Shown: positions 1 to 64,000 of the stretch, one piece after another
Layout of the letters: each line of letters starts with the position of its first letter
How positions within the stretch are numbered: the first letter of the stretch is position 1
NCBI RefSeq assembly: GCF_003634555.1
Contig: NZ_RBKS01000001.1
Span: 3,100,001 to 3,164,000, forward strand
Direction: 5' to 3'
DNA: 64,000 nucleotides
DNA from: Frondihabitans australicus
Lineage (GTDB): Bacteria > Actinomycetota > Actinomycetes > Actinomycetales > Microbacteriaceae
Made by a program: the position numbers and the translations under genes
Notes under the pieces: model-generated
Seen by the model: only the letters and a program-made list of their open reading frames with translations
What the model was told of the DNA's origin: nothing
Database searches by the model: none

Positions 1-1916
1 ACGACCTTCACCTGCGTGATCGTGGTGGCGACCTGGGAGCCGACCTGCCCGATCTCGGAGGCGAGGCCGCTCGGGTTGTCGGCCCACGCCGTCGACGAGA
101 GCGCCAACGCCCGCAGCCTCGTCTTCGCGGTCACGGTCGCGGGGGTCGCGAGGGCGGTGGCGAACTGGTCGAGCTGCTGCTCGGCCTTGACGAGCGGCGT
201 CAGGGCGTCGACGCGGCTGTCGGAGGCCGAGCGGCTGACGAGCGAGGCGCTCGACGACTCGGCGGAGGCCGCGGCCTGCAGCGAGACGGTCTTCACCCAG
301 GTCAGCTTCGACAGGGCCGTGAGGGCGTCGCCGAAGCGCGTGCCGGTGGTCGCCCAGTTGCGGCCGAGTGTGGCGAAGAGCGTGCGGGAGTCGCTGGGCC
401 GCTCGTGCGTGAGGGTCGCCAGCTCGGAGCTCAGCTGGGCCATGTCGCTCGAGAACTCGGTGTCGTCGCCGGCGGTGGATGCGTCGCGGAGGAGGCCGGA
501 GAGCGTGTCGTCGGAGACCAGAACGTGCTCGCCGCTGACGGTCGCGGCGGCGTTCTCGGTGGTCGACCCCGACATCTTCACGTTCGACGACGAGAGGATC
601 GTCGTCGCGTTGCCGCTCTTGGTGATGACGCCGAGATCGCCGCTGGCCACCGTGTCGTCGACCGGCCATGCCACGCCCTTCATCGTGTAGCCGAAGGCGA
701 GGAGCGACCGGGTGGTGGGGGTCGTCGTGGTCGGGGGGATCGTCGTCTGAGTCGGGCTCGGGGTGCTCGTGTCGGTCGGCGAGGACGTCGCGCTCGACCT
801 CGCGTTCTTGTCGCCCGCGCCGGTGCCGGAGCCGTTGCCCGAGCTGTTGCCGCCCGTGGTGTCGGTGTTGCCGCTCGTACCGCCGGACGTCGCGCCCTGT
901 CCGGTGCCGGTCGTCTTGTAGGCGTCGGGGTCCTTCTTCTGCTGCGCCGCGATCTCGGAGGCGAAGTCGATCGGGCCCGTCACCTGATCGGCCCCGGCCT
1001 GGCTGAGCGCCGAGAGGTCGGCGTCGGCGTAGGCGAGGCCGAAGGTCTGGTTGGGCGCGGTCTCGAGGCGCTTCAGCCACACGACGGCGCTGGGCGGGGC
1101 GTCGTTGCCGAGGATCCGGATCGACGCGAGGATCATCGGGTCGATACCGATGGCGACGGGCTTGCCGCGCACCGCGTCGAGCTCCTGCGTCAGGATGCCG
1201 TTGGAGGACGTGTACGACGCCAGTGCGTCGCTCGAGATGAGCCCCGACGTCGACTCGGGCACCGTGATCGGCACGGCGATCGCCAGGTTGGTCGCCTCGA
1301 AGCTGTCGTTGGGATAGTAGACGACGCTCGAGTGGACCTCGCTGAGCGGGGTGTCGCCGATGCTGTAGCGGGCGCCGAAGGCCTTCGCGCCCCAGTCGCT
1401 GCCGTTGAGCGCGACGGTGTCGGCGGGAAGCGTGACCTTGATCGCGGCACTGGTCGCGCCGGCTTTGATCGCCGGGACGTTCACGCTGGTCATGAAGACG
1501 CCGAGGGTGTCGGTCATGACGTCGTCGGAGCGGTCGAACCACGCCTCCAGCGCCGACCTCGACGCGAAGGTCGCCCGGTCGAGGAACACGTTGACGTAGC
1601 CGACGCCCAGGTCTTTCGACGTGCCGTTGTGCACGGTCACCGTCGCGGTGACGCCCTGGTCGGTCTTGACGACGCCGTCGTTCGCCGGCGACAGGTCGAC
1701 CGTGATCGGGTTCGCGCTCGAGGCGGCGGCAGTCGTGACGCCGGCGGTCGGAGTCGCCGTGGCGCTCGGACTAGTCGTGCCAGCGCTGGTCGTCGTGCCC
1801 GAGCCGGCCGCCGCGCTCGGACCACCCGTGTCGGCGCTCGCCAGAGACCCCGGCAGGCCGAGCGTGAGCGCGAGGGCCGCCAGGGCTGCGACGGCGAGGG
1901 CAGGCACAGTTCTCAT
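1..1916 (-). CDS. DUF6049-like secreted/membrane protein (3' end outside window)
   Basis: Starts at ATG 1916 and reads leftward out of the window, so the C-terminus is missing. The N-terminus is a clear signal peptide (MRTVPALAV followed by an Ala/Leu-rich stretch and a GSLASA-like cleavage region). After it come a Ser/Thr/Ala-rich linker, an Ig-like segment (TVTVHNGTSKDLGVGYVNVF) and, in the middle, a Gly/Ser/Thr/Pro low-complexity insert (about 1650-700 on the coding strand direction). A large signal-peptide protein divergent from the CCA-adding enzyme is where actinobacteria usually carry the DUF6049 family, next to murJ. The biochemical role is unknown, and the cell-envelope location is inferred from the signal peptide. 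Family call from composition and gene order, not from a search. Confidence 0.75.
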   Translation of the reverse strand, partial: MRTVPALAVAALAALALTLGLPGSLASADTGGPSAAAGSGTTTSAGTTSPSATATPTAGVTTAAASSANPITVDLSPANDGVVKTDQGVTATVTVHNGTSKDLGVGYVNVFLDRATFASRSALEAWFDRSDDVMTDTLGVFMTSVNVPAIKAGATSAAIKVTLPADTVALNGSDWGAKAFGARYSIGDTPLSEVHSSVVYYPNDSFEATNLAIAVPITVPESTSGLISSDALASYTSSNGILTQELDAVRGKPVAIGIDPMILASIRILGNDAPPSAVVWLKRLETAPNQTFGLAYADADLSALSQAGADQVTGPIDFASEIAAQQKKDPDAYKTTGTGQGATSGGTSGNTDTTGGNSSGNGSGTGAGDKNARSSATSSPTDTSTPSPTQTTIPPTTTTPTTRSLLAFGYTMKGVAWPVDDTVASGDLGVITKSGNATTILSSSNVKMSGSTTENAAATVSGEHVLVSDDTLSGLLRDASTAGDDTEFSSDMAQLSSELATLTHERPSDSRTLFATLGRNWATTGTRFGDALTALSKLTWVKTVSLQAAASAESSSASLVSRSASDSRVDALTPLVKAEQQLDQFATALATPATVTAKTRLRALALSSTAWADNPSGLASEIGQVGSQVATTITQVKV

Positions 1917-2007
1917 AAGGGCATAGCGAGTCTAGGGAATGACGCTTGCGAACCCTGGGTGCCCCGGCGGACCTGTGGACAACTCGCCTGTGGCAGGCTG
2001 GTGCGTC

Positions 2008-3435
2008 ATGGATACCGTCGCCGCGGCCGTCGAGCGGCTCGACCGACTCGCGGCCACCCCGCGCGTGCACGCGCTCGCCACCGCCTTCGAGAAGGCTGGC
2101 CACGAGCTGGCTCTCGTGGGCGGCCCTGTGCGCGACGCCTTCCTCGGCCGCGCTGTCAACGACTACGACTTCACGACGTCGGCGACGCCCGACGAGATCC
2201 TCGCGATCGTCACGCCCCTCGCCTCGGCGACGTGGGACGTCGGCCGTGACTTCGGCACTATCGCCGCCCGGGTCGACGGCGAGACGGTCGAGATCACGAC
2301 CTACCGAAGCGACGTCTACGACGGTGAGACCCGCAAGCCCGAGGTGGCGTTCGGCGACACGCTCGAGGGCGATCTGATCCGCCGCGACTTCACCGTCAAC
2401 GCCATGGCGCTCCGCCTGCCGCAGCGCGTGCTGGTCGACCCGTCCGGCGGCGTCGAAGACCTCCTCGCCGCCACCCTCAAGACGCCAGGAGCCGCGGAAG
2501 ACTCCTTCCGCGACGACCCCCTCCGCATGATGCGCGCCGCCCGCTTCACCTCGCAGCTCGGGTTCACCGTGGCCGACGACGTGCGCCAGGCGATGACGGA
2601 CCGCGCGCAGACCCTGTCAATCGTGTCGATCGAGCGGGTGAACGACGAGCTGTCGAAGCTGCTCAAGACCGACGACCCGGTGCCCGGCGTCCGGCTCCTG
2701 GTCGAGACCGGCATCGCCGCCCTCGTGCTGCCCGAGCTGCCCGCCACGATGCTCGAGCGCGACGAGCACCACCACCACAAGGACGTCTACGAGCACTCGC
2801 TCACCGTGCTGTCGCAGGCGATCGGCTACGAGAAGGAGCGACACCCGGGCGAGGCGCCCGATCTCACGCTCCGCCTGGCTGCCCTGCTGCACGACATCGG
2901 CAAGCCGACCACCCGCCGCCTGGAGCCGGGCGGCGTCGTCACCTTCCACCACCACGACGTCGTCGGTGCGAAGCTCGCGAAGAAGCGCCTCAAGGCCCTC
3001 CGCTACGACAACGACACGATCGCGTCGGTGTACCGGCTGATCGAGCTGCACCTCCGCTTCTTCGGCTACACCGAGGGCGGCTGGACCGACTCGGCCGTCC
3101 GCCGCTACGTGCGCGACGCCGGGCCCGAGCTCGAGCGCCTGCACATGCTCACGCGCGCCGACGTCACCACGCGCAACCGTCGCAAGGCCGACCGCCTCGG
3201 GTTCGCCTACGACGACCTCGAGCAGCGGATCGCCGAGCTCCGCGAGCAGGAGGAGCTCGACTCGCTCCGCCCCGACCTCAACGGCGACCAGATCCAGCAG
3301 ATCCTCGGCCTCAAGCCGTCGCGCGAGGTGGGCGAGGCCTACCGGTTCCTGCTCGAGCTGCGCACCGACGAGGGGCCGCTCGGCGAGGAGGAGGCCACGC
3401 GGCGTCTGCTCGAGTGGTGGTCGGCCCGATCCTGA
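2008..3435 (+). CDS. cca: CCA tRNA nucleotidyltransferase
   Basis: Adds or repairs the 3'-terminal CCA of tRNAs in the cytoplasm. The N-terminal class II nucleotidyltransferase head has the GG motif (LVGGPVRDAFLG, residues 37-47) and the metal-binding DYD (52-54). The RRDFTVNAMAL and DPLRMMRAARF segments of the neck follow. A C-terminal HD domain carries LLHDIGKP (HD near 295). Length about 475 residues, normal for actinobacterial HD-containing CCA enzymes. An in-frame ATG at 1939 would add 23 residues without family character. ATG 2008 (MDTVAAAVERL) is preferred because the family sequence begins right after it. The gene is divergent from the DUF6049-like gene; the spacer 1917-2007 presumably holds both promoters. 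Confidence 0.93.
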   Translation: MDTVAAAVERLDRLAATPRVHALATAFEKAGHELALVGGPVRDAFLGRAVNDYDFTTSATPDEILAIVTPLASATWDVGRDFGTIAARVDGETVEITTYRSDVYDGETRKPEVAFGDTLEGDLIRRDFTVNAMALRLPQRVLVDPSGGVEDLLAATLKTPGAAEDSFRDDPLRMMRAARFTSQLGFTVADDVRQAMTDRAQTLSIVSIERVNDELSKLLKTDDPVPGVRLLVETGIAALVLPELPATMLERDEHHHHKDVYEHSLTVLSQAIGYEKERHPGEAPDLTLRLAALLHDIGKPTTRRLEPGGVVTFHHHDVVGAKLAKKRLKALRYDNDTIASVYRLIELHLRFFGYTEGGWTDSAVRRYVRDAGPELERLHMLTRADVTTRNRRKADRLGFAYDDLEQRIAELREQEELDSLRPDLNGDQIQQILGLKPSREVGEAYRFLLELRTDEGPLGEEEATRRLLEWWSARS

Positions 3436-3572
3436 GCCCCTCGGGTGGTGGTCCGGCAAGCTTTCCCGTACTCTAGGAAGGTTGCTCGGGGCATCTCTGC
3501 CCTGCGCACATGCACATACCCTCCTGCTGCAGAGAGCCTGCGGCCGTTAAGTCCGAAGGAGGTGGGTTACGC

Positions 3573-3977
3573 ATGCACCAGTACGAACTGATGGTGATCC
3601 TTGACCCCGAGATCGATGAGCGCACCGTCGCTCCGAGCTTGGACAAGTTCCTCAACGTCATCCGCAACGACGGCGGCACGATCGACAACGTCGACATCTG
3701 GGGCCGTCGTCGCCTCGCCTACGAGATCAAGAAGAAGAGCGAGGGCATCTACGCCGTCGTGAACCTGACCGCTGAGCCGGCGTCCACCGCCGAGCTCGAC
3801 CGTCAGCTCGGTCTCTCCGAGGCCGTCCTCCGCACCAAGGTGCTCCGCGCCGAGGAGGGCATCGAGATGGTCGCCAAGGCCAAGAAGCTCGCCGACGAGA
3901 AGGCCGCCCGCAAGGCCGCTGCCCCGTCCAAGGCTCCTGCCGCCGCCGCCGCTTCGACCGCTTCGGCTGCCGAGTAG
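3573..3977 (+). CDS. rpsF: 30S ribosomal protein S6
   Basis: Component of the 30S central domain that binds S18. The protein starts [16 protein letters not shown] and contains the S6 signature region [16 protein letters not shown]. The C-terminal tail is Lys/Ala-rich, which is usual in actinobacteria. ATG 3573 is chosen because a strong Shine-Dalgarno (AAGGAGGT, 3556-3563) lies 9 bases upstream; an upstream in-frame ATG at 3510 would add unrelated residues. First gene of the rpsF-ssb-rpsR-rplI operon; the next start lies 3 bases after its stop, so translation is probably coupled. Confidence 0.97.
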
Positions 3978-3980
3978 ATC

Positions 3981-4538
3981 GTGGCCGGCGAAACCGTCAT
4001 CACCGTCGTGGGCAACCTGACGGCCGACCCCGAGCTGCGCTACACGCAGAACGGCCTGGCTGTCGCGAACTTCACGATCGCGTCGACCCCCCGCACGTTC
4101 GACCGCGCGTCGAACGAGTGGAAGGACGGCGAGGCGCTCTTCCTGCGTGCCAGTGTGTGGCGCGAGTTCGCCGAGCACGTCGCCGCCTCGCTGACCAAGG
4201 GCTCCCGCGTCATGGCGCAGGGTCGCCTCAAGCAGCGCTCCTACCAGGACCGCGAGGGCCAGAACCGCACGTCCATCGAGCTGGAGGTCGACGAGATCGG
4301 CCCCTCGCTCCGCTACGCCACCGCTCAGGTCACGCGCGCCTCGTCGTCGCGTGACGGCGGCGGCCAGTTCGGCGGGGGCGCGCCCCGCCAGCAGGTCGGC
4401 GGCAACGGCGGCGGGGCTCCTGCTCAGTCGCAGGAGCCGTGGGGTCAGCCCGCCGGCAACGGCGGCTCGGCCGGTGGCTCGGGCGGCGATGTCTGGAGCA
4501 CGCCTGGCGGCACCTACGACGACGAGACCCCCTTCTAG
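3981..4538 (+). CDS. ssb: Single-stranded DNA-binding protein
   Basis: Binds single-stranded DNA during replication and repair. GTG start 3 bases after rpsF. The OB-fold covers about residues 1-110 ([19 protein letters not shown], then [20 protein letters not shown]). A Gly/Gln/Pro-rich linker follows, ending in the acidic tip DDETPF that recruits partner proteins. Length 185 residues, typical for actinobacterial SsbA. It lies between rpsF and rpsR, the standard bacterial arrangement. Confidence 0.97.
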
Positions 4539-4583
4539 GCCTCGTCACCCCCTCTTCATCTTTTACTGAAAGCGAAAACCACA

Positions 4584-4844
4584 ATGGCTGGAAAGAGCAG
4601 CGGCGACCGCCGCAAGCCCCTCCGCGGAAAGGGCGGCAAGAACGCCGCTCCCGCGAAGGCGATCCGCGTCGGCGTCATCGACTACAAGGACGTCGCGACC
4701 CTCCGCAAGTTCATCTCCGAGCGCGGCAAGATCCGCGCCCGCCGCATCACCGGCGTGTCCGTCCAGGAGCAGCGGCTCATCGCCCGTGCCGTCAAGAACG
4801 CGCGCGAGATGGCCCTTCTCCCCTACGCCGGCTCCGGCCGCTGA
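4584..4844 (+). CDS. rpsR: 30S ribosomal protein S18
   Basis: Small-subunit protein that pairs with S6. The 86-residue product has the S18 core ([17 protein letters not shown], then [23 protein letters not shown]). The basic, Gly/Lys-rich N-terminus is normal. It is preceded by an A-rich spacer (CTGAAAGCGAAAACCACA) with a weak Shine-Dalgarno GAAAG. Third gene of the rpsF operon. Confidence 0.97.
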
Positions 4845-4861
4845 TCGGCAGGGTTCTTCTC

Positions 4862-5314
4862 ATGAGCAAAGTAATTCTCATCCACGAGGTCACCGGCCTC
4901 GGCTCGGCCGGTGACGTCGTCGACGTCAAGAACGGCTACGCCCGCAACTACCTCGTCCCCCAGGGCTTCGGCGTGCCGTGGACCCGCGGTGGCGAGAAGC
5001 AGGTCGAGCAGATCCGCTCGGCCCGCGCCACGCGCGAGCTCAAGACGATCGAGGAGGCGAAGGACATGAAGGCCCGCCTCGAGGCCGTCACGATCACGCT
5101 TCCCGTCAAGACGGGCCAGGGCGGTCGCCTGTTCGGCTCCGTCAAGCCCGCCGATGTCGCCTCGGCCGTCGAGGCCCAGGGCGTCGGCACGATCGACAAG
5201 CGCAAGGTCGAGATCCCGACCGCCATCAAGCTGACCGGTGACCACGAGGCCACCATCCGTCTGCGTGAGGACGTCGTCGCGACCATCGCCCTCAAGGTCG
5301 TCTCGGCCAAGTAG
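4862..5314 (+). CDS. rplI: 50S ribosomal protein L9
   Basis: Binds 23S rRNA at the base of the L1 stalk. The 150-residue product starts [20 protein letters not shown] and has the L9 signature G-x2-G-x4-V-x2-G-Y-x2-N-x-L-x-P (residues 13-34). An internal helix and the C-terminal domain ([28 protein letters not shown]) follow. ATG 4862 lies 17 bases after rpsR. Last gene of the operon, followed by a hairpin at 5353-5390. Confidence 0.97.
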
Positions 5315-5352
5315 TACGGCTCTGCGGCCGCCTCGGCGGCCGTGAACCGACA

Positions 5353-5390
5353 CCGGTAGCGGTGCGTGCTCAGGCACGTGCCGCTACCGG
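5353..5390 (+). terminator. Probable terminator of the rpsF-rplI operon
   Basis: Perfect 10-bp stem: CCGGTAGCGG (5353-5362) pairs with CCGCTACCGG (5381-5390). After a two-base mismatch, inner pairing continues with CGTGC/GCACG. Followed by CGTTTAAGG, only a short T run. It lies 39 bases after the rplI stop. Confidence 0.65.
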
Positions 5391-5461
5391 CGTTTAAGGG
5401 GCCAGACGGCAACGATTGCGCGGCGTTGTCTACTCGCGCGGGGGACACGCTGTCAAGAGTT

Positions 5462-5659
5462 TTGTGCACAGGATCGATGATCGCCGCACAACCTTCAACT
5501 GACTCTTTACACTACTTTGCCCACAATGGGTGTGGATTCAGAAATCCCTGGTCAGAGTGGGTTATGTCGCTCAAAAAACTTTGAAGTCCACAGTTTTATC
5601 CACAGTTGTCCCCAGACTTTCCCGGCGTTTCTCCCACATTCTCCACATCGTTATCCACA
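5462..5659 (+). promoter_or_regulatory. DnaA-box cluster upstream of dnaB
   Basis: Two perfect DnaA boxes TTATCCACA lie at 5596-5604 and 5651-5659. One-mismatch relatives of TTATCCACA/TTGTCCACA lie at 5462-5470 (TTGTGCACA), 5517-5525 (TTGCCCACA), 5606-5614 (TTGTCCCCA) and 5639-5647 (TTCTCCACA). All are on the same strand, in DNA visibly less GC-rich than its surroundings. The approximately 560-base spacer 5315-5877 otherwise shows only the terminator hairpin and no credible gene. A DnaA-responsive control region for dnaB is the simplest reading; no dnaA, dnaN or rpmH is nearby, so oriC is not claimed. Confidence 0.6.
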
Positions 5660-5877
5660 GGGGCATTTGGTGCGGTGGGGGTCATGTCCCTAGTGTGTGA
5701 CAGCGCCCTTCAGGGGGGAGCGAAATCGTCGTTCGGGGGATTCAGCAGGGGCCTTCGAATCGGTGATTTCGTGCGCCCTCGCGGCGTGTTCCGCGGTTCC
5801 GCCGACGAGGGTGTCGGAGGGTGGCGGTAGACATCATTTCAGCAGCAACCCGTCCCCCGCCGTTTCAGGAGGCCACC

Positions 5878-7296
5878 GTGTCGATCGCCCATCTCGGACT
5901 CGCACCGAGCGACGCCGGCGACGCCCGGGGCGACTCGAACTACGAGGGTTCGGGGTCGGGCTACAACGGCGGATACGACCGTCGCACTCCCCCGCACGAC
6001 CTCCTGGCCGAGCAGAGCGCGATCGGCGGCATGCTGCTGTCGAAAGACGCCACGGCCGACGTCATCGAGACGGTGCGCGCGGCGGACTTCTACCTGCCGA
6101 AGCACGAGGTCATCTTCAACGCGATCATGGGTCTGTACTCGCACGGCGAGCCGACCGACGTTATCGCCGTCACCGACGAGCTGACGAAGGCCGGCGAGCT
6201 GTCGCGGGCGGGCGGCGCGGAGTACCTCCACACGCTCACGGGGCTCGTGCCGACGGCGGCGAACGCGGGCTACTACGCCTCGATCGTGGCCGAGAAGGCG
6301 GTGCTTCGCCGCCTCGTGGAGGCGGGCACGCGCATCGTGCAGATGGGCTACGCGAGCGAAGGCGAGGTGCTCGACCTCGTCAACAACGCGCAGGCCGAGG
6401 TCTACAACGTCGCGGGTGGCGTGCAGACCGAAGACTACGTGCCGCTCACCGATGCGGTGACGTCGGCCATCGACGAGATCGAGGCGGCCGCCGGCCGCGA
6501 CGGGCAGATGACGGGGGTGCCCACGGGGTTCGCGCAACTCGACGCGCTCACGAACGGCCTGCATCCTGGTCAGCTGATCATCATCGCGGCACGACCCGCG
6601 CTCGGTAAGTCGACTCTGGCGCTCGACCTGTGCCGTGCGGCGTCGATCAAGCACAACGAGCCCAGCGTCTTCTTCTCGCTCGAGATGGGCCGCTCCGAGA
6701 TCGCCATGCGCCTCATGTCGGCCGAGTCGAGCGTGCCGCTGCAGAACATGCGCAAGGGCACCGTCGACGCCCGCGACTGGACCACCATCGCGCAGACCCG
6801 CGGCCGGATCAACGACGCCCCCTTCTACATCGACGACTCGCCCAACATGACCCTGGTCGAGATCCGGGCGAAGTGCCGTCGTCTCAAGCAGCAGGTCGGG
6901 CTCAAGCTCGTCGTCATCGACTACCTGCAGCTGATGACCTCGGGCAAGAAGGTCGAGAGCCGTCAGCAGGAGGTCTCGGAGTTCTCGCGTGCCCTGAAGC
7001 TCATGGCGAAAGAGCTGCAGGTGCCCGTCATCGCCCTGTCGCAGCTCAACCGTGGCCCCGAGCAGCGCGCCGACAAGAAGCCGGCGATCTCCGACCTCCG
7101 CGAGTCGGGTTCGCTCGAGCAGGACGCCGACATGGTGATCCTGCTGCACCGCGAGTCGGCCTACGAGAAGGACAACCCGCGTCAGGGCGAGGCCGACTTC
7201 ATCGTCGCCAAGCACCGCAACGGCCCGACCGACACGATCACCGTTGCCTTCCACGGCATGTTCTCGCGGTTCGTGGACATGCCTTCGATGTCGTAG
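5878..7296 (+). CDS. dnaB: Replicative DNA helicase DnaB
   Basis: Hexameric 5'-3' helicase that opens the replication fork. The N-terminal DnaB domain begins near PPHDLLAEQSAIGGMLLS. A RecA-like C-terminal ATPase follows, with Walker A ARPALGKST (about residue 237-245), Walker B LKLVVIDYLQL (about 345) and the ALSQLNRGPEQR / DLRESGSLEQDADMV motifs. GTG 5878 is preferred because AGGAGG sits at an ideal distance (5867-5872); an in-frame GTG at 5821 would add 19 residues with no ribosome site of that quality. No intein is visible: the ATPase motifs are contiguous. Confidence 0.95.
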   Translation: MSIAHLGLAPSDAGDARGDSNYEGSGSGYNGGYDRRTPPHDLLAEQSAIGGMLLSKDATADVIETVRAADFYLPKHEVIFNAIMGLYSHGEPTDVIAVTDELTKAGELSRAGGAEYLHTLTGLVPTAANAGYYASIVAEKAVLRRLVEAGTRIVQMGYASEGEVLDLVNNAQAEVYNVAGGVQTEDYVPLTDAVTSAIDEIEAAAGRDGQMTGVPTGFAQLDALTNGLHPGQLIIIAARPALGKSTLALDLCRAASIKHNEPSVFFSLEMGRSEIAMRLMSAESSVPLQNMRKGTVDARDWTTIAQTRGRINDAPFYIDDSPNMTLVEIRAKCRRLKQQVGLKLVVIDYLQLMTSGKKVESRQQEVSEFSRALKLMAKELQVPVIALSQLNRGPEQRADKKPAISDLRESGSLEQDADMVILLHRESAYEKDNPRQGEADFIVAKHRNGPTDTITVAFHGMFSRFVDMPSMS

Positions 7297-7306
7297 TTGT
7301 TGTCGA

Positions 7307-7374
7307 TTCTCACGTTCGATTGCCAATTCTCACTTTCCGTTGCCAGACGAATTTTTGGCAAGAAATCGTGAGAA
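7307..7374. repeat. Three copies of a 19-nt repeat just after dnaB
   Basis: Copy 1, 7307-7325: TTCTCACGTTCGATTGCCA. Copy 2, 7327-7345: TTCTCACTTTCCGTTGCCA. Copy 3, 7356-7374, inverted: its reverse complement is TTCTCACGATTTCTTGCCA. All share TTCTCAC, six variable bases, then TTGCCA. They start 11 bases after the dnaB stop and precede a recombinase-like gene, so recombinase arm-type sites or an integration remnant are the leading options. A repressor operator array is the alternative. The rest of 7297-7554 shows no gene. Confidence 0.6.
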
Positions 7375-7554
7375 GTGCTTCGCGCTCGGGCTTCCACTCG
7401 GTATCGCGAGTTCTGTCGACGGGAAAAGAAATGGTCCTTCCCAGATGATGAGGTCCTGTTCGCGACGGATCGGACGGTTTAATGTGCCGGCCGAGTCGTC
7501 GTGGACGATGGCACACATTGAGTCGTTGGTCATCTCGTTTGTCAGATCGGTTGG

Positions 7555-8484
7555 TTGTCGTTGAGTCGGAGTCGATCTGACGTCGGTTTGATCGTTGTGT
7601 TTCGTGACTGGCTCAGGGCTACGTATGAGCTGAGTGATTCCGAGCTCGAGGCGATGTGGGCTCTTCCCTTCGATCCGCGTGACGTTTCGTCTTTCCTCGC
7701 CTATCTTTCGACGAGCGTCTCGAGTGACGGCCGCAGTCGGCTAACAGCCGCCGTTGCTCGCAATTTTCTTGACGCTGTTTTTATCGACAATGAAAGTAAG
7801 GGATTTTCCCGGCGAAGGCGCCCGGGTAGTCGGAATGGGCTACTCATGGAGCTTGGTCTGCTGCCAGCTACCGCGCCCGATTTTGAGCTTGGAGTGCTGA
7901 GGCCGGCGTTGAACGATGACGATTTACGAACGGTTCTGTCGAGCATGGCCAACGTGAGCGGCCGAGGAGCGCGAGGTGCCGTTGGTTGTTCAACGCTGAT
8001 CTTGATGGCCAGAGCGACGGGGTTGGGCATGAGGCAGTTGTTGGCGGTCAGGCGAGAGCACATCAGGGCGTCCGACCGTGGGTTGTCTCTTGTCATATCG
8101 GGCTCTCAGGCAGTACCCCGGCATGTTTTCACCATCGATAGGGCTCCTATCCCGCTTGTCTGTACGCCTTGTGCCCTATCGAGGTGGTTCGCGGTATCGG
8201 CCAGTGCCATTAGTGATTCCGAGATCATCTCTGCAAAGAGGCGTGCCGCGTCCGACGTGCATCAGTGTTTTGACCTGGGTGTCTTTGCGTCCGCTGGTGG
8301 CAAGGTTTTTGATCGACTAGGTCGGGGGCATAATGGCGGATCCGGCAGCATCCGTGTGGCCACCGCGAGTCAGGCAGTCCATTGGCACTTGAATCGGGCG
8401 GGGCTTCAAGGTGGTCCTTACTCCCTCCGCTCGGTGATTCAAGGTGGGGTCTGTCAGGAATCTTGTGTAACTGCGTCGGCGTGA
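7555..8484 (+). pseudogene. Degenerate tyrosine recombinase/integrase-like gene, probably frameshifted at the 3' end
   Basis: The layout matches phage-integrase-type recombinases: an N-terminal core-binding region (DVSSFLAYLSTS), a linker LRPALNDDDLRTVLSSM, the first-Arg box region STLILMARATGLGMRQLLAVRREHI, CTPCALSRWF, and a terminal HLNRAGLQGGPYSLRS resembling the H-x2-R box. The usual Arg after GL is Gly, and the His of H-x2-R is Tyr. After this box the frame ends early. A different frame continues to about 8579 with GCGMEKITHEQRHSVV, resembling the C-terminal G-H/R-H box, so a one-base indel near 8430-8450 is likely. Base composition is less GC-rich than the neighbours, a sign of transfer. 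The start is uncertain: TTG 7555, or GTG 7597 just before FRDWL. Probably inactive. Confidence 0.5.
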
Positions 8485-8579
8485 CGTCCGCGGCCATCGG
8501 CTGCGGGATGGAGAAAATCACGCATGAGCAGAGACATTCGGTGGTCATCGTGCTTCCTCTCCTCTCGTTTTTGCCGTGA

Positions 8580-9045
8580 AGGCGACTCGTCGCCGCTAGG
8601 GCGGGAGGGTGTAACGCAACCCGGCAGAGGGGAGAGATTTGCGGCGAGAAACGCGGAGCGTGCGACCACGTGCCGATAATCTCGGAGGAGCCGGCCGCGC
8701 AGCGGCTTGCGAGGAGCCTGGACGTCCGTAAGCTGCCGAAGGCTTCACGGCAGAACAACGCGACCAATGGGCATGCAGCGCCGCGAGGTGCCTCCTCCGG
8801 AGCGCAGCGACTCACCCGGAGGGCGGAGCGGCCCGTGCGTCCGCCTCGACCCGGCGACGCTCTGGCTTTTGCTCGCAGGGATGGTCAACTGGCCCCTCGC
8901 TCTCACCCGAGTCGCTCGGGTGACGATCCGCACCGACGCCGATGCGCTAACCCGCCAACGGGCGCTCCTGGTCGAGTGTGCGCGCCGCATCTTCGGAGAG
9001 ACCCCGCAATCTTCTGGCGCTGAGTCTTTCATCACTTACGATCTT
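8580..9045. other. Spacer with no credible gene
   Basis: About 470 bases between the recombinase remnant and the tetR operator. Open frames exist but have shadow-like Arg/Pro/Ala composition and no ribosome sites. The only structure noticed is a short palindrome, GGCGACTCGTCGCC (8581-8594). Confidence 0.4.
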
Positions 9046-9065
9046 GTTCGTTACGAACATGTTCG
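9046..9065. promoter_or_regulatory. Palindromic operator in front of the tetR gene
   Basis: Two overlapping palindromes lie just before the start codon: GTTCGTTACGAAC (9046-9058, one mispaired centre) and the perfect CGAACATGTTCG (9054-9065). The position, 14 bases upstream of ATG 9079, fits an autoregulatory TetR-family operator that would also control the downstream flavin genes. Confidence 0.6.
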
Positions 9066-9078
9066 CTGCTCTTGGAGC

Positions 9079-9789
9079 ATGAGCGATCCAGTACGTAGTC
9101 GTCGGGAGCGGCCCGCGAAGCCGGCGCTGTCCCGCAAGTGGATCGTCGACTCGACGATCCAGATCATGCGCACCGAGGGCCTGGAGAAGGCCACGATGCG
9201 TCGCGTCGCACAGGCGCTAGACACTGGCCCCGCGTCGCTTTACGTCTACGTCGCAAACACGACCGAGCTGCACGCCGCGGTTCTGGATGAGCTGCTAGGC
9301 GAGCTTCCTAACAGCGCCTCTGCTTCGACTGCCGGTTGGCGCGCACGACTCGAGGCCCTGCTGCACACGTACGCGGAGATCCTCTTCACACACCCAGGCC
9401 TCGCACGGTCCGCGCTTGTGCTTCGCCCATCTGGCCCGAACGCACTGGCGCTTTTCGATGCCGCCCTTGGTCTGCTGATCGAGGGCGGCATCGAGCCGGC
9501 CCGTGCGGCATGGGGTGCGGATGTGCTCCTGCAGTTCGTGACCGCGACGGCAGCCGAGCTCAGCGCTCCTGCCCCTGCCGATGTCATCGCCGCCGACGAG
9601 CACACACGCTCGGAATCGTTGGCGGCCGCGGTCCGGAGCGCCTCGGCTCTCACGACCCCCCACCTTGTCGCCAACGCCAGCGCAGTGCTGAGCGGCGACC
9701 CCACGCAACGGTTCGCCTGGACGGTGGACGCGCTGCTCGTGGGTATCGCCGTGACCCCGACGCCCGCCACCCACTCCACGGCGTCCTGA
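9079..9789 (+). CDS. TetR-family transcriptional regulator
   Basis: The 236-residue product has an N-terminal HTH: LSRKWIVDSTIQIMRTEGLEK, then ATMRRVAQALDTGPASLYVYVANTTEL, the typical recognition helix and Y-x-Y-V following it. A helical ligand-binding C-terminal half follows. ATG 9079 is chosen because the family sequence starts shortly after it and a palindromic operator sits just upstream; the frame stays open far upstream but with non-family composition. Transcribed with the flavin monooxygenase, whose start lies 33 bases after this stop. It likely represses that gene and senses a small, perhaps aromatic, ligand; the ligand is not deducible. Confidence 0.87.
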   Translation: MSDPVRSRRERPAKPALSRKWIVDSTIQIMRTEGLEKATMRRVAQALDTGPASLYVYVANTTELHAAVLDELLGELPNSASASTAGWRARLEALLHTYAEILFTHPGLARSALVLRPSGPNALALFDAALGLLIEGGIEPARAAWGADVLLQFVTATAAELSAPAPADVIAADEHTRSESLAAAVRSASALTTPHLVANASAVLSGDPTQRFAWTVDALLVGIAVTPTPATHSTAS

Positions 9790-9822
9790 TCAGCGCGCCC
9801 GACTCGTGAAAGGAATCACCTC

Positions 9823-10998
9823 ATGACCATGCATTACCCCATTGCCATCATCGGCGGCGGCCTCGGCGGTCTGACTGCCGCCCGCGTGCTGCACGCCAAC
9901 GGCATCAATTCCGTGGTGTTCGAACTCGAACCGAACCGCGGAGCGCGCGTGCAGGGCGGAATGCTCGACATCCACGACTACAACGGCCAAAAAGCCATCC
10001 ACGCCGCTGGCCTGTGGGAGCCGTTCACCAAGATCATCCACCCGGGCGGCGAGTCCGCGCGCGTGCTGGATCACACGGGTGCCGTCCAGACCGAGGAGCC
10101 CGACGACGGAACTCTGAGCCGCCCCGAGGTCGATCGCGGCGACCTCCGCACCCTGCTCCTGGACTCCCTCCCTGAGGACACGATCCGATGGGGCCACATG
10201 GTCGCCGCTGTCCGGCCAGTCGAGGGCACCGTTGGCAGGCACGAGGTCGAATTCGCTAACGGGGAGAAGATCACCACCGATCTGCTCATCGGCGCCGACG
10301 GCGCCTGGTCGAAGGTCCGCCCCGTGGTGACCGTCGAGGCGCCGTTCTACGTCGGTATCTCATTCATCGAGGCCGACCTTTTCAACGGCGCGGTCGATCA
10401 TCCCGCTGAGGCTGCTGCGATGGGCCCGGGAATGCTGTTCGCATTCAAGGACGACACCGGCATGCTCGGCCACCTCGAGACCGACGGGACGCTTCACGTG
10501 TACCTGGGCGTACGAGTCGATGAGTCCTGGGCGGACAGCATCGACTTCGGCAACACCGATGCCGCAAAGAGGGCCGTCCTCGCGCTGATCGAGGGATGGG
10601 ACAAGGGCCTGCGCGGCCTGATCGGGAACGCCGACACCCCGCTGATCCCGCGACGAATCGACGCTCTGCCCGTCGGCATCAACTGGGCCCGCTCGCCAGG
10701 AGTGATGCTGCTCGGCGACGCCGCGCACCTGATGTCACCCTTCGCCGGCGAGGGCGCGAACCTCGCCATGTATGACGGCTCAGAACTCGCCCTCGCGATC
10801 GCCGCCCACCCCGGCGACACCGAGGCAGCACTGGCCGCCTACGAGGCCGCCCTGTTCCCCCGCTCCCAGGCAGCCGCGGCCGAGTCCGCGAAGATGCTGG
10901 AAATGCTGTTCCAGCCCGGCTCGCCCAAACAGCTCGTCGAGTTCTTCCACTCCATGAGGCCCGGGAGTCTGGAAACCGACGCTCCCGAGGCGCACTAG
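9823..10998 (+). CDS. Tet(X)-like FAD-dependent monooxygenase
   Basis: Class A flavoprotein monooxygenase. The N-terminal Rossmann motif is IAIIGGGLGGLTAARVL (residues 6-22). The FAD/NADPH-binding region has RPEVDRGDLRTLLLDSL and the DG motif is LIGADGAWSKVR. The second FAD motif is LLGDAAHLMSPFAGEGANLA (from about residue 295). GGMLDIHDYNGQKAI and the RGDLR stretch closely resemble the corresponding parts of tetracycline-degrading Tet(X), and the length (391) agrees. Substrate not proven: many environmental homologues hydroxylate other polycyclic phenols. Preceded by GAAAGGAA. It sits between a TetR regulator and an FMN reductase, consistent with an inducible detoxification operon. Confidence 0.82.
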   Translation: MTMHYPIAIIGGGLGGLTAARVLHANGINSVVFELEPNRGARVQGGMLDIHDYNGQKAIHAAGLWEPFTKIIHPGGESARVLDHTGAVQTEEPDDGTLSRPEVDRGDLRTLLLDSLPEDTIRWGHMVAAVRPVEGTVGRHEVEFANGEKITTDLLIGADGAWSKVRPVVTVEAPFYVGISFIEADLFNGAVDHPAEAAAMGPGMLFAFKDDTGMLGHLETDGTLHVYLGVRVDESWADSIDFGNTDAAKRAVLALIEGWDKGLRGLIGNADTPLIPRRIDALPVGINWARSPGVMLLGDAAHLMSPFAGEGANLAMYDGSELALAIAAHPGDTEAALAAYEAALFPRSQAAAAESAKMLEMLFQPGSPKQLVEFFHSMRPGSLETDAPEAH

Positions 10999-11036
10999 CC
11001 CGCACGACGCGCAACAGACAGAAGAAGGGGAAAGAC

Positions 11037-11612
11037 ATGATGAAGATCGCCGTCATCCTTGCCAGCACCCGGCCGGGTCGCACCGGCGAAGCCGTCGCCC
11101 GCTGGGTGATGGACAACGCCGTCACCCCCGGCGACGCCGACTACGAACTTGTCGACCTTGACGACCACACCCTCCCCGACCTCGATGAGCCGGTACCGCC
11201 GGCCGCGGGGCTATACGCCGCGCCGCACACGCTGGCGTGGGCCGAGGTCGTGGGCCGCTTCGACGGGTACGTGTTCGTCACCCCCGAGTACAACCACTCC
11301 TTCCCCGGCAAGCTGAAGAACGCACTGGACCGGGTATGGGCGGAGTGGAACAACAAGGCCGCCGGTTTCGTCTCCTACGGCGCCGACGGCCGGGTCCGCG
11401 CCGTCGAGGCGCTGCGCCCCGTGTGCGCGACCCTGCGCATCGCCGACGTCGGCCCGGCTGTCGCGCTCACCGCGCGAGACGACTGGGACGGATTCGGCGG
11501 CCCGTTCACGCCGCGCGACTTCCAGCAGCAGAACCTCGCCGGTGTGCTCGACGCCGCCGTGTCGTGGTCCACCGCGCTCAGCACCATCCGTAACACCAGC
11601 GACCGTTCCTGA
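11037..11612 (+). CDS. NADPH-dependent FMN reductase family protein
   Basis: Small flavodoxin-fold reductase of 191 residues. The FMN phosphate loop is ILASTRPGRTGEAVARW (residues 7-23). The conserved VFVTPEYNHSFPGKLKNALD segment is the hallmark of the NAD(P)H:FMN/quinone reductase (SsuE/YieF-like) family. It probably supplies reduced flavin or reduces quinones or other xenobiotics. The start follows GAAGGGGAAAG; ATG 11037 or 11040 both fit. It lies 38 bases after the Tet(X)-like gene and is likely its operon partner. Confidence 0.87.
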   Translation: MMKIAVILASTRPGRTGEAVARWVMDNAVTPGDADYELVDLDDHTLPDLDEPVPPAAGLYAAPHTLAWAEVVGRFDGYVFVTPEYNHSFPGKLKNALDRVWAEWNNKAAGFVSYGADGRVRAVEALRPVCATLRIADVGPAVALTARDDWDGFGGPFTPRDFQQQNLAGVLDAAVSWSTALSTIRNTSDRS

Positions 11613-11616
11613 ACAC

Positions 11617-11630
11617 GCCCCGGCCGGGGC
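11617..11630. terminator. Possible bidirectional terminator between convergent genes
   Basis: Perfect palindrome GCCCCGGCCGGGGC right after the FMN reductase stop. GCCGGC repeats able to pair follow before 11680. The gene to the right is on the opposite strand and ends at 11698, so a shared terminator is expected here. No T run. Confidence 0.4.
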
Positions 11631-11697
11631 ACGTCCTCAGCTCCCCCGGCCGGCACCAAAGCGCCGGCTGACTGAGATTCCGATGAAGCGGTTCCGC

Positions 11698-12635
11698 CTA
11701 GGGAATGAGCGCGAATTTACCGCCGGGGTGCTGGCCGGCGAGCAGTTCCAGCGCTGCGCGCGCGTCGGCCAACGGGAAGGTTCGTGAGACCGGGACCACC
11801 AGCTCGCGACGGGCGGCGAGCTCGACGAGGTGGGAGCGGACTTCGTCGCGGAACCGGACGCTGTCGGGAATATTGCCGCCGACGACCTGATACCCGTCGC
11901 GCGCCATACGGGAGAATCCGGCGATGCTGACGACCCTGGAGGGGTCGGGGGTGAGGGCGAGGGACACGTCGAGTGCTTCGTCGGTGCCGACGTTGTCGTA
12001 GGCGGCATTGATGGCATCCCTGCCTGCGGCCTCGGCGAGGCGCTCTTGGAGTCCGGTGCCGTAGGCGAATGGTTCGCCGCCGAAGCGGCGAATAAGGTCG
12101 AAGTTGTTCTCGCTCGCTGTTCCGAGGATGCGCACACCGAAGGGCCGAAGTTGTTGCAGCAGGCTGACCCCGACGGCGCTGGAGGCGCCGTGCACGATCA
12201 CGGTGCCGCCTGGCTCCGCTCGACGACGCGGAGCATGTCGGCGGCGGTCGCACCGACGAGGAACAGGTTCGCCGCCGCCGGGAAGCTCAAGGCGTCGGTT
12301 TTGGCGAAGACGTCGGAGGCGTTCACATTCAACACGGACGCGTATGCGCCGGGGACCCTGTAGGCGAGCACCGCGTCGCCGATTGCGCCGCCGCCGGATC
12401 CGATCTGGGTGTCCGGGCCGATCGCGGTGATGATCCCGGCGAGCTCGTTGCCGATCGGGAGGGGCAGCAAGGCCGGGTCGCTCTCACCGAGGAGGCCTTT
12501 GAACTCGGTCGGGTTCATCCCCACGGCGCGCACCTCGATGGTCACCTCTCCGGTCTCGGGGGCGTCGACCTCCTCGTCGCTTTCCTGTAATCCGTCAAAG
12601 CTGCCGAGCCGTGTTGCGATCCATCTCGTGGCCAT
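11698..12635 (-). pseudogene. Zinc-type alcohol dehydrogenase/quinone oxidoreductase, broken by a frameshift
   Basis: Reads from ATG 12635. Residues 1-145 are the GroES-like catalytic half (MNPTEFKGLLGE, LPIGNELAGIITAIG, FPAAANLFLVGATAADML) and end at a stop at 12198 after VVERSQAAP. The NAD(P)-binding half resumes in another frame as TVIVHGASSAVGVSLLQQL and runs to GGKFALIP, stop at 11698. Restoring one base near 12206-12212 gives a continuous SQAGGTVIVHGASS, exactly what the family expects, so a one-base deletion (or sequencing error) is likely. The second frame has a GTG overlapping the first stop (GTGA, 12198-12201), so expression as two coupled polypeptides cannot be excluded. Last gene of the minus-strand run starting at 17629. 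Confidence 0.8.
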
Positions 12636-12700
12636 GTGTTCATTCTCCAGTTGTTGTCGGACCTGCCGGTGGTGTCAGCCGCGCTCGTGGGCTGTTCCTG

Positions 12701-13603
12701 TTAGCTCAGGTAGCGGTCGAAGTGTCGGATGGCGGCCTCGGTCGACAGCTCGAACTGCGTGTTGTAAGGCGAGAAGTGGCCACCGTCCATTAGGACGAGT
12801 TCTTTCGGCTCCCCAGCGCCGGTGTATGCGGCGAGGGCCAGGTCGGTGGGTGCGACGTCGTCGTGGGTGGCGACGAGCATCATCAGCGGGGTCGGGGCGA
12901 TCCGCGGAACCCAGATGCTGGGTTCGTATGCGCGGGCACGACGGTTGGATTGCACCGTCATCGCGTTCTCCCACAGCCCATCGGGCAGACCTTGTCGTGG
13001 GTGCAGGTACATCTGGATCGCTTCTGGTTGCCGGTACTGTGCGTTCACCGCTGGGTCGTCGCTGACGAATGCCTGCATCCGTGGGGCTTCGCCGTTCAGC
13101 TGCGCGAGCTCGTCGGCGGCGAAGATCGCCTCGACCCGAGCCACCTGGTCGGGTGCGACGCGGCGCAGGCCGCTCTGGTATCCGCTGATCGTGGGGACCT
13201 GCGCGAAGACGGCTTTGAGGCGCCGGTCCGTGGCGGCGAGGACGAGGGCGTGACCGCCGGCGTAGCTGGTGCCCCAGATTCCGACGCGGTTGGCGTCGAC
13301 CTCGTCGCGGGCTGAGAGGTAGGTGGTCACCCGCCGCCAGTCTTCGATCTGCTGATCGGGGTTGATGTCGTGTCGCGGTGTGCCGCCGCTGTCGCCGAAG
13401 TTGCGGTGGTCGTGCAGGAGGACCGCGTACCCGGCGTTGCTGATCCGTTCGGCGATCGGTGCGATGTCGTGGTAGCGGGTTCCGCCGAAGCCGTGGGCCA
13501 TGGTGATGCCTGCTGCGGGACGGTCCCCGTCCGGGAGATACAGCCAGGCGGCCAGCGTCACGCCGTCGGGCAGGGGGATGGTCACATCAAGTCGTTCGCT
13601 CAC
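12701..13603 (-). CDS. Alpha/beta hydrolase (DUF/X-Pro-dipeptidyl-peptidase-like fold)
   Basis: The 300-residue product has DVTIPLPDGVTLAAWLYLPDG, an oxyanion-type MAHGFGGTRY, DHRNFGDSGG and the nucleophile elbow GIWGTSYAGGHAL (Ser in GTSYAG). A late acid-His region follows: MLVATHDDVAPTDLAL and MDGGHFSPYN. GTG 13603 is selected because AAAGGAG lies 8 bases upstream; the frame stays open further up without family sequence. Members of this acyl-transferring/hydrolysing group act on small esters or lactones. Substrate unknown. Within the minus-strand operon, 65 bases upstream of the quinone reductase gene. Confidence 0.85.
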   Translation of the reverse strand: MSERLDVTIPLPDGVTLAAWLYLPDGDRPAAGITMAHGFGGTRYHDIAPIAERISNAGYAVLLHDHRNFGDSGGTPRHDINPDQQIEDWRRVTTYLSARDEVDANRVGIWGTSYAGGHALVLAATDRRLKAVFAQVPTISGYQSGLRRVAPDQVARVEAIFAADELAQLNGEAPRMQAFVSDDPAVNAQYRQPEAIQMYLHPRQGLPDGLWENAMTVQSNRRARAYEPSIWVPRIAPTPLMMLVATHDDVAPTDLALAAYTGAGEPKELVLMDGGHFSPYNTQFELSTEAAIRHFDRYLS

Positions 13604-13681
13604 GATCGTGCTCCTTTGGTGGTCGGTGTCGAGGGGTGAGGGATTGACCCCCTCGATCACGTGTTGAGAAAAAGCGGATGC

Positions 13682-14941
13682 TCAGCTGTCCCGGGCAGGG
13701 TCCGCACGCACCTCAGCCGGCGCAGACGGTGGGGTGTGGCTTGGCGGAGCGAATAGTGCGGTCAAGGCGAGGGCGGCGATCGCCGCGGCGATGACGACGA
13801 GCAGGTACCCCTCGGTGGTGGCCACCAGCCCGAGGCGGGTGGCCGCGAAGCCAGCGGCGACTGCGGGGGCGCTGAAGGCGAAGTAGCAGAGGATGTACAC
13901 CGCTGCGATCACGGCCCCGCGGTGCTCGGCGCGTGCCCATCGGGCGACGGTTCCGAAGCTGGCGACGGAGATCGCACCGAACCCGATGCCGGCCAGGAGC
14001 GTGCCGATCACAGCGAAACCGGTCGTGTCGGTACGCACGCCGAGGAAGGCTGCCACCCCACCGGCGCCGACAACAATCGCGGCGGGAGCACCGAGCCGTT
14101 CCAGCGGGACGCGGGCCAGCGCGAGTGACGTGAACGCGGCGATGCCGCAGAAGATCGTGATGACGACCGCGCCGGCAAGATGGTTCCGGTAGCCGAAGAC
14201 CGTTTGCGCTATGGAGGGGCCGAGCGAGAAGTACAGGCCGCCGAGCGCCCACGCAGCCAACAGGGCGGGGATGATTGGTGTGAGACGTCGCCTCATCTCG
14301 GCCTGGATGCCCACGCGCGGGACAAGGCTGGGAACTGCGCCAGCGCGACGGGCGACGGTGTCCGGCATCCGGGCGATGGCGACCGCGGCGACGATGAGGC
14401 AGGCAAGAGTCACCGCGTAGACCAGTCGCGTCGGGGCGGGAGCGTATTCGGCCAGAGCGCCGCATCCCAACGCCCCGAGGGCTAGGCCGACGCTCGGCGC
14501 GATGGAGTTGATGAGTCCGGCACGGCCTTTGCGGTCCTGCGGGGCGAGGTCGACGAGGCTTGCGCCCATGGCGGAGATCGCGGTACCGGTCGCGACGCCC
14601 TGGATGAGCCTGGCCACGCAGAGCGCGGCGGTGTCTCCGGCGGCGAGGAAGACGATCATCGAGATGATCTCGAGGGCGATCGCGGCCAACAGCACGGGGC
14701 GACGGCCGATGTGGTCGCTGAGTCGTCCGACGGTGAGGAGCGCCGCGAGCAGCCCGACCGCGTAGATGGCGAAGATCACCGTGAGGGTGGCTGAGGAGAA
14801 ACCCCACTCTCGTTGGTAGATGACGTACAGCGGCGACGGGGCGCTCGACGCGGCGGGAAACAGGGCCACCAGGATGGCGACGACCACGAAGAACAACGGG
14901 TGCCGCCTCGTTGCGGCGGTTGAGCTCAGCGCCTGCGTCAT
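13682..14941 (-). CDS. MFS transporter (12-helix, drug/efflux type)
   Basis: The 419-residue protein has about 12 hydrophobic segments. The MFS loop 2-3 motif GRLSDHIGRRPVLLAA is intact, and ARLIQGVATG with LVDLAPQDRKGRAGLINSIAPSVGLALG marks helices 4-5. Likely exports or imports a small organic molecule handled by the surrounding reductases and hydrolases. The third gene from the end of the minus-strand operon, with short gaps to both neighbours. Confidence 0.88.
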   Translation of the reverse strand: MTQALSSTAATRRHPLFFVVVAILVALFPAASSAPSPLYVIYQREWGFSSATLTVIFAIYAVGLLAALLTVGRLSDHIGRRPVLLAAIALEIISMIVFLAAGDTAALCVARLIQGVATGTAISAMGASLVDLAPQDRKGRAGLINSIAPSVGLALGALGCGALAEYAPAPTRLVYAVTLACLIVAAVAIARMPDTVARRAGAVPSLVPRVGIQAEMRRRLTPIIPALLAAWALGGLYFSLGPSIAQTVFGYRNHLAGAVVITIFCGIAAFTSLALARVPLERLGAPAAIVVGAGGVAAFLGVRTDTTGFAVIGTLLAGIGFGAISVASFGTVARWARAEHRGAVIAAVYILCYFAFSAPAVAAGFAATRLGLVATTEGYLLVVIAAAIAALALTALFAPPSHTPPSAPAEVRADPARDS

Positions 14942-15007
14942 TGCCGTTCCCTTCTCGTTCGTGATGTACGCCCGCCCAGGCGGAGTGGATCGTGTGCGTG
15001 GCGGCCG

Positions 15008-15964
15008 CTACCGGCCGAGGAGCGCCGCGGAGAGCGTCCAGAGACGGTCGGCGTTCTCGCGGTCGATTGCATAGGGGGCGAGACCGGCGCGGTAGTCGTT
15101 GTTGTCGGTCACGATCGTGGCCGGGTTGCAGTCCTCGTAGTACCAACCGGTGACGCCGTCTGCGAGCGGTGACGCGGCCAGGAACACTGCTGTTGCGGCT
15201 CCCTGCGCCACGGTCTTCCATCCGGGTGGGGCGACGTCGCGGTTGGGATCGAACCCGCCGAGACGGCGGGCGAGCTGGTCCGGATCCATGCTGCGTTGAA
15301 AGTTCGTGTATGTCGGGCCCGGCATCGCCGCATTCGCCGTGATCCCGTCGCCCGCCCAACGCCGGGCCGCTTCCACACCGAACAGGATGTTTGCGGTTTT
15401 CGACTGGCCGTAGGCGAGCAGGTCTGTGTACTGGCGGTAGCGGAAGTGGATGTCGTCGAAGACGACCGGTGAATACAGATGTCCGGAGGAGCTCAGGGTG
15501 ACGATCCGGCCACCGCGCACCGAGAGGTGGTCGTGCAGTCCGGCGGCGAGGGCGAAGTGGCCCAGGTGGTGTGTCGCGAACTGCTTCTCCCAGCCCTGCG
15601 GGGTTCGTTGCAGGGCTGGGATCAGGGCGCCGGCGTTGTTCACGAGGATGTCGAGAGGGCCGGTCCAACCGGCCGTGAACGCGTTCACCGACGCCAGGTC
15701 CGCCAGATTCACGTGCGCGACCTGCACCTGAGCGTTGCCGGTCGAGGCGCGGATCAATTCCGCGTGTTGCTCGCCGGCTGCCTTGTCCCGTACCGCTAGG
15801 GAGACGGCGGCTCCCGCGGCGGCGAGGGATCGAGCGATCTCTGTGCCCAGCCCAGACGACGCCCCGGTGACAACAGCGCTCTTCCCGCCGAGATCGACCC
15901 CGGAAAGGACTTCTGCGGTGGTCGTCGCGAAGCCGTACGGCGTGGAGTTGGGACTGGCGGTCAC
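15008..15964 (-). CDS. Short-chain dehydrogenase/reductase (retinol-dehydrogenase-like)
   Basis: NAD(P)-dependent oxidoreductase of 318 residues. The cofactor motif TGASSGLG lies near residues 33-40. NNAGALIP, the catalytic Ser in TLSSSGH and YGQSK (Y-x3-K) are all present. The length and HHLGHFALAAGLHDHL pattern fit the larger SDR subgroup related to retinol dehydrogenases and protochlorophyllide reductases. Substrate unknown. Part of the minus-strand operon (66-base gap to the MFS gene, 79-base gap to the hydrolase gene). Confidence 0.88.
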   Translation of the reverse strand: MTASPNSTPYGFATTTAEVLSGVDLGGKSAVVTGASSGLGTEIARSLAAAGAAVSLAVRDKAAGEQHAELIRASTGNAQVQVAHVNLADLASVNAFTAGWTGPLDILVNNAGALIPALQRTPQGWEKQFATHHLGHFALAAGLHDHLSVRGGRIVTLSSSGHLYSPVVFDDIHFRYRQYTDLLAYGQSKTANILFGVEAARRWAGDGITANAAMPGPTYTNFQRSMDPDQLARRLGGFDPNRDVAPPGWKTVAQGAATAVFLAASPLADGVTGWYYEDCNPATIVTDNNDYRAGLAPYAIDRENADRLWTLSAALLGR

Positions 15965-16043
15965 GAGCAGACGCTTTGGCTGCGCGTGCGCGCGGTTAGT
16001 GCGGGACCGTTCGGCGCTGCCTGCATCGGGGATCGCACTGGCG

Positions 16044-16817
16044 CTAGTCCTGATGTGCCGCGAAGAAGGCGCCGATGGCGGCGGCCGTCGCTCCGGTGGC
16101 TTGCAGGTGCGGGTGGTGCCCCGCGCCAGCGATGGTCTGGGTTATGGCGTGTGCGAACCGGGGTGCGATGGCGGATTCCACGAACGCGGGGTTGGAGACT
16201 GGGTCGTGCTCGCCCGCGAGGAGAAGGACCTTGCCTTCGAACCGGCTGGTGGTCTCCCCGGCAGGGTGGCCTTCGGCGAAGGCGTCGCAGTATTGCTGGA
16301 GGGTGTCGGCGGGCACGGCGAGAGCGTCCGTGGTGAGCGCTTGACCGCCGTCGCCGAGCTCGGCGAACACGTCGAGCTGGGAATGCAGTAGTTCGCCGGC
16401 GTCGATGGCGGGTGCTGGCTGCCCGGGTGCGTGCGCTCCGCCGAGCGGGATCGGATCAATCAGAATGAGGCGTTCGACCAGTTCTGGGCGGCTGATCGCA
16501 GCAAGTTCGGCGATCTGAGATCCCATGCTGTGCGCGATGATCGTGGCCGGTTTGCCGACGGCGTCGATCACCGCGGCGACGTCCGTGGCGGCGGCCTCGA
16601 TCGCATACGGCGTGGCCGCTCCTGTGCGAAGCCCCGAGCCGGGCAGGTCGATCCGAACCACCTCGCGGTCACTCTGGGCGAGCTCCTCTGCGAGGGCATC
16701 CCAGGAGGCGGTCGTTTCAGCGAAGCCGGGGATGTACACGGTGGCGGCGGGGCCGTCGCCCTCACGGGTGAACGTGACCGGTGTGCCGGTGGCGGTGGTG
16801 ACGGTTGCGGTGGCCAT
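16044..16817 (-). CDS. Alpha/beta hydrolase, paralogue of the one at 29716-30468
   Basis: The 257-residue product has the HG-type oxyanion region YIPGFAETTASW, nucleophile elbow IAHSMGSQIAEL (Ser in HSMGS), acid region LLAGEHDPVSNPAFV and catalytic His in IAGAGHHPHLQ. The whole second half matches the 29716-30468 hydrolase closely (PLGGxHA, DVLQQ/DTLQQ-x-CDAFA-GH, FVxxxIAPRF, IAGAGHHPHL). Ester or C-C bond hydrolase; substrate unknown. Second gene of the minus-strand operon, 56 bases after the SDR. Confidence 0.87.
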   Translation of the reverse strand: MATATVTTATGTPVTFTREGDGPAATVYIPGFAETTASWDALAEELAQSDREVVRIDLPGSGLRTGAATPYAIEAAATDVAAVIDAVGKPATIIAHSMGSQIAELAAISRPELVERLILIDPIPLGGAHAPGQPAPAIDAGELLHSQLDVFAELGDGGQALTTDALAVPADTLQQYCDAFAEGHPAGETTSRFEGKVLLLAGEHDPVSNPAFVESAIAPRFAHAITQTIAGAGHHPHLQATGATAAAIGAFFAAHQD

Positions 16818-16873
16818 AACGCCCTCTCTTTCCAGTGCTCTCGGGACCCCGGGTTGGGTGAGCCCGGTGAATC

Positions 16874-17629
16874 TCAGTGGTGGTGGGCTTGGCCGGCATC
16901 GACGAAGAGTTCGCTGCCGGTCATGCCGGAGCTCGCGTCGGAGAGCAGGAACAGGGCCGCGGCGGCGACCTCGGACGGCTCGATAAGCCGATTGAATAAG
17001 GTTTCCGCGGCGAGCCCCGCCAGGAGCCCGGAGGGGTCTGCGCCGTCGGACAGCCCTGCTAAGCCCGGGGTACGGGTGGGGCCGGGGACGATGTCGTTGA
17101 CCCGGATACCGCGCGGTGCGAGCTCGGTCGCCCAGGTGCGGGTCAGGGTCGCCAGCGCCGCCTTGCTCGCGGAGTAAAGGCCGAAGTTCACCAGGCCGCC
17201 CGGGGCGGCGGTCGAACCGGTGGAGACGATCGAGGAGCCTTCGCCGAGGAGTGGCAGCGCTTTCTGAATGGTCAGGATCGCGCCGCGGACGTTCGCGGCC
17301 AGCGCGGCGTCGATGTCGGCCGCGGTCACGGTCTCCAGGGACGCGAACCGTCCTCCGCCGGCGTTGACGACCAAGCCGTCCAGGTGACCGTGGGTCTCCG
17401 TGATGCGGGCGAACAGCGCGTCCAAATCGGCTTCCTCGGCGGCGTCGGCGCGGATTCCGACGGCGCTGGGGTCGAGGCTCACGGCCGCGTCCTTAAGGGC
17501 TTGTTCGCGGCGGCCCGTGATGATGACGGTGCCGCCAGCGGCGACGAGAGCGGATGCGATGCTGAAGCCGATGCCGGCGGACGCGCCGGTGACGAGGATG
17601 GTCTTACCGGTGAAGGTGGCGGATTCCAT
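16874..17629 (-). CDS. Short-chain dehydrogenase/reductase, paralogue of the one at 27553-28371
   Basis: Classical SDR of 251 residues: TGASAGIG cofactor loop (about residues 14-21), NAGGG, Ser in STGSTAAPGG, YSASK (Y-x3-K), then PGPTRTPGL and the C-terminal TGSELFVDAGQ. ATG 17629 is preferred: GAAAGG is 7 bases upstream and the family sequence begins directly. First confirmed gene of the six-gene minus-strand run reaching 11698. The regulatory box at 17914-17933 lies about 285 bases upstream. Confidence 0.88.
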   Translation of the reverse strand: MESATFTGKTILVTGASAGIGFSIASALVAAGGTVIITGRREQALKDAAVSLDPSAVGIRADAAEEADLDALFARITETHGHLDGLVVNAGGGRFASLETVTAADIDAALAANVRGAILTIQKALPLLGEGSSIVSTGSTAAPGGLVNFGLYSASKAALATLTRTWATELAPRGIRVNDIVPGPTRTPGLAGLSDGADPSGLLAGLAAETLFNRLIEPSEVAAAALFLLSDASSGMTGSELFVDAGQAHHH

Positions 17630-17658
17630 GGTGCCTTTCACGTACGCGCACAGGTGCG

Positions 17659-17883
17659 CTAGGTCAGTAAGCGAGGCAGACCGGACGTTGCCGTCGCGGT
17701 CGGCCGGGCAGGTTGGTGATTCGGGGCATTGAATGCGTCGGGTCCTGCCGCGACCGACCCCCTCGGCCACGGAGAACGCGCGACCGTCGGTGGCGAGGTA
17801 GGCGTAGCAGCACGTGCGCAGACGACCTCGACCATCGAGATATGGGGTCCGGCCGATTGAGCTGAACAGTCGGCGATATCCAC
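17659..17883 (-). other. Possible 74-codon reading frame or remnant downstream of box A
   Basis: GTG 17883 (MDIADCSAQSAGPHIS) lies 30 bases after the regulatory box at 17914-17933, the same spacing as the true starts at 19202, 25250 and 30468. The protein has low-complexity Ala/Pro/Thr composition and no recognisable family. It could be a leader peptide, a decayed gene or chance. No ribosome site, as for the other promoters of this set. Confidence 0.22.
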
Positions 17884-17908
17884 GTGTCAAGACTGCAACT
17901 TGCCCCGC

Positions 17909-17933
17909 ATCGCGTCCAATGATTTCTTCTGCT
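17909..17933 (-). promoter_or_regulatory. LysR-type regulatory box A (operon 17629-11698)
   Basis: Read on the minus strand, 17933-17914 is AGCAGAAGAAATCATTGGAC. The overlapping dyad ATC-N9-GAT (17909-17923) is a T-N11-A LysR-type site. Same orientation relative to the downstream gene as boxes B-E. Confidence 0.65.
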
Positions 17934-17935
17934 AA

Positions 17936-18206
17936 TGCTCAGCATCAAATCTGATGAGCGTTTGAGCCGTCCTGCGGATTCGCCGTCGCGACCCCTCCAG
18001 CGCTTGGGTGCAGGCCCTCTGACGCCCGCGTGCGGCCGCTGCACTATTCGCCCATAGTTCGGAGGCAACGGCCTTTCTGTCCATCCGAGGGCGTCGCCGG
18101 GCAGGCCAGTGCGTCAGCGTGCTCGTCCTCGTTTCTCGGCGCGTCTCGAACCCGATGTCGGCCCTACCCTCTGTCGGGTCGACCGATCCGACGTGCGCGG
18201 GAGCCC
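17936..18206. other. Spacer downstream of the lysR gene
   Basis: No gene seen. A partial hairpin at about 17936-17959 (GCTC and CATCA pairing with TGATG and GAGC) could end the leftward lysR transcript; it has no T run. Confidence 0.3.
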
Positions 18207-19118
18207 TCAGGCCAATCCATCAGTGTCGGCCACCGAGAGAGGCGCCATCGTGTTTTCCAGGATGCGAACAAATGCCTGGAGGGGCTGCGATGCTCGCCGT
18301 CCCGTCGGCGTGCCAAACATCAGTCGCCAGATCAGCGACACCCCGGAAACGTCGAGCACCACCAGATCGTTCGGGATGAGATCGTCGCTGAGGAACCCGA
18401 TGCCGATGCCTTGACGGATAAATTCGCTGGCTGTTCCCACATCGGGGACCTCCAGCGACACTCGACGGGTGAGGTGGGCTGCCGCGAAGGCGTCGTCGAT
18501 GATGGTGCGGTTGCCGTAGCCGACGGGCGAGTCGACGAAGCTCTGGTCGACGAGTTGCTCGAGGACGACGGAACCGGCGCCGGCGAGGGGATGATCCGGG
18601 CTGACCACGAGGTGCAGAACTTTGCGGGAGATCTCGACGAGGTGCAGCCCGGCGGGGGTCGGCCCCGAATACGCAAGGAAGGCCGCGTCGATCTCCCGCG
18701 CGAGGATCTGTTCGATCAGCCCGCGAGATCCCCCGGCCGACGCTCTCAGGCGCACTTCGACACCGGGGTGCGCTTTCCCGAGCTCCGCCAGCATCCGGGG
18801 CAGGTCGATGAAGGTAGCCGAGCGCATCATCCCGATCGTGAGAAGCCCCGCGACGCCGTCCGCGGCGGCCGCGACGAGTTCCTTGGCCTCACGGGCGGCA
18901 TCGAGGGTCGCTCGAGCCGCGGGAAGGAAGACCGTTCCGGCACCCGTGAGAGCGACCGGGTGCACGGTCCGATCGAATAAGGGGCTGCCGAGTTCGGCCT
19001 CCAACCGACGGATCGTTGCGGAAACACCGGACTGCACGACATGCAGGTCGCGAGCGGCCTGCGAGAAGCTCGATGTCTCGGCGACCGCGACGAAGTACTC
19101 GAGCTCGCGCAGTTCCAT
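18207..19118 (-). CDS. LysR-family regulator, likely regulator of the 11.7-30.5 kb gene set
   Basis: The 303-residue product starts MELRELEYFVAVAETSSFSQ. The wHTH follows (QAARDLHVVQSGVSATIRRLEAELGSPLFDR), then a periplasmic-binding-type effector domain (IGMMRSATFIDLPRMLAELGKAHPGVEVRL; GIGIGFLSDDLIP). ATG 19118 gives the canonical family N-terminus. Divergent from the MFS gene at 19202; the 83-base spacer contains box B, the classic LysR autoregulatory arrangement. Its effector is probably a substrate or intermediate of the neighbouring enzymes. Confidence 0.92.
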   Translation of the reverse strand: MELRELEYFVAVAETSSFSQAARDLHVVQSGVSATIRRLEAELGSPLFDRTVHPVALTGAGTVFLPAARATLDAAREAKELVAAAADGVAGLLTIGMMRSATFIDLPRMLAELGKAHPGVEVRLRASAGGSRGLIEQILAREIDAAFLAYSGPTPAGLHLVEISRKVLHLVVSPDHPLAGAGSVVLEQLVDQSFVDSPVGYGNRTIIDDAFAAAHLTRRVSLEVPDVGTASEFIRQGIGIGFLSDDLIPNDLVVLDVSGVSLIWRLMFGTPTGRRASQPLQAFVRILENTMAPLSVADTDGLA

Positions 19119-19151
19119 TCTCAAACACTATCACTCTGGATGATGATGTCG

Positions 19152-19176
19152 AGCAGCATAAATCGTTGGACATGAT
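19152..19176 (+). promoter_or_regulatory. LysR-type regulatory box B (lysR / MFS divergent promoter)
   Basis: AGCAGCATAAATCGTTGGAC at 19152-19171; the dyad ATC-GTTGGACAT-GAT covers 19162-19176 (T-N11-A). It ends 30 bases before the MFS ATG at 19202 and lies 34 bases upstream of the lysR ATG. Confidence 0.7.
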
Positions 19177-19201
19177 GCGAGCTGTCCGTGACCCTGGAGC
19201 C

Positions 19202-20662
19202 ATGACCATCACTGATATGACCCCGCGCCGGCGAGGGATGCTCCTGGCCTTGTGCTGTGTGAGTGTTCTCCTCGTCGGCATCGACATGACTGGCGTCAAC
19301 GTCGCCCTCCCCGCGATCGGCTTGCACCTCGGAGCGTCCGTCACTGGCCTGTCGTGGGTCGTTGATGCGTACACCGTGACACTCGCTGCCCTCCTGCTGT
19401 TCTCCTCGTCGTCGGGCGACCGCTTCGGCCGACGCAAGGTGTTCCTCATGGGCCTGGGCGTGTTCGTGATCGGGTCGGCGCTCTGCGCGATCGCTCCGAC
19501 GCTGTCGTGGTTGATCGTGTTCCGGGTCCTCCAGGCCCTGGGCGCGTCGGCGTTGAACCCGGTGGCCATGGCGATTCTCGGCACCGTCTACACGAAGCCG
19601 GCCGACCGTGCTCGCGCCCTCGGCATTTGGGGCGGAGTGATCGGGCTGTCGTTGGCCCTCGGCCCGATCGTCGGCGGAGCCCTCGTCGACTCGCCCCTCG
19701 GCTGGCGGTGGATCTTCGTCATCAACGTGCCGATTGGCATCGCCACCATCATCATGACACTCCGGATCATCCCTGAGTCGAAAGCCGCCTTCGCCCGTCG
19801 CTTCGACCTCGCTGGTCAGATCTTCGTCGCTCTGGGGCTTGCCAGCCTGACCTTCGGCATCATCGAGGGGTCGAGCCTCGGCTGGTCGTCGGCGCCGATC
19901 CTGGTCGCCTTCCTCGTCACCGCCCTCTGCCTCGTCGGGATCCTGTTCTACGAGCCCCGCCGCTTCGAACCCCTGATCGAGATCGGCTTCTTCCGAAGCT
20001 TCCCCTTCAGCGCATCGAGCATCATGGCTGTCCTCTCGTTCGCCGCGCTGGGCTCGTTCCTGTTCCTCAACAGCCTCTACCTCCAGCAGGGCCGCGGCTT
20101 CACCGCGTTCGGCGCCGGCCTTCTCGTCATGCCGCTGGCGATCGTCGCGATCTTCTTCGGCCCGATCTCGGGCAGGATCCTGGCCCGCCACGGTGCCCGT
20201 ATCCCCTTGATCGTCGCCGGCATCGGCATCGGCGGCACCGGTGCCCTCCTCGCTTTCATCGATCAGAGCACGCCGACATGGTGGCTCCTCATCGCCTACA
20301 CGGTCATGGGCTTCGGCAACGCCGCCGTCGGAGCACCGATCTCGCAGACCGCGGTCGCCGGAATGCCCAGAGAGCGCATCGGCATCGCCACCGGCATCAG
20401 CTCCACCAGCCGGCAGGTCGGTGCGACCCTCGGCGTCGCCATCGCCGGCGCCGTCCTCGCAGGCCACGCAGGGCATGGGACGACGATCGCTGAGCACACG
20501 CACATCGGGTGGATCATCAACGCCGGTTACGGTGCAGTCATCCTCGTCATCGGGCTTCTCTCGACGACGAAGTGGGCGCACGCCTCAGCGCACGCGGTCT
20601 CTGATGCCCTGACCACGGAACCGCCGCTGACTGGCCCCGTCCCTGAAGTCCAGCAGGCCTGA
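19202..20662 (+). CDS. MFS transporter, DHA2 (14-helix) drug:H+ antiporter type
   Basis: The 486-residue protein has about 14 hydrophobic segments. Motifs: GIDMTGVNVALPAIG (DHA2 motif in helix 1), LSWVVDAYTVTLAALLL, GDRFGRRKVFLMG (loop 2-3) and ALGPIVGGALVD (motif C, antiporter). Actinobacterial relatives export drugs or metabolites. ATG 19202 is chosen because the frame upstream overlaps the divergent lysR gene and lacks family sequence. Box B lies 30 bases upstream, so it is probably induced together with the enzymes. Confidence 0.9.
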   Translation: MTITDMTPRRRGMLLALCCVSVLLVGIDMTGVNVALPAIGLHLGASVTGLSWVVDAYTVTLAALLLFSSSSGDRFGRRKVFLMGLGVFVIGSALCAIAPTLSWLIVFRVLQALGASALNPVAMAILGTVYTKPADRARALGIWGGVIGLSLALGPIVGGALVDSPLGWRWIFVINVPIGIATIIMTLRIIPESKAAFARRFDLAGQIFVALGLASLTFGIIEGSSLGWSSAPILVAFLVTALCLVGILFYEPRRFEPLIEIGFFRSFPFSASSIMAVLSFAALGSFLFLNSLYLQQGRGFTAFGAGLLVMPLAIVAIFFGPISGRILARHGARIPLIVAGIGIGGTGALLAFIDQSTPTWWLLIAYTVMGFGNAAVGAPISQTAVAGMPRERIGIATGISSTSRQVGATLGVAIAGAVLAGHAGHGTTIAEHTHIGWIINAGYGAVILVIGLLSTTKWAHASAHAVSDALTTEPPLTGPVPEVQQA

Positions 20663-20757
20663 CATTCGCGACGCCGCAAGGCGACACGCGTACCAGAAAG
20701 CCGGATGTGTGGGGCGGCGGGACGCACGCATCCTAGGACGCGGGCTCAGGAGAGGTC

Positions 20758-22749
20758 GTGCGAAGCATAACGACGCAGACACGGGAGGAACTCGACCGCA
20801 TGGATGCACCCGGAGAGCCGAGCGACGCGGTGACGTTGATCACTGTTCTGGGCCCGGTGCAAGCGTGGCGTGGCGGTATCAAACTGGATCTCGGCTCCCC
20901 GCAGCAGCGGGGCGTGCTCGCTGCCCTCGTCCTGGCATCTCGCCGATCGCTGACGGCTGATGGCCTCATCGACTCGGTCTGGGGTGAGGATCCGCCGCGG
21001 ACGGCAAGGGAAACCATTCGGACCTACGTGTCGCGACTCAACCGCGTTCTCGCGCCCGTGACGTACTCACGGATGATCCGGTTCGAATTGGGTCGTTACC
21101 AGCTCGACACGACCAGCATCACGACGGACCTCGACCGATTCCGGAACCTTGTCACGGCGGCTTCGGAGGCTCGGACGTCAGACGACTCCGAGGCCGCCTC
21201 GCAGCATCTGCGGCACGCCGCGGCTCTTGCGCAGGGCCCCGCTCTCGTCGGCGCCACCGGCCACTTCGTCGACTCCGCGCGGCAGCGCCTGATGGATCTC
21301 GTCGGCTCCGTAGTGGAAAATGCCCTCGCCCTCGACATCGAACTGGGCCGCTTCGAGGACGCAGGATTCGAGCCCGCCATCGCCGTCGGAGACCGACCCG
21401 CGAGCGAACGGCTCGTTGAGCTTCGCATGACGGCGCTCAGCTACCAGGGCAGACGAGCCGAGGCCCTCACACTTTTCGATGAGACGAGAAGGCAGCTGCG
21501 CGAGGACTTCGGTATCGACCCCGGGGCACGTCTGCTGCACTTGCACCAGGAGATCCTGCGCGGCCTCGTTGAACCAGCGCCCGATCACAACATGACACCC
21601 GTCGGCACGCCGGCGGGGTCCCAGGAGAGGCTGCCTCCTGTCCCGCTGCCCGCGAGGACCACCACATTGGTCGGCCGCCGCAATGAACTCGCCATGATCA
21701 CTGCCGCCCTCACCGACAGCGTTTCACCCGCGGTGGTGGGGGTCACCGGTCTCGGTGGCATGGGCAAGACGGCGTTGGCGATCCACGCAGCACACCTCGT
21801 CCGTAGCGAGTTCAGCGACGGACAGATCTTCCTCGACCTCGGAGATGCTGCTGCGGGAGATGAAATTGCCGGGCGGCTCCTGCAATATCTCGGCGTCCCG
21901 CCCGATCGGCAGCCGCCCTCCGCGGCGGGCAGGCTCGCCCTGTGGCGCACCCTCGTCGACGGGAAGCGCCTGCTCCTCATCCTGGACAATGTCACCACAC
22001 CCGAGCAGGTGCACGCTGTCCTACCGTCGAGGCCAGGGAGTGCTCTCCTGTTCACCACCTGGCGTCGCCTGCCGGCCGTGACAGGGGCGCATTGGGTCGC
22101 AGTCGGCCCGCTGTCAGGGCCAGAATCGGTCGTGCTCCTACGGACGGTCAGCGGAACATCCCGTGTCGAGACCGAACGCGACGCCGCCCTCGAACTCGCT
22201 GCCGCCTGCAGCGGCCACCCGCTGGCCCTCCACGTCGCCGGTGCGCGGCTGCTCGCACGCCCGAACTGGTCCATCGCGCGCCTCGTCGAGGAACTCCGCG
22301 ACGATCTCGACAACCCCAAGGTGATGAAAAGCGACTGCAAGATCGTCGACGCGCCGATCGTCGCCACCTTGGAACGCATCGGCGACACGACGGCGTCGGC
22401 CTTCAGGATCCTTGCCCTCAGCGACCGGCTCGGCGTGACCGTCGCCAGCGCGTCGGCCCTTCTCGACCTCGACGAACGATCCACCGTCGGTGTCCTGGAG
22501 GAGCTCGTCGACGCGCACCTCATGCTCGCCGTCTCGGACATCGCGTATTCGCATCTCACCCTTGCTCGTGCCTATGCCCGGCGGCAGGCGTGGCAGATCG
22601 AAGGCCCTGAGGCGTGCCGGGAGGCGCAAAGCAGGCTCTGGGCTTCCCGGCACATCTCGCGTCCGTTGCAGGATCGAGGGGAGGTCGATCAGCCGATCAG
22701 GATCGTCGGGTCGCCCGAGAACCAGGCGTTGTCGATGAGAAGCGTCTGA
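20758..22749 (+). CDS. SARP/AfsR-type regulator (OmpR-like HTH, BTAD, NB-ARC ATPase), short C-terminus
   Basis: The N-terminal OmpR/PhoB-like winged helix (ITVLGPVQAWRGG, QQRGVLAALVLA, GLIDSVWGEDPPRTARETIRTYVSRL) is followed by a BTAD helical domain ending DFGIDPGARLLHLHQEILRG. An NB-ARC ATPase then carries P-loop GVTGLGGMGKTALA (from about residue 328), LLLILDNV (Walker B) and GHPLALHVAGARL. The usual long TPR C-terminus is nearly absent. The last 20 codons overlap, antisense, the 3' end of the SnoaL-like gene (22689-22749), so the end may be truncated or newly acquired. GTG 20758 or ATG 20800 could start it. Such regulators activate secondary-metabolite or catabolic clusters. Confidence 0.85.
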   Translation: MRSITTQTREELDRMDAPGEPSDAVTLITVLGPVQAWRGGIKLDLGSPQQRGVLAALVLASRRSLTADGLIDSVWGEDPPRTARETIRTYVSRLNRVLAPVTYSRMIRFELGRYQLDTTSITTDLDRFRNLVTAASEARTSDDSEAASQHLRHAAALAQGPALVGATGHFVDSARQRLMDLVGSVVENALALDIELGRFEDAGFEPAIAVGDRPASERLVELRMTALSYQGRRAEALTLFDETRRQLREDFGIDPGARLLHLHQEILRGLVEPAPDHNMTPVGTPAGSQERLPPVPLPARTTTLVGRRNELAMITAALTDSVSPAVVGVTGLGGMGKTALAIHAAHLVRSEFSDGQIFLDLGDAAAGDEIAGRLLQYLGVPPDRQPPSAAGRLALWRTLVDGKRLLLILDNVTTPEQVHAVLPSRPGSALLFTTWRRLPAVTGAHWVAVGPLSGPESVVLLRTVSGTSRVETERDAALELAAACSGHPLALHVAGARLLARPNWSIARLVEELRDDLDNPKVMKSDCKIVDAPIVATLERIGDTTASAFRILALSDRLGVTVASASALLDLDERSTVGVLEELVDAHLMLAVSDIAYSHLTLARAYARRQAWQIEGPEACREAQSRLWASRHISRPLQDRGEVDQPIRIVGSPENQALSMRSV

Positions 22750-23195
22750 ATTCTCCAGGAGTCGCGCGAGCGGACGAGCTCCGCCTGGTAGCGGTTCATC
22801 ATCAGGGCCTGACGCGTCTCCTCCGGCTTCGGCCCGTGGCCCGGCAGGTAGTGCTGCGCCTGTGCGTAGCAGGTCAGCGTCGCTGTGTCGCCGGTGATGG
22901 CAACTCGGACATTGGAGATCCGGTGACTGGTGTCGAGTGGGCCGACGGCGGGCAGGAGACCGCCCATGATCGTCGAGCGAGGCGTGAGCGGCGGGAACTC
23001 GTATCCGATTTTCGCCATCGCGAGCGAGAGGTCGACCGTGGCGTCCTCGGTGAGCGCCGACTCGAGCAGGTCGGCGTCGCCGAAGTCCAATCCTGCCGTG
23101 TAGCGGTGGATCGCGTCGACGATCTGGTTCTCGTCGACGAGGGCTTGGAGCTTCGCCTCCGTGGAGGCGTTCTTGGGGATGGTGATGAGGGTCAT
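22689..23195 (-). CDS. NTF2/SnoaL-like domain protein
   Basis: The 168-residue product has the NTF2-like cone pattern: ENQIVDAIHRYTAGLDFGDADLLESALTEDATVDLS, then STIMGGLLPAVGPLDTSHRISNVRVAITGDTATLTCYAQAQH and a final MMNRYQAELVRSRDSWRIQTLLIDNAWFSGD. Members act as cyclases, isomerases or dehydratases on small ring compounds, or just bind ligands; no catalytic residue can be assigned. ATG 23195 follows CGCAAGGAAT. The 3' end overlaps the SARP gene on the other strand by 61 bases. Last gene of a three-gene run from 25250. Confidence 0.75.
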   Translation of the reverse strand: MTLITIPKNASTEAKLQALVDENQIVDAIHRYTAGLDFGDADLLESALTEDATVDLSLAMAKIGYEFPPLTPRSTIMGGLLPAVGPLDTSHRISNVRVAITGDTATLTCYAQAQHYLPGHGPKPEETRQALMMNRYQAELVRSRDSWRIQTLLIDNAWFSGDPTILIG

Positions 23196-23221
23196 GGGAT
23201 TCCTTGCGTTGTGGTTGAGCG

Positions 23222-24613
23222 TCAGGTGGAAGGCGTGATGTTGTGGTTCAGGCGGAACGTGTTTTTCGGGTCGAAGCGGCGCTTGAGGGTCCTGAGTCGG
23301 TCGAAAGCGTCGTCGCCGTACGCGGCCGCGACGAGTTCCGGCGTCACATCGGAGCTGGCCATGAAGTTGAGGTACGTCTTTCCGGTGCTCCACGGCTGAA
23401 GGCTCCGGATGAAACCGTCGGCGTATGCCATGGCCGGTACCAGGTCGTTGGGCATGCCGATGGCGACGATCCAGAACGCGAACCGGGCGTCGCGGTTCCC
23501 GACTGCGGAGACGAAGCCGCCGTCGTTGGCGAGTGCGCCGCCCAGGTGGCGGAGCTCGACGAACTGGACGGGGCTCTCAGCGTCGGGGCCGGCCCATTCG
23601 AGAAGAGTCGAGATTGTCTCGTCGGACAGCTCGGTGAGCAGGTCGGTTCGCTCGAGGAACGGCGCACCTTCTGTGGGGTCCGAGTGGATCGACGCGAAGT
23701 CGGTGTAGGGCAGCTCCGCGAGGGTGTCGACCATCACGGGGGCGGCGGTCCGCAGAGGTTCGACGAACGCCTGCCAATCGACGTCCGTTCCGAGCCCGGC
23801 GATCCGAACGTGGATCACGAAGGCGCCTTGCAAGAACTCTGGAACGAATGGGAGAGGCGGAAGTCGGAGCAGGGCGATCGATGTCGTCGCCTCGGCGGGG
23901 GCCGACGCAGTCAGCCGTGCGTATGCGTGGAGCACGGCTTCGGCATGCGCGCCGGCGAAGAAGAGGCCACCGCCGAAGAGCGTGGGCAGCGGAAACAGGT
24001 CGAACTCCATCGCCGTCACGATGCCGAAGTTGCTTTTGCCCCCGAGGAGGGCACCGAAGAGGTCGGCGTTCTCCGTCGGGGTGGCCCGCACCATCTCACC
24101 TGAGGCCGTGACGACATCGAGACGACGCACGTGGTCGGAGGCCCACCCTCGCGAACGTCCCATCGTCGGGCTCAACCCGCCGCCCAGGGTGAACCCGACG
24201 ACCCCGACGAGGGGGGACGAGCCGTTCAGCGGCGCAAGTCGCACGGCGGCGGCGGCTTCGACGACAGCTCCCCAGCGGGCTCCCGCGCCGACGGTCGCGG
24301 TTGCCTCTTTCTGGTTGATCGCGACCGATGCCATCCGTGACGTCGTGATCAGGAGGGCGTCGTCGAAGGTCGTCGTGGCCTGGTGCCCCGTCGCCATGAC
24401 GGCGACGGGCAGGTCGTGGCCCGTCGCGAAGAGGACCGCTGCCTGGATGTCGGCGGCGCTGGCCGCAACGACGATGAGGGCAGGGCGGTGTGCTATCGCG
24501 GAGTTATACCCAGACGACTGGGCCGTGTAATCGGCGTCTCCGGGGACGAGGACGTCGCCGTCGATCGTGGCGGCGAGCCGCTCGATGTCATGGGCTGTTA
24601 TCCCTGTGGGCAC
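23222..24613 (-). CDS. FAD-linked oxidase, berberine-bridge-enzyme type
   Basis: The 463-residue protein has a PCMH-type FAD domain (HRPALIVVAASAADIQAAVLFA, VMATGHQ carrying the His that usually holds FAD covalently, then SPLVGVVGFTLGGGLSPTMGR and GGKSNFGIVTAMEF). It ends with a BBE domain (KTYLNFMASSDV, RLRTLKRRFDPKNTFRLNHNI). No Cys for a second covalent link is obvious in GVVGFTLGGG. Oxidises alcohols, sugars or aromatic/alkaloid-type substrates with O2. No signal peptide, so cytoplasmic. Lies between the SnoaL-like gene and the 24702 gene, all on the minus strand with gaps of 26 and 88 bases. Confidence 0.88.
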   Translation of the reverse strand: MPTGITAHDIERLAATIDGDVLVPGDADYTAQSSGYNSAIAHRPALIVVAASAADIQAAVLFATGHDLPVAVMATGHQATTTFDDALLITTSRMASVAINQKEATATVGAGARWGAVVEAAAAVRLAPLNGSSPLVGVVGFTLGGGLSPTMGRSRGWASDHVRRLDVVTASGEMVRATPTENADLFGALLGGKSNFGIVTAMEFDLFPLPTLFGGGLFFAGAHAEAVLHAYARLTASAPAEATTSIALLRLPPLPFVPEFLQGAFVIHVRIAGLGTDVDWQAFVEPLRTAAPVMVDTLAELPYTDFASIHSDPTEGAPFLERTDLLTELSDETISTLLEWAGPDAESPVQFVELRHLGGALANDGGFVSAVGNRDARFAFWIVAIGMPNDLVPAMAYADGFIRSLQPWSTGKTYLNFMASSDVTPELVAAAYGDDAFDRLRTLKRRFDPKNTFRLNHNITPST

Positions 24614-24701
24614 AATGGGTCTCCTCGGTGTGGGGTCATTGGCGACTCCCCTACTTCACCGGACGGCCGTTGCAACGTCGTTGACGAAACGTTGACGCCC
24701 T

Positions 24702-25250
24702 TCAGCCCTGGCGCAGGGCTCGACGCTCGATGCTCGCTGCGTAGTGCGGTGTCTCGACGTGGTTGTGGGCATCGGAGGCTTCCTGGCGTGCGGCGGCGGC
24801 CTGCTCAAGGGGAATACCGTGGGCCTCGTAGAACGCGAGTCCGTCCTCGGTCGGGTGTGCGATGACGCTGTTGCTGAAGCGGGCGGTCCCGTCGCCGTTG
24901 TCGGTGACCCGGAGTTCCCAGATGCCTTGCGAAGTGGTCCAGCCGTTTGCGGTCAGGGCATCGGAGATCGAGACGAGTCGCAGGTGGTCCTTCTCGAAGA
25001 TGTCGTGGACAGCGTGCTGGATGGTCAGCGTCGTGCCGATCATCTCGACGTTCAGGGTCTCTGATCGCCCATCGTCGGTCACCCCATGGGCGCAGGCCTT
25101 GTGCTCCCCTGGTGCGCAGCGCTGGTACTCCTCGTCGGTGAGGTTCCGCAGCCAATCGGCGAGGTCGATCTGGTCGAACGGCGCGGTGATCGTGGCATAC
25201 ACGGTCGAGTCGGAAAGGACGATATCGGAGCGAACGGTGGTGTCAGTCAT
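24702..25250 (-). CDS. Conserved hypothetical protein, possibly SRPBCC-like
   Basis: The 182-residue protein has no signal peptide or membrane segment. It starts MTDTTVRSDIVLSDSTVYATITAPFD; the middle alternates short hydrophobic strands (SETLNVEMIGTTLTIQHAVHD, GIWELRVTDNGDGTARFSNSVIAHP), which is compatible with a START/SRPBCC-type beta-sheet fold but is not diagnostic. ATG 25250 lies 31 bases after regulatory box C, so it heads the transcript 25250-22689. Function not assigned. Confidence 0.7.
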   Translation of the reverse strand: MTDTTVRSDIVLSDSTVYATITAPFDQIDLADWLRNLTDEEYQRCAPGEHKACAHGVTDDGRSETLNVEMIGTTLTIQHAVHDIFEKDHLRLVSISDALTANGWTTSQGIWELRVTDNGDGTARFSNSVIAHPTEDGLAFYEAHGIPLEQAAAARQEASDAHNHVETPHYAASIERRALRQG

Positions 25251-25276
25251 GCATCCAGGGTCAAACGCTCCCGCCT

Positions 25277-25301
25277 ATCGAGTCCAACGATTTCTCCTGC
25301 T
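25277..25301 (-). promoter_or_regulatory. LysR-type regulatory box C (operon 25250-22689)
   Basis: On the minus strand 25301-25282 reads AGCAGGAGAAATCGTTGGAC; the dyad ATC-N9-GAT is 25277-25291 and is palindromic to four bases (ATCG/CGAT). Ends 31 bases before ATG 25250. The bases before the start (TGACCCTGGATGC) also match those before the MFS ATG 19202 (TGACCCTGGAGCC). Confidence 0.7.
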
Positions 25302-25351
25302 GGAAGCCATCACTTTTTGTCCTACCGATACGAGCGCGTCCGCTGTGCATC

Positions 25352-25398
25352 ATCGTTGTTCGTGCTTCGGTTCAGCACAATTCATCGTTGGACGTGCT
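25352..25398 (+). promoter_or_regulatory. LysR-type regulatory box D, with a second half-conserved copy (aldehyde dehydrogenase promoter)
   Basis: AGCACAATTCATCGTTGGAC at 25374-25393; the dyad ATC-GTTGGACGT-GCT at 25384-25398 has one base off. A 13-of-15 copy of the dyad (ATCGTTGTTCGTGCT, 25352-25366) lies 32 bases upstream, about three helical turns, as in two-site LysR promoters. The gene starts at 25469 behind its own strong ribosome site. Confidence 0.6.
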
Positions 25399-25468
25399 GA
25401 CCGTGAGAGCGGAAAGTAACTGAAGGAGATCGACTCTCCGATCTTCTTTCCCGGAAGGAGCCGCCGAG

Positions 25469-27001
25469 ATGGCGAGCATCAATCACGACCCAAGCCGTTT
25501 CCAATTCGCGCCGCTCACCACCTCCCGTTGGTCCTCCGACGATCCGGCGAATGAGTTCGATGTCGACAACCCCGCGACCGGTCAGGTCATCACCCGGGTC
25601 GCCGGAAGCAGCGCAGCCGAGGTTGACGCCGCAATCGATGCGGCCCATGCCGCGTTCACGGGCGGTTGGCGAAACACGACGGCTGCCGAGCGAAGCGCGC
25701 TTCTGGCCCGGTGCGCCGACGCCCTCGAAGCACACGCCGACGAGCTCGCGGAGATCCTGACGGCCGAGAACGGCAAGCCCTTAGCCGATGGCCGGTTCGG
25801 GGACGTGCAGTTCCTCCTCGACATCTTCCGCTTCTACGCCGGCATCGTCGACAAGATCCCGAGCGACTTCTTCGAAGTCGGGCCGGTGTACGCCTCCACC
25901 GTCTTGGAGCCGTTCGGAGTCGTCGGGGCGATCATTCCCTTCAACTGGCCCCCGATTCACACCGGCGGCAAGGTCGCGGCGGCCCTCGCCGTCGGCAACA
26001 CGGTCGTGGTCAAGCCGGGCCCCCAGTCACCGCTCACCATCATGCGCATCATCGACATCATCAGCGAGGTCCTGCCGGCAGATGTCGTCCATGTCATCCC
26101 GGGCGGAGCGGAGCCCGGTCGGGCCCTCGTCGCCAACCCGCTGGTCAGGAAGATCTCCTTCACCGGATCAACGCGAGGCGGTATGGCCGTCGCCGCCGCC
26201 GCCGCAGCGAACGTGACCCCGGTCACGCTCGAGCTCGGTGGAAAGAACGCGTTCGTCGTCTTCGACGACGCCGACCTCGACCTGGCCGTCCGCAATGCCC
26301 TCGAAGGCGGCTTCTTCAATAAGGGAGAAGCGTGCACAGCCGCCTCCCGTGTGCTCGTACAGCGCGGTATCGCCGACGAATTCACCAAGCGGCTCGCAGA
26401 CGGGGTCCGGTCCCTGCGCGTGGGCGAAGGGATCGACCCGAAGACCGTGGTCGGCCCGGCCGTCTCGCGTGACCAGCAACAGCGCGACCTGGACTACATC
26501 CGCATCGGCGAGGAAGAAGGCGCCACGATCGTCGCGCAGGCGAACCTGCCGGCCGATGACCGCCTCTCCGACGGGTTCTGGGTTCCGCCGACCCTCTTCG
26601 CCGGGGTGACCAGAACGATGCGCATTGCCCAGGAGGAGATCTTCGGCCCCGTGCAGACCATCAACGTCTTCGACACCGAAGACGAGGCAGTCGACATCGT
26701 CAACGAATCGCCGTACGGTCTCGTGGCCGCGGTCTACAGCCAGGACCAGGCGACAGCGTTCCGCGTGGCACGGCGCATGGAAGCCGGGATGGTGCACGTG
26801 AACAACTACCACCGGTGGCCGCTGACGACCCCGTTCGGCGGCGTCAAGCACAGCGGCTACGGTCGCGAGCACACGATGGCGACGCTTCAAGAATTCGGCG
26901 CCGTCAAGATGATCCGCTTCCCCACCGGGCTCACCGAGCTGCCTTCCTGGCGAGGGACCGTCGAGGTGTTCGGCCATACGGGAAGCGTGCCGATCGGCTG
27001 A
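25469..27001 (+). CDS. NAD(P)-dependent aldehyde dehydrogenase
   Basis: Oxidises an aldehyde to the acid. The 510-residue protein has FGVVGAIIPFNWPP, the cofactor motif SFTGSTRGG, general base Glu in VTLELGGKNAF (E255) and catalytic Cys in NKGEACTAASRV (C289). It ends with the conserved PFGGVKHSGYGREH. ATG 25469 follows GGAAGGAG. Single-gene unit to the right of boxes C/D, divergent from the 25250 operon. Probably the last oxidation step of the local pathway; substrate unknown. Confidence 0.93.
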   Translation: MASINHDPSRFQFAPLTTSRWSSDDPANEFDVDNPATGQVITRVAGSSAAEVDAAIDAAHAAFTGGWRNTTAAERSALLARCADALEAHADELAEILTAENGKPLADGRFGDVQFLLDIFRFYAGIVDKIPSDFFEVGPVYASTVLEPFGVVGAIIPFNWPPIHTGGKVAAALAVGNTVVVKPGPQSPLTIMRIIDIISEVLPADVVHVIPGGAEPGRALVANPLVRKISFTGSTRGGMAVAAAAAANVTPVTLELGGKNAFVVFDDADLDLAVRNALEGGFFNKGEACTAASRVLVQRGIADEFTKRLADGVRSLRVGEGIDPKTVVGPAVSRDQQQRDLDYIRIGEEEGATIVAQANLPADDRLSDGFWVPPTLFAGVTRTMRIAQEEIFGPVQTINVFDTEDEAVDIVNESPYGLVAAVYSQDQATAFRVARRMEAGMVHVNNYHRWPLTTPFGGVKHSGYGREHTMATLQEFGAVKMIRFPTGLTELPSWRGTVEVFGHTGSVPIG

Positions 27002-27552
27002 CGCCAAATGCGTCGCGCTCAAGCCCTGGCGCAAGCGTCAGGGAACCCTCCCGTGATCAAGCGGTCAGTCATCGCCGTCTTCACGCCGGCGCAGGCGCAC
27101 CTTCAGGCTCGCGTCGTCTGTCAACGCCCGCGCAGCTCCTGGCTCAGCTTCTCCAGGGGCAGGTGCGCCGGCCGGCAGGTCACCTCGCTGAGCAGAAAAC
27201 AGCCGCTCACATCACCCCGCGACGTGCTTCCCCGGGTCACGACGGGGCAGCCGAAGCCGGTGCGAATGGCCACATCAGGACGCGGACTACTCCCCGGGCG
27301 GTGCCCGGTGAGACGCGAGCGTACGCATGGGTGACGGAGAGGAGCTCCGTCGGCCGCCCGCACGCGGGTCCGCCGTGGATTCGTGACCGGCCCAGGGATT
27401 ACCGAGACGCGGCCAGGTGCGACGTCGTCTATCACGGCTGACCGGGTCAGCCACCGACTCGGGATTGCTCGTTTCGCGCGCAAGGGGTCGGTCTGCCCGA
27501 CGACGCGCGGCTAGTCCAAGCGCCGCTGCGCGTCCACTAGCCAGGCCGACGA
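27002..27552. other. Non-coding or decayed spacer
   Basis: About 550 bases between two genes that converge on it. Open frames on both strands have Arg/Pro-rich, shadow-like composition; none has a ribosome site or recognisable motif. No clear hairpin with a T run. May hold a decayed gene. Confidence 0.4.
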
Positions 27553-28371
27553 TCAGACCTGCGCGTAGCCGCCGTCGACGAACAACTCGGTTCCGGTGAC
27601 GAAGCTCGACGCATCGGAGGCGAGGAACACAGCGGCCTTCCCGATCTCGTCCGGCTGACCGACACGACCGAGGGGCACCCTCGACGAGAACCCATCGAGG
27701 AGATCCTGCAGATGTCCAGGCTTCGCGAGACCCGAAAGACCGGGCGTCTGCGTAGGGCCAGGGCTCAGAACGTTGACGCGGATCCCGCGACCGCGAAGGT
27801 CCATCACCCAGGTCCGGGCGAAGCTGCGGAGCGCGGCTTTGGTTGCGGCGTACACGCTGAGCGAGGGTGACCCTTGGACGGACGTGTTCGATCCGATCAG
27901 GACGATGGAAGACCCAGGGCCCATGAGCGGCAACGCCTTCTGCGCCGCGAACAGAGTGCCTTTGACGTTCAGGCCGAAGACGACGTCGAATTGCTCTTCC
28001 GTGATGTGCCCGAGCGGCGCTACCGAACCGGCGCCGGCGTTCGCTACCAGAACGTCGAGTCGACCGAACCTCTGGCGGATGTCGTCGAAGAGCAGGTCGA
28101 GGCCGTTCAGGTCGGCTGCGTCCGCACGCACCCCGACGAGACGTTCGCCGAGAGCGGTGCGCGCTGCGTCGAGATCGCCCTGGTTGCGGGCGGTGATGAA
28201 TACAGTCGCGCCCTCCGCGATGAACTGCGTGGCGATGCCGAGACCGATTCCTCGACTTCCGCCCGTCACGACGGCGACTTTCCCGTCCAGCGCGCGTGTA
28301 CGGCCGGCAGGATGGTCGAACCCGTCCGGACCGGACGTCTGTGCGGCGGTGTCGAGGTCCTTGTCGGTCAT
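27553..28371 (-). CDS. Short-chain dehydrogenase/reductase, paralogue of 16874-17629
   Basis: The 272-residue classical SDR has TGGSRGIG near residue 37-44, ANAGAG, Ser in LIGSNTSVQG, YAATK (Y-x3-K), SPGPTQTPGL and the terminal TGTELFVDGGYAQ. It shares with the 16874 SDR the stretches FARI/DDI-QRFGRLD-LVANAG, QKALPL-G-GSSIV and NVLSPGPTQTPGLSGL. ATG 28371 is chosen over longer in-frame starts because the family sequence begins after a short 27-residue tail. Downstream of the OYE and hydrolase genes on the same strand. Confidence 0.88.
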   Translation of the reverse strand: MTDKDLDTAAQTSGPDGFDHPAGRTRALDGKVAVVTGGSRGIGLGIATQFIAEGATVFITARNQGDLDAARTALGERLVGVRADAADLNGLDLLFDDIRQRFGRLDVLVANAGAGSVAPLGHITEEQFDVVFGLNVKGTLFAAQKALPLMGPGSSIVLIGSNTSVQGSPSLSVYAATKAALRSFARTWVMDLRGRGIRVNVLSPGPTQTPGLSGLAKPGHLQDLLDGFSSRVPLGRVGQPDEIGKAAVFLASDASSFVTGTELFVDGGYAQV

Positions 28372-28579
28372 GGGGTCCTTTGCATGGTGACGTCTGCCAG
28401 GAGCGTGGAGCGCGGCACCTCCGGCGAGTGATTTTGGCGGCGCGGATGCTCTTGCCCCGTCGCTGCGCGCCCTCCGGAACGCGGGCTCGCGTGGCTTGCT
28501 GCGCCCTGTCCGGACAGAGCAGCGTGTTTCTGCACTGGTAGGCGTGCTGGGGTCGCCTTGGCCACGGGAGTACGGCCGT

Positions 28580-29713
28580 TCAGTGGTCAGCCGCGGCCAG
28601 GGGGTCGGCGATCGTGGCCGTCGGATAGTCGATGTACCCGGCGGTACCACCGACGTACATGCTGCTGCGGTCGGGATCGGCCCAAGGCAGCCCCAGAGCC
28701 AGGCGCCGAGGCAGATCCGGGTTCGCCACGAACGGCAGACCAAATGAGACGGCATCGGCAAACCCGGCATCAAGAACGGCCTCGGCCGACTCGGCATTGA
28801 ACCCACCGTTCGCGATCACCGTCCCATCGAACTTTGAGCGCACGCGCTGCAGCAAAGCGGTCCGGTCCTCGGCGACGAAGTCCGCCCAGGCGCTCGTCCG
28901 CGGCGCCATGGCGTGAACGTACGACACGGTCTTACCGACCTCCGTGAGCGCGTAGTCATAAGCGGCAGACGAATCGTCGTCGAAGACGTGTGCCTCGCCT
29001 TCCGTCCAGTAGGGTGCGATCTTGATCCCCAGGATGCCCGTGCCGATGGACTCGGATACGGCACGAACGACCTCGAGGAAGAATCGCGAACGCGCCTTGA
29101 CGTCTCCGCCGTAGCCATCCGTTCGCCGGTTGGAGCGCGGATTCGCGAACTGTGAGATGAGATAGCCGCGGTGAGCGTGGATCTCGACTCCGTCGAATCC
29201 GGCACGCATGGCGTTCCGCGCAGCAGACGCGTAGTCGGCGATGGTGCGCTCGATGTCGTCGACCGACATCGCGCGGGGTGATTCGGTGCTGACGCGACCG
29301 GACGCTGTCGACACTTTGCCTGCAGGATTGATCGACGAGGGCGCGAGCGGGAGTCGCCCTCCGAGGAGGTCGCGATGCGACATCGCACCGACATGAACCA
29401 GCTGAGCGATCAATGCGCTCCCCGTGCCGTGCACCGCGTCCGTCACAGAGGACCATCCGGCGACCTGCTCGTGCGAGAACAGGCCGGGAAGGTTGATTCC
29501 ACCGATCGCGTCACGCGAGACAGCGAGGCCTTCGCTCACGATCATGCCGGCTCCTGCGCGTTGACCGTAATAGGTTTCGTGGATTTGCGTCGGCGCGGAG
29601 GCCGCATTGGTCGTGCGGGCGCGGGTCATTGGCGCCATCACGACACGGTTCGCCAGCGTCCGCTCACCGAGGGTGAGCGAGGTGAACAGGTGGGAGGTGG
29701 TCGGTCGTTCCAT
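28580..29713 (-). CDS. Old Yellow Enzyme-type NADH:flavin oxidoreductase
   Basis: FMN-dependent ene-reductase of 377 residues, starting FTSLTLGERTLANRVVMAPMTRAR. It includes ALIAQLVHVGAMSH and the barrel segments GFDGVEIHAHRGYLISQFANPRSNRRTDGYGG, VIANGGFNAESAE and AVSFGLPFVANPDLP. The substrate-binding pair is usually H-x2-N or H-x2-H (HGANGY); here it reads HAHRGY, so the +3 residue is Arg182. Reduces activated C=C bonds or nitro compounds; the unusual site may alter specificity. Directly follows the hydrolase gene (2-base gap), so the two are co-transcribed from box E. Confidence 0.9.
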   Translation of the reverse strand: MERPTTSHLFTSLTLGERTLANRVVMAPMTRARTTNAASAPTQIHETYYGQRAGAGMIVSEGLAVSRDAIGGINLPGLFSHEQVAGWSSVTDAVHGTGSALIAQLVHVGAMSHRDLLGGRLPLAPSSINPAGKVSTASGRVSTESPRAMSVDDIERTIADYASAARNAMRAGFDGVEIHAHRGYLISQFANPRSNRRTDGYGGDVKARSRFFLEVVRAVSESIGTGILGIKIAPYWTEGEAHVFDDDSSAAYDYALTEVGKTVSYVHAMAPRTSAWADFVAEDRTALLQRVRSKFDGTVIANGGFNAESAEAVLDAGFADAVSFGLPFVANPDLPRRLALGLPWADPDRSSMYVGGTAGYIDYPTATIADPLAAADH

Positions 29714-29715
29714 AT

Positions 29716-30468
29716 TCAGCTTCCTGCCGTAGCGAAAGACGCGATCGCCGAAGCGGTCGCGGAGGGCTGTTCGAGATGGGGGTGATGGCCGGCTCCGGCG
29801 ATCGGAGCCATCGCGACCCGACTGAATCGCGGGGCAATGTGGGTTGCGACGAACGTCGGCGATGCGATCTCGTCATCCGCGCCAGGAATCACGAGTACGG
29901 GACCGGTGAAAGCGCTCGCCTGCTCGCCGTCCGAATGACCGGCCGCGAACGCATCGCAGTGCTGCTGGAGAACATCGGCCCGGATCTGCCGGGCCGATGT
30001 CGCAAGCTCACGGCCGAGGGCCCCCAACGTGGAGAAGACCTGTAAGGAGGTTGCCCGCAGACCCTCTGCGTCGATTACCGGCGCTTCCTCTTCAGATGCA
30101 TGCAGCCCACCGAGAGGAAGCGGAGCTAGGAGTACCAGCGACGTTACGGCCGACGGGCGGCGCGTCGCCGCGAGCTCGGCAACCTGCGCTCCCATGCTGT
30201 GAGCGATCAACGACACCGGGCCCCCAGCCGCGTCGATAGTATCTACCAAGTCGTCCGCGAACCGCTCGAGCGTGAACGGACCTGCGGCATCAAGCTGGCT
30301 GCCAACCCCCGCCATGTCCGGTCGGACACGTCGCACGTTCGCCGACCCAAAGACATCGATCATGGGACCCCATGCCTGCCCCGTCTGCGCGAAACCGTGC
30401 ACGAACACAACTGCAGAATGAGTCGATGACGGCAAGGATGCCGAGGACGAGCGTCGCGCCGAAGTCAT
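29716..30468 (-). CDS. Alpha/beta hydrolase, paralogue of 16044-16817
   Basis: The 250-residue product has VVFVHGFAQTGQAW (oxyanion), nucleophile elbow IAHSMGAQVAEL, acid region VIPGADDEIASPTFV and catalytic His in IAGAGHHPHLE. Strongly alike over its second half to the 16044 hydrolase. ATG 30468 is favoured because it lies 30 bases after box E, matching the other regulated starts; the frame remains open to 30504. First gene of the unit hydrolase-OYE(-SDR). Confidence 0.87.
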   Translation of the reverse strand: MTSARRSSSASLPSSTHSAVVFVHGFAQTGQAWGPMIDVFGSANVRRVRPDMAGVGSQLDAAGPFTLERFADDLVDTIDAAGGPVSLIAHSMGAQVAELAATRRPSAVTSLVLLAPLPLGGLHASEEEAPVIDAEGLRATSLQVFSTLGALGRELATSARQIRADVLQQHCDAFAAGHSDGEQASAFTGPVLVIPGADDEIASPTFVATHIAPRFSRVAMAPIAGAGHHPHLEQPSATASAIASFATAGS

Positions 30469-30493
30469 GAGTCTAGCCTGCGGCCTCACGCCA

Positions 30494-30518
30494 ATCACGT
30501 CCAACGACTGTTTCTGCT
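30494..30518 (-). promoter_or_regulatory. LysR-type regulatory box E (hydrolase-OYE operon)
   Basis: On the minus strand 30518-30499 reads AGCAGAAACAGTCGTTGGAC; the dyad is 30494-30508 with one base off (GTC-N9-GAT in the sense direction). Ends 30 bases before ATG 30468. GGCTAGACT just before the start could serve as a -10 of a near-leaderless message. Confidence 0.62.
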
Positions 30519-31049
30519 ATCCGGTAGCACCAGAAGTGATCATTAGCGCTGCAGCAAGTAGATCCGGGAAGTGTGCTCCGCATCGCGGCTGGTCTGCACG
30601 ATCCCGGCCGTGAGTTAGCGAGCCACAACCTTGGGACCCGAACGCGTCACGCGTTTCCCCAACAGGAATCGACCGTTGGCGACCTCGTCGGCATAGAAAG
30701 AGCCCTCCAGGAAATGTGCAAGCACTTCTTGGGGGATTCAACGTCGCCTTCGCACGTTTGCACTCACGCTCAATCAGGAGACACTCGGCAGCGTCCGTGC
30801 ATCAATGTGCGAAAAATTCTCTTCTGCTTGTTGTGGCGACGATCCAAATAGTTGGATAAGCCGTGCGCAACTGTCTGTCTCAAGCACGCTCCGCGGTGCA
30901 GAGCAGCTGGTTCCGGGTCGACCGGCGCCACAGCCAGGACTGACTCGCGGACTAGCTTCGGCCCGCGACACGAGCTGCCCATTGGCATGGGTGCACATCA
31001 CTATCGGGCCAAAATAAGCGTCTCACGCACCGGCGGGTCACGAGACTTC
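30519..31049. other. Spacer with no recognised gene
   Basis: About 530 bases between the LysR-type gene set and the lacI promoter, less GC-rich than its surroundings. Several short frames of 70-90 codons occur on both strands without ribosome sites or family motifs. It may be the junction between two acquired modules. Confidence 0.4.
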
Positions 31050-31099
31050 TTGACACCTAGCTTACCGCGGCATAGTTTGATCTTTGCAAACCGGTTTGC
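31050..31099 (+). promoter_or_regulatory. Promoter and LacI-type operator of the riboside operon
   Basis: A near-consensus promoter, TTGACA (31050-31055), 17-base spacer, TAGTTT (31073-31078), is followed at once by a perfect 14-base palindrome GCAAACCGGTTTGC (31086-31099), where a LacI-family dimer would block initiation. A further half site GGTTTGC lies at 31118-31124. First gene starts at 31173, so the regulator represses itself and the operon. Confidence 0.8.
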
Positions 31100-31172
31100 G
31101 TTTAATTAGGCATGGTCGGTTTGCGATCCCACTACCGCACCACCATCGTCTGATTTGATAGGGAAGAAGCCA

Positions 31173-32204
31173 ATGTCGTCTGAGCAAACCAGTTTGGAGA
31201 CGGTTGGCTCCCGGGCGATCAATATTCAGGCCGTAGCTGACGCGGCGGGGGTCAGTAAAACGACTGTGTCGCATGTCATCTCCGGCAAACGCCCGGTGTC
31301 CACAGGAACGCGTCGCAAGGTCGAGCGGGTCATGAACGAGTTGGGTTTTGAGCCAAACTTCTTCGCGCAGGCGATGCAGCGATCCCGGAGCAACACGATC
31401 GCCCTCATCGTTCAAGACATCACGAACCCGTTCTACCCGGCGCTGGCGCGCGGACTGCAGACCTCGGTCGCCGCGCAGAACCAGGTCGTGCTGTTGTTCG
31501 ATGCAGGGGCGGGGGAGGAGTCGACCAAAGCGTTCGTCAAAGACGCCATTCAGCGTCGTGTCGATGGTGTCGTTGTCGCCTCCGGGAATCTCGGTCACGA
31601 GATCGACAACCTGCAGCGGGCAGGCATCGCACTGGTCGCCGTCGGTTCCGGCCTCAGCGATCTCCCGATCGACTGGGTGTCCGCGGACGACTCCCGAATC
31701 GCCTCCGACGCTGTCCGGCGCCTGCACGAGCTGGGGCACAACAAGATCGCCATCATCGGAGGTCCGCAGAACGGCGAACCTGCCATCAGCCGTCTCGCGG
31801 GTTACCGACACGCTCTCACCGACCTCCGCATCACCGTCCCTTCCGCGTTCAAGGTGGACGGCGACTGGACGACCCGCGGCGGCCAACTGGCGATGCAAGC
31901 GCTGCTGGACGCCGACGAACGTCCGACGGCAGTGTTCTGCGCCAACGACCTGATGGCGATCGGGGCGATGAATGCACTGCTGGCCGCGGGCCTGCGCGTC
32001 CCCGAGGACATCGCCCTCATCGGCGTCGACGACATCGATGCCTCCGCCCTCGTCCGCCCCGCGCTGAGCACCGTCCGTGTTCCTGCCGAAGAAATCGGAC
32101 GCGCCGCCGGAGACCTGCTGCTGCACCGACTTGCGGAAGGGGACTCCTCGTCCCGCCGGCACGTCCTCGTGCAGCACTCCCTCATCAATCGACACTCAGC
32201 CTAG
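31173..32204 (+). CDS. LacI-family transcriptional repressor
   Basis: The 343-residue protein has N-terminal HTH INIQAVADAAGVSKTTVSHVISGKRPVSTGTRRKVERVMNELGF, the hinge, then a periplasmic-binding-type sugar domain (IALIVQDITNPFYPALARGLQ; AVFCANDLMAIGAMNALLAAGLRVPEDIALIGVDD). ATG 31173 follows GGGAAGAAG at the right distance; a TTG at 31155 is the alternative. It heads the operon and very likely binds the palindrome at 31086-31099. Effector presumably the imported riboside or a breakdown product. Confidence 0.93.
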   Translation: MSSEQTSLETVGSRAINIQAVADAAGVSKTTVSHVISGKRPVSTGTRRKVERVMNELGFEPNFFAQAMQRSRSNTIALIVQDITNPFYPALARGLQTSVAAQNQVVLLFDAGAGEESTKAFVKDAIQRRVDGVVVASGNLGHEIDNLQRAGIALVAVGSGLSDLPIDWVSADDSRIASDAVRRLHELGHNKIAIIGGPQNGEPAISRLAGYRHALTDLRITVPSAFKVDGDWTTRGGQLAMQALLDADERPTAVFCANDLMAIGAMNALLAAGLRVPEDIALIGVDDIDASALVRPALSTVRVPAEEIGRAAGDLLLHRLAEGDSSSRRHVLVQHSLINRHSA

Positions 32205-32212
32205 GAGCCCCA

Positions 32213-33520
32213 GTGCACGACGTACTTGACGACCGCGACCTCGTCCCTGACGAGGCCCAACAGCTCGCCCACAGCGGCTACCCGGTCGGCGATCTCCTCC
32301 CGCGCGCCACACGTGCCGCCTCCGACGGCGACTACACCGACCTCGCCGCCATCAAGAAGGAACTCGGTCGCCTGCAGCGGGACCCCCAGTGGGCGTACCA
32401 GGAGACCTCCGACCCGGAACAGCTTCGCGCCCTGATCGATCAGCTGCCTGCCGTGGCGGTCGACCGCGACACCCTGTTCGACCGGATCCACGGTGCATGG
32501 CTCGGCCGGTGCGTCGGCAACACGATGGGAAAGCCCGTCGAAGGGCTCACCCCGTCGGAGGTGGAAATCTACCTCAAAGCTGTCGGCCAATGGCCACAGA
32601 CCGGCTACATCCCGCTTCTGGACGAACTCCCGGCGGGAGTCAGCCACCTGCACGAATCCGCCCCGTACGCCTCCGCCGGCTTGTTCACCGATGTGCCACG
32701 CGACGACGACATCGACTGGACGATCCTGAACCTGTCCCTGCTCGAACGATTCGGCGACAGCATCGGCACCACCCAGATCGCCACCGCATGGCTCGACGCG
32801 CTCCCGTTCACGCAGACGTTCACCGCCGAGCGGGCCGCCTACCGCAACGTGATCCGCGGGGTCCCCGTCGAGGACGCCGCCGGAACCGACAACCCGTACC
32901 GAGAATGGATCGGTGCGCTGATCCGCGGCGACGTCTTCGGCTACACCCACCCCGGGGACCCGGCCGCCGCCGCCCGACTCGCTCTCACCGACGCGGTCTT
33001 CAGCCACGTCGCCAACGGCATCTACGGCGAAGTATGGGCTGCCGCGGTCGTCGCCACGTCCTTCGGCACCGCCGACCCCGCCGTCGCCCTGCGCACCGGA
33101 CTTGACGCCATCCCCAGCGCATCACGCCTCGCCGAAGCGCTCCGGCACATCCTCGACCTGCACGAGCAGAACGTGTCCGTCACCGACGCGCTCGGCTGGG
33201 CCCACGACCACCTCGGCCACTACAACTGGGTCCACACCATCAACAACGCGGCATTCATCAGCATCGCCCTGCTCTGGGGACGGAACTTCACCGACGCGAT
33301 CGCGATCAGCGTCGCCGCCGGCAACGACACCGACTCCACTGCCGCGACCGTCGGCAGCATCTACGGCGCCCTTCACGGGTCCGCCGCCATCCCCACTGAT
33401 CTCATCGGTACCACGCACGTGCACGTCCGCAGCGCCGTGAAGGACTTCGACCGCGTCAGCATCCGCGAACTCGCCGAACGGACCCTGTCCCTCGTCACCA
33501 CCACCGAGGTCCTCGCATGA
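32213..33520 (+). CDS. ADP-ribosylglycohydrolase (DraG/ARH-like) family protein
   Basis: The 435-residue all-alpha protein has the ARH magnesium motifs: GAWLGRCVGNTMGKPVEG, PRDDDIDWTILNLSLLERFG (Asp cluster near 163-168) and GNDTDSTAATVGSIYGALHG (from about 370). The N-terminal approximately 90 residues (including AIKKELGRLQRDPQWAYQE) are an added helical region. Family members hydrolyse N- or O-glycosidic bonds of ADP-ribose to proteins or small molecules. Next to a nucleoside hydrolase and a ribokinase, a role on a small ribosyl substrate is inferred. GTG start 9 bases after the lacI stop, behind TAGGAG. Confidence 0.88.
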   Translation: MHDVLDDRDLVPDEAQQLAHSGYPVGDLLPRATRAASDGDYTDLAAIKKELGRLQRDPQWAYQETSDPEQLRALIDQLPAVAVDRDTLFDRIHGAWLGRCVGNTMGKPVEGLTPSEVEIYLKAVGQWPQTGYIPLLDELPAGVSHLHESAPYASAGLFTDVPRDDDIDWTILNLSLLERFGDSIGTTQIATAWLDALPFTQTFTAERAAYRNVIRGVPVEDAAGTDNPYREWIGALIRGDVFGYTHPGDPAAAARLALTDAVFSHVANGIYGEVWAAAVVATSFGTADPAVALRTGLDAIPSASRLAEALRHILDLHEQNVSVTDALGWAHDHLGHYNWVHTINNAAFISIALLWGRNFTDAIAISVAAGNDTDSTAATVGSIYGALHGSAAIPTDLIGTTHVHVRSAVKDFDRVSIRELAERTLSLVTTTEVLA

Positions 33521-34509
33521 ACCCCACCAAGATCATCATCGACACCGACCCGGGCCTGGGCGAACCGGGCAGCGACATCGACGACGGACTCGCCATCGCG
33601 CTCGCCCTGGCCTCCGACGAACTCGACGTCCTCGGCCTGACCATCGTCAACGGCAATGTGGACGCGTTCACCGGCACCGACGTCGCACGCCGACTCACCG
33701 ACCGACTAGGACGACCGGAGCTGCCCGTCCTCCTCGGCGCGACGAAGCCGCTGCTTCGCGACATGGCTCCCGTCCGTGCCCTCTTCGACGCCGTCATCCC
33801 GGCCGTCCCCGGAACATCAGACGCCGGCGATCTGCTCGGCCCCACCAGCGGCGAGCACGCCGCCGACTTCCTCATCCGTCAGGTCGCTGAGCACCCCGGA
33901 GAAGTCACCGTCGTCGCGATCGGCCCGATGACCAACGTCGCCATCGCGATCACCAAGGACCCCTCGTTCGCCGAGAACGTCAAAGAGCTCGTCCTCATGG
34001 CCGGAAGCGCCACCGGATACGCGCAGAACGTCACCGTCGTCGGCGATTTCAACGCCTACGTCGACCCGGAAGCGCTCGACATCGTCCTCCGCAGCGGCGC
34101 GCACGTGGCCATGGTGGGTCTGGACCAGACCAGCCGGGTCATGCTCACCCGCGCCGACGCGCAACATCTCCGAGACCGAGGAGATGCGTTCTCGGTCTGG
34201 GTGGCGGACTGTACCGACGCGTGGATCGACTTCCTCGGCGAAGCTTTCCCGACACGTCCCGAGCACCGCGATGCCTGCTTCCTCCACGACCCTCTGGTCC
34301 TCGCCGTCGTCCTGGATAGGACCCTCTGCACGTGGCAGGACGCCGACGTGCGCACCGAACTCGTCAGCGAACTCGCCCGCGGGCTCGTTGTCGCCAATCG
34401 CGGCCTGGCGCTTGAACCCGCCGGCCCCACGAACGCCGTCGTCGCCATCGACACCGACGTTCACGCATTCCGGCAGCTGTTCCTGGAACGCATCGGCACC
34501 ACCAAATGA
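33517..34509 (+). CDS. Inosine/uridine-preferring nucleoside hydrolase family protein
   Basis: Cleaves the N-glycosidic bond of ribonucleosides to free ribose and base. The calcium-binding aspartate cluster is IIIDTDPGLGEPGSDIDDGLAIALAL (residues 7-32), with a 5-residue spacer LGEPGS longer than the usual DTDPGxDD. Further family segments: LTIVNGNVD, PVLLGA, VAIGPMTNVAIAI, LVLMAGSA, GDFNAYVDPEALDIVL and HDPLVLAVVLD (His near 261). Start overlaps the previous stop by 4 bases (ATGA), so the two proteins are translationally coupled and probably act on the same substrate in sequence. Confidence 0.92.
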   Translation: MNPTKIIIDTDPGLGEPGSDIDDGLAIALALASDELDVLGLTIVNGNVDAFTGTDVARRLTDRLGRPELPVLLGATKPLLRDMAPVRALFDAVIPAVPGTSDAGDLLGPTSGEHAADFLIRQVAEHPGEVTVVAIGPMTNVAIAITKDPSFAENVKELVLMAGSATGYAQNVTVVGDFNAYVDPEALDIVLRSGAHVAMVGLDQTSRVMLTRADAQHLRDRGDAFSVWVADCTDAWIDFLGEAFPTRPEHRDACFLHDPLVLAVVLDRTLCTWQDADVRTELVSELARGLVVANRGLALEPAGPTNAVVAIDTDVHAFRQLFLERIGTTK

Positions 34510-34510
34510 T

Positions 34511-34538
34511 CTGGGCCCGGGAGGCACCCCGGGCCCAG
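34511..34538 (+). terminator. Intergenic hairpin before the binding-protein gene
   Basis: Perfect 10-bp stem: CTGGGCCCGG (34511-34520) with CCGGGCCCAG (34529-34538), 8-base loop. Starts 2 bases after the nucleoside hydrolase stop. No T run. Likely a processing/stabiliser or attenuating hairpin rather than a full terminator, because the operon continues. Confidence 0.6.
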
Positions 34539-34564
34539 ACGACCACCTGCACAAGGAGACAACA

Positions 34565-35905
34565 ATGCACGTTCACAATGGAGTGGGACGCCGAGAATTC
34601 CTCGCCGGCGGACTCGTCTCGCTCGCAGCTGTAACCCTAGCTGGCTGCTCGGCCAGCGGCGGAACCTCGTCGTCCACGAAGCTGCCGTCGAAGCTGACCG
34701 AGCCGACCAAGAAGGTCACCATCAACTACGCCGGCGCCGCGTATTCGGCTGCCGACATCAAACCGGTGATCGCCGCGTTCGAGAAGGCGCACCCGAACAT
34801 CAAGGTGAACTACCTCGCCGATCCGTTCGAGAACTTCAACAGCATCCTCGGCGCGCAGCTGTCGGGTAAGGACAAGTCGATCGACGTGTTCGACGTCGAC
34901 ATGCCCCGCACCGACGCGTACCAGAACCGCGGCTGGCTGACTGACATCACCGCCTTGTTCCCGGATATCAAGAGCCAGGTCGACCCGGGGTCGCTCGCCG
35001 CGACCACCGTGGATGGGAAACTCGTCGCCCTGCCGTACCAGACGTCGACGAACTTCATGTACTACAACAAGAAGCTCCTCAAGGCGGCCGGGGTCGCATT
35101 CCCCTCCGCCGACCCGTCCCAGCGTCTCACCTGGGAACAGATCGCCTCTGACGCAGCGAAGGTGAAGGCGGCGGGCGCGAAGGACGCCATCGTGTTCGAC
35201 CAGATCGACCGGTACTACCAGCTGCAGCCGCTGTCCAACAGTGCCGGCGGCGGTCCCGGCGCCGACGGCAAGGACAACCTCACCCCCGACTTCACCAACG
35301 CCGGCTGGGTGAAGGCGATGACCTGGTACGGCGACCTGTTCAAGAATGGTCTGTCGCCTCGAGGCGTCACCGTGTCCGAGACTCCGAACCTGTTCGCGGC
35401 CGGCAGCGTCGGTTACTTCCCCGGCGGCCCTTGGTGGGCTCCGCAGTTCGAAGCGAACAAGGACCTCGACTTCGGCATCGCCCCGTTCCCCAAGTTCGCC
35501 GGCGGTACCGCCGCGACTCCGACCGGTGGCTGGTCCCTCGGACTCAGCCCCACATCTCAGAACAAGGACGCCGCCTTGATCTTCATGAAGTTCATGGCGA
35601 TCGACAACGGCGGCTACTCGCAGTACCTCACCGCCCTCGCCGTCCCGCCGTCGAACCTGAAAGGCAGCGCCACCTTCTACAACGGCGCCGCGTTCAAGGA
35701 CCCGCGCCTTGCCGGAGCGGTCGACCTGATGAAGTACGAGCTCGCCAACACAGCCATCATCCGCCTGAAGTCCGTCGGATTCGTCGAATTCGAAAACCTC
35801 ATCACCAAGGCCTACGACGACATCATCAACGGCGCCGACGTGAAAACGACCCTGTCGAGCACGTCCGCGCAGCTGAAGAGCGCCTGGGCCCAGTACAAGA
35901 GGTAA
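34565..35905 (+). CDS. ABC transporter substrate-binding lipoprotein (family 1, CUT1 type)
   Basis: The 446-residue product has a twin-arginine-like start (GRREFLAGG) running into a lipobox LAGCSAS, giving Cys-anchored extracellular lipoprotein. The body is a family 1 sugar-binding fold: YSAADIKPVIAAFEKAHPNIKVNYL, LPYQTSTNFMYYNKKLLKAAGV, AAGSVGYFPGGPWW and NKDAALIFMKFMA. ATG 34565 follows AAGGAGAC. It is flanked by perfect hairpins (34511-34538, 35929-35963), a layout often used to raise binding-protein mRNA over permease mRNA. Substrate presumably the ribosyl compound handled by the upstream hydrolases. Confidence 0.92.
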   Translation: MHVHNGVGRREFLAGGLVSLAAVTLAGCSASGGTSSSTKLPSKLTEPTKKVTINYAGAAYSAADIKPVIAAFEKAHPNIKVNYLADPFENFNSILGAQLSGKDKSIDVFDVDMPRTDAYQNRGWLTDITALFPDIKSQVDPGSLAATTVDGKLVALPYQTSTNFMYYNKKLLKAAGVAFPSADPSQRLTWEQIASDAAKVKAAGAKDAIVFDQIDRYYQLQPLSNSAGGGPGADGKDNLTPDFTNAGWVKAMTWYGDLFKNGLSPRGVTVSETPNLFAAGSVGYFPGGPWWAPQFEANKDLDFGIAPFPKFAGGTAATPTGGWSLGLSPTSQNKDAALIFMKFMAIDNGGYSQYLTALAVPPSNLKGSATFYNGAAFKDPRLAGAVDLMKYELANTAIIRLKSVGFVEFENLITKAYDDIINGADVKTTLSSTSAQLKSAWAQYKR

Positions 35906-35928
35906 CCCCCTCCCGCACCATCCCCGAC

Positions 35929-35963
35929 GCCGTGCGGCGGCACCTAATCCGCCGCCGCACGGC
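35929..35963 (+). terminator. Intergenic hairpin after the binding-protein gene
   Basis: Perfect 12-bp stem: GCCGTGCGGCGG (35929-35940) with CCGCCGCACGGC (35952-35963), 11-base loop, no T run. Likely protects the upstream binding-protein message from 3' decay and reduces read-through into the permease genes. Confidence 0.7.
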
Positions 35964-35985
35964 ACCCAAGCCGGAGCACCACACC

Positions 35986-36927
35986 ATGTCAGCCAGCAGC
36001 ACCGCCCTTCAGCACGCCCAAAAAAGCCGGGCCGCCGCGCAAGGTCGCAGCAATCACCGCACCCGGCGGAACACCCTCGCAGCGGTTCTCTTCCTCGCCC
36101 CCACCGTCATCCTCATCGTCGTCCTGCGCCTGCTGCCGACGATCACGGCGATCAACCAGTCCGTGCACCAGGGCGTCCCCGGAAGCCTGAACCCGCCCAC
36201 GTTCGTCGGCGGGCAGGTGTTCATCGACCTGTTCCAGTCCGCCTCGTTCTGGCAGACCGTGGAGCAGACGCTGATCTTCAACGTCATCGTCAACCCGCTG
36301 CAGATCGTCTTGTCGCTGCTGTTGGCCGTTCTGCTCACCAGGGGACTGCCCGGCAGTGGGCTGTGGCGCACCATCATCTTCCTGCCCGCCGCCGTCCCCA
36401 TGGCCGGCTCGGCCATCGTCTGGGGCCTCGCCCTGGAACCCAATGGCCCCGTCAACGGCGCCCTCGAGGCCCTTGGCCTGCCCGGAGGCCGGTTCCTCAC
36501 AAGCCCCAGCGACGTCGTCGGCAGCATCATCCTCATCGCCAGCTGGATCGGCGTCGGCTACTGGATGATGTTCCTCATCGCAGGCCTCAACGACATTCCG
36601 GGCGTGTACTACGAAGCGTCGAAGATCGACGGTGCCGGTCCCATCCGCACGTTCTTCTCGATCACGATCCCGCTGCTGCGCCGCCCGCTGCTGTTCGTTC
36701 TCGTCGCGGACACCGTGTCCAACTTCGTCCTCTTCGCTCCCGTGCAGATCCTCACCAACGGCGGCCCGCAGGGGAAGTCGAACTTCCTCATGTTCGACAT
36801 CTACAACCAGGCGTTCAACCTCTCCAACCCCTACACCGCCGCCGCCGAGCTGATGGTGCTGCTGGTCATCATGATCGCCATCGTGACCGTCCAATTCAAA
36901 CTTCTGGGCTCGGGAGACGACGAATAA
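35986..36927 (+). CDS. ABC sugar transporter permease, MalF/UgpA-type
   Basis: The 313-residue membrane protein starts with a basic cytoplasmic tail (KSRAAAQGRSNHRTRRN) and has about six membrane helices. The inner-membrane EAA loop is YYEASKIDGAGPIRTFFSITIPLLRRP, which contacts the ATPase. Starts at ATG 35986 after the hairpin. Pairs with the next permease, whose start is 1 base after this stop. Confidence 0.92.
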   Translation: MSASSTALQHAQKSRAAAQGRSNHRTRRNTLAAVLFLAPTVILIVVLRLLPTITAINQSVHQGVPGSLNPPTFVGGQVFIDLFQSASFWQTVEQTLIFNVIVNPLQIVLSLLLAVLLTRGLPGSGLWRTIIFLPAAVPMAGSAIVWGLALEPNGPVNGALEALGLPGGRFLTSPSDVVGSIILIASWIGVGYWMMFLIAGLNDIPGVYYEASKIDGAGPIRTFFSITIPLLRRPLLFVLVADTVSNFVLFAPVQILTNGGPQGKSNFLMFDIYNQAFNLSNPYTAAAELMVLLVIMIAIVTVQFKLLGSGDDE

Positions 36928-36928
36928 C

Positions 36929-37765
36929 ATGACCCAGAAAAAAATCGCCCGAGGCCTTTTGACGGCCCTCGCCATCGTCGTCTCCCTGCTGTTCCTGCTG
37001 CCCGTGCTGTGGCTTCTGGCCAGCACGTTCCGCACCTCGAACGAGACCTTCGCCGACAGCTCCCCGCTGAGCTGGGCGGTGCTGTGGCCGCAACATTGGA
37101 CGCTGGTGAACATCAAGTCCGCCATCGACAACGGGTTCCTGCTGAACCTCTCCAACAGCCTCATCGTCGCCGCGGTCACCATTGTCGTCGGCTTGGCGAT
37201 CAGCGCCATGTCCGCGTTCGCCCTCGCCGTCATCCCGTTCAAGGGACGCGCCGCGACGTTCTCCATCGTCGTCCTTAGCTTCCTCGTCCCCTTCGAAGCG
37301 ATCGCCATCCCCCTGTCGCAGAGCTTCAGTCAGTGGGGACTGACGAACACGATGCTCGCTCTGATCCTCCCCGGGCTCGGGAACGGGCTGGCCGTGTTCA
37401 CTCTCCGCCAGTTCTTCCTCGGCGTCCCCACTTCCCTCGCGGAGGCCGCCGAACTCGACGGTGCCGGATGGTGGCGGATCTTCTGGTCCGTGTACCTTCC
37501 CTTGTCCCGACCGGCGATGATCGGCGCCTCTCTGATCCTGTTCCTGTTCCAATGGCAGGCATACCTGTGGCCGATCCTCGTCGTGTCGAACCAAACCCTG
37601 GATCTGGCACCGGTCGCGATCGCGAAATCGTTCGGTGCGTTCACCACCAACTACGGTCAGGTGTTCGCGGAGACCGCCGTCCTGGCGATCATCCCCGCCA
37701 TCGTCCTGCTCGCCCTGCAACGATTCTTCGTCGCCTCGGTCGCCACCACCGGAAGTAAGGAATGA
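36929..37765 (+). CDS. ABC sugar transporter permease, MalG/UgpE-type
   Basis: The 278-residue, about six-helix membrane protein has the EAA loop LAEAAELDGAGWWRIFWSVYLPLSRPA. C-terminal end overlaps the kinase start by 4 bases (ATGA). No ATP-binding subunit is encoded in the operon, as is usual for actinobacterial CUT1 systems that share an MsiK-type ATPase encoded elsewhere. Confidence 0.92.
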   Translation: MTQKKIARGLLTALAIVVSLLFLLPVLWLLASTFRTSNETFADSSPLSWAVLWPQHWTLVNIKSAIDNGFLLNLSNSLIVAAVTIVVGLAISAMSAFALAVIPFKGRAATFSIVVLSFLVPFEAIAIPLSQSFSQWGLTNTMLALILPGLGNGLAVFTLRQFFLGVPTSLAEAAELDGAGWWRIFWSVYLPLSRPAMIGASLILFLFQWQAYLWPILVVSNQTLDLAPVAIAKSFGAFTTNYGQVFAETAVLAIIPAIVLLALQRFFVASVATTGSKE

Positions 37766-38637
37766 GCGGCCACCGCGTCCCCACCGTCGCCGTCGTCGGC
37801 TCCGTCAACCTAGACATCGTCGTCACCCTGGACAGGGTCCCGGCGCGCGGCGAGACCGTCTTCGGTACCGATTACAGCGAAGCCCACGGCGGGAAAGGTG
37901 CCAACCAGGCCATCGGCGCGGGACGGCGCGTCCCCACCGCCCTCATCGCCGCTGTCGGCACCGACACCGCCGGAGGTGCCGCCCTGAAACACCTCGCCGA
38001 CCGTCGTGTCACCGTGAAACACGTCACGCAGCAACCCGTTCCCACCGGCAGAGCGTTCATCACGGTCACACCCGACGGCGAGAACGCGATCACTGTGCTG
38101 CCGTTGGCGAATTCGCTCCTCACCGCCGACACGGTCACGACGGCCCTCGACGACATCCGTCCGGCCGCGGTCCTCGCGCAACGGGAGACCCCCGACGAGA
38201 CCGTGCACGCCGCCGCCGAGTGGTGCCGCGACCACGGCGCCCGTTTCATCCTCAACGCCAGCCCGATCGCGCCGGTCAGCCAGTTCTTGCTCACCATCGC
38301 CGACCCGCTGATCGTCAACGAAGAAGAAGCTCTAGGGATCCTCAAGATTACCGCCGACGACCAAGTCCCGTTGAAAAGAGTCGCCGCGCAACTTGGCTCC
38401 CTCACCGCCAGCGCCATCCTCACCGCTGGCTCTGATGGGGCTTATGTCGTCCAGGCGGGCACCGTCACACGGGTCCCAGCTACACGCGTCGACCCGGTGG
38501 ACACGACCGGTGCCGGCGACGAATTCGCGGGCACCCTCGCCGCAGAACTTGCCCAAAGAACACCCCTGATCGAAGCCGCCATCCAGGCCGGCGAGGCGTC
38601 CGCGGCTCTCATCCAGGTGCCCCGCGACGACAGGTGA
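37762..38637 (+). CDS. Ribokinase-like PfkB-family carbohydrate kinase
   Basis: Phosphorylates a sugar, most likely ribose, at the cost of ATP. The 291-residue protein has VVGSVNLDIVV (10-20), the sugar-binding GGKGANQAIGAGR (43-55), IVNEEEA and the PfkB signature with catalytic Asp, DTTGAGDEFAGTLAA (about 247-261). Close in pattern to RbsK (GSVNxD, GGKGANQA). Translationally coupled to the permease. Together with the upstream nucleoside hydrolase it would channel freed ribose to ribose-5-phosphate. Confidence 0.9.
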   Translation: MSGHRVPTVAVVGSVNLDIVVTLDRVPARGETVFGTDYSEAHGGKGANQAIGAGRRVPTALIAAVGTDTAGGAALKHLADRRVTVKHVTQQPVPTGRAFITVTPDGENAITVLPLANSLLTADTVTTALDDIRPAAVLAQRETPDETVHAAAEWCRDHGARFILNASPIAPVSQFLLTIADPLIVNEEEALGILKITADDQVPLKRVAAQLGSLTASAILTAGSDGAYVVQAGTVTRVPATRVDPVDTTGAGDEFAGTLAAELAQRTPLIEAAIQAGEASAALIQVPRDDR

Positions 38638-38674
38638 CCTGCCCGGTCACCCCACCATGAAGAAAGAAGCAACG

Positions 38675-40600
38675 ATGCTCGGAATCAGACAGCCACGCCT
38701 CATCTTCTCCGCCGCCACCATCGCCGCGCTGGTCGCCGCGGCCGGTGTCGTCGGAATGACCACCTCAGTCGCCGCACCCGCCCACGCCGACCCGCTCTCT
38801 CCGCACACCGGCGCTCGACCCAGCACCTCCAGTGCGCCGCACGCGGGTCCCGGCGGTCACGTCTACTACATCGACTCGACCAACGGCAGCGACAGCAACA
38901 CCGGGCTCAGCAAAACCTCCCCGTGGAAGAGCCTCGCGAAGGTCAACTCGTCTACCTTCAAACCCGGCGACGTCATCGCCTTCGACCGCGGCGACACGTT
39001 CACCGGCGCCGCCACCCTTTCCAGCGGCGGCACCGCCGCGAACCCGATCACCGTGACCGCCTACGGCACCGGTGCGCAGCCTGTTCTCACCAATCCCGGC
39101 CAGTGGAACATTCTGGTGTTGGACGCCTCCTACATCTCCGTCAAGGACCTCGCGTTCACCAACAGCGCCGTGTTCAACAACGACGACGGCACCGGCATCA
39201 CCGGACCCAAGTACGAACTCTCTGGGGCCGTCGACATCACCGCGAACGGCGACTACGCCCTCGTCCAGGACAACGTCTTCACCGACGTCGGCGTCGGCGT
39301 GAAGACGTACGGACAGTACTCCGACATCGAACACAACAGCTTCGAAAACCTCCAGATCGCGTTCGTCGGCGAAGACAGCGGCAGCCAGACCTCCTACGGA
39401 GCCATCGGGGTATCCCTCGACAACAGCAACGAGCACGTCGCATACAACAACTTCATCAACTGTCGTTCCACGGACAGCCCCTACGGCGCCGACGGCGGCG
39501 CGATCGAAATCGAAGGGTTCGACTTCGACAAGAACGACATCACGATCGACCACAACTACTCGCGCGGCTCCCAGGGCTTCCTCGAAGTCACCGAAACCCA
39601 CAGCTCCAACGTCAACCTCAGCTACAACGTCTCCGACGACTACCAGCAGTTCATCGCCTGGGACACCACCACGACCCCGGACGCGTACACGGCCAGCAAC
39701 AACACCGTCATCCGACGCCACGACAGCTTCAGCTCGCCGCTGTTCGACATCTACTACTACCGTCAGGCAGGCCCCACGCCGACCGCGTCGTGGATCACCA
39801 TCCAGAACAACATCTTCGACACCCCCTACCAGTCGGTGTTCGGCGTGTTCGACTTCCCCCACGACCACAACCTTTTCTACGGAGGACCCAACAACGCCGA
39901 CCCGCTCGGCTACCCGCAGGGCACCGCGGTGCAAACCGAATACGCCCTCGGCACCGGCGACCTCATCGCCGACCCGCAGTTCGTCAACTACGCCACCGGC
40001 AACCTTCGCCTGAAAGCCACCAGCCCCGCCATCGACAACGGAGCCGCCACCACCACCGGCACCGACCTCGCCGGAAAGCCCACCAACGTCGGGGCCGGCG
40101 TCGATATGGGCGCATTCGAATACCAGGGAACCGAACCCACCGCGGATGCAGGCCTCGTCGACGGCGGCTTCGAGAACCAGACCACCGTCGGCTACACCAC
40201 CACCCCGTGGCGCCTGGGCGGGTCCCTCTACTCCGGCATCGACGTCAACCAAGGCAAAGCCCACTCCGGCCTGAACGACGCCTACCTGGCATCGTCCGGC
40301 GCCGGCTACTGGGGCTCCGTAGAACAGACCGTGACCGTCACCCCGCACTCCCTGTACCGGTTCTCCATCTGGGAGCGGAACTCCGCCAACATCGACCAGG
40401 GCTACATCGGCGCGAAAACACCATCCGGCACCATCCTCGGCGAAGTCCGCCAAGGAACCGCGTCCGACTACACGCACTACATCGTCACGTTCAACAGTGG
40501 CAACAACACCAGCGTCGACCTCTTCGCCGGCTACTGGGGCCCCGGCCCCTCCGCCTATGCGCAGCTCGACGACGCCGCACTGACAGGACCTACCTCCTGA
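38675..40600 (+). CDS. Secreted right-handed beta-helix protein with C-terminal carbohydrate-binding-like domain (copy 1)
   Basis: The 641-residue product has a signal peptide (basic MLGIRQPRL, hydrophobic core, cleavage near AHADPLS). The N-terminal motif HVYYIDSTNGSDSNTGLS is typical of DUF1565/pectate-lyase-like beta-helix proteins. Parallel beta-helix coils follow (VKDLAFTNSAVF, YSDIEHNSFENLQIAF, VAYNNFINCRSTDSPYGADGGAIEI, ITIDHNYSRGSQGF). The last approximately 150 residues (VDGGFENQTTVGYTTTPW, GSVEQTVTVTPHSLYRFSIW, GYWGPGPSAYAQLDDAAL) look like a CBM4/9-type jelly roll. ATG 38675 is preferred: GAAAGAAG upstream; ATG 38657 has no ribosome site. Polysaccharide lyase or hydrolase is inferred, not proven. 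Follows the kinase gene by 37 bases. Confidence 0.82.
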   Translation: MLGIRQPRLIFSAATIAALVAAAGVVGMTTSVAAPAHADPLSPHTGARPSTSSAPHAGPGGHVYYIDSTNGSDSNTGLSKTSPWKSLAKVNSSTFKPGDVIAFDRGDTFTGAATLSSGGTAANPITVTAYGTGAQPVLTNPGQWNILVLDASYISVKDLAFTNSAVFNNDDGTGITGPKYELSGAVDITANGDYALVQDNVFTDVGVGVKTYGQYSDIEHNSFENLQIAFVGEDSGSQTSYGAIGVSLDNSNEHVAYNNFINCRSTDSPYGADGGAIEIEGFDFDKNDITIDHNYSRGSQGFLEVTETHSSNVNLSYNVSDDYQQFIAWDTTTTPDAYTASNNTVIRRHDSFSSPLFDIYYYRQAGPTPTASWITIQNNIFDTPYQSVFGVFDFPHDHNLFYGGPNNADPLGYPQGTAVQTEYALGTGDLIADPQFVNYATGNLRLKATSPAIDNGAATTTGTDLAGKPTNVGAGVDMGAFEYQGTEPTADAGLVDGGFENQTTVGYTTTPWRLGGSLYSGIDVNQGKAHSGLNDAYLASSGAGYWGSVEQTVTVTPHSLYRFSIWERNSANIDQGYIGAKTPSGTILGEVRQGTASDYTHYIVTFNSGNNTSVDLFAGYWGPGPSAYAQLDDAALTGPTS

Positions 40601-40618
40601 CCTGACACGGTCACCCGC

Positions 40619-40653
40619 CTGCCCCGGACCACAACACCAACGGTCCGGGGCAG
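40619..40653 (+). terminator. Hairpin between the two beta-helix genes
   Basis: Perfect 12-bp stem: CTGCCCCGGACC (40619-40630) with GGTCCGGGGCAG (40642-40653), 11-base loop. No T run. It could end the lacI operon or limit expression of copy 2. The remaining spacer to 40878 shows no gene. Confidence 0.65.
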
Positions 40654-40878
40654 GCCTCCACACTTCCGCATCAGCCCCAACACCTGCCCGGCTTACCGCC
40701 ACGCGCACGGCCGCACCATCCGGATCCGGACGGCACCCACCACGCCGTCGCCCGCACACACTGCCGGAGGTCGACCCGGCCGTGCCTTAAAGCTTCACGA
40801 ACCGGCATCAACCAGCCGACGTGAGGAACACCGTGGCGCCTGCCAGGCACCGCCGATCACATGAACGCAGGAGGACCA

Positions 40879-42741
40879 ATGAAGATCCATCGCAAGTTCA
40901 CCGCCCTCGCCGCAGCGGCAGCCGTCGCCGCAGCCCTCACCGGTGCCACCGCCCTCGGCGTCGTCGCCCCCGCCCAAGCCGATCCACTCTCACCGCAGAC
41001 AGGCGCAAGGGTCACGACGTCAGGGAACCCCACCGCTCCATCCGGTAGCCACGTGTACTACGTCGACTCCACGTCCGGATCCGACACGAACACGGGACTG
41101 TCCGCCACGAGCGCGTGGAAGACCCTGGCCCGCGTCACATCGGCCACCTTGAACCCCGGCGACGTCGTCGCGTTCAAGCGAGGAGAGACCTTCACCGGAT
41201 CCGCCACCATCTCCGCAGCCGGCACGACTGCGAAACCCATCGTCGTCACCGCCTTCGGTTCCGGCGCGCAACCGATCCTCACCAATCCCGGCCAACTGAA
41301 CATGCTGGTGCTGAACGCCGCCAACATCCAGGTCCAGAACCTCGCCTTCCAGAACGGCGCCACGTTCACCACGGGACTCGGCGACACCAACTACGAGAAC
41401 AGCGGAGCCGTCGTCGTCACCAGCAACGGCGCGAACGACCTCGTCCAAGACTCCACCTTCACCAGCGTCGGACTCGGCGTGAAGCTGTACGGGCTGGGCT
41501 CGCAGGCGATGCACAACACGTTCCAAAACCTGGTCATCGCCTACAACGGGCCCGACCCGCAAGGCGTCGCCACCTCGTACGGCGCCATCGGTGTCTCCTC
41601 GGACAACAGCAACCAGCGCATCGCCTACAACGACTTCATCAACTGCCGCAGCACCGACAGCCCCTACGGCGCGGACGGCGGAGCGGTCGAAGTCGAAGGG
41701 TACGAGTTCGCGAAGAACAACATCAGCATCGACCACAACTACTCCCGCGGATCCGAAGGGTTCATCGAATCGGCGGAGACCACGTCGTCGAACGTGACCG
41801 TCAGCTACAACATCAGCGACGACTACCAGCAGTTCATCGCCTGGGACACCACGACCACCCCGACCGGGTGGCTCGCCGTCAACAACACCGTCGTGCGGAC
41901 CCTGGACAACTCAAGGCTGTTCGACCAGTACTACTACCGACAGGCGGGCCCGTCGTCCGCGGCAAACTGGATCACCATCCGCAACAACATCTTCGTCGCG
42001 AACGCGTGGCTGTCCATCTTCAACTTCCCCCACGACCACAACCTGTTCAGCAGCACCGTCGGTCTCGGATCCGCCACCGGCTCCACCTTCGCGAAGGGCC
42101 CCGGCGATCTTTACGGCGACCCGGCGTTCGTGAACGAATCCACCGGGGACCTGCGACTCACCGCGACGAGCGCCGCGATCGACAACGGTGCCGCCTCCAC
42201 CTCCACCACCGACCTGTTCGGCAACCCGACCAACGTCGGACTCGGCACGGACATCGGTGCCGCCGAGTACCAGAGCAACCCCACGGCCGGAGCGAACGTA
42301 GTTTCCGACGGAGGGTTCGAGTCGCAGTCCACGATCACCGCGACGACCACACCCTGGTACAGCGTGGGAACCCATGCCAGCGGGGTCGACGTCAACGCCG
42401 GGAAGGCGCACACGGGCCTCAACGACGGCTGGTCGTCCACCACCGGCACCGACTGGGGTGCCCTGGAACAGACCGTCCCGGTGACGGCGAACACCACCTA
42501 CCGGATGACCGTGTGGGTGAAGAGCTCTGCCAATGACGACAACGCTTGGATCGGAGCCGACACCACCTCCGGCACCGTCCTGAACCAGATCAGTCACGGC
42601 GCGTCCTCCACCGGGTACACCCGATATCTGGTGTCGTTCACCAGCGGAAGCAACACCAGCGTCGTGCTGCACGTCGGCTTCTACGGGCAGGGGACGACGA
42701 CTTTCGAGGAGGTCGACGACGTCAGCCTGCAGAGCATCTGA
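40879..42741 (+). CDS. Secreted right-handed beta-helix protein with C-terminal carbohydrate-binding-like domain (copy 2)
   Basis: Paralogue of the preceding gene with the same layout. It has a signal peptide (MKIHRKFTALAAAAA to AQADPLS), HVYYVDSTSGSDTNTGLS, beta-helix coils with identical stretches (NFPHDHNLF, CRSTDSPYGADGGA, ISDDYQQFIAWDTTTTP) and the terminal jelly roll (VSDGGFESQSTITATTTPW, FYGQGTTTFEEVDDVSL). 620 residues. ATG 40879 follows CAGGAGGACCA; an in-frame ATG at 40861 has no such site. Conserved Asp/His-rich coils around CRSTDSPYGADGGA and DHNYSRGS are candidate active-site positions. Confidence 0.82.
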   Translation: MKIHRKFTALAAAAAVAAALTGATALGVVAPAQADPLSPQTGARVTTSGNPTAPSGSHVYYVDSTSGSDTNTGLSATSAWKTLARVTSATLNPGDVVAFKRGETFTGSATISAAGTTAKPIVVTAFGSGAQPILTNPGQLNMLVLNAANIQVQNLAFQNGATFTTGLGDTNYENSGAVVVTSNGANDLVQDSTFTSVGLGVKLYGLGSQAMHNTFQNLVIAYNGPDPQGVATSYGAIGVSSDNSNQRIAYNDFINCRSTDSPYGADGGAVEVEGYEFAKNNISIDHNYSRGSEGFIESAETTSSNVTVSYNISDDYQQFIAWDTTTTPTGWLAVNNTVVRTLDNSRLFDQYYYRQAGPSSAANWITIRNNIFVANAWLSIFNFPHDHNLFSSTVGLGSATGSTFAKGPGDLYGDPAFVNESTGDLRLTATSAAIDNGAASTSTTDLFGNPTNVGLGTDIGAAEYQSNPTAGANVVSDGGFESQSTITATTTPWYSVGTHASGVDVNAGKAHTGLNDGWSSTTGTDWGALEQTVPVTANTTYRMTVWVKSSANDDNAWIGADTTSGTVLNQISHGASSTGYTRYLVSFTSGSNTSVVLHVGFYGQGTTTFEEVDDVSLQSI

Positions 42742-42800
42742 CCGGCGCGGCGTCTGATCTCTGACACCGCCCACACGCGCCCGCACCGCGGGTGCCGCAG

Positions 42801-42870
42801 CGTCCTCGCCCGTGACCGAGGACGACCGGCTTCGACCGGACATTGCCATAGGGGACAGTGTCCGGTCGAA
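42801..42870 (+). terminator. Two successive hairpins between the beta-helix gene and lysR-2
   Basis: First: CGTCCTCG (42801-42808) with CGAGGACG (42817-42824). Second: perfect 12-bp arms TTCGACCGGACA (42831-42842) and TGTCCGGTCGAA (42859-42870) with a 16-base loop. No T runs. The first is a plausible terminator for the beta-helix gene. The second could be a second terminator or a dyad operator for lysR-2. The rest of 42742-43049 holds nothing recognisable. Confidence 0.55.
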
Positions 42871-43049
42871 CGCTGCCGGCAACAGCCGCGACACACGCCG
42901 GAGCAGACCCACCGGCGGGACCCACCGGCGCTACCCAGACGCCGTGGAGAGGATCAGGTCGCGACACCCAGCCTGGGCGCTCGAACCGCCTGGCGAGCCA
43001 GGTAGAGTCCGCTGCGAGCACGTGTCGCCCCGAGGTCGAAGGAGGATCA

Positions 43050-43988
43050 GTGGAGGTCCGGCATCTTCGCTACTTCCTGGCCCTGGCCGAGGAAGGGAAC
43101 TTCACACGCGCCGCACGAAGTAGCCGAATCGCGCAATCCGCGCTCAGCCAACAGATCGCCCGACTCGAGCGGGAGGTCGGCGCCGACTTGTTCGTGCGAG
43201 GCCCCGGCCGGGTCACGCTCACGCCCGCCGGAGACGTGCTCCTGCCGCACGCCGGCCGCGTCGTCGCCGACGTCGACGCGGCACAGACGGCGCTGCGCGA
43301 ATACCACGGGCTTGAGAGGGGGCATCTACGGATAGGACTCATCCAGACGGCGTCCAGCGCCTTCGACGTCACCGAGACGATCGCGCGATTCCACCACGAG
43401 CACCCGCGGATCGACGTGCAGGTGCACAACGCGTCATCGACGAAGATGCTCGACGAGCTGAAAGCGCAACGCATCGACCTGGCGATTGTCGCGCTCGGCC
43501 CCGGCGACGTGCCGAAGGACCTCTCGGCCGAAGTCATCGCCGTCGACCCCCTCGTCGCCGTCGTCGCCTCCAGCCGCCTCCCGGTGCACGGAGACGCGAT
43601 CTCGGTCGGTCACGCTCTCGAACTAGGCCCGCTCATCGGCTTCGCCGCGGGCACCGGAGTGAGGCGACACGTCGACGCCGCCATCGCCCGGTCGGGGAGC
43701 CGCGCACAGGTCGTCTTCGAACTTTCGCAGGCCACCGACATCCTCGCCTTCGCGGCCGCGGGGCTCGGAGTGGCCATGCTCCCAGAAACCCTGGCCCGCG
43801 CCGCCGAGAATCCCGACCTCCTTGTTCTTCCACTGACGGACTGCGAGGCCGTGCACTTCGTCACTCTCGTCGACGACCCGCGACGTCGATCCACCGCCGG
43901 GAACGCCTTCCGCGCCCTCCTCCAAGCCCATAAGCAAACAGATGATCGAGGTCACAAAATCGTGTTGGACGTCTTGACTGGCTGTTGA
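43050..43988 (+). CDS. LysR-family transcriptional regulator (second)
   Basis: The 312-residue product starts at GTG 43050 with the canonical EVRHLRYFLALAEEGNFTRAA and wHTH IAQSALSQQIARLEREVGADLFVR. The effector domain includes GHLRIGLIQTASSAFDVTETIARFHHEHPRIDVQV and AAAGLGVAMLPETLA. AAGGAGGA lies 5 bases upstream of the GTG, which decides the start over a longer frame. It is followed 28 bases later by the DUF1275 gene, so the two may be co-transcribed. No divergent partner. Confidence 0.92.
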   Translation: MEVRHLRYFLALAEEGNFTRAARSSRIAQSALSQQIARLEREVGADLFVRGPGRVTLTPAGDVLLPHAGRVVADVDAAQTALREYHGLERGHLRIGLIQTASSAFDVTETIARFHHEHPRIDVQVHNASSTKMLDELKAQRIDLAIVALGPGDVPKDLSAEVIAVDPLVAVVASSRLPVHGDAISVGHALELGPLIGFAAGTGVRRHVDAAIARSGSRAQVVFELSQATDILAFAAAGLGVAMLPETLARAAENPDLLVLPLTDCEAVHFVTLVDDPRRRSTAGNAFRALLQAHKQTDDRGHKIVLDVLTGC

Positions 43989-44016
43989 GAGGGTCGAGTG
44001 ACCGAAAGGACACTCC

Positions 44017-44757
44017 ATGAAGGACCATCTCATCCAGGCCGCCCGCACCGTCGTCCCTCGCCGGGACGATCCCCATGGTCCGCTCAGCGGACTGCTGGTC
44101 CTCCTCACCGCGGTCACGGGCCTCGTCGATGCGTTCAGCTACCTGGCGCTGGGACACGTGTTCGTGGCCAACATGACCGGAAACGTCGTGTTCCTGGCGT
44201 TCTCCGTGGGAGGCTCCCACCATTTTGTCTGGTGGGCGTCGCTGATGGCGCTGGCGACCTTCGCACTCGGGGCCGTGATCGGCGGGCGGTTCATCCGCCG
44301 TTTCGGATCCCACCGAGGACGTCACCTCTTGATTGCGACAGGGACGCAGACCGTACTCGTGGGTATCGCCTTCGTTGTCGCCACGATAGGTGGACGAGTG
44401 GACAGCCCCGCCGTCCTTACGACACTCGTCATGCTGCTCGGTGCAGGCATGGGCCTGCAGAACTCGACGGCACGAGCCTTGGGCGTTCCGGATCTGACGA
44501 CCACGGTCCTGACGTTGACCCTCACGGGTGTGGCGTCAGGCGCGGCCTCGTCGGGTACTCATGCCAGCCGTGTCGGGCGGCGGGCCGTGTCGGTGTTGAG
44601 CATGTTTGTCGGCGCACTTTTTGGAGCCGCACTCGTCACCACCGGCCACGCCTGCTTTGCTCTCCTTGCGGCGGGATGCCTGCTGCTCCTCGTAACTGCA
44701 TTCCTCCTCCGCCATAGGGGCGACGCGGCATGGACAGCAGCGCCCGCTGCGGTATGA
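44017..44757 (+). CDS. DUF1275 (YoaK-like) membrane protein
   Basis: The 246-residue protein has about six membrane helices and the DUF1275 pattern: LLTAVTGLVDAFSYLALGHVFVANMTGNVVFLAF at helix 1-2, then GAGMGLQNSTARALGVPDLTTTVLTLTLTG in the middle. Function of the family is unknown (transport suggested). ATG 44017 follows GAAAGGACAC. Confidence 0.9.
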   Translation: MKDHLIQAARTVVPRRDDPHGPLSGLLVLLTAVTGLVDAFSYLALGHVFVANMTGNVVFLAFSVGGSHHFVWWASLMALATFALGAVIGGRFIRRFGSHRGRHLLIATGTQTVLVGIAFVVATIGGRVDSPAVLTTLVMLLGAGMGLQNSTARALGVPDLTTTVLTLTLTGVASGAASSGTHASRVGRRAVSVLSMFVGALFGAALVTTGHACFALLAAGCLLLLVTAFLLRHRGDAAWTAAPAAV

Positions 44758-44793
44758 CCATATCCGACGGGGCAGCGCGGCCTCCTAGGGTTG

Positions 44794-44867
44794 TTCGCGA
44801 AACTCGGTTGTGAGTTTTGCGAAACTCCGGCAGCAATAAGAAAGCCGGCCCACATGGGCCGGCTTTC
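44794..44867. repeat. Direct repeat TT(C/T)GCGAAACTC followed by a strong palindromic terminator
   Basis: TTCGCGAAACTC (44794-44805) and TTTGCGAAACTC (44816-44827) are near-identical direct repeats; the second is also half of the inverted repeat GAGTTT-TGCG-AAACTC (44812-44827). A 13-bp palindrome follows: GAAAGCCGGCCCA (44840-44852) with TGGGCCGGCTTTC (44855-44867), with an A run before and a T run at its end, i.e. a bidirectional terminator for the DUF1275 transcript. Nothing else recognisable in 44868-45150. Confidence 0.6.
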
Positions 44868-45150
44868 GCTGTTGTGGGCGTCCGCAGAGGTGTCCGCGCT
44901 TCTTCAGCTGGCGGCCCACCGGCGTCGTGACGACACAATCGTGCATGCGCTGGGCGAACAGGCGTCGAGGCAATTTTGGCAGTGACCGACAGAGCAGTTT
45001 CGACGCTGGCAACCCGCACGTGGGAGGCGCGGCGCGTCTGAGGGCCCGGCCCCCCACGGCGGAGCCTGGCCTCGCTGCGGCAACGACGCCATCAAGGCGG
45101 CGATGAGGGTGATGCTCGGGCTGGCCCTCGCCAGCCCCACCCGCCGACGC

Positions 45151-45423
45151 TCAGTTCCCGTCGAGTGGCAGGTCATCGGCGCCGAGCATGGGGAGGAGCT
45201 CAGCAGTGAGGAACCCGAGGACGAAGGCTTTGGCGATGAGCATGCCGAGGCTGCGGGCGTTCGAGCCTTGCTGCATGCGTGTGACGTGGTACGACACGGT
45301 GGCGGGGGCGAGAACGAGCCGACGGCCTATTTCCTTGTACGGCAGCCCTTGCGCGAGAAGAACCAGAATCTGTGTTTGGCGGTCGGACGGCGGCCAGCCA
45401 GTGCGTTTCGATTTTTTGCTCAC
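45151..45423 (-). CDS. LuxR-type HTH-only regulator
   Basis: The 90-residue product consists almost only of a LuxR/GerE HTH: PPSDRQTQILVLLAQGLPYKEIGRRLVLAPATVSYHVTRMQQ, then SLGMLIAKAFVLGFLTAELLP. No receiver or sensor domain. GTG 45423 is chosen because AAGGGGAAC lies 8 bases upstream; the frame stays open to 45468. The recognition helix is intact, so DNA binding is plausible; target unknown. Standalone gene. Confidence 0.75.
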   Translation of the reverse strand: MSKKSKRTGWPPSDRQTQILVLLAQGLPYKEIGRRLVLAPATVSYHVTRMQQGSNARSLGMLIAKAFVLGFLTAELLPMLGADDLPLDGN

Positions 45424-45903
45424 GATCAGTTCCCCTTGGTCGTCGCAGTTAGACGGCAACCAAGCCAAATGGCGTCCGATTGCTGTGTAGACGGCATCTT
45501 CTCAAAGTCAGCACACAGCTTCATGGCCCCATTTCGAGGCACATGGTCAGCCCAATTCCTGGCCGCAGATAACTATGAGTACTCCTAGTGGCGGAGCGCT
45601 TTAGGTCTCGGCTAGGACTCCCTTGGGTCGGGGTACAGCCCGCCTCGACACCGCCTGGGGGTTCAACTCCCTCCTGCCGCACTGCTGGATTCGCCGGGGT
45701 ACGGCTCGTTCAGGTCAGCTGAGTCCGGTCATCCCCGTCGCGCGAAACAGTTACTTACCTCATGTCGCGGACCGTGTGTACGCGGCCGTAGATTCCCTCT
45801 CGCGGGGCTCATGGGGACCCCGACATTTAGGGGACGATCACATGCCGCGCCATTTCGTGGACTCTTCGCCGATTCTTGACTCAACTGAGGCGGTGAACCG
45901 TTG
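45424..45903. other. Spacer upstream of the RHS gene, with a tRNA 3'-half-like segment
   Basis: About 480 bases without a credible gene. At 45657-45681 GGGGG-TTCAACT-CCCTC folds as a tRNA T-arm (5-bp stem with one G-T pair, 7-base loop of consensus form) and is followed by CTGCCGCA, which would be an acceptor strand plus discriminator. No matching 5' half (GCGGCAG) was found upstream. It may be an integration-site remnant or chance. Confidence 0.3.
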
Positions 45904-48900
45904 ATGGTGCGCAAGCTGCGCCTTCGCGCCATCCTGATCACCGCGGCCGTCGTGCCAGCGACGCTCATCTTCGCCGGCCTCACGTCGGCGAACGCTGCAA
46001 CGACCCCGAAGCACGTCTCGCATGCCGTGCCGGTGTCGCAGGTCAAAGCTCTCCCTGTCCCGTACGCGAAGGGGCGCAAGACCGCGTCCCTCCAGTCCAC
46101 ATCGCCCATTCGGGCAGCTGGGGCAGTCGGCGCCATGTCGGTCAAGCCAGCGACAATCGTCGCGAAGGCCAAGCCGAAGGCGGGATTCCAGAAGGCGACA
46201 TCCAAAGTCGAGTCGATGTCGACGTACAAGACCATCTACAAGAACGCCGACGGCACCAAGACCGACACAGTCTCGTTGTTCCCCCTCAACGAGAAGACGT
46301 CCGGGAAGTGGCACCGCATCGTCACCAAGCTCTCCAAGGACAATAAGACCGGGCAGTACATCACGTCCGGGCAACCTCTCCAGGCCACGTTCGCCAAGAG
46401 GTCCGGAAGCAAAGCGGACTTCACCGTCAAGGCCGGCAAGCACACCGTGTCGTTCCACCTGAACGGGGAACGCGCTGCGACTGTCGCCCGCCCGACTCAG
46501 GCGGAGGTGGCTGCGTCCGGTGAACCCGACGCCACCACGTCTAAGGGCGTGGCCTATAACGCGGTCATGCCCGATACGAACCTCTCCTACCAGGTCGACT
46601 CGGCTGGCGTGAAAGAGGCCCTAATCCTCGATTCGGCCCCGACCGATGCGAACCCGAGCTACGCGTGGACTGTTGACGCACCCGGTCTTAACCTCGTGAA
46701 CGGTCCCGCCGGATCGATCCTTTACCAGGACTCCTCAGGGAACACCGTCCTCGAGACGCCGACGCCCCTCATGACCGACTCATCGGGAATCGCTGGACAA
46801 CAGTGGGGCGCCGTCGACACGATTCCGCTCACGTATACGAATAACGGCGACGGCACATGGACGCTCACGCTCACGCCGGACCCGGCGTGGCTGAACGACC
46901 CGTCACGGGTCTACCCCGTGACTCTTGACCCGTCCACAATCCAGCCGGCTGCGGGTCAGATCGTCTCTTACGAGTCCTCCAACGGCTCCGACCTGATGGC
47001 AAGCGAGGACTACGCCAACATTGGCAACTCGCGCAACGGCGGCCCCTCCGTCTGGCGCACTGTCGCGTACTACAAGTACGAGTCCATCGAAGGCAAGTAT
47101 GTGCTGTCGTCGGGGCTCGGGGAGGTCTACGACGGGGCTGGCACGACGAATGCTGAGAACGTTCAAGCGTCGGAAGCGGCCAAGTGGGGCTTCCAGTGCC
47201 AGACGACTACACGCGCGTCAGCGTCGTTCAGCGCCGGAACGTCCGGCAGCGCGAGCCTGGACGTCACTTCGATCATGCGGCACATGGTCGCCGACGGCGT
47301 CAGCGGGACACCTCTGTGCCTCACGGGTGATGAGACCCTCACCGCATACACGTACAAGCAAATCAGCACCGCAGTTTCCATCACCTACGAAACGCTGCCT
47401 TCCGTCGCCGCCACGCGCGTGGTGGAATCGGACCCGTACGGTTTCCACAGCATCCTGTCGTCTCCGACGAACGAGACGGACACTCGAACCCCCACCTTGA
47501 CGGTGTCGGGTTCGCAGGACTCCGGCAATGGCGGCTCAGCGTTGGGCTACCAGTACTCGATTTCGACGTCTTCGGATATGTCGAGTCCGATCTGGACTAC
47601 CCCATCGGCGTCGACCTATACGTCCTCGACCAGCGTGAAGGTGCCGTCGACCCTGCTGCAGGCAGGAACCAAGTACTACTGGCAGGTGACGGTCGAGGAC
47701 AAGTGGGGCGCCACGAACACCTCTCCGGTCTACTCGTGGACGACGAGCACCGATCCGACCGTCCCCGTCAACGCTGCCCCGACGCCTCCAGACAATTCGA
47801 CCGTCTCGACACTGACGCCGACCCTGACCGCAGCCGCCGAGACGTCGACGGACGGCAATGCTCTGGCGTACGTCATCCGGGTGACGACCGGTCAAGACGG
47901 CCAAAGCGGCCTGGTCGCCGTCTCCGGGCAGCTGACGCCGGCGAACGGTATCGTCTCGTGGCCCGTTCCCGCAGGGCTCCTGAACGATGGGTCCTCCTAC
48001 ACGTGGGACCTCCTCGTCAATGACTACGACGATGACGTCATGCAGTCCGTCAACCGACTCACCGTGAATCTGCGGGTCACGAACCCCGGCCCCGCGCCGA
48101 CGGACACCGATGGACCGGTCACCGTCAACCTCGCCAACGGCAACCTGAGCGCGTCGTTCAGCTCCCCGACGGTGAGCACCGTGGGCGGGTCTATGGGCAT
48201 GTCGTTCAACTACGACTCGGAACTGCAAGGCAATGCCGGATTGACGGGCAGCTACTACAACGTCACCCCGGCCAGCGGGAGCCCGTCGTTCGACTTCTCG
48301 TCTTCATCGCTGCCTGCGCCCTCGATCGTCCGCACCGACTCCGATATCGCCTTCGACTGGAACGACAACTCCTCTCCCGGCCCCGGGCTCGCAGACACGG
48401 ACTTCATGGCGGAATGGGACGGTTACATGACGCCGCCGCCCGGTACGTACGAATTCGGGTTCATGCGCGACGACGGAGCCCGCCTCATCCTGGGCCAAGG
48501 CTCAGAGCAGCAGACCGTGCTCGACGAGTGGTCCGACGGAACCGGCAACGAACTCGACTGGGGCACGTCCGCCACGCAGCAGCTCGTCGTGGCATCCAAC
48601 GGGCTTTCGGCGACACTCGGCGGCAAGGCAATCCAGTTCCCCATTCCGATCAAGACGCAGTTCTACCAGGGCATCGGGTACGCTCACATCTCTCTCGAGG
48701 TGCAGCAGGCGGGCAACTCGTCCACGGCCCAGGTTGTCCCTCCGTCGTGGTTCACCCGCACCGTCAACGCGCTGCCGTCCGGTTGGGCCGGGTCGTCGGC
48801 CCTCGACGGCGATGCCAACGGATACGTCAGCGAACAGAACCACGAGGGCTACATCACTCTCGTCGACGCGACCGGAGCGACGCACACCTACAAGCGCACC

Positions 48901-51900
48901 TCATTCGGTGGCTACACCCCGCCCGCCGGTGAATCCGGAGTGCTCACGACGGACAAGAACGGTTCGGTCACCTTCACCGATTCCGACGGCACGGTGTACC
49001 TCTTCAGCGCCTCGGGAAATCTCACCAGCGTCGCCACCCCGCAGGACGTCGGCAAGCCGGCAGCGCCGGTACCGACGTACAACTCGTCGGCCCAACTCAC
49101 AAGCCTTTCGGACCCGCTCTCAAGCAACGGCGCGACACCCCCGAGCTACGGCCGACAGGTCCAGTTCTTCTACCTGAACGCGACGACGGCCACGACGACC
49201 GGCAACGGGCCAGGAGCATGCGAACCGGCCAGCGGTTCCACGTTCCACACCGACCTCAACCCGGGCATGCTCTGCGAAATGGTCTACCCGGACGGGTCCG
49301 CCACTCACCTGTACTACGACGCCAACGGCCAACTCGCCGAAGTCGTCAACCCCGGCAACGAGATCACGAACTTCGGTTACGAACAGCAGGCAACCGGGGC
49401 GCTTCAGGGGCAGTTCCTTCTCGACGACATCCGCAGCCCCCTGGTCAACGACTGGCTCGCATCCACCGGAAACGTCAACGCGTCGCCCGCCACGACGGAC
49501 GTGCAGGTCGCCTACGACCAGTCCAATGCCTGGACCAGCGGATTCGTAACCGGTGTCACACTTCCGGCCCCTGACGGGGCAACAGCTTCGCAGCAGCCAC
49601 AGAAGACCTACACCTACGCGTCTCAACCGACCGGGACAACGGTCGGCACCACGTTTGTCGATGAAGCAGGGCTCACCGTGCCGACGACCGGCAATTCCGA
49701 CGGCCACGCGGAGACGATCACGTACAACCAGGCCCTCCAGGGCGTCTCCACCGCGATCGCGTCGGGCTTGACGTCTCAGTCGGTGTGGAACAGCCACGAC
49801 GACCTCATGGCCTCGATCAGCCCTCAGGGCGAAGAGTCGAGCACGGCCTACGACAGCCAGGATCGGGCGACGGACACGTACGGGCCGGCACCGACCAGTT
49901 GCTACCCCACTTCCACCAGCTCGCTGGGAACCTCGCAGGCGAATATCGTGCCGACGAGCGGGACCTGCGCAGCCCTCGGAACACCCACGGCACACACCTC
50001 AACCTCCTACGACACCGGCCTCCACGGCCTCGCTGCCAGTTGGTACTCCAACCAGTACCTGTCCGGCGTGCCCGCGGCCTACTCGCTCGGGACCGGCGAT
50101 ACCGGCGGTGAGATCGATCACGACTGGGGCAGCGCGTCACCCATCGCCGGGATCCCGGCCACCGACTGGACGGCGGACTTCACCGGATTGATCACCTTCC
50201 CGACGGCAGGAACCTACGAGATCTACACCTACGAAGACGACGGCGCCGAAGTCTTTCTCAACGACCAGCTCGTCATCAGCGACTGGGGCAGCCACTCCGC
50301 CCACTACTCGCCCGTTCACACAGTCGTCGCGACCGCAGGCGAAGTCATGCGGATTCGCGTGGAATACCTCCAGGAAACCGGAGACGGTCACCTCGAACTG
50401 GACTGGGCGACACCCGGCAAGACGGTGCCGACGACGGACTCCTCGAATGTTCCCATCCCGGGCGCCGACCTCGCGCCCGCCTACAATCTCGCCACCTCGA
50501 ACCACACAGACGACTCCGTGCCCACGGGTGTCAGCGGCGTATCCAACAGCCAGGTGCAGTCGACAACGGGAACGACGTCGTACGGCTCTTCTCCATGGCT
50601 CGGCCAGGCGACATCGTCAGTCGTTGACTCCGGAACCGGGACGCTCAACCTAACCTCCAGCAGCACGTTCGAGAAAGCGGGTACTGGCTACCTCCGGCAA
50701 CTGACCACAGTCATGCCCGCCGGAGCAGGAACGACGTCCACCTCGACCTACTACGGGGACAACGAAAGCTACGGGACGGCGCTCAACACCTCCACGCCCA
50801 TTTGCGGCGTCCCTGTCAACACACCTCAGTACGGGATGGCAGAGACAACCACTGGACCCACAAATTCAGACGGCGTTGCGCGCACTACCCAATACGTCTA
50901 TGACGTGATGGGACGTATGGTCGGCTCAAAGAGTCCTGGTGACACCGCGTGGACGTGCACCACGTACGACTCGCGAGGCCGCGTCACAGCGGTCGCGTAT
51001 CCGTCGTTCGGCAGCACGCCCGCACGAACAGTTACAACGAGCTACACCTCCGACGGGACCTCGTCCGGTGACCCGCTGGTGACCTGGACCCAGGACAACG
51101 GCGTTCCCGACTCGCCCACGAACGGCCGCGTCACCACGACAGCGGACCTCGATGGGCGCACGGTCAGCGCAACCGACGTGTGGGGCACTGTCAACACCAC
51201 GACGTACAACCGCATCAGCGAGGCGACCACGACGACCTCGACGACGGCGGCAGGAACCTCGTCCACCCTCACGATGTCCTACGACATCGACGGAAACCTT
51301 CTGAGCGTCTCCAACGGTGGAACGAACCCCCTCGAAACGGTTGGATACACGGGAGGCAAGATCTCGCAGGTCCAGGTCGACCTCGGAAGCAACAGCGTCA
51401 CCGGAAACGTCGGATATGACGCCGCCGGCACCGAGAACTCGGTCGATTGGCACTTCCCGAACGGTCAAAACAGTGTCACGGACAGCGAAGTGCGCTCCCA
51501 GGCCGGGCGGATCCTGACCGAGACACTCACCGACGGGACAACCAGCTATGGGTCCAGTTACACCTATGACGGCGCGGGCAGGCTCGTGGCCGCCACCGTC
51601 CCGGACAACTCATTGACCTACTCGTTCGGGTCATCCGCTTGCGGAACCAACGCGAATGCAGGGGAGGACGGTGACCGGACGGCGATGACCGACTCGCTCA
51701 ACGGCGGCGCAGCCACGACGACGACCTATTGCTACGACAACGCCGACCGTCTCACCGGGACAACCGTCTCCGGGGCGCCATCGAATGCTGACGAGCTGCT
51801 GTCAACGAACCTCACCACCTCCGGCTCGAATGCGAACCTTGGTTACGATGCCCACGGCAATGTCACCACCCTGGCTAACGAGGCCATGACCTACGACGAA

Positions 51901-53061
51901 GATGACCGGCACATGTCGACAACGTCTTCGACGGGGGCAGCCGTATCGTACGAGCGCGACGCTGCCGGCGACATCGTTGAGATGACAACCACCACGACGG
52001 CTGGCAACGTGACCACGTACCGATATTCGAGCGACGGCGGCGGTGAATGGACGTTCGATTCAGCCGGTCGCGTCGTTGAGCAGACGGAGGCTCTCTCCGG
52101 CGCGGAACTGTCGTTCCAGGCTTCCGGGACAAGCGCGGCCTTTGAGAACCTGCAAGGCGCTGTGGCCGTCACGTCGGATGGAACGGGCGCCCGCACGGGA
52201 GCCGTCAGCCTCTACGATCCGTTTGGGAACTCCATAGACCCATCAACTGGGCAAATCGGTACGACCACGGCCGACTCAAGCGTCCCGAAGGACACAGCGA
52301 CAACGGGGACGGAACGAGGATGGGCGGCCGGGGCCGGGAAGAAGACCACCACTGCCCTGCCCATCGAGTCGATCGAGATGGGCGACAGGCAATATGTGCC
52401 GCTCCTTGGCCGATTCCTTTCCGTCGATCCAATCGCAGGCGGCGGAGACAATGACTACTCATATGCGAATGACCCAGTAAACAATTCCGACTACTCCGGT
52501 GACATGCTCGTCGCAGACGAATTTCCCCCGCAGTACATCACCAAGGAGTACATCACGCAGGCGAAAGAGCTGCGAAAAATCTATGCGAGCACGGCCTATA
52601 TACACCTTACAGCCAGGTACACACCGGCCGCCCCCCGGGTCTCGAGCGGCAAAATGGCACTAGAGACCGCGGCGATCAACCGAGCCGATTCTCATAAAGA
52701 AGCCACTCAACGATCTCTGGATGAGGTGGCAAATATTGCAAACACGGTGAGCACAGTGACCGGATTCATTGGTCTCATCCCCATCCCTGGAGTCCAAGAA
52801 GTCGCAATCGGCGTCTCCCTCGTGTCGGGCGGCGTAGGCGCTGCTCTAGACTGTCGCCACGGTTTTACATCTACTTGCGACCTGGACCTTTCGGCCCTCG
52901 CCTTGGGGGGCGTGGGGAAGGGAATGAAGATATTTCGGATCGGTGCGACTCTTTCAGACGAAAGCAAGGACGCGATAACCGGTGCGGGAACGGTCGCGGG
53001 ACTCATGCCGGCGACTTATGGCACGGCTACAGGTTGGGCAAGCTACGCCTACGGAAAGTGA
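45904..53061 (+). CDS. Giant secreted RHS/YD-repeat protein with two PA14 domains (polymorphic-toxin-like)
   Basis: 2385 residues. Signal peptide about 1-31 (VRKLRLRAILITAAVVPATL, ending ANAA). N-terminal DUF-like region, fibronectin-like segments near 530-740, PA14 domain 1 from about 779 (GLTGSYYN to FMRDDGARLIL), RHS/YD repeats, PA14 domain 2 from about 1374 (GLAASWYSNQ to YEDDGAEVFLNDQLV), then more YD repeats. The RHS hallmark QYVPLLGRFLSVDP (about 2162-2175) and DYSYANDPVNNSDYSG mark the junction to the variable tip. The remaining approximately 185 residues contain a hydrophobic helical stretch (GFIGLIPIPGVQEVAIGVSL, then a Gly-rich ALALGGVGKG) commonly found just before the toxin, but no recognisable nuclease or deaminase motif. 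ATG 45904 follows TTG 45901. Contact-dependent competition or surface adhesion is inferred. Confidence 0.85.
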   Translation: MVRKLRLRAILITAAVVPATLIFAGLTSANAATTPKHVSHAVPVSQVKALPVPYAKGRKTASLQSTSPIRAAGAVGAMSVKPATIVAKAKPKAGFQKATSKVESMSTYKTIYKNADGTKTDTVSLFPLNEKTSGKWHRIVTKLSKDNKTGQYITSGQPLQATFAKRSGSKADFTVKAGKHTVSFHLNGERAATVARPTQAEVAASGEPDATTSKGVAYNAVMPDTNLSYQVDSAGVKEALILDSAPTDANPSYAWTVDAPGLNLVNGPAGSILYQDSSGNTVLETPTPLMTDSSGIAGQQWGAVDTIPLTYTNNGDGTWTLTLTPDPAWLNDPSRVYPVTLDPSTIQPAAGQIVSYESSNGSDLMASEDYANIGNSRNGGPSVWRTVAYYKYESIEGKYVLSSGLGEVYDGAGTTNAENVQASEAAKWGFQCQTTTRASASFSAGTSGSASLDVTSIMRHMVADGVSGTPLCLTGDETLTAYTYKQISTAVSITYETLPSVAATRVVESDPYGFHSILSSPTNETDTRTPTLTVSGSQDSGNGGSALGYQYSISTSSDMSSPIWTTPSASTYTSSTSVKVPSTLLQAGTKYYWQVTVEDKWGATNTSPVYSWTTSTDPTVPVNAAPTPPDNSTVSTLTPTLTAAAETSTDGNALAYVIRVTTGQDGQSGLVAVSGQLTPANGIVSWPVPAGLLNDGSSYTWDLLVNDYDDDVMQSVNRLTVNLRVTNPGPAPTDTDGPVTVNLANGNLSASFSSPTVSTVGGSMGMSFNYDSELQGNAGLTGSYYNVTPASGSPSFDFSSSSLPAPSIVRTDSDIAFDWNDNSSPGPGLADTDFMAEWDGYMTPPPGTYEFGFMRDDGARLILGQGSEQQTVLDEWSDGTGNELDWGTSATQQLVVASNGLSATLGGKAIQFPIPIKTQFYQGIGYAHISLEVQQAGNSSTAQVVPPSWFTRTVNALPSGWAGSSALDGDANGYVSEQNHEGYITLVDATGATHTYKRTSFGGYTPPAGESGVLTTDKNGSVTFTDSDGTVYLFSASGNLTSVATPQDVGKPAAPVPTYNSSAQLTSLSDPLSSNGATPPSYGRQVQFFYLNATTATTTGNGPGACEPASGSTFHTDLNPGMLCEMVYPDGSATHLYYDANGQLAEVVNPGNEITNFGYEQQATGALQGQFLLDDIRSPLVNDWLASTGNVNASPATTDVQVAYDQSNAWTSGFVTGVTLPAPDGATASQQPQKTYTYASQPTGTTVGTTFVDEAGLTVPTTGNSDGHAETITYNQALQGVSTAIASGLTSQSVWNSHDDLMASISPQGEESSTAYDSQDRATDTYGPAPTSCYPTSTSSLGTSQANIVPTSGTCAALGTPTAHTSTSYDTGLHGLAASWYSNQYLSGVPAAYSLGTGDTGGEIDHDWGSASPIAGIPATDWTADFTGLITFPTAGTYEIYTYEDDGAEVFLNDQLVISDWGSHSAHYSPVHTVVATAGEVMRIRVEYLQETGDGHLELDWATPGKTVPTTDSSNVPIPGADLAPAYNLATSNHTDDSVPTGVSGVSNSQVQSTTGTTSYGSSPWLGQATSSVVDSGTGTLNLTSSSTFEKAGTGYLRQLTTVMPAGAGTTSTSTYYGDNESYGTALNTSTPICGVPVNTPQYGMAETTTGPTNSDGVARTTQYVYDVMGRMVGSKSPGDTAWTCTTYDSRGRVTAVAYPSFGSTPARTVTTSYTSDGTSSGDPLVTWTQDNGVPDSPTNGRVTTTADLDGRTVSATDVWGTVNTTTYNRISEATTTTSTTAAGTSSTLTMSYDIDGNLLSVSNGGTNPLETVGYTGGKISQVQVDLGSNSVTGNVGYDAAGTENSVDWHFPNGQNSVTDSEVRSQAGRILTETLTDGTTSYGSSYTYDGAGRLVAATVPDNSLTYSFGSSACGTNANAGEDGDRTAMTDSLNGGAATTTTYCYDNADRLTGTTVSGAPSNADELLSTNLTTSGSNANLGYDAHGNVTTLANEAMTYDEDDRHMSTTSSTGAAVSYERDAAGDIVEMTTTTTAGNVTTYRYSSDGGGEWTFDSAGRVVEQTEALSGAELSFQASGTSAAFENLQGAVAVTSDGTGARTGAVSLYDPFGNSIDPSTGQIGTTTADSSVPKDTATTGTERGWAAGAGKKTTTALPIESIEMGDRQYVPLLGRFLSVDPIAGGGDNDYSYANDPVNNSDYSGDMLVADEFPPQYITKEYITQAKELRKIYASTAYIHLTARYTPAAPRVSSGKMALETAAINRADSHKEATQRSLDEVANIANTVSTVTGFIGLIPIPGVQEVAIGVSLVSGGVGAALDCRHGFTSTCDLDLSALALGGVGKGMKIFRIGATLSDESKDAITGAGTVAGLMPATYGTATGWASYAYGK

Positions 53062-53073
53062 GGCACTAACAGT

Positions 53074-53511
53074 ATGGTTCAATTCGAAAAATACCAGTCC
53101 TCTCGCGTGCCAGGAGCAACTGCCTTTCAATGGACGGCCCGTACCACGAGGATGATCTTCGTGGTGATCGCTACAGTCGTCATCGCCATCGCTGTCGGAA
53201 CCACCGGGCGCCTACTTCCCGCGACGTCTGGGGCGAAGCATCCTCTCAGCGTGATCGGGCAGATCTTGATCTACGTATTCTTTGCGACGCTTGTTGCATT
53301 TTTCATCTCGGGCATCAGGGGTCGTCAAGTCGAATCGGCGGAGAAGACCCGTGGGTACTCAACGCTTCCCCTTCAAAAAGATGCCGTCGACGTCATCGAC
53401 GTTGAGACCGGGCTCGTCATTCGCCACGCTTCCGAACAGCCACTCAGGAACCGCGGTGACATCGCTCGATCGCGGCTTGCGGCAGAAGAAAGGTCCAAGT
53501 CCACGAAGTGA
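53074..53511 (+). CDS. Small two-helix membrane protein downstream of the RHS gene (candidate immunity)
   Basis: The 145-residue protein has two hydrophobic segments (MIFVVIATVVIAIAVGTTG and VIGQILIYVFFATLVAFFISG) followed by a cytoplasmic tail GYSTLPLQKDAVDVIDVETG. Starts 12 bases after the RHS stop, the usual place for an immunity gene. A similar tail occurs in the damaged gene that follows (53537-53880). No family recognised; immunity is positional inference only. Confidence 0.6.
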   Translation: MVQFEKYQSSRVPGATAFQWTARTTRMIFVVIATVVIAIAVGTTGRLLPATSGAKHPLSVIGQILIYVFFATLVAFFISGIRGRQVESAEKTRGYSTLPLQKDAVDVIDVETGLVIRHASEQPLRNRGDIARSRLAAEERSKSTK

Positions 53512-53536
53512 ACCGGGCGGGCGGGAAGAGAGCCAG

Positions 53537-53880
53537 GTGGTGGCGAAGGTAGGCGACAAGCGTGAGGTTCTGCCTGGACTCGCGGCCAAGACGGCCAAGC
53601 GCATCCTAGGCTATCTGCCCTTTCGATTTTCGGTCTCCTTTTGCCCCTTGTCGTCTTCGCGTGCGTTCGCGCAGTCGATCCCGAGTTTGCTCGGGTGGGT
53701 TTCGCCGTCTGGCACTACGCCTCCGGCTGCGTGTTCGCGAACACGGCGATCCGGTACGGCTTCCGACTGATTCGAGCAGAGGCGGAAGTGGAGAACGGTT
53801 ACAGCAGTTTCCTGCTCAACACGCAGGCCGTCGACGTCGCATCGATCAGAAATACGAACAGTGAACGGAGTCAAGCATGA
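53537..53880 (+). pseudogene. Frameshifted paralogue of the preceding membrane protein
   Basis: GTG 53537 begins VVAKVGDKREVLPGLAAKTAKRILGYLP in one frame. Around 53620-53640 the sense continues in another frame with GLLLPLVVFACVRAV, then FANTAIRYGFRLIRAEAEVENGYSSFLLNTQAVDVASI, stopping at 53880. The end aligns with the previous gene (GYS-T/S-x-x-L-x-x-x-AVDV). The stop overlaps the next start (ATGA at 53877-53880). Tandem duplication followed by decay is the best reading; a sequencing error is possible. Confidence 0.5.
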
Positions 53881-54503
53881 GCGACTCACGCCCCGTCGAT
53901 CTGCCGTCAGAGTCAGGTGCAAGCCGCGGAATCGGCCTCGTCGCCGTCGCATGCGTCCTCGTAGCGGGTGCCTTACGAATGAGCATCCCGTTGCAGCAAT
54001 ACGCCCGATCGGGTGGCCGGGACGTCGCGGAGCTGTGGATCGGCCTTGCTATCCCCCTGGCCATCATCGCGATCGTGGGTGCGCTGTTGTTACTGCGGTT
54101 GTCGCCGTACCGTCGGGCCCGCCGACTTCGCGCCGCGAACCCGTCAGCTGTGATCGCAACCGGGTATTGGGCTCACGAGACGTCGCACGCGGTGCCGGGC
54201 ACTCCGGATCGTGGGCAGATGTCGACCTTCACACTCGTCGTCGACCCGTCGGGCGTCCAGCTGCACAGCGGATTGTCGGGATCGACCAGTGATGTCAACA
54301 TCCCCGTGTCGGAGATCACGTGGGTGCACTCGGGGGTCGCGCGGGTGTGGCAGCGATCGCGGGCGGCACTGATCGTGTCGACTCGGAGCGGGCAGATCCC
54401 GCTGCTGTTACTCGACTATCGCCGGCCCATCGGGTTCTTCCTGCGGCCGTCTGGCCTGGGTGCGATCGCGGAGCAGACCCGACAGACGCTGGGCCTCGCG
54501 TGA
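53877..54503 (+). CDS. Membrane protein, two N-terminal helices plus soluble domain
   Basis: 208 residues. Two hydrophobic segments (GIGLVAVACVLVAGALRM and LWIGLAIPLAIIAIVGALLLLRL) precede a soluble part with alternating beta strands (STFTLVVDPSGVQLHSG, VNIPVSEITWVHSGVARVWQRSRAALIVSTRSGQIPLLLLDYR), reminiscent of PH-like domains of bacterial membrane proteins. Coupled to the preceding damaged gene by ATGA. Function unknown; member of the RHS-associated module by position. Confidence 0.7.
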   Translation: MSDSRPVDLPSESGASRGIGLVAVACVLVAGALRMSIPLQQYARSGGRDVAELWIGLAIPLAIIAIVGALLLLRLSPYRRARRLRAANPSAVIATGYWAHETSHAVPGTPDRGQMSTFTLVVDPSGVQLHSGLSGSTSDVNIPVSEITWVHSGVARVWQRSRAALIVSTRSGQIPLLLLDYRRPIGFFLRPSGLGAIAEQTRQTLGLA

Positions 54504-54909
54504 GGCAATGAACTTCCGAACGATTCGAGCGAGAGTATGGGTTCGAACGCGACGGGGTTGGCGGAGTGCCATGCGGTTGAGGCCACTAGCGGTAGGAGCG
54601 ATACGCGGCATCTCCATTTCAGGGGACGTCGCCCCGCCGCCGCAACTTTGACGGGCGTCCAGCCCGACCGTTACTCAGCGGATCCTCGCTCTTTGATCTC
54701 CTGATCAGACTGCATCATTTTGGCGGAGGCGTCATTCGCGGACCAGATCAAATTGGATCGACAAGTTCTGAGAGACGTGTGAATGGCTTTAGATGCGACC
54801 GCCGCGTTGGCGACACCCGGACCGCGCTCGGGGAAGCATTCGTAAGTTTCGTCAGGAGCCCGCAGTAAATCGCTCGAGTGTTTAACGAGGGGCGGGCGCC
54901 CGGCCGCGA
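54504..54909. other. Spacer with no recognised gene
   Basis: About 400 bases between convergent transcripts. No family motif, no convincing ribosome site and no terminator with a T run was seen. Confidence 0.4.
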
Positions 54910-55623
54910 TCAGTCTTCGGTTGAGGCCGGCTGTCGCATGGCGCGGTGCACGGCCTCCAAGTGCTGGCGCATCGCCGTTTCGGCCGCGTCGGCGTCCTGC
55001 ACGATGACGGCGCTGAGTACGGCCGCGTGCCCCGCGATCACGTCGCTTCGACTTTCGGTTGTGCGGTGGGCGAGAAGGCGGGTCTCCCTGGTGCGCTCGG
55101 AGGCAAGACCGCTGATGCCGAGCATGAAGTTGTTCCGTGTCACGCGCGCCAATGTGTAGTGGAAGTCGATGTCAAGGTCGAGTGAGGCTTCGGGCGTGAG
55201 GTGCTCGCTGCTGCGGTCGATGATCGCCTCGAGCTGCAGGATGTCCGCTGCTGTCGCGCGCTGAGCTGCAAGGCGCGCGACGCCGGGCTCGATGAGGTCT
55301 TCGACTTCGATGACGTGCTGGATCCGGTCTTCGATCGAGTGCAGGCGCTCCTGTACCGCGAGTGTCTCCATGTTCAGCGGCAGCACTCGCGTCGATTTTC
55401 CGTGATGCCGCTCGATCAGATGCTTGCTCTCGAGTTCGAGGAGCGCTTCACGCAGGGACGTACGTGAGACACCAAGCGATTCGGCCATCTCGCGCTCTGC
55501 CGGGAGGAGGGAGCCGGGCGGATAGATGTCGTTGAGGATCTGCCGCTCGAGGTGCGCCGCGAGCTCGATCCCGAGCGGGCGGGAGCGCCGACGGAAGTCG
55601 ACGCTGGCGTTGGTGGTGACCAT
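54910..55623 (-). CDS. GntR-family (FadR/FCD) regulator of the dpp-type operon
   Basis: The 237-residue product has wHTH LGIELAAHLERQILNDIYPPGSLLPAEREMAESLGVSRTSLREALLELESKHLIERHHGKSTRV, then an all-helical FCD domain (LIEPGVARLAAQRATAADILQLE; DIDFHYTLARVTRNNFM; GHAAVLSAVIVQDADAAETAMRQHLEAV) with the FCD metal/ligand residues D and H in place. Divergent from the ABC operon; the spacer contains a TGGT-N3-ACCA operator. Confidence 0.9.
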   Translation of the reverse strand: MVTTNASVDFRRRSRPLGIELAAHLERQILNDIYPPGSLLPAEREMAESLGVSRTSLREALLELESKHLIERHHGKSTRVLPLNMETLAVQERLHSIEDRIQHVIEVEDLIEPGVARLAAQRATAADILQLEAIIDRSSEHLTPEASLDLDIDFHYTLARVTRNNFMLGISGLASERTRETRLLAHRTTESRSDVIAGHAAVLSAVIVQDADAAETAMRQHLEAVHRAMRQPASTED

Positions 55624-55785
55624 CTCTCGCTGACCTCCTGGTGCTTGTAACCACTGTATTCGCGTCAGAGCCAGACGACGTCTCGCTTCTCAACTGGTTT
55701 GTTTCCAGCATGTTATTTCCGCGTGACAACTCAGATAAATCAAGGATTGCTGGCCGATGACGCAGATATTGTCGCCACACCTCTA

Positions 55786-55798
55786 CTGGTCCAACCAG
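55786..55798. promoter_or_regulatory. FadR/GntR-type operator of the dpp-type operon
   Basis: CTGGT-CCA-ACCAG is a perfect dyad of the TGGT-N3-ACCA form bound by FCD-type GntR regulators. It lies 25 bases before the permease start 55824, in the 200-base divergent spacer with the gntR gene. A weaker CTGG-N7-CCAG dyad (CTGGTTTGTTTCCAG, about 55693-55707) is upstream. Confidence 0.65.
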
Positions 55799-55823
55799 TT
55801 TGGTGAGACGAAAGGAATCCGAG

Positions 55824-56900
55824 ATGGTCGCGCTCCCTGCACGCCCGGTGGCCCACCGAGAGGCCGGCATTGCCGTCGCGGTTATCCGCTCGCTCCGAGC
55901 CCCGGTGTTGCGGCTTCTGGGAGCAGCCGGTGTGATCGTCGCGATCGTCTCGCTCACTTTCCTCGTGTCGCGCGTGTTCACCGCCGACCCGATCAATCTG
56001 TTCGTGGGCGAGTCGGCCAGCGAGGCGACGCGCCAGCAGGCGCGCGAGCAACTGGGGCTCGGTGCTCCGCTCATCGTGCAGTACGGCCGCTTCCTCTCCG
56101 GTCTGTTGCACGGCGACCTCGGCACGTCGTACCTGACGGGCCAGCAGGTCGGCCCCGAGCTTCTCGGTCGCCTTCCCGCCACGGTGGAGCTCGGCCTCGA
56201 CGCCATCGTCGTCGGACTCGTCTTCGGCGTCGTGGTCGGAGTCCTGGCCGCCGTCTGCCGCAACACGGCCGTCGACGGGGTGCTCCGCTTCGTCACGACG
56301 GGGGCGCTGGCGCTGCCCCAGTTCTGGATCGGGCTGATGCTCCTCTGGATCTTCTTCGTGAACGCGCACGCGCTGCCCGGGCCCACCGGCCGACTGCCGA
56401 TCGGGATGAACCCTCCGGCGGCGATCACCGGCCTTTACGTGCCCGACGCTCTGCTCCACGGTGATCTCGCCACGGCCGGTGCAGCGATCCGCCAGCTGAT
56501 CCTGCCCGTCATCACGCTTGCTGTGGGCTCCTTTGGACCGATCGCCCGACAAGTCCGCTCGACCATGGTCGAGTCACTCGAATCCGAGTATGTGCGCACA
56601 GCCAGGGCGCTGGGCATCGCTCGGCCGCGCATCTGGTTCGCCTACGCGCTCAAACCGGGCCTGCTGTCGGTCCTCACCCTCGGCGCCGGCCTCGTGGGAT
56701 GGACCCTCGCCGGCTCCGTTCTCGTCGAGGGGATCTTCGGCTGGCCCGGCATCGGCCAGTTGGCCATCACCGCAATCCAGTCGTCCGACTATCCCGTCAT
56801 CCAGGGATTCGTGCTCTACGTCGCGACGCTCTACGTCGTGATCTGGGCCGTGCTCGAACTCGTCTACACCCGTGTCGATCCACGAAGGAGCGCCTCATGA
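55824..56900 (+). CDS. Dipeptide/oligopeptide-type ABC permease, DppB-like
   Basis: The 358-residue membrane protein starts at ATG 55824 behind GAAAGGAA. The DppB pattern is present: SLTFLVSRVFTADPINLFVGESASEATRQQAREQLGL, LPATVELGLDA, ALALPQFWIGLML, and the EAA loop ESEYVRTARALGIARPRIWFAYALKPGLL. About six helices. First gene of a five-gene importer operon; overlaps the next start by 4 bases. Confidence 0.92.
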   Translation: MVALPARPVAHREAGIAVAVIRSLRAPVLRLLGAAGVIVAIVSLTFLVSRVFTADPINLFVGESASEATRQQAREQLGLGAPLIVQYGRFLSGLLHGDLGTSYLTGQQVGPELLGRLPATVELGLDAIVVGLVFGVVVGVLAAVCRNTAVDGVLRFVTTGALALPQFWIGLMLLWIFFVNAHALPGPTGRLPIGMNPPAAITGLYVPDALLHGDLATAGAAIRQLILPVITLAVGSFGPIARQVRSTMVESLESEYVRTARALGIARPRIWFAYALKPGLLSVLTLGAGLVGWTLAGSVLVEGIFGWPGIGQLAITAIQSSDYPVIQGFVLYVATLYVVIWAVLELVYTRVDPRRSAS

Positions 56901-57772
56901 CGGCCCCGTCCATCGGTTTGCCGCGCCTGATCAGACCAGCGCGAGCCCGGTCCGGCTCGCCTTCGCGATCGTGGTCGCTCTGGGTGGGCGTCGGCCTACT
57001 CGGCCTCCTCATCGCGAGCGGCATCGTGGCCATCTTCTGGACCCCGTACGCACCTGGCGCCTCCGCGGTCGGCCCTCTGTCGTCGCCGCCAAGCCTCGCG
57101 CACCCGTTCGGGACGGACGACCTCGGCGGCGACGTGCTCTCTCGCACCATGGCGGCCGCGACCACCGACGTGAGCATCACCGTAGTCGTCGTGTTACTCG
57201 CTCTCATCGTCGGCACGCTCTGGGGCAGCCTCGCGGGATTCTTCGGCGGCGTCTTCGACTACGTGACGATGCGCGTGCTCGAACTCCTCAACTCCTTCCC
57301 GTCGCTGCTGCTCGCCGTCCTGGTGATCGCCGTCGCCGGTCCCGGCATCGTCAACGTCGTCTTCGTGGTCGCGGTGCTGCCCCTACCCGACTACGTCCGG
57401 CTCGCCCGTGCCGAGGTCAGCTCGAAGAAGCAGTGGCAGTTCGCCGACGCCGCCCGCCTGGTGGGCCGAGGACCGTTCGGCGTGCTCTTCGCCCACGTGG
57501 TGCCCAACAGTCTCCGGCCCCTGCTGACCTTCGCATCGGTCAATGCCTCCTATGTCGTCTCCACCGTCGGTGCCCTCGGTTACCTCGGCCTCGGCATCCA
57601 GCCCGGCTCGGCCGAGTGGGGGTCGATGATCGCCAAGGGGCAGGATGCGATCCTTTCCGGCCAGTGGTGGATCTCCGGCTTCCCGGGCCTCGCCATCTTC
57701 CTGCTCGCCGCCGCGTTCCACCTCATCTCGGACGCCGTCGCCGACGCGCGCGACGAGGGGAGCGCCGCATGA
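56897..57772 (+). CDS. Dipeptide/oligopeptide-type ABC permease, DppC-like
   Basis: The 291-residue membrane protein has the DppC marker HPFGTDDLGGDVLSRTMAA, a run of helices, and the EAA loop LPDYVRLARAEVSSKKQWQFADAARLVGRG. Overlaps both neighbours by 4 bases (ATGA), so the importer subunits are translationally coupled. Confidence 0.92.
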   Translation: MTAPSIGLPRLIRPARARSGSPSRSWSLWVGVGLLGLLIASGIVAIFWTPYAPGASAVGPLSSPPSLAHPFGTDDLGGDVLSRTMAAATTDVSITVVVVLLALIVGTLWGSLAGFFGGVFDYVTMRVLELLNSFPSLLLAVLVIAVAGPGIVNVVFVVAVLPLPDYVRLARAEVSSKKQWQFADAARLVGRGPFGVLFAHVVPNSLRPLLTFASVNASYVVSTVGALGYLGLGIQPGSAEWGSMIAKGQDAILSGQWWISGFPGLAIFLLAAAFHLISDAVADARDEGSAA

Positions 57773-58572
57773 GCGCCGACAGCATCCTCGAGGTCGACGG
57801 CTTCAGCGGCGGCTTCGAGAACCGTCCCGGCGTCATCGACGCTGTTCTCGAGCACGTCTCGTTCGCGGTGCCCACGGGGTCGTCGACGGCCATCGTCGGC
57901 GAATCCGGCTCCGGCAAGTCCCTGACGGCCCTGGCGGTGATGGGCCTTGCTCCGTCGCGCTTCCGTCGCACGGCCGGTTCGATCCGCCTCGGCGGCCGCG
58001 ACCTCACGTCGACGTCCGAGCACGAGCTGCGCCGGGTGCGCGGCCGCGAGGTGGGCATGGTGTTCCAGGATGCGAGGAGCGCCCTCAACCCGGTGTTCAC
58101 TGTCGGCCACCAGCTCGCCGACGTCTGCCGAGCGCACCGCGGCGTCAGCCGCCGCGAGGCCCTGAGGGAGGCGGAGCACATGCTCGACCGGGTCCGCGTG
58201 CCCGAGGCCGCCCGCCGTATGCAGCAGTACCCTCACGAGTTCTCCGGCGGGATGGCGCAGCGCGCAATGCTCGCCATGGCGCTCATCAGCCGCCCGCGCT
58301 TGCTCATCCTCGACGAGCCGACCACCGGCCTTGACGTGACGATCCAGGCTGACGTGCTCGATCTCATCATCGACATCAAGGCGGAGACCGGCATGACGAC
58401 CTGCCTGATCACCCACGACCTCGGAGTTGTCGCCGAAACGTGCGACCGCGTGGTCGTGATGCGGGGCGGCGAGGTGAGGGAGATCGGATCCTGCGAGCAG
58501 ATCATCTCCGCGCCGACCGACCCGTACACCCGACAGCTCATCGACGACAGCAGGATGGTGGAGACCCGGTGA
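57769..58572 (+). CDS. ABC transporter ATP-binding protein, DppD-like
   Basis: 267 residues. Walker A GESGSGKS, Q-loop VFQDARSALNP, signature FSGGMAQRAMLAMAL (normally LSGGQ-like; here SGGMAQR), Walker B LLILDEPTTGLD and H-loop LITHDLG. ATG 57769 overlaps the DppC stop. Shorter than typical DppD (about 320): the C-terminal oligopeptide-transport extension and its Cys cluster are missing. Confidence 0.92.
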   Translation: MSADSILEVDGFSGGFENRPGVIDAVLEHVSFAVPTGSSTAIVGESGSGKSLTALAVMGLAPSRFRRTAGSIRLGGRDLTSTSEHELRRVRGREVGMVFQDARSALNPVFTVGHQLADVCRAHRGVSRREALREAEHMLDRVRVPEAARRMQQYPHEFSGGMAQRAMLAMALISRPRLLILDEPTTGLDVTIQADVLDLIIDIKAETGMTTCLITHDLGVVAETCDRVVVMRGGEVREIGSCEQIISAPTDPYTRQLIDDSRMVETR

Positions 58573-59540
58573 CCCCCGACGCGACGACAGTGCTCGACGT
58601 CTCGGGCCTGCGCAAGCAGTACCGTGTGCGCGGCGCCGGCAGGCACACGCAGCTCACGGCGGTCGACGACGTGGACTTCGTCATCCGCGCCGGCGAGACC
58701 GTCGCGCTGGTGGGAGAGTCAGGATCGGGCAAATCGACGATCGCCCGCTGCGTTTCCCGCCTCGTCGAGCCCACGGCCGGTCGCGTGCTGCTCGACGGCG
58801 AATCGATCCTCGACGTCACCCCTCGGCGCCTCGCCGCCGTGTACGGCGACCTACAGATGGTGTTCCAGGACCCGATGTCATCCCTCGACCCGCGGATGAC
58901 CGTCGCCGCGACCCTCGACGAGCCGCTGCGACTGCACACGAGCCTCGACCGCGAGGGACGTCGGGCCAGGATCCGAGCGCTCCTCGCCGACGTCGAGCTG
59001 AGCGACACCCTGCTCGAGCGGCGACCCCGTCAGCTGAGCGGGGGCCAGCGGCAGCGCCTGTCGATCGCGCGGGCGCTGGCGGCCGAGCCGAAGGTGATCC
59101 TGCTCGACGAGCCGACGGCGTCGCTGGACGTGTCGGTGCGCGGGCAGATCATCCGGCTGCTCGAGCGGCTGCAGGACGAGCACGGGCTCGCTTACCTCTT
59201 CATCAGCCACGACCTGGCCGTCGTCCGTCGCATCGCCGACCGGGTGCTCGTGATGTATCTGGGCGGGATCGTCGAGCAGGGAACCACCGCCGACGTCTTC
59301 GAGCACCCCGTGCACCCGTACACGCGGGCACTGCTGTCCGCAGCGCCCGTCGTGGCATACGGACGCCCCCGCAGCCGGCTCAGTCTCGCCGGCGAGATCC
59401 CCAGCCCAATGAACATACCCCTCGGCTGCCGCCTCGTCGGCCGCTGCCCCTTGGCCGAGGAGGCCTGCTCTCTCGCCCGCCCGCCCCTCGAACCAGTGAC
59501 CGCGACGCACGACGTCGCCTGCCCGGTCTCGGCCCCCTAG
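58569..59540 (+). CDS. ABC transporter ATP-binding protein, DppF-like
   Basis: 323 residues from GTG 58569 (overlapping the previous stop). Walker A GESGSGKST, Q-loop VFQDPMSSLDPRM, signature LSGGQRQRLSIARALA, Walker B VILLDEPTASLDVS, H-loop FISHDLAVVRRIAD. Carries the family C-terminal oligopeptide domain (HPYTRALLSAAPV, GCRLVGRCPLAEEAC with Cys residues). Confidence 0.93.
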   Translation: MTPDATTVLDVSGLRKQYRVRGAGRHTQLTAVDDVDFVIRAGETVALVGESGSGKSTIARCVSRLVEPTAGRVLLDGESILDVTPRRLAAVYGDLQMVFQDPMSSLDPRMTVAATLDEPLRLHTSLDREGRRARIRALLADVELSDTLLERRPRQLSGGQRQRLSIARALAAEPKVILLDEPTASLDVSVRGQIIRLLERLQDEHGLAYLFISHDLAVVRRIADRVLVMYLGGIVEQGTTADVFEHPVHPYTRALLSAAPVVAYGRPRSRLSLAGEIPSPMNIPLGCRLVGRCPLAEEACSLARPPLEPVTATHDVACPVSAP

Positions 59541-59601
59541 CCCCTCCGACGCACCACACGCACCTCACATCACCACTCTCCCCTCCCCGAAAGGAACACC
59601 T

Positions 59602-61254
59602 GTGTCCGCATCACGAACGCGCACGCGACTCCTGGTCGCCATGAGCGTCGCCGCAGCAGCCGCCCTGGCACTCGCAGGCTGCAGCACCTCATCGGCCTCG
59701 ACCACGTCATCGACCACCTCCACGGCGACCGGCATCACCACGGCATGGCCTGCCGACCTCACCTCACTCGACCCGATGAATCTCTCGAACAGCGAGGACA
59801 CCGAGGTCGCCAACAACGTCTACGAGGGCCTCGTCGCCTACGACTTCAAGAAGACGTCCGACGGCTCGGAGGTGTGGCAGGGATCGAAAGTGGCCCCTGC
59901 CCTCGCGAAGAGCTGGACTATCGACAAGAACGCGATCACCTTCGACCTCGATCCCAACCGCAAGTTCTACCCCTCGGGCAACCCCGTCACCGCCTCCGAC
60001 GTCAAATGGAGCCTCGAGGCCGCCCTGCACAGCCTCAACGCGCAGGACATCACCACCAACGGGCTGCAGAGCGGCGACGACATCCACGTGGTCGACGCCC
60101 ACACCGTGACGATCGACTTCACCGACACCTCCGGCAACCCGATCGACGTCGGCACGACACAGCTGGCCATGTTCGTCAACACCAACGAGCGCATCATCGA
60201 CTCCGTCGCCGCCAAGAAGCACGCCACCGCCTCCGACCCCTACGCGTCGAAGTGGCTGCGCTCGAACGTCGTCGGCTCGGGCCCGTACTACCTCTCAAGC
60301 TGGAGCAAGGGACAGCAGGTCGTGCTGAAGGCGAACCCGGACTACCCCGATCAGCCGGCCTATAAGACCGTCACGGCGCGCATCGTCAACAACGCCAACG
60401 TCGCCTCGCTCGTCAAGAGCGGCTCGATCAACTTCGCCGAATTCGACATGTCCGAGACCGACGTCACCAACCTGCAGAAGGCGGGCTTCACCGTCGCCTC
60501 GCAGGCCACACCGACCCTCACGTATCTGACCATGGCCGCCGACACCGGCGCGTTCACCAACGAAAAGGTCCGTCAGGCCGTTGCCGACGCCATCCCCTAC
60601 AAGCAGATCGTCTCGACCGTGTACTCGGGTCGCGCCGAACGCGCCTACAGCATCGTCAACTCGTCGTCGTCGAGCTACACGCCGGCGTGGAACGAGTACA
60701 GCACCGACCTCACAAAAGCCAAACAGCTGATGAAACAGGCCGGCAACCCCACGATTTACGTGCCCCTGCACTACGACACGTCGGACCCCGCGCAGGAGAA
60801 CATCGCGCTGCTGATCCAGGAGAACCTCAAGACGATCGGCATCACCGTCAAGCTGACGCCCGAGACCGACGACCAGCAGTGGGACATCATCAACGGTCGC
60901 TCGCGCAACCCCTCCAACCCGGGCTCGGCCGACATGGTCCTCTTCAACTGGGGCCCGTGGACCGACGACCCGAAAATCCCCGTCGGCTACGCCGCCACCA
61001 AGGACGGCGTGAACAACTACGCCCTGTGGTCGAACCCGACGGTCGACACGCTCAACGCGACATGGCAACTCAAGGCGCCCTCCAGCGCCCGCGACGCCGC
61101 CTACAAGCAGGCGCAGAAGATCATCGCTGATGCCGCTCCCGTGATTCCGATCACCTACGCCGATCGCCAGTCGGTCATGGCCAAGGGCATCACCGGCGCG
61201 TCCTTCGAGCAGTTCGCCAGCACCCGCTACTACCTGCTCACGCCGACGAAGTGA
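59602..61254 (+). CDS. ABC transporter substrate-binding lipoprotein, family 5
   Basis: The 550-residue extracellular lipoprotein starts at GTG 59602 behind GAAAGGAAC. It has signal peptide and lipobox LALAGCSTS (Cys near 29), then the SBP family 5 fold (LTSLDPMNLSNSEDTEVANNVYEGLV, LAKSWTIDKNAITFDLDPNRKFYPSGNPVTASDVKWSLEAAL, SGPYYLSSW, VRQAVADAIPYKQIV). Binds peptides, or in this family also small amines, nickel or opines. The companion M24-fold protein suggests the ligand is a small N-containing compound. Confidence 0.92.
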   Translation: MSASRTRTRLLVAMSVAAAAALALAGCSTSSASTTSSTTSTATGITTAWPADLTSLDPMNLSNSEDTEVANNVYEGLVAYDFKKTSDGSEVWQGSKVAPALAKSWTIDKNAITFDLDPNRKFYPSGNPVTASDVKWSLEAALHSLNAQDITTNGLQSGDDIHVVDAHTVTIDFTDTSGNPIDVGTTQLAMFVNTNERIIDSVAAKKHATASDPYASKWLRSNVVGSGPYYLSSWSKGQQVVLKANPDYPDQPAYKTVTARIVNNANVASLVKSGSINFAEFDMSETDVTNLQKAGFTVASQATPTLTYLTMAADTGAFTNEKVRQAVADAIPYKQIVSTVYSGRAERAYSIVNSSSSSYTPAWNEYSTDLTKAKQLMKQAGNPTIYVPLHYDTSDPAQENIALLIQENLKTIGITVKLTPETDDQQWDIINGRSRNPSNPGSADMVLFNWGPWTDDPKIPVGYAATKDGVNNYALWSNPTVDTLNATWQLKAPSSARDAAYKQAQKIIADAAPVIPITYADRQSVMAKGITGASFEQFASTRYYLLTPTK

Positions 61255-61318
61255 CACCACGCGGTGGGCGGGCACGTCCCGCCCACCGCCACCCTTCTGA
61301 ACCATCGAAAGGCACACC

Positions 61319-62722
61319 ATGATCCAGACCGCGACCGCAGAACGACTCCTCGACGGCTTCGAGCCGAGCTTCGACGTCGAACTCGCCAAAGCGATCCCCG
61401 AATCCGAGTTCATCGAGCGAATTACCCGACTCCGCCGCGCAGCGGCCGTGGCCGAGAACGAGGTCACCCTCATCCACGCCGACGGGCTGACCGGGTTCCA
61501 AACCTCGAACACGTACCTCAAGTGGCTCTGCGACTGGTCGCGCGAGGGCATCCTCGTCGTGCCCACCGACGCCAGTAAGGGTATCCATCTCTTCACCTTC
61601 TACACGGAGTCGGTCATCATGCCGCCGCAGGGCGAGGCCGTCGGTGTCGAGGAGGTCTGGCAGATCAGCCCGTTCAGCATCGAATACGGCGGGCGCGCCG
61701 GCGACCCGATCCGCAAGACGATCGAGGCTAGCGTCAAGCGCCTCGCCGAGCTCGGCTACACCCGCTCGAGCGTCGGACTCGTCGGCGACCGCCTCTCGGC
61801 CGACTTCTGGCGCGTCCTCGCCGACGAACTCCCCGGCGCGCGCTTCTCGGACCGCACCGAGACACTCAACGAGATGACGAAGCTCCTCTCTGAGAACGAA
61901 CGCGACCAGGTGCGCACCGCCGCCCAGCTCGCGGATGTCGCCTACGAGGCCGCCTGTCACGTGACGAAGCCCGGCGTCACGGACTTCGAGATCTACGCGG
62001 CGTTCACCTACGCGCAGATGTCGCGCGGAGGGGAAACCGGCGACGGCTACCAGATCGGCATCAACCAGTGGGGCACCGCCTGCGGCAAGCCCTACGGCCA
62101 CGTCGTGCGCAGCGGCGACCTCCTCAACCTGTATGTATCGAACGTCAAGTACCACGGCTACACGGCGCAGATCGCCCGGATGATCGCCATCGGCGACATC
62201 ACCGAGAAGCAGGAGACGACGCTCGCAATGTGCGCCGACGCGGTCCGCCGCGCCGAGGCGAAGATCCGTCCCGGCGCACCGATCCATGACCTGCACGACG
62301 CCGCGTTCTCCGCCTACACCGACCGCGGCTACCTATCGCCCGAACAGACCGAGACCTCCCGCATGCCCTACAACTGGGAGTCCGAGAAGGACGGCGGACC
62401 ACGCCGTGTACGCAAGCAGTACGTCCCCGACGTCGACTACGAGGCCTCGGGCCGCCGCCTCGAGCGGGTGTACCCAGCCACGTTCGGCCCGCACAACCCA
62501 AACCTCGGCCACAGCGTCGGCAACATGGGCGCCCCGAAGTTCAACGTCACCAGCCACAACACCGAGCTGCTTCAGCCCGGCATGGCCATGGTGCTGCACG
62601 CGCAGTGGCTCGACCCGCTGAGCGACGGAGCCAACATCGGCGACATGTTCCTCGTCACCGAGGGCGGCTACGAGAACCTCAGCCGCCACACCTCCGTCGA
62701 CGCGTTTCGCGTCGACGCATGA
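61319..62722 (+). CDS. M24-fold (creatinase/Xaa-Pro aminopeptidase) protein lacking metal ligands
   Basis: 467 residues: N-terminal creatinase-type domain (1-about 190) and C-terminal pita-bread domain (TKLLSENERDQVRTAAQLADVAYEAA; GHVVRSGDLLNLYVSNVKYHGYTAQIARMIAIGD; NPNLGHSVGNMG; MAMVLHAQWLDP). Metallopeptidases of the fold use D, D, H, E, E. Here the first Asp position reads LYVSN, the second TAQIAR (Gln) and the late Glu site HAQWL, while the His of GHSVG remains. This fits the metal-free creatinase group better than peptidases. Part of the importer operon, 64 bases after the binding protein; likely hydrolyses the imported compound. Confidence 0.82.
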   Translation: MIQTATAERLLDGFEPSFDVELAKAIPESEFIERITRLRRAAAVAENEVTLIHADGLTGFQTSNTYLKWLCDWSREGILVVPTDASKGIHLFTFYTESVIMPPQGEAVGVEEVWQISPFSIEYGGRAGDPIRKTIEASVKRLAELGYTRSSVGLVGDRLSADFWRVLADELPGARFSDRTETLNEMTKLLSENERDQVRTAAQLADVAYEAACHVTKPGVTDFEIYAAFTYAQMSRGGETGDGYQIGINQWGTACGKPYGHVVRSGDLLNLYVSNVKYHGYTAQIARMIAIGDITEKQETTLAMCADAVRRAEAKIRPGAPIHDLHDAAFSAYTDRGYLSPEQTETSRMPYNWESEKDGGPRRVRKQYVPDVDYEASGRRLERVYPATFGPHNPNLGHSVGNMGAPKFNVTSHNTELLQPGMAMVLHAQWLDPLSDGANIGDMFLVTEGGYENLSRHTSVDAFRVDA

Positions 62723-62781
62723 GCCTCGCGCCTGCCCGTGCCTCGGCGCGGGCGGGCGCGACCGCTCGATACGATCGGGGA

Positions 62782-63399
62782 GTGGAATCGAAGACCGCAT
62801 CTGTTCTCCGGACGCTTCGCGCTGAGATCGTCTCGGGTGAGCTTCCCGGCGGGACACGGCTCAAGGAGGACGTCATCGCTGCCCGTTTCGGGGTGTCGAG
62901 GGTTCCCGTGCGGGAGGCTCTGCGGCAGCTCGAGTCGGAGGGCTTCGCCCTGGCCGAGAAGTACCGGGGAGTGACCGTCGCCGAGGCTTCGGCCGAATCG
63001 GTCATCGAGTTGATGCAGATCCGCCGGCAGCTCGAGGGCCTGGCGGCCCGCTTGGCGGCCAAGCGTCGTGGCGGCGAGTCGTCTGCCGACCTCAAAGTGG
63101 TCGTCGAGCTGGCTCGCGAGGCGACGCCTCCGGTCGAGCCGCTCATCGAGTTCCATCACCTCGTGGCCGGCGCCTCCGGAAACCGCCAACTCGAATCCAT
63201 GATCGAGCGGGTCATCCAGCAGACCGCCTGGGCTTTCGAGCGGCGGACCCAGGATGCGCTCAGCGCCAGCCTCGAGGACCACGCCGCCATCGCCGCGGCG
63301 ATCCTCCGCGGCTCGGAGACGCAGGCTTCCGTCTTTATGGACGAGCACCTGAGCAAGGACGAGGAGTGGCTTCGGGCGGGTCGGGCACTCTCGTCGTAG
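62782..63399 (+). CDS. GntR-family (FCD) transcriptional regulator
   Basis: 205 residues from GTG 62782: wHTH ASVLRTLRAEIVSGELPGGTRLKEDVIAARFGVSRVPVREALRQLESEGFALAEKYRGVTVAE, then FCD domain (ELMQIRRQLEGLAARLAA; IEFHHLVAGASGNRQLESMIERV; SLEDHAAIAAAILRGSETQASVFMDEHL). Two starts are possible: ATG 62719 overlaps the M24 stop (ATGA) and adds 21 residues; GTG 62782 has a TACGAT -10-like element directly upstream, compatible with a leaderless message. Probably binds the GTATAC sites before the MFS gene. Confidence 0.88.
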   Translation: MESKTASVLRTLRAEIVSGELPGGTRLKEDVIAARFGVSRVPVREALRQLESEGFALAEKYRGVTVAEASAESVIELMQIRRQLEGLAARLAAKRRGGESSADLKVVVELAREATPPVEPLIEFHHLVAGASGNRQLESMIERVIQQTAWAFERRTQDALSASLEDHAAIAAAILRGSETQASVFMDEHLSKDEEWLRAGRALSS

Positions 63400-63407
63400 T
63401 CCGATTC

Positions 63408-63533
63408 TCGTATACGACCCTGACCCTGACGGGACACATCTGGCGAGAATTGCCCGGAAGTATGGGCACTTTCGTGCTCCGAAACAAAGCGTATTGAGCC
63501 TGTAACCCGCTAGAAACACCAGGTCGTATACAA
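63408..63533. promoter_or_regulatory. Two GTATAC operators between gntR and the MFS gene
   Basis: TCGTATACGA (63408-63417) is a perfect 10-base palindrome; TCGTATACAA (63524-63533) is a second copy with the same GTATAC core. GTATAC-centred dyads are typical FCD/GntR targets. They flank the promoter region of the MFS gene at 63611. Confidence 0.65.
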
Positions 63534-63610
63534 AAGAGTGTCCCCGCGGTGCATACTGATCATGGCGATCGGGTGCGTCCGTCACACCTCTTTTTCCGCT
63601 GGAGTTACTC

Positions 63611-64000
63611 ATGACTGCTGTAACCGGCTCCACCGCACCCACGGCCTCCCCCGCCGCGACGCCCCGCAACGGCGTCGCCACCGCTCTCGACTCGATCGGG
63701 TTCACGCGCGCTCAGTTCGCCGTTCTCATGCTGATTCTCGCCGGCGAGTTCTTCGACACTCTCGAGCAGAACTCGGTCGGCGCCATGGCGACCAACATCA
63801 AGGCGTCCCTGCAGATCGGCGACGTGCAGCTGACCACGATCAACACGGCCACCGTGATCGGTGGTCTTGTCGGCCGGTTCCTGGCCGGCTGGCTTGCGGA
63901 CCGCTATGGCCGCCGCTTCTCGCTGAGCCTGAACCTGCTCGTGTACACGCTCGGCGGTCTGCTGAGCGCTCTCGCCTTCAACTACGACGTGCTGCTCGTG
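63611..64000 (+). CDS. MFS transporter (5' part; continues beyond window)
   Basis: ATG 63611 after GGAGTTACTC. The visible 130 codons show a Thr/Ala-rich N-terminus, then helices 1-2 and loop LAGEFFDTLEQNSVGAMATNIKASLQ and the MFS loop 2-3 motif GRFLAGWLADRYGRRFSLSLN. The pattern resembles sugar/aromatic acid MFS transporters. Controlled by the adjacent GntR regulator; substrate unknown. Confidence 0.85.
   Translation, partial: MTAVTGSTAPTASPAATPRNGVATALDSIGFTRAQFAVLMLILAGEFFDTLEQNSVGAMATNIKASLQIGDVQLTTINTATVIGGLVGRFLAGWLADRYGRRFSLSLNLLVYTLGGLLSALAFNYDVLLV

Follow-up and report, generated by a model that had tools for sequence, protein, structure and literature searches.

A candidate LysR regulon marked by one operator-promoter element before five transcription units in Frondihabitans australicus

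Between positions 11698 and 30518 of the 64,000-nucleotide stretch of the Frondihabitans australicus genome analysed here (the window), one 20-base element stands in front of five presumed transcription units, and a LysR-type regulator is encoded among them. Are the copies of this element operators of that regulator, and would the genes behind them respond to a single signal? We estimate a probability of roughly 0.8 that the boxes are the promoter-proximal part of LysR-type operator-promoters, with the LysR regulator as the predicted binder. A local LysR regulon of known kind is well supported by the comparisons below.

Five copies of one element in one cluster

The box was searched as AGCAGNANAAATCGTTGGAC, allowing three or fewer mismatches. 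The window contains five matches, compared with none in 100 dinucleotide shuffles, and they are found at the coordinates and on the strands given in an earlier, sequence-only reading of this DNA: 17914-17933(-) with one mismatch, 19152-19171(+) and 25282-25301(-) with none, 25374-25393(+) with three and 30499-30518(-) with two. The constant orientation described there also holds, as 5/5 copies point toward the downstream gene. In the whole genome (4,036,723 bases), the pattern at this threshold is found only at the same five places, spread over 12.6 kb, and the reversed pattern, used as a control at three or fewer mismatches, has no match in this genome.

Searching the genome with the inner core ATCGTTGGACNNGAT and at most one mismatch returns the five boxes and one more place, 2,422,742. 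The site immediately precedes a paralogous LysR gene (36% identical) that is divergent from an MFS gene, and it gave the first hint of a LysR subfamily to which the element belongs.

Could the copies be relics of a segmental duplication of promoters, instead of maintained operators? The cluster does contain paralogous pairs, two SDRs and two hydrolases, each pair 47% identical, and the promoters of the aldehyde dehydrogenase (ALDH) and of the 30.5-kb unit share 50% of their bases outside the box, which may reflect common descent of the two. However, in 9/10 promoter pairs the identity outside the box is only 29-42%, while 15-18 of the 20 bases inside it are common in all 10 pairs. Further, no two boxes are followed immediately by genes of one kind, and other families maintain the site too, see below. 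We therefore consider such an origin very improbable.

Arrangement of the promoters and the genes behind them

Gene families were assigned with Pfam and NCBIfam. The sites and genes of the cluster are listed here, where RBS denotes the distal and ABS the proximal dimer site of each proposed operator.

18207..19118, minus strand: lysR regulator gene; LysR-type, 303 aa, no cysteine (Pfam HTH_1 and LysR_substrate)
19130..19144, plus strand: upstream dyad (RBS) in the lysR/MFS intergenic region, exact ATC-N9-GAT, 32 bp before the ABS
19152..19176, plus strand: box and ABS dyad with -35 TTGGAC, before the MFS gene 19202-20662 (pattern, matrix, row alignment)
19202..20662, plus strand: DHA2-type (EmrB-type) MFS exporter (TIGR00711 above cut-off); start 30 nt after TTGGAC
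17941..17955, minus strand: RBS-like upstream site of the leftward operon, ATC-N9-GCT (matrix, row alignment)
17909..17933, minus strand: box and ABS dyad with -35, leftward operon (pattern, matrix, row alignment)
11698..17629, minus strand: presumed leftward operon of SDR, alpha/beta hydrolase, SDR, MFS, alpha/beta hydrolase and a zinc-type alcohol/quinone dehydrogenase in two frames (Pfam; gaps 21-79 bp; putative co-transcription)
25309..25323, minus strand: upstream site of the 182-aa/BBE operon, GAT half alone retained (matrix, row alignment)
25277..25301, minus strand: box and ABS dyad with -35, 182-aa/BBE operon (pattern, matrix, row alignment)
23222..25250, minus strand: 182-aa protein (no Pfam family), then BBE-type FAD oxidase after an 88-bp gap (Pfam, gap)
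25352..25366, plus strand: upstream site of the ALDH gene, ATC-N9-GCT (matrix, row alignment)
25374..25398, plus strand: box and ABS (ATC-N9-GCT) with -35, ALDH gene (pattern, matrix, row alignment)
25469..27001, plus strand: aldehyde dehydrogenase (Pfam); found first in the own genome by an ALDH paired with one of the closest LysR relatives
30526..30540, minus strand: upstream site of the hydrolase/OYE/SDR operon, ATC-N9-GCT (matrix, row alignment)
30494..30518, minus strand: box and ABS (GTC-N9-GAT) with -35, hydrolase/OYE/SDR operon (pattern, matrix, row alignment)
27553..30468, minus strand: presumed operon of alpha/beta hydrolase, old yellow enzyme (OYE) and SDR (Pfam, starts; putative co-transcription)

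The regulator gene has the extent proposed before, with its ATG at 19118, and one box, the 19152 copy, does lie in its own divergent promoter, i.e., in the lysR/MFS intergenic region. Both the HTH_1 domain (79.2 bits) and the LysR substrate-binding domain (129.1 bits) score over the Pfam cut-off. The reactive cysteines expected in the effector domain of a redox-thiol (OxyR-like) LysR are absent, as the protein has 0 cysteines. This excludes thiol redox sensing and makes it likely that this LysR senses a small-molecule ligand.

The ATC-N9-GAT dyad that was said to overlap every box, and inside which the LysR-type T-N11-A motif lies, is exact in 3/5 copies; one half is degenerate in the other two, with ATC-N9-GCT at ALDH and GTC-N9-GAT at 30.5 kb. 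Two features were absent from the sequence-only reading: TTGGAC, the 3' part of the box, can be placed as a -35 hexamer, and a dyad or half-dyad is found 32 bp upstream. The hexamer lies within the proximal ATC-N9-GAT-like dyad (ABS), and the RBS starts 32 bp before the ABS in each of the five promoters. An ATC or GAT half of the RBS is present in 5/5; the complete dyad is seen in the MFS copy (1/5), and one half is degenerate in all others. Counted from TTGGAC, ATC is found at -36 in 4/5 promoters and likewise at -4, while any other offset from -45 to -4 has it in at most one promoter. The correct RBS column has ATC or GAT in all five promoters (background 0.031). Numbered by the matrix columns introduced below, column 13 has GAT in 2/5 and GCT in 3/5, and a middle half-site AGC stands at column 23 in 5/5.

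Downstream, a -10 (xAxxxT) follows the -35 by 18-19 bp, with the A/T pair at 18 bp in 4/5 promoters and one base further in the fifth. The start codon comes 30 nt after TTGGAC for the MFS gene and the 30.5-kb hydrolase and 31 nt after it for the 182-aa gene, a spacing which suggests that three of the five start codons are placed for leaderless transcripts. Given the same start point, the leader would be about 45 nt for ALDH and about 250 nt for the SDR at 17629, if its ATG is correct. With the MFS start codon as +1, the distal dyad is centred at -65 and the proximal dyad at -33. LysR regulators are reported with an RBS near -65 and ABS sites near -10 and -35 (PMC4730206), and judged from sequence the arrangement of the five promoters is this standard LysR RBS/ABS geometry.

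Another reading takes the boxes as similar constitutive promoters, each a -35 with its spacer, and not as LysR sites. The -35-like hexamer in the box and the -10 at 18-19 bp agree with it. A common promoter type would however be expected to recur genome-wide, which the boxes do not, and neither the RBS half-sites at 32 bp nor the tie to one LysR subfamily, discussed below, would be explained. Hence, we give this reading very little credence and continue with the boxes as LysR-type operators.

Concerning the genes, a BTAD/NB-ARC regulator is encoded 95 bp beyond the EmrB-type exporter gene and is perhaps co-transcribed with it. The name SnoaL-like, given earlier to the 182-aa gene, finds no support: no Pfam family matches the protein even at E = 5, and its predicted model (mean pLDDT 48.3) is too poor to name it. 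Two homologues at 50% were found in a set of 345 class genomes (own genome counted). Their surroundings (39.8 and 28.7 kb) contain neither a LysR or ALDH match at E 1e-8 nor a matrix site above 9; two SDR matches (32% and 43%) are found around one of them.

The same module beside related LysR genes

The LysR was searched against three sets of genomes, each counted with the own genome: 99 relatives gave 16 genomes with matches of E up to 1e-40, 398 genomes of the family gave 24 at 1e-50 or below, and 394 of the class gave 10 at 1e-58 or below. The nearest by tree path, 47-49% identical, are four LysRs of a single genus (f22/g121) in another family, and the window LysR groups with them in the tree, weakly (86/18). 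Others are 47% (f36) and 45% (f37) identical, and the best inside the own family is 43%. No LysR above 49% identity was found in the relatives, family and class genomes searched, so there is no counterpart of the complete cluster for comparison. A scan of genome contigs with the LysR gave 14 loci, the best at 40%, and the whole cluster was not found in the other genomes searched.

A matrix was derived from the intergenic regions beside related LysRs. Fifty regions were extracted, 49 after leaving out the own paralogue; the 31 with an exact TTGGAC at the expected place were used and 18 dropped, among them variants like TTGGTG, TTGGCG, TTGGAT, TTAGAC or TTTGAC. The resulting matrix has 73 columns and was built from 29 non-redundant promoters, none from this genome. 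TTGGAC is present in 29/29 by construction, as the promoters were selected for it, while the flanking columns were not selected. The consensus reads tATCgc..a...cGAT.a.tg..AtC...a.t.ttCGTTGGACacGATg, followed by a -10-like cAxxcT at 18 bp, with ATC at column 1 in 22/29 promoters, GAT at column 13 in 26/29 and GAT at column 45 in 20/29. In leave-one-out scoring, 27/29 training promoters reach 21.9 or more and the other two 13.1 and -5.5.

In the window, the five boxes take ranks 1-5 of this matrix (44.9, 40.2, 37.3, 30.1 and 30.0); the next positions score 14.1 and then 1.9, and the reversed window, scanned on one strand, reaches at most -4.6. By their upstream columns alone, the five promoters rank within the best 0.4% of window positions (fractions 0.00005-0.0039), with the RBS columns of the lysR/MFS region (19130..19144) in the top 0.005%. 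The position scoring 14.1, 43965, is found where a further LysR gene has its 3' end and precedes a DUF1275 gene; this weak site is not claimed as a member of the regulon.

With at most two mismatches, the core has 53 matches in the own genome. Among the 30 loci scored by the matrix, the six known sites have 30.0-60.5, where the highest value, that of the 2.42-Mb paralogue, is not fully independent because a same-genus relative (L045) is in the training set; the sites of the other 24 stay at -8.0 or below. An equal density of the box over the genome, which the sequence-only reading named as grounds for refuting the regulon, is not seen with 30 of the 53 core matches scored: its five genome places all lie in the cluster. 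Twelve LysR genes of the genome pass the Pfam cut-off. Only two of them, the window lysR (44.9) and the paralogue, have a strong site within 1.5 kb, and the best sites within that distance of the remaining genes are one at 14.1 and nine at -5.5 or less.

The paralogue raises the question whether it, mainly or in addition, binds the boxes, in which case the cluster would answer another signal or two. Its divergent promoter is the only other site of this genome within one mismatch of the core and scores higher (60.5) than all five boxes. At the middle half-site, the five copies have AGC against ATC in the paralogue's site, but AGC is not unique to the cluster, as it is found in 4/29 related promoters. 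In addition, the window lysR has one copy in its divergent promoter, the usual place for a LysR site. Taken together, we find binding by the paralogue unlikely and retain the LysR of the window as the predicted binder.

The module is conserved beside related LysR genes. Over 43 LysR loci (831,636 bases, own paralogue counted), one site above 12 is present in 30, two in 3 and none in 10, and five sites around one LysR occur in none of the 43. Of 23 LysR loci (own paralogue counted) searched for counterparts of the window genes, 13 have a homologue of the MFS at 13682 next to LysR. In four, the f22/g121 loci (L101, L102, L104, L105), LysR stands beside an ALDH with 51-53% identity to the boxed one. 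The ALDH of the one f22/g121 locus that was searched back has the boxed ALDH as its best match in the own genome (53%, 533 bits), ahead of others at 40-42% and at most 313 bits. This search and the pairing tie the boxed ALDH, 6 kb from lysR, to a related LysR elsewhere. Of the ALDH-side intergenic regions at these four loci, two score above 12 (28.5 and 22.3) and two below. The f36 relative (47%, G570) has neither an ALDH in its locus nor a site above 12.

Second sites above 20 near a LysR are found in two loci, at 17372 of L119 (29.4) and at 11196 of L153 (36.0), the latter preceding the gene for cytochrome bd subunit I; a second site in L115 scores 13.0. The exact 14-base core is present in 24/39 related genomes. 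Ten core loci away from LysR were read, representing nine places (L147 = L206); these score -41.6 to -63.9, lie inside open frames and were taken as chance occurrences. The LysR subfamily is found as well on a Rhodococcus koreensis plasmid, with a site score of 54.4, and, with a weaker site (13.0), on the Streptantibioticus cattleyicolor megaplasmid.

A proposed switch and its known counterparts

We suggest that each promoter is read, 5' to 3', as a distal dimer site (RBS), the middle AGC half-site and a proximal dimer site (ABS) holding the -35, where the 32 bp between the starts of RBS and ABS correspond to about three helical turns. A LysR tetramer encoded at 18207-19118 would bridge RBS and ABS and, with no ligand, cover the -35. 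With ligand, one dimer would move toward the AGC half-site, thereby freeing the -35 and activating transcription. One small-molecule signal could in this way turn on five transcription units together, with about 13 genes (14 with the BTAD regulator) for exporters, SDRs, hydrolases, ALDH, BBE oxidase and old yellow enzyme. The lysR gene itself is probably autorepressed, because the RBS lies just upstream of its proposed -10: on the minus strand TAGTGT is followed by six bases and ATG (TAGTGT-N6-ATG).

The idea of a LysR regulon is strongly supported by the comparative evidence, while a coherent oxidative pathway or detoxification system is a conjecture from the family names of the genes. An electrophilic or aldehyde-generating compound as the signal is a guess. 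The suggestion that the system is undescribed agrees with the open-licence literature searched, where no matching description was found: no paper there has LysR together with TCGTTGGAC, a nod-box consensus gave no match, LysR combined with leaderless, with T-N11-A, Mycobacterium and ALDH, or with Microbacteriaceae gave none either, and the other papers listed do not describe such a system in title or opening of the abstract.

It can further be speculated, with rather less than even confidence, how the regulon arose. A LysR subfamily of several actinobacterial families may keep a rigid 73-bp module (nod-box-like operator, -35, -10 and, in many cases, a leaderless start) before one divergent gene, mostly that of an exporter or ALDH. 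Here, four more promoters, whose flanks are for the most part unrelated, would have acquired the operator, so that a switch with one target became a detoxification regulon of the whole cluster, with five sites and a common AGC, which is rarer elsewhere. If true, this would be a traceable case of regulon growth by repeated new operators. Independently of this history, the regulon reading makes a cluster of vague oxidoreductases a testable unit of one regulator and about 13 target genes, and gives a LysR subfamily of many actinobacteria a precise model of its operator. The mechanism is textbook; the interest lies in the growth of the regulon and in the inducer.

A close likeness in operator pattern is the nod box, the 47-bp operator of the LysR protein NodD, which contains an ATC-N9-GAT palindrome (PMC5596368). 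The palindrome, the overall operator length (columns 1-47 here) and the overlap with the promoter are shared; however, the genes are others and the flavonoid inducers are NodD's, and the comparison is one of operator pattern with no orthology claimed. BenM, OccR and DntR, sliding-dimer LysRs with an ABS' near -10 and an ABS'' near -35, resemble the present promoters in the RBS near -65, the ABS at -35 and a further half-site as a possible second ABS position (PMC4730206). By analogy, the AGC half-site could be the alternative ABS position here. MexT of Pseudomonas is likewise a LysR linked to export, through an efflux operon, and to an oxidoreductase gene, mexS, but it has one cysteine, considered for redox sensing, whereas this LysR has none, and the pump family is another (PMC6018408). 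MmsR is similar as a LysR that activates an aldehyde dehydrogenase gene; it differs in belonging to Pseudomonas, in having mmsA as the one target named at the start of the abstract, and in its inducer, 3-hydroxypropionic acid (PMC6441110).

Operator-like sites outside the five boxes

One weak relative of the LysR operator lies in the window next to another regulator gene, at the following place:

42858-44757 (+): another LysR gene, then a gene for a DUF1275 membrane protein

The junction between these two genes holds a TTGGAC at 43965, and the site scores 14.1 with the 73-column operator matrix. For five LysR relatives (loci L075, L076, L077, L078 and L080), the intergenic regions have no TTGGAC where the hexamer would be expected; they contain GCGTTGTT in its stead, which is perhaps a diverged operator. 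A separate observation comes from locus L153 of genome G278, where a second operator-like site at 11196 (+), with a score of 36.0, precedes the gene for cytochrome bd subunit I.

Three genes within the cluster

11698-12635 (-): zinc-type alcohol/quinone dehydrogenase, spread over two frames
20758-22749 (+): BTAD/NB-ARC (SARP/AfsR-like) regulator, 3' of the boxed DHA2-type exporter
24702-25250 (-): 182-aa protein without a Pfam family

The dehydrogenase lies at the far end of the presumed leftward operon. Its GroES-like half runs to 12198, whereas 12201 is already the first base of its nucleotide-binding half, an overlap of 4 bases. A sequencing error may account for this arrangement, or the frame may be broken, or the gene may be split into two coupled parts. 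The box pattern scan of the window found no box belonging to the BTAD/NB-ARC regulator itself. For the 182-aa protein no Pfam match was obtained at E-values up to 5, and two homologues (50% each) turned up among 345 genomes of the class, both in g121, the genus of another family to which the LysR relatives nearest by tree path belong.

A long open frame

45901-53061 (+): open frame of 2386 aa

Judged by eye from its translation, this frame looks like an RHS/YD-repeat protein.
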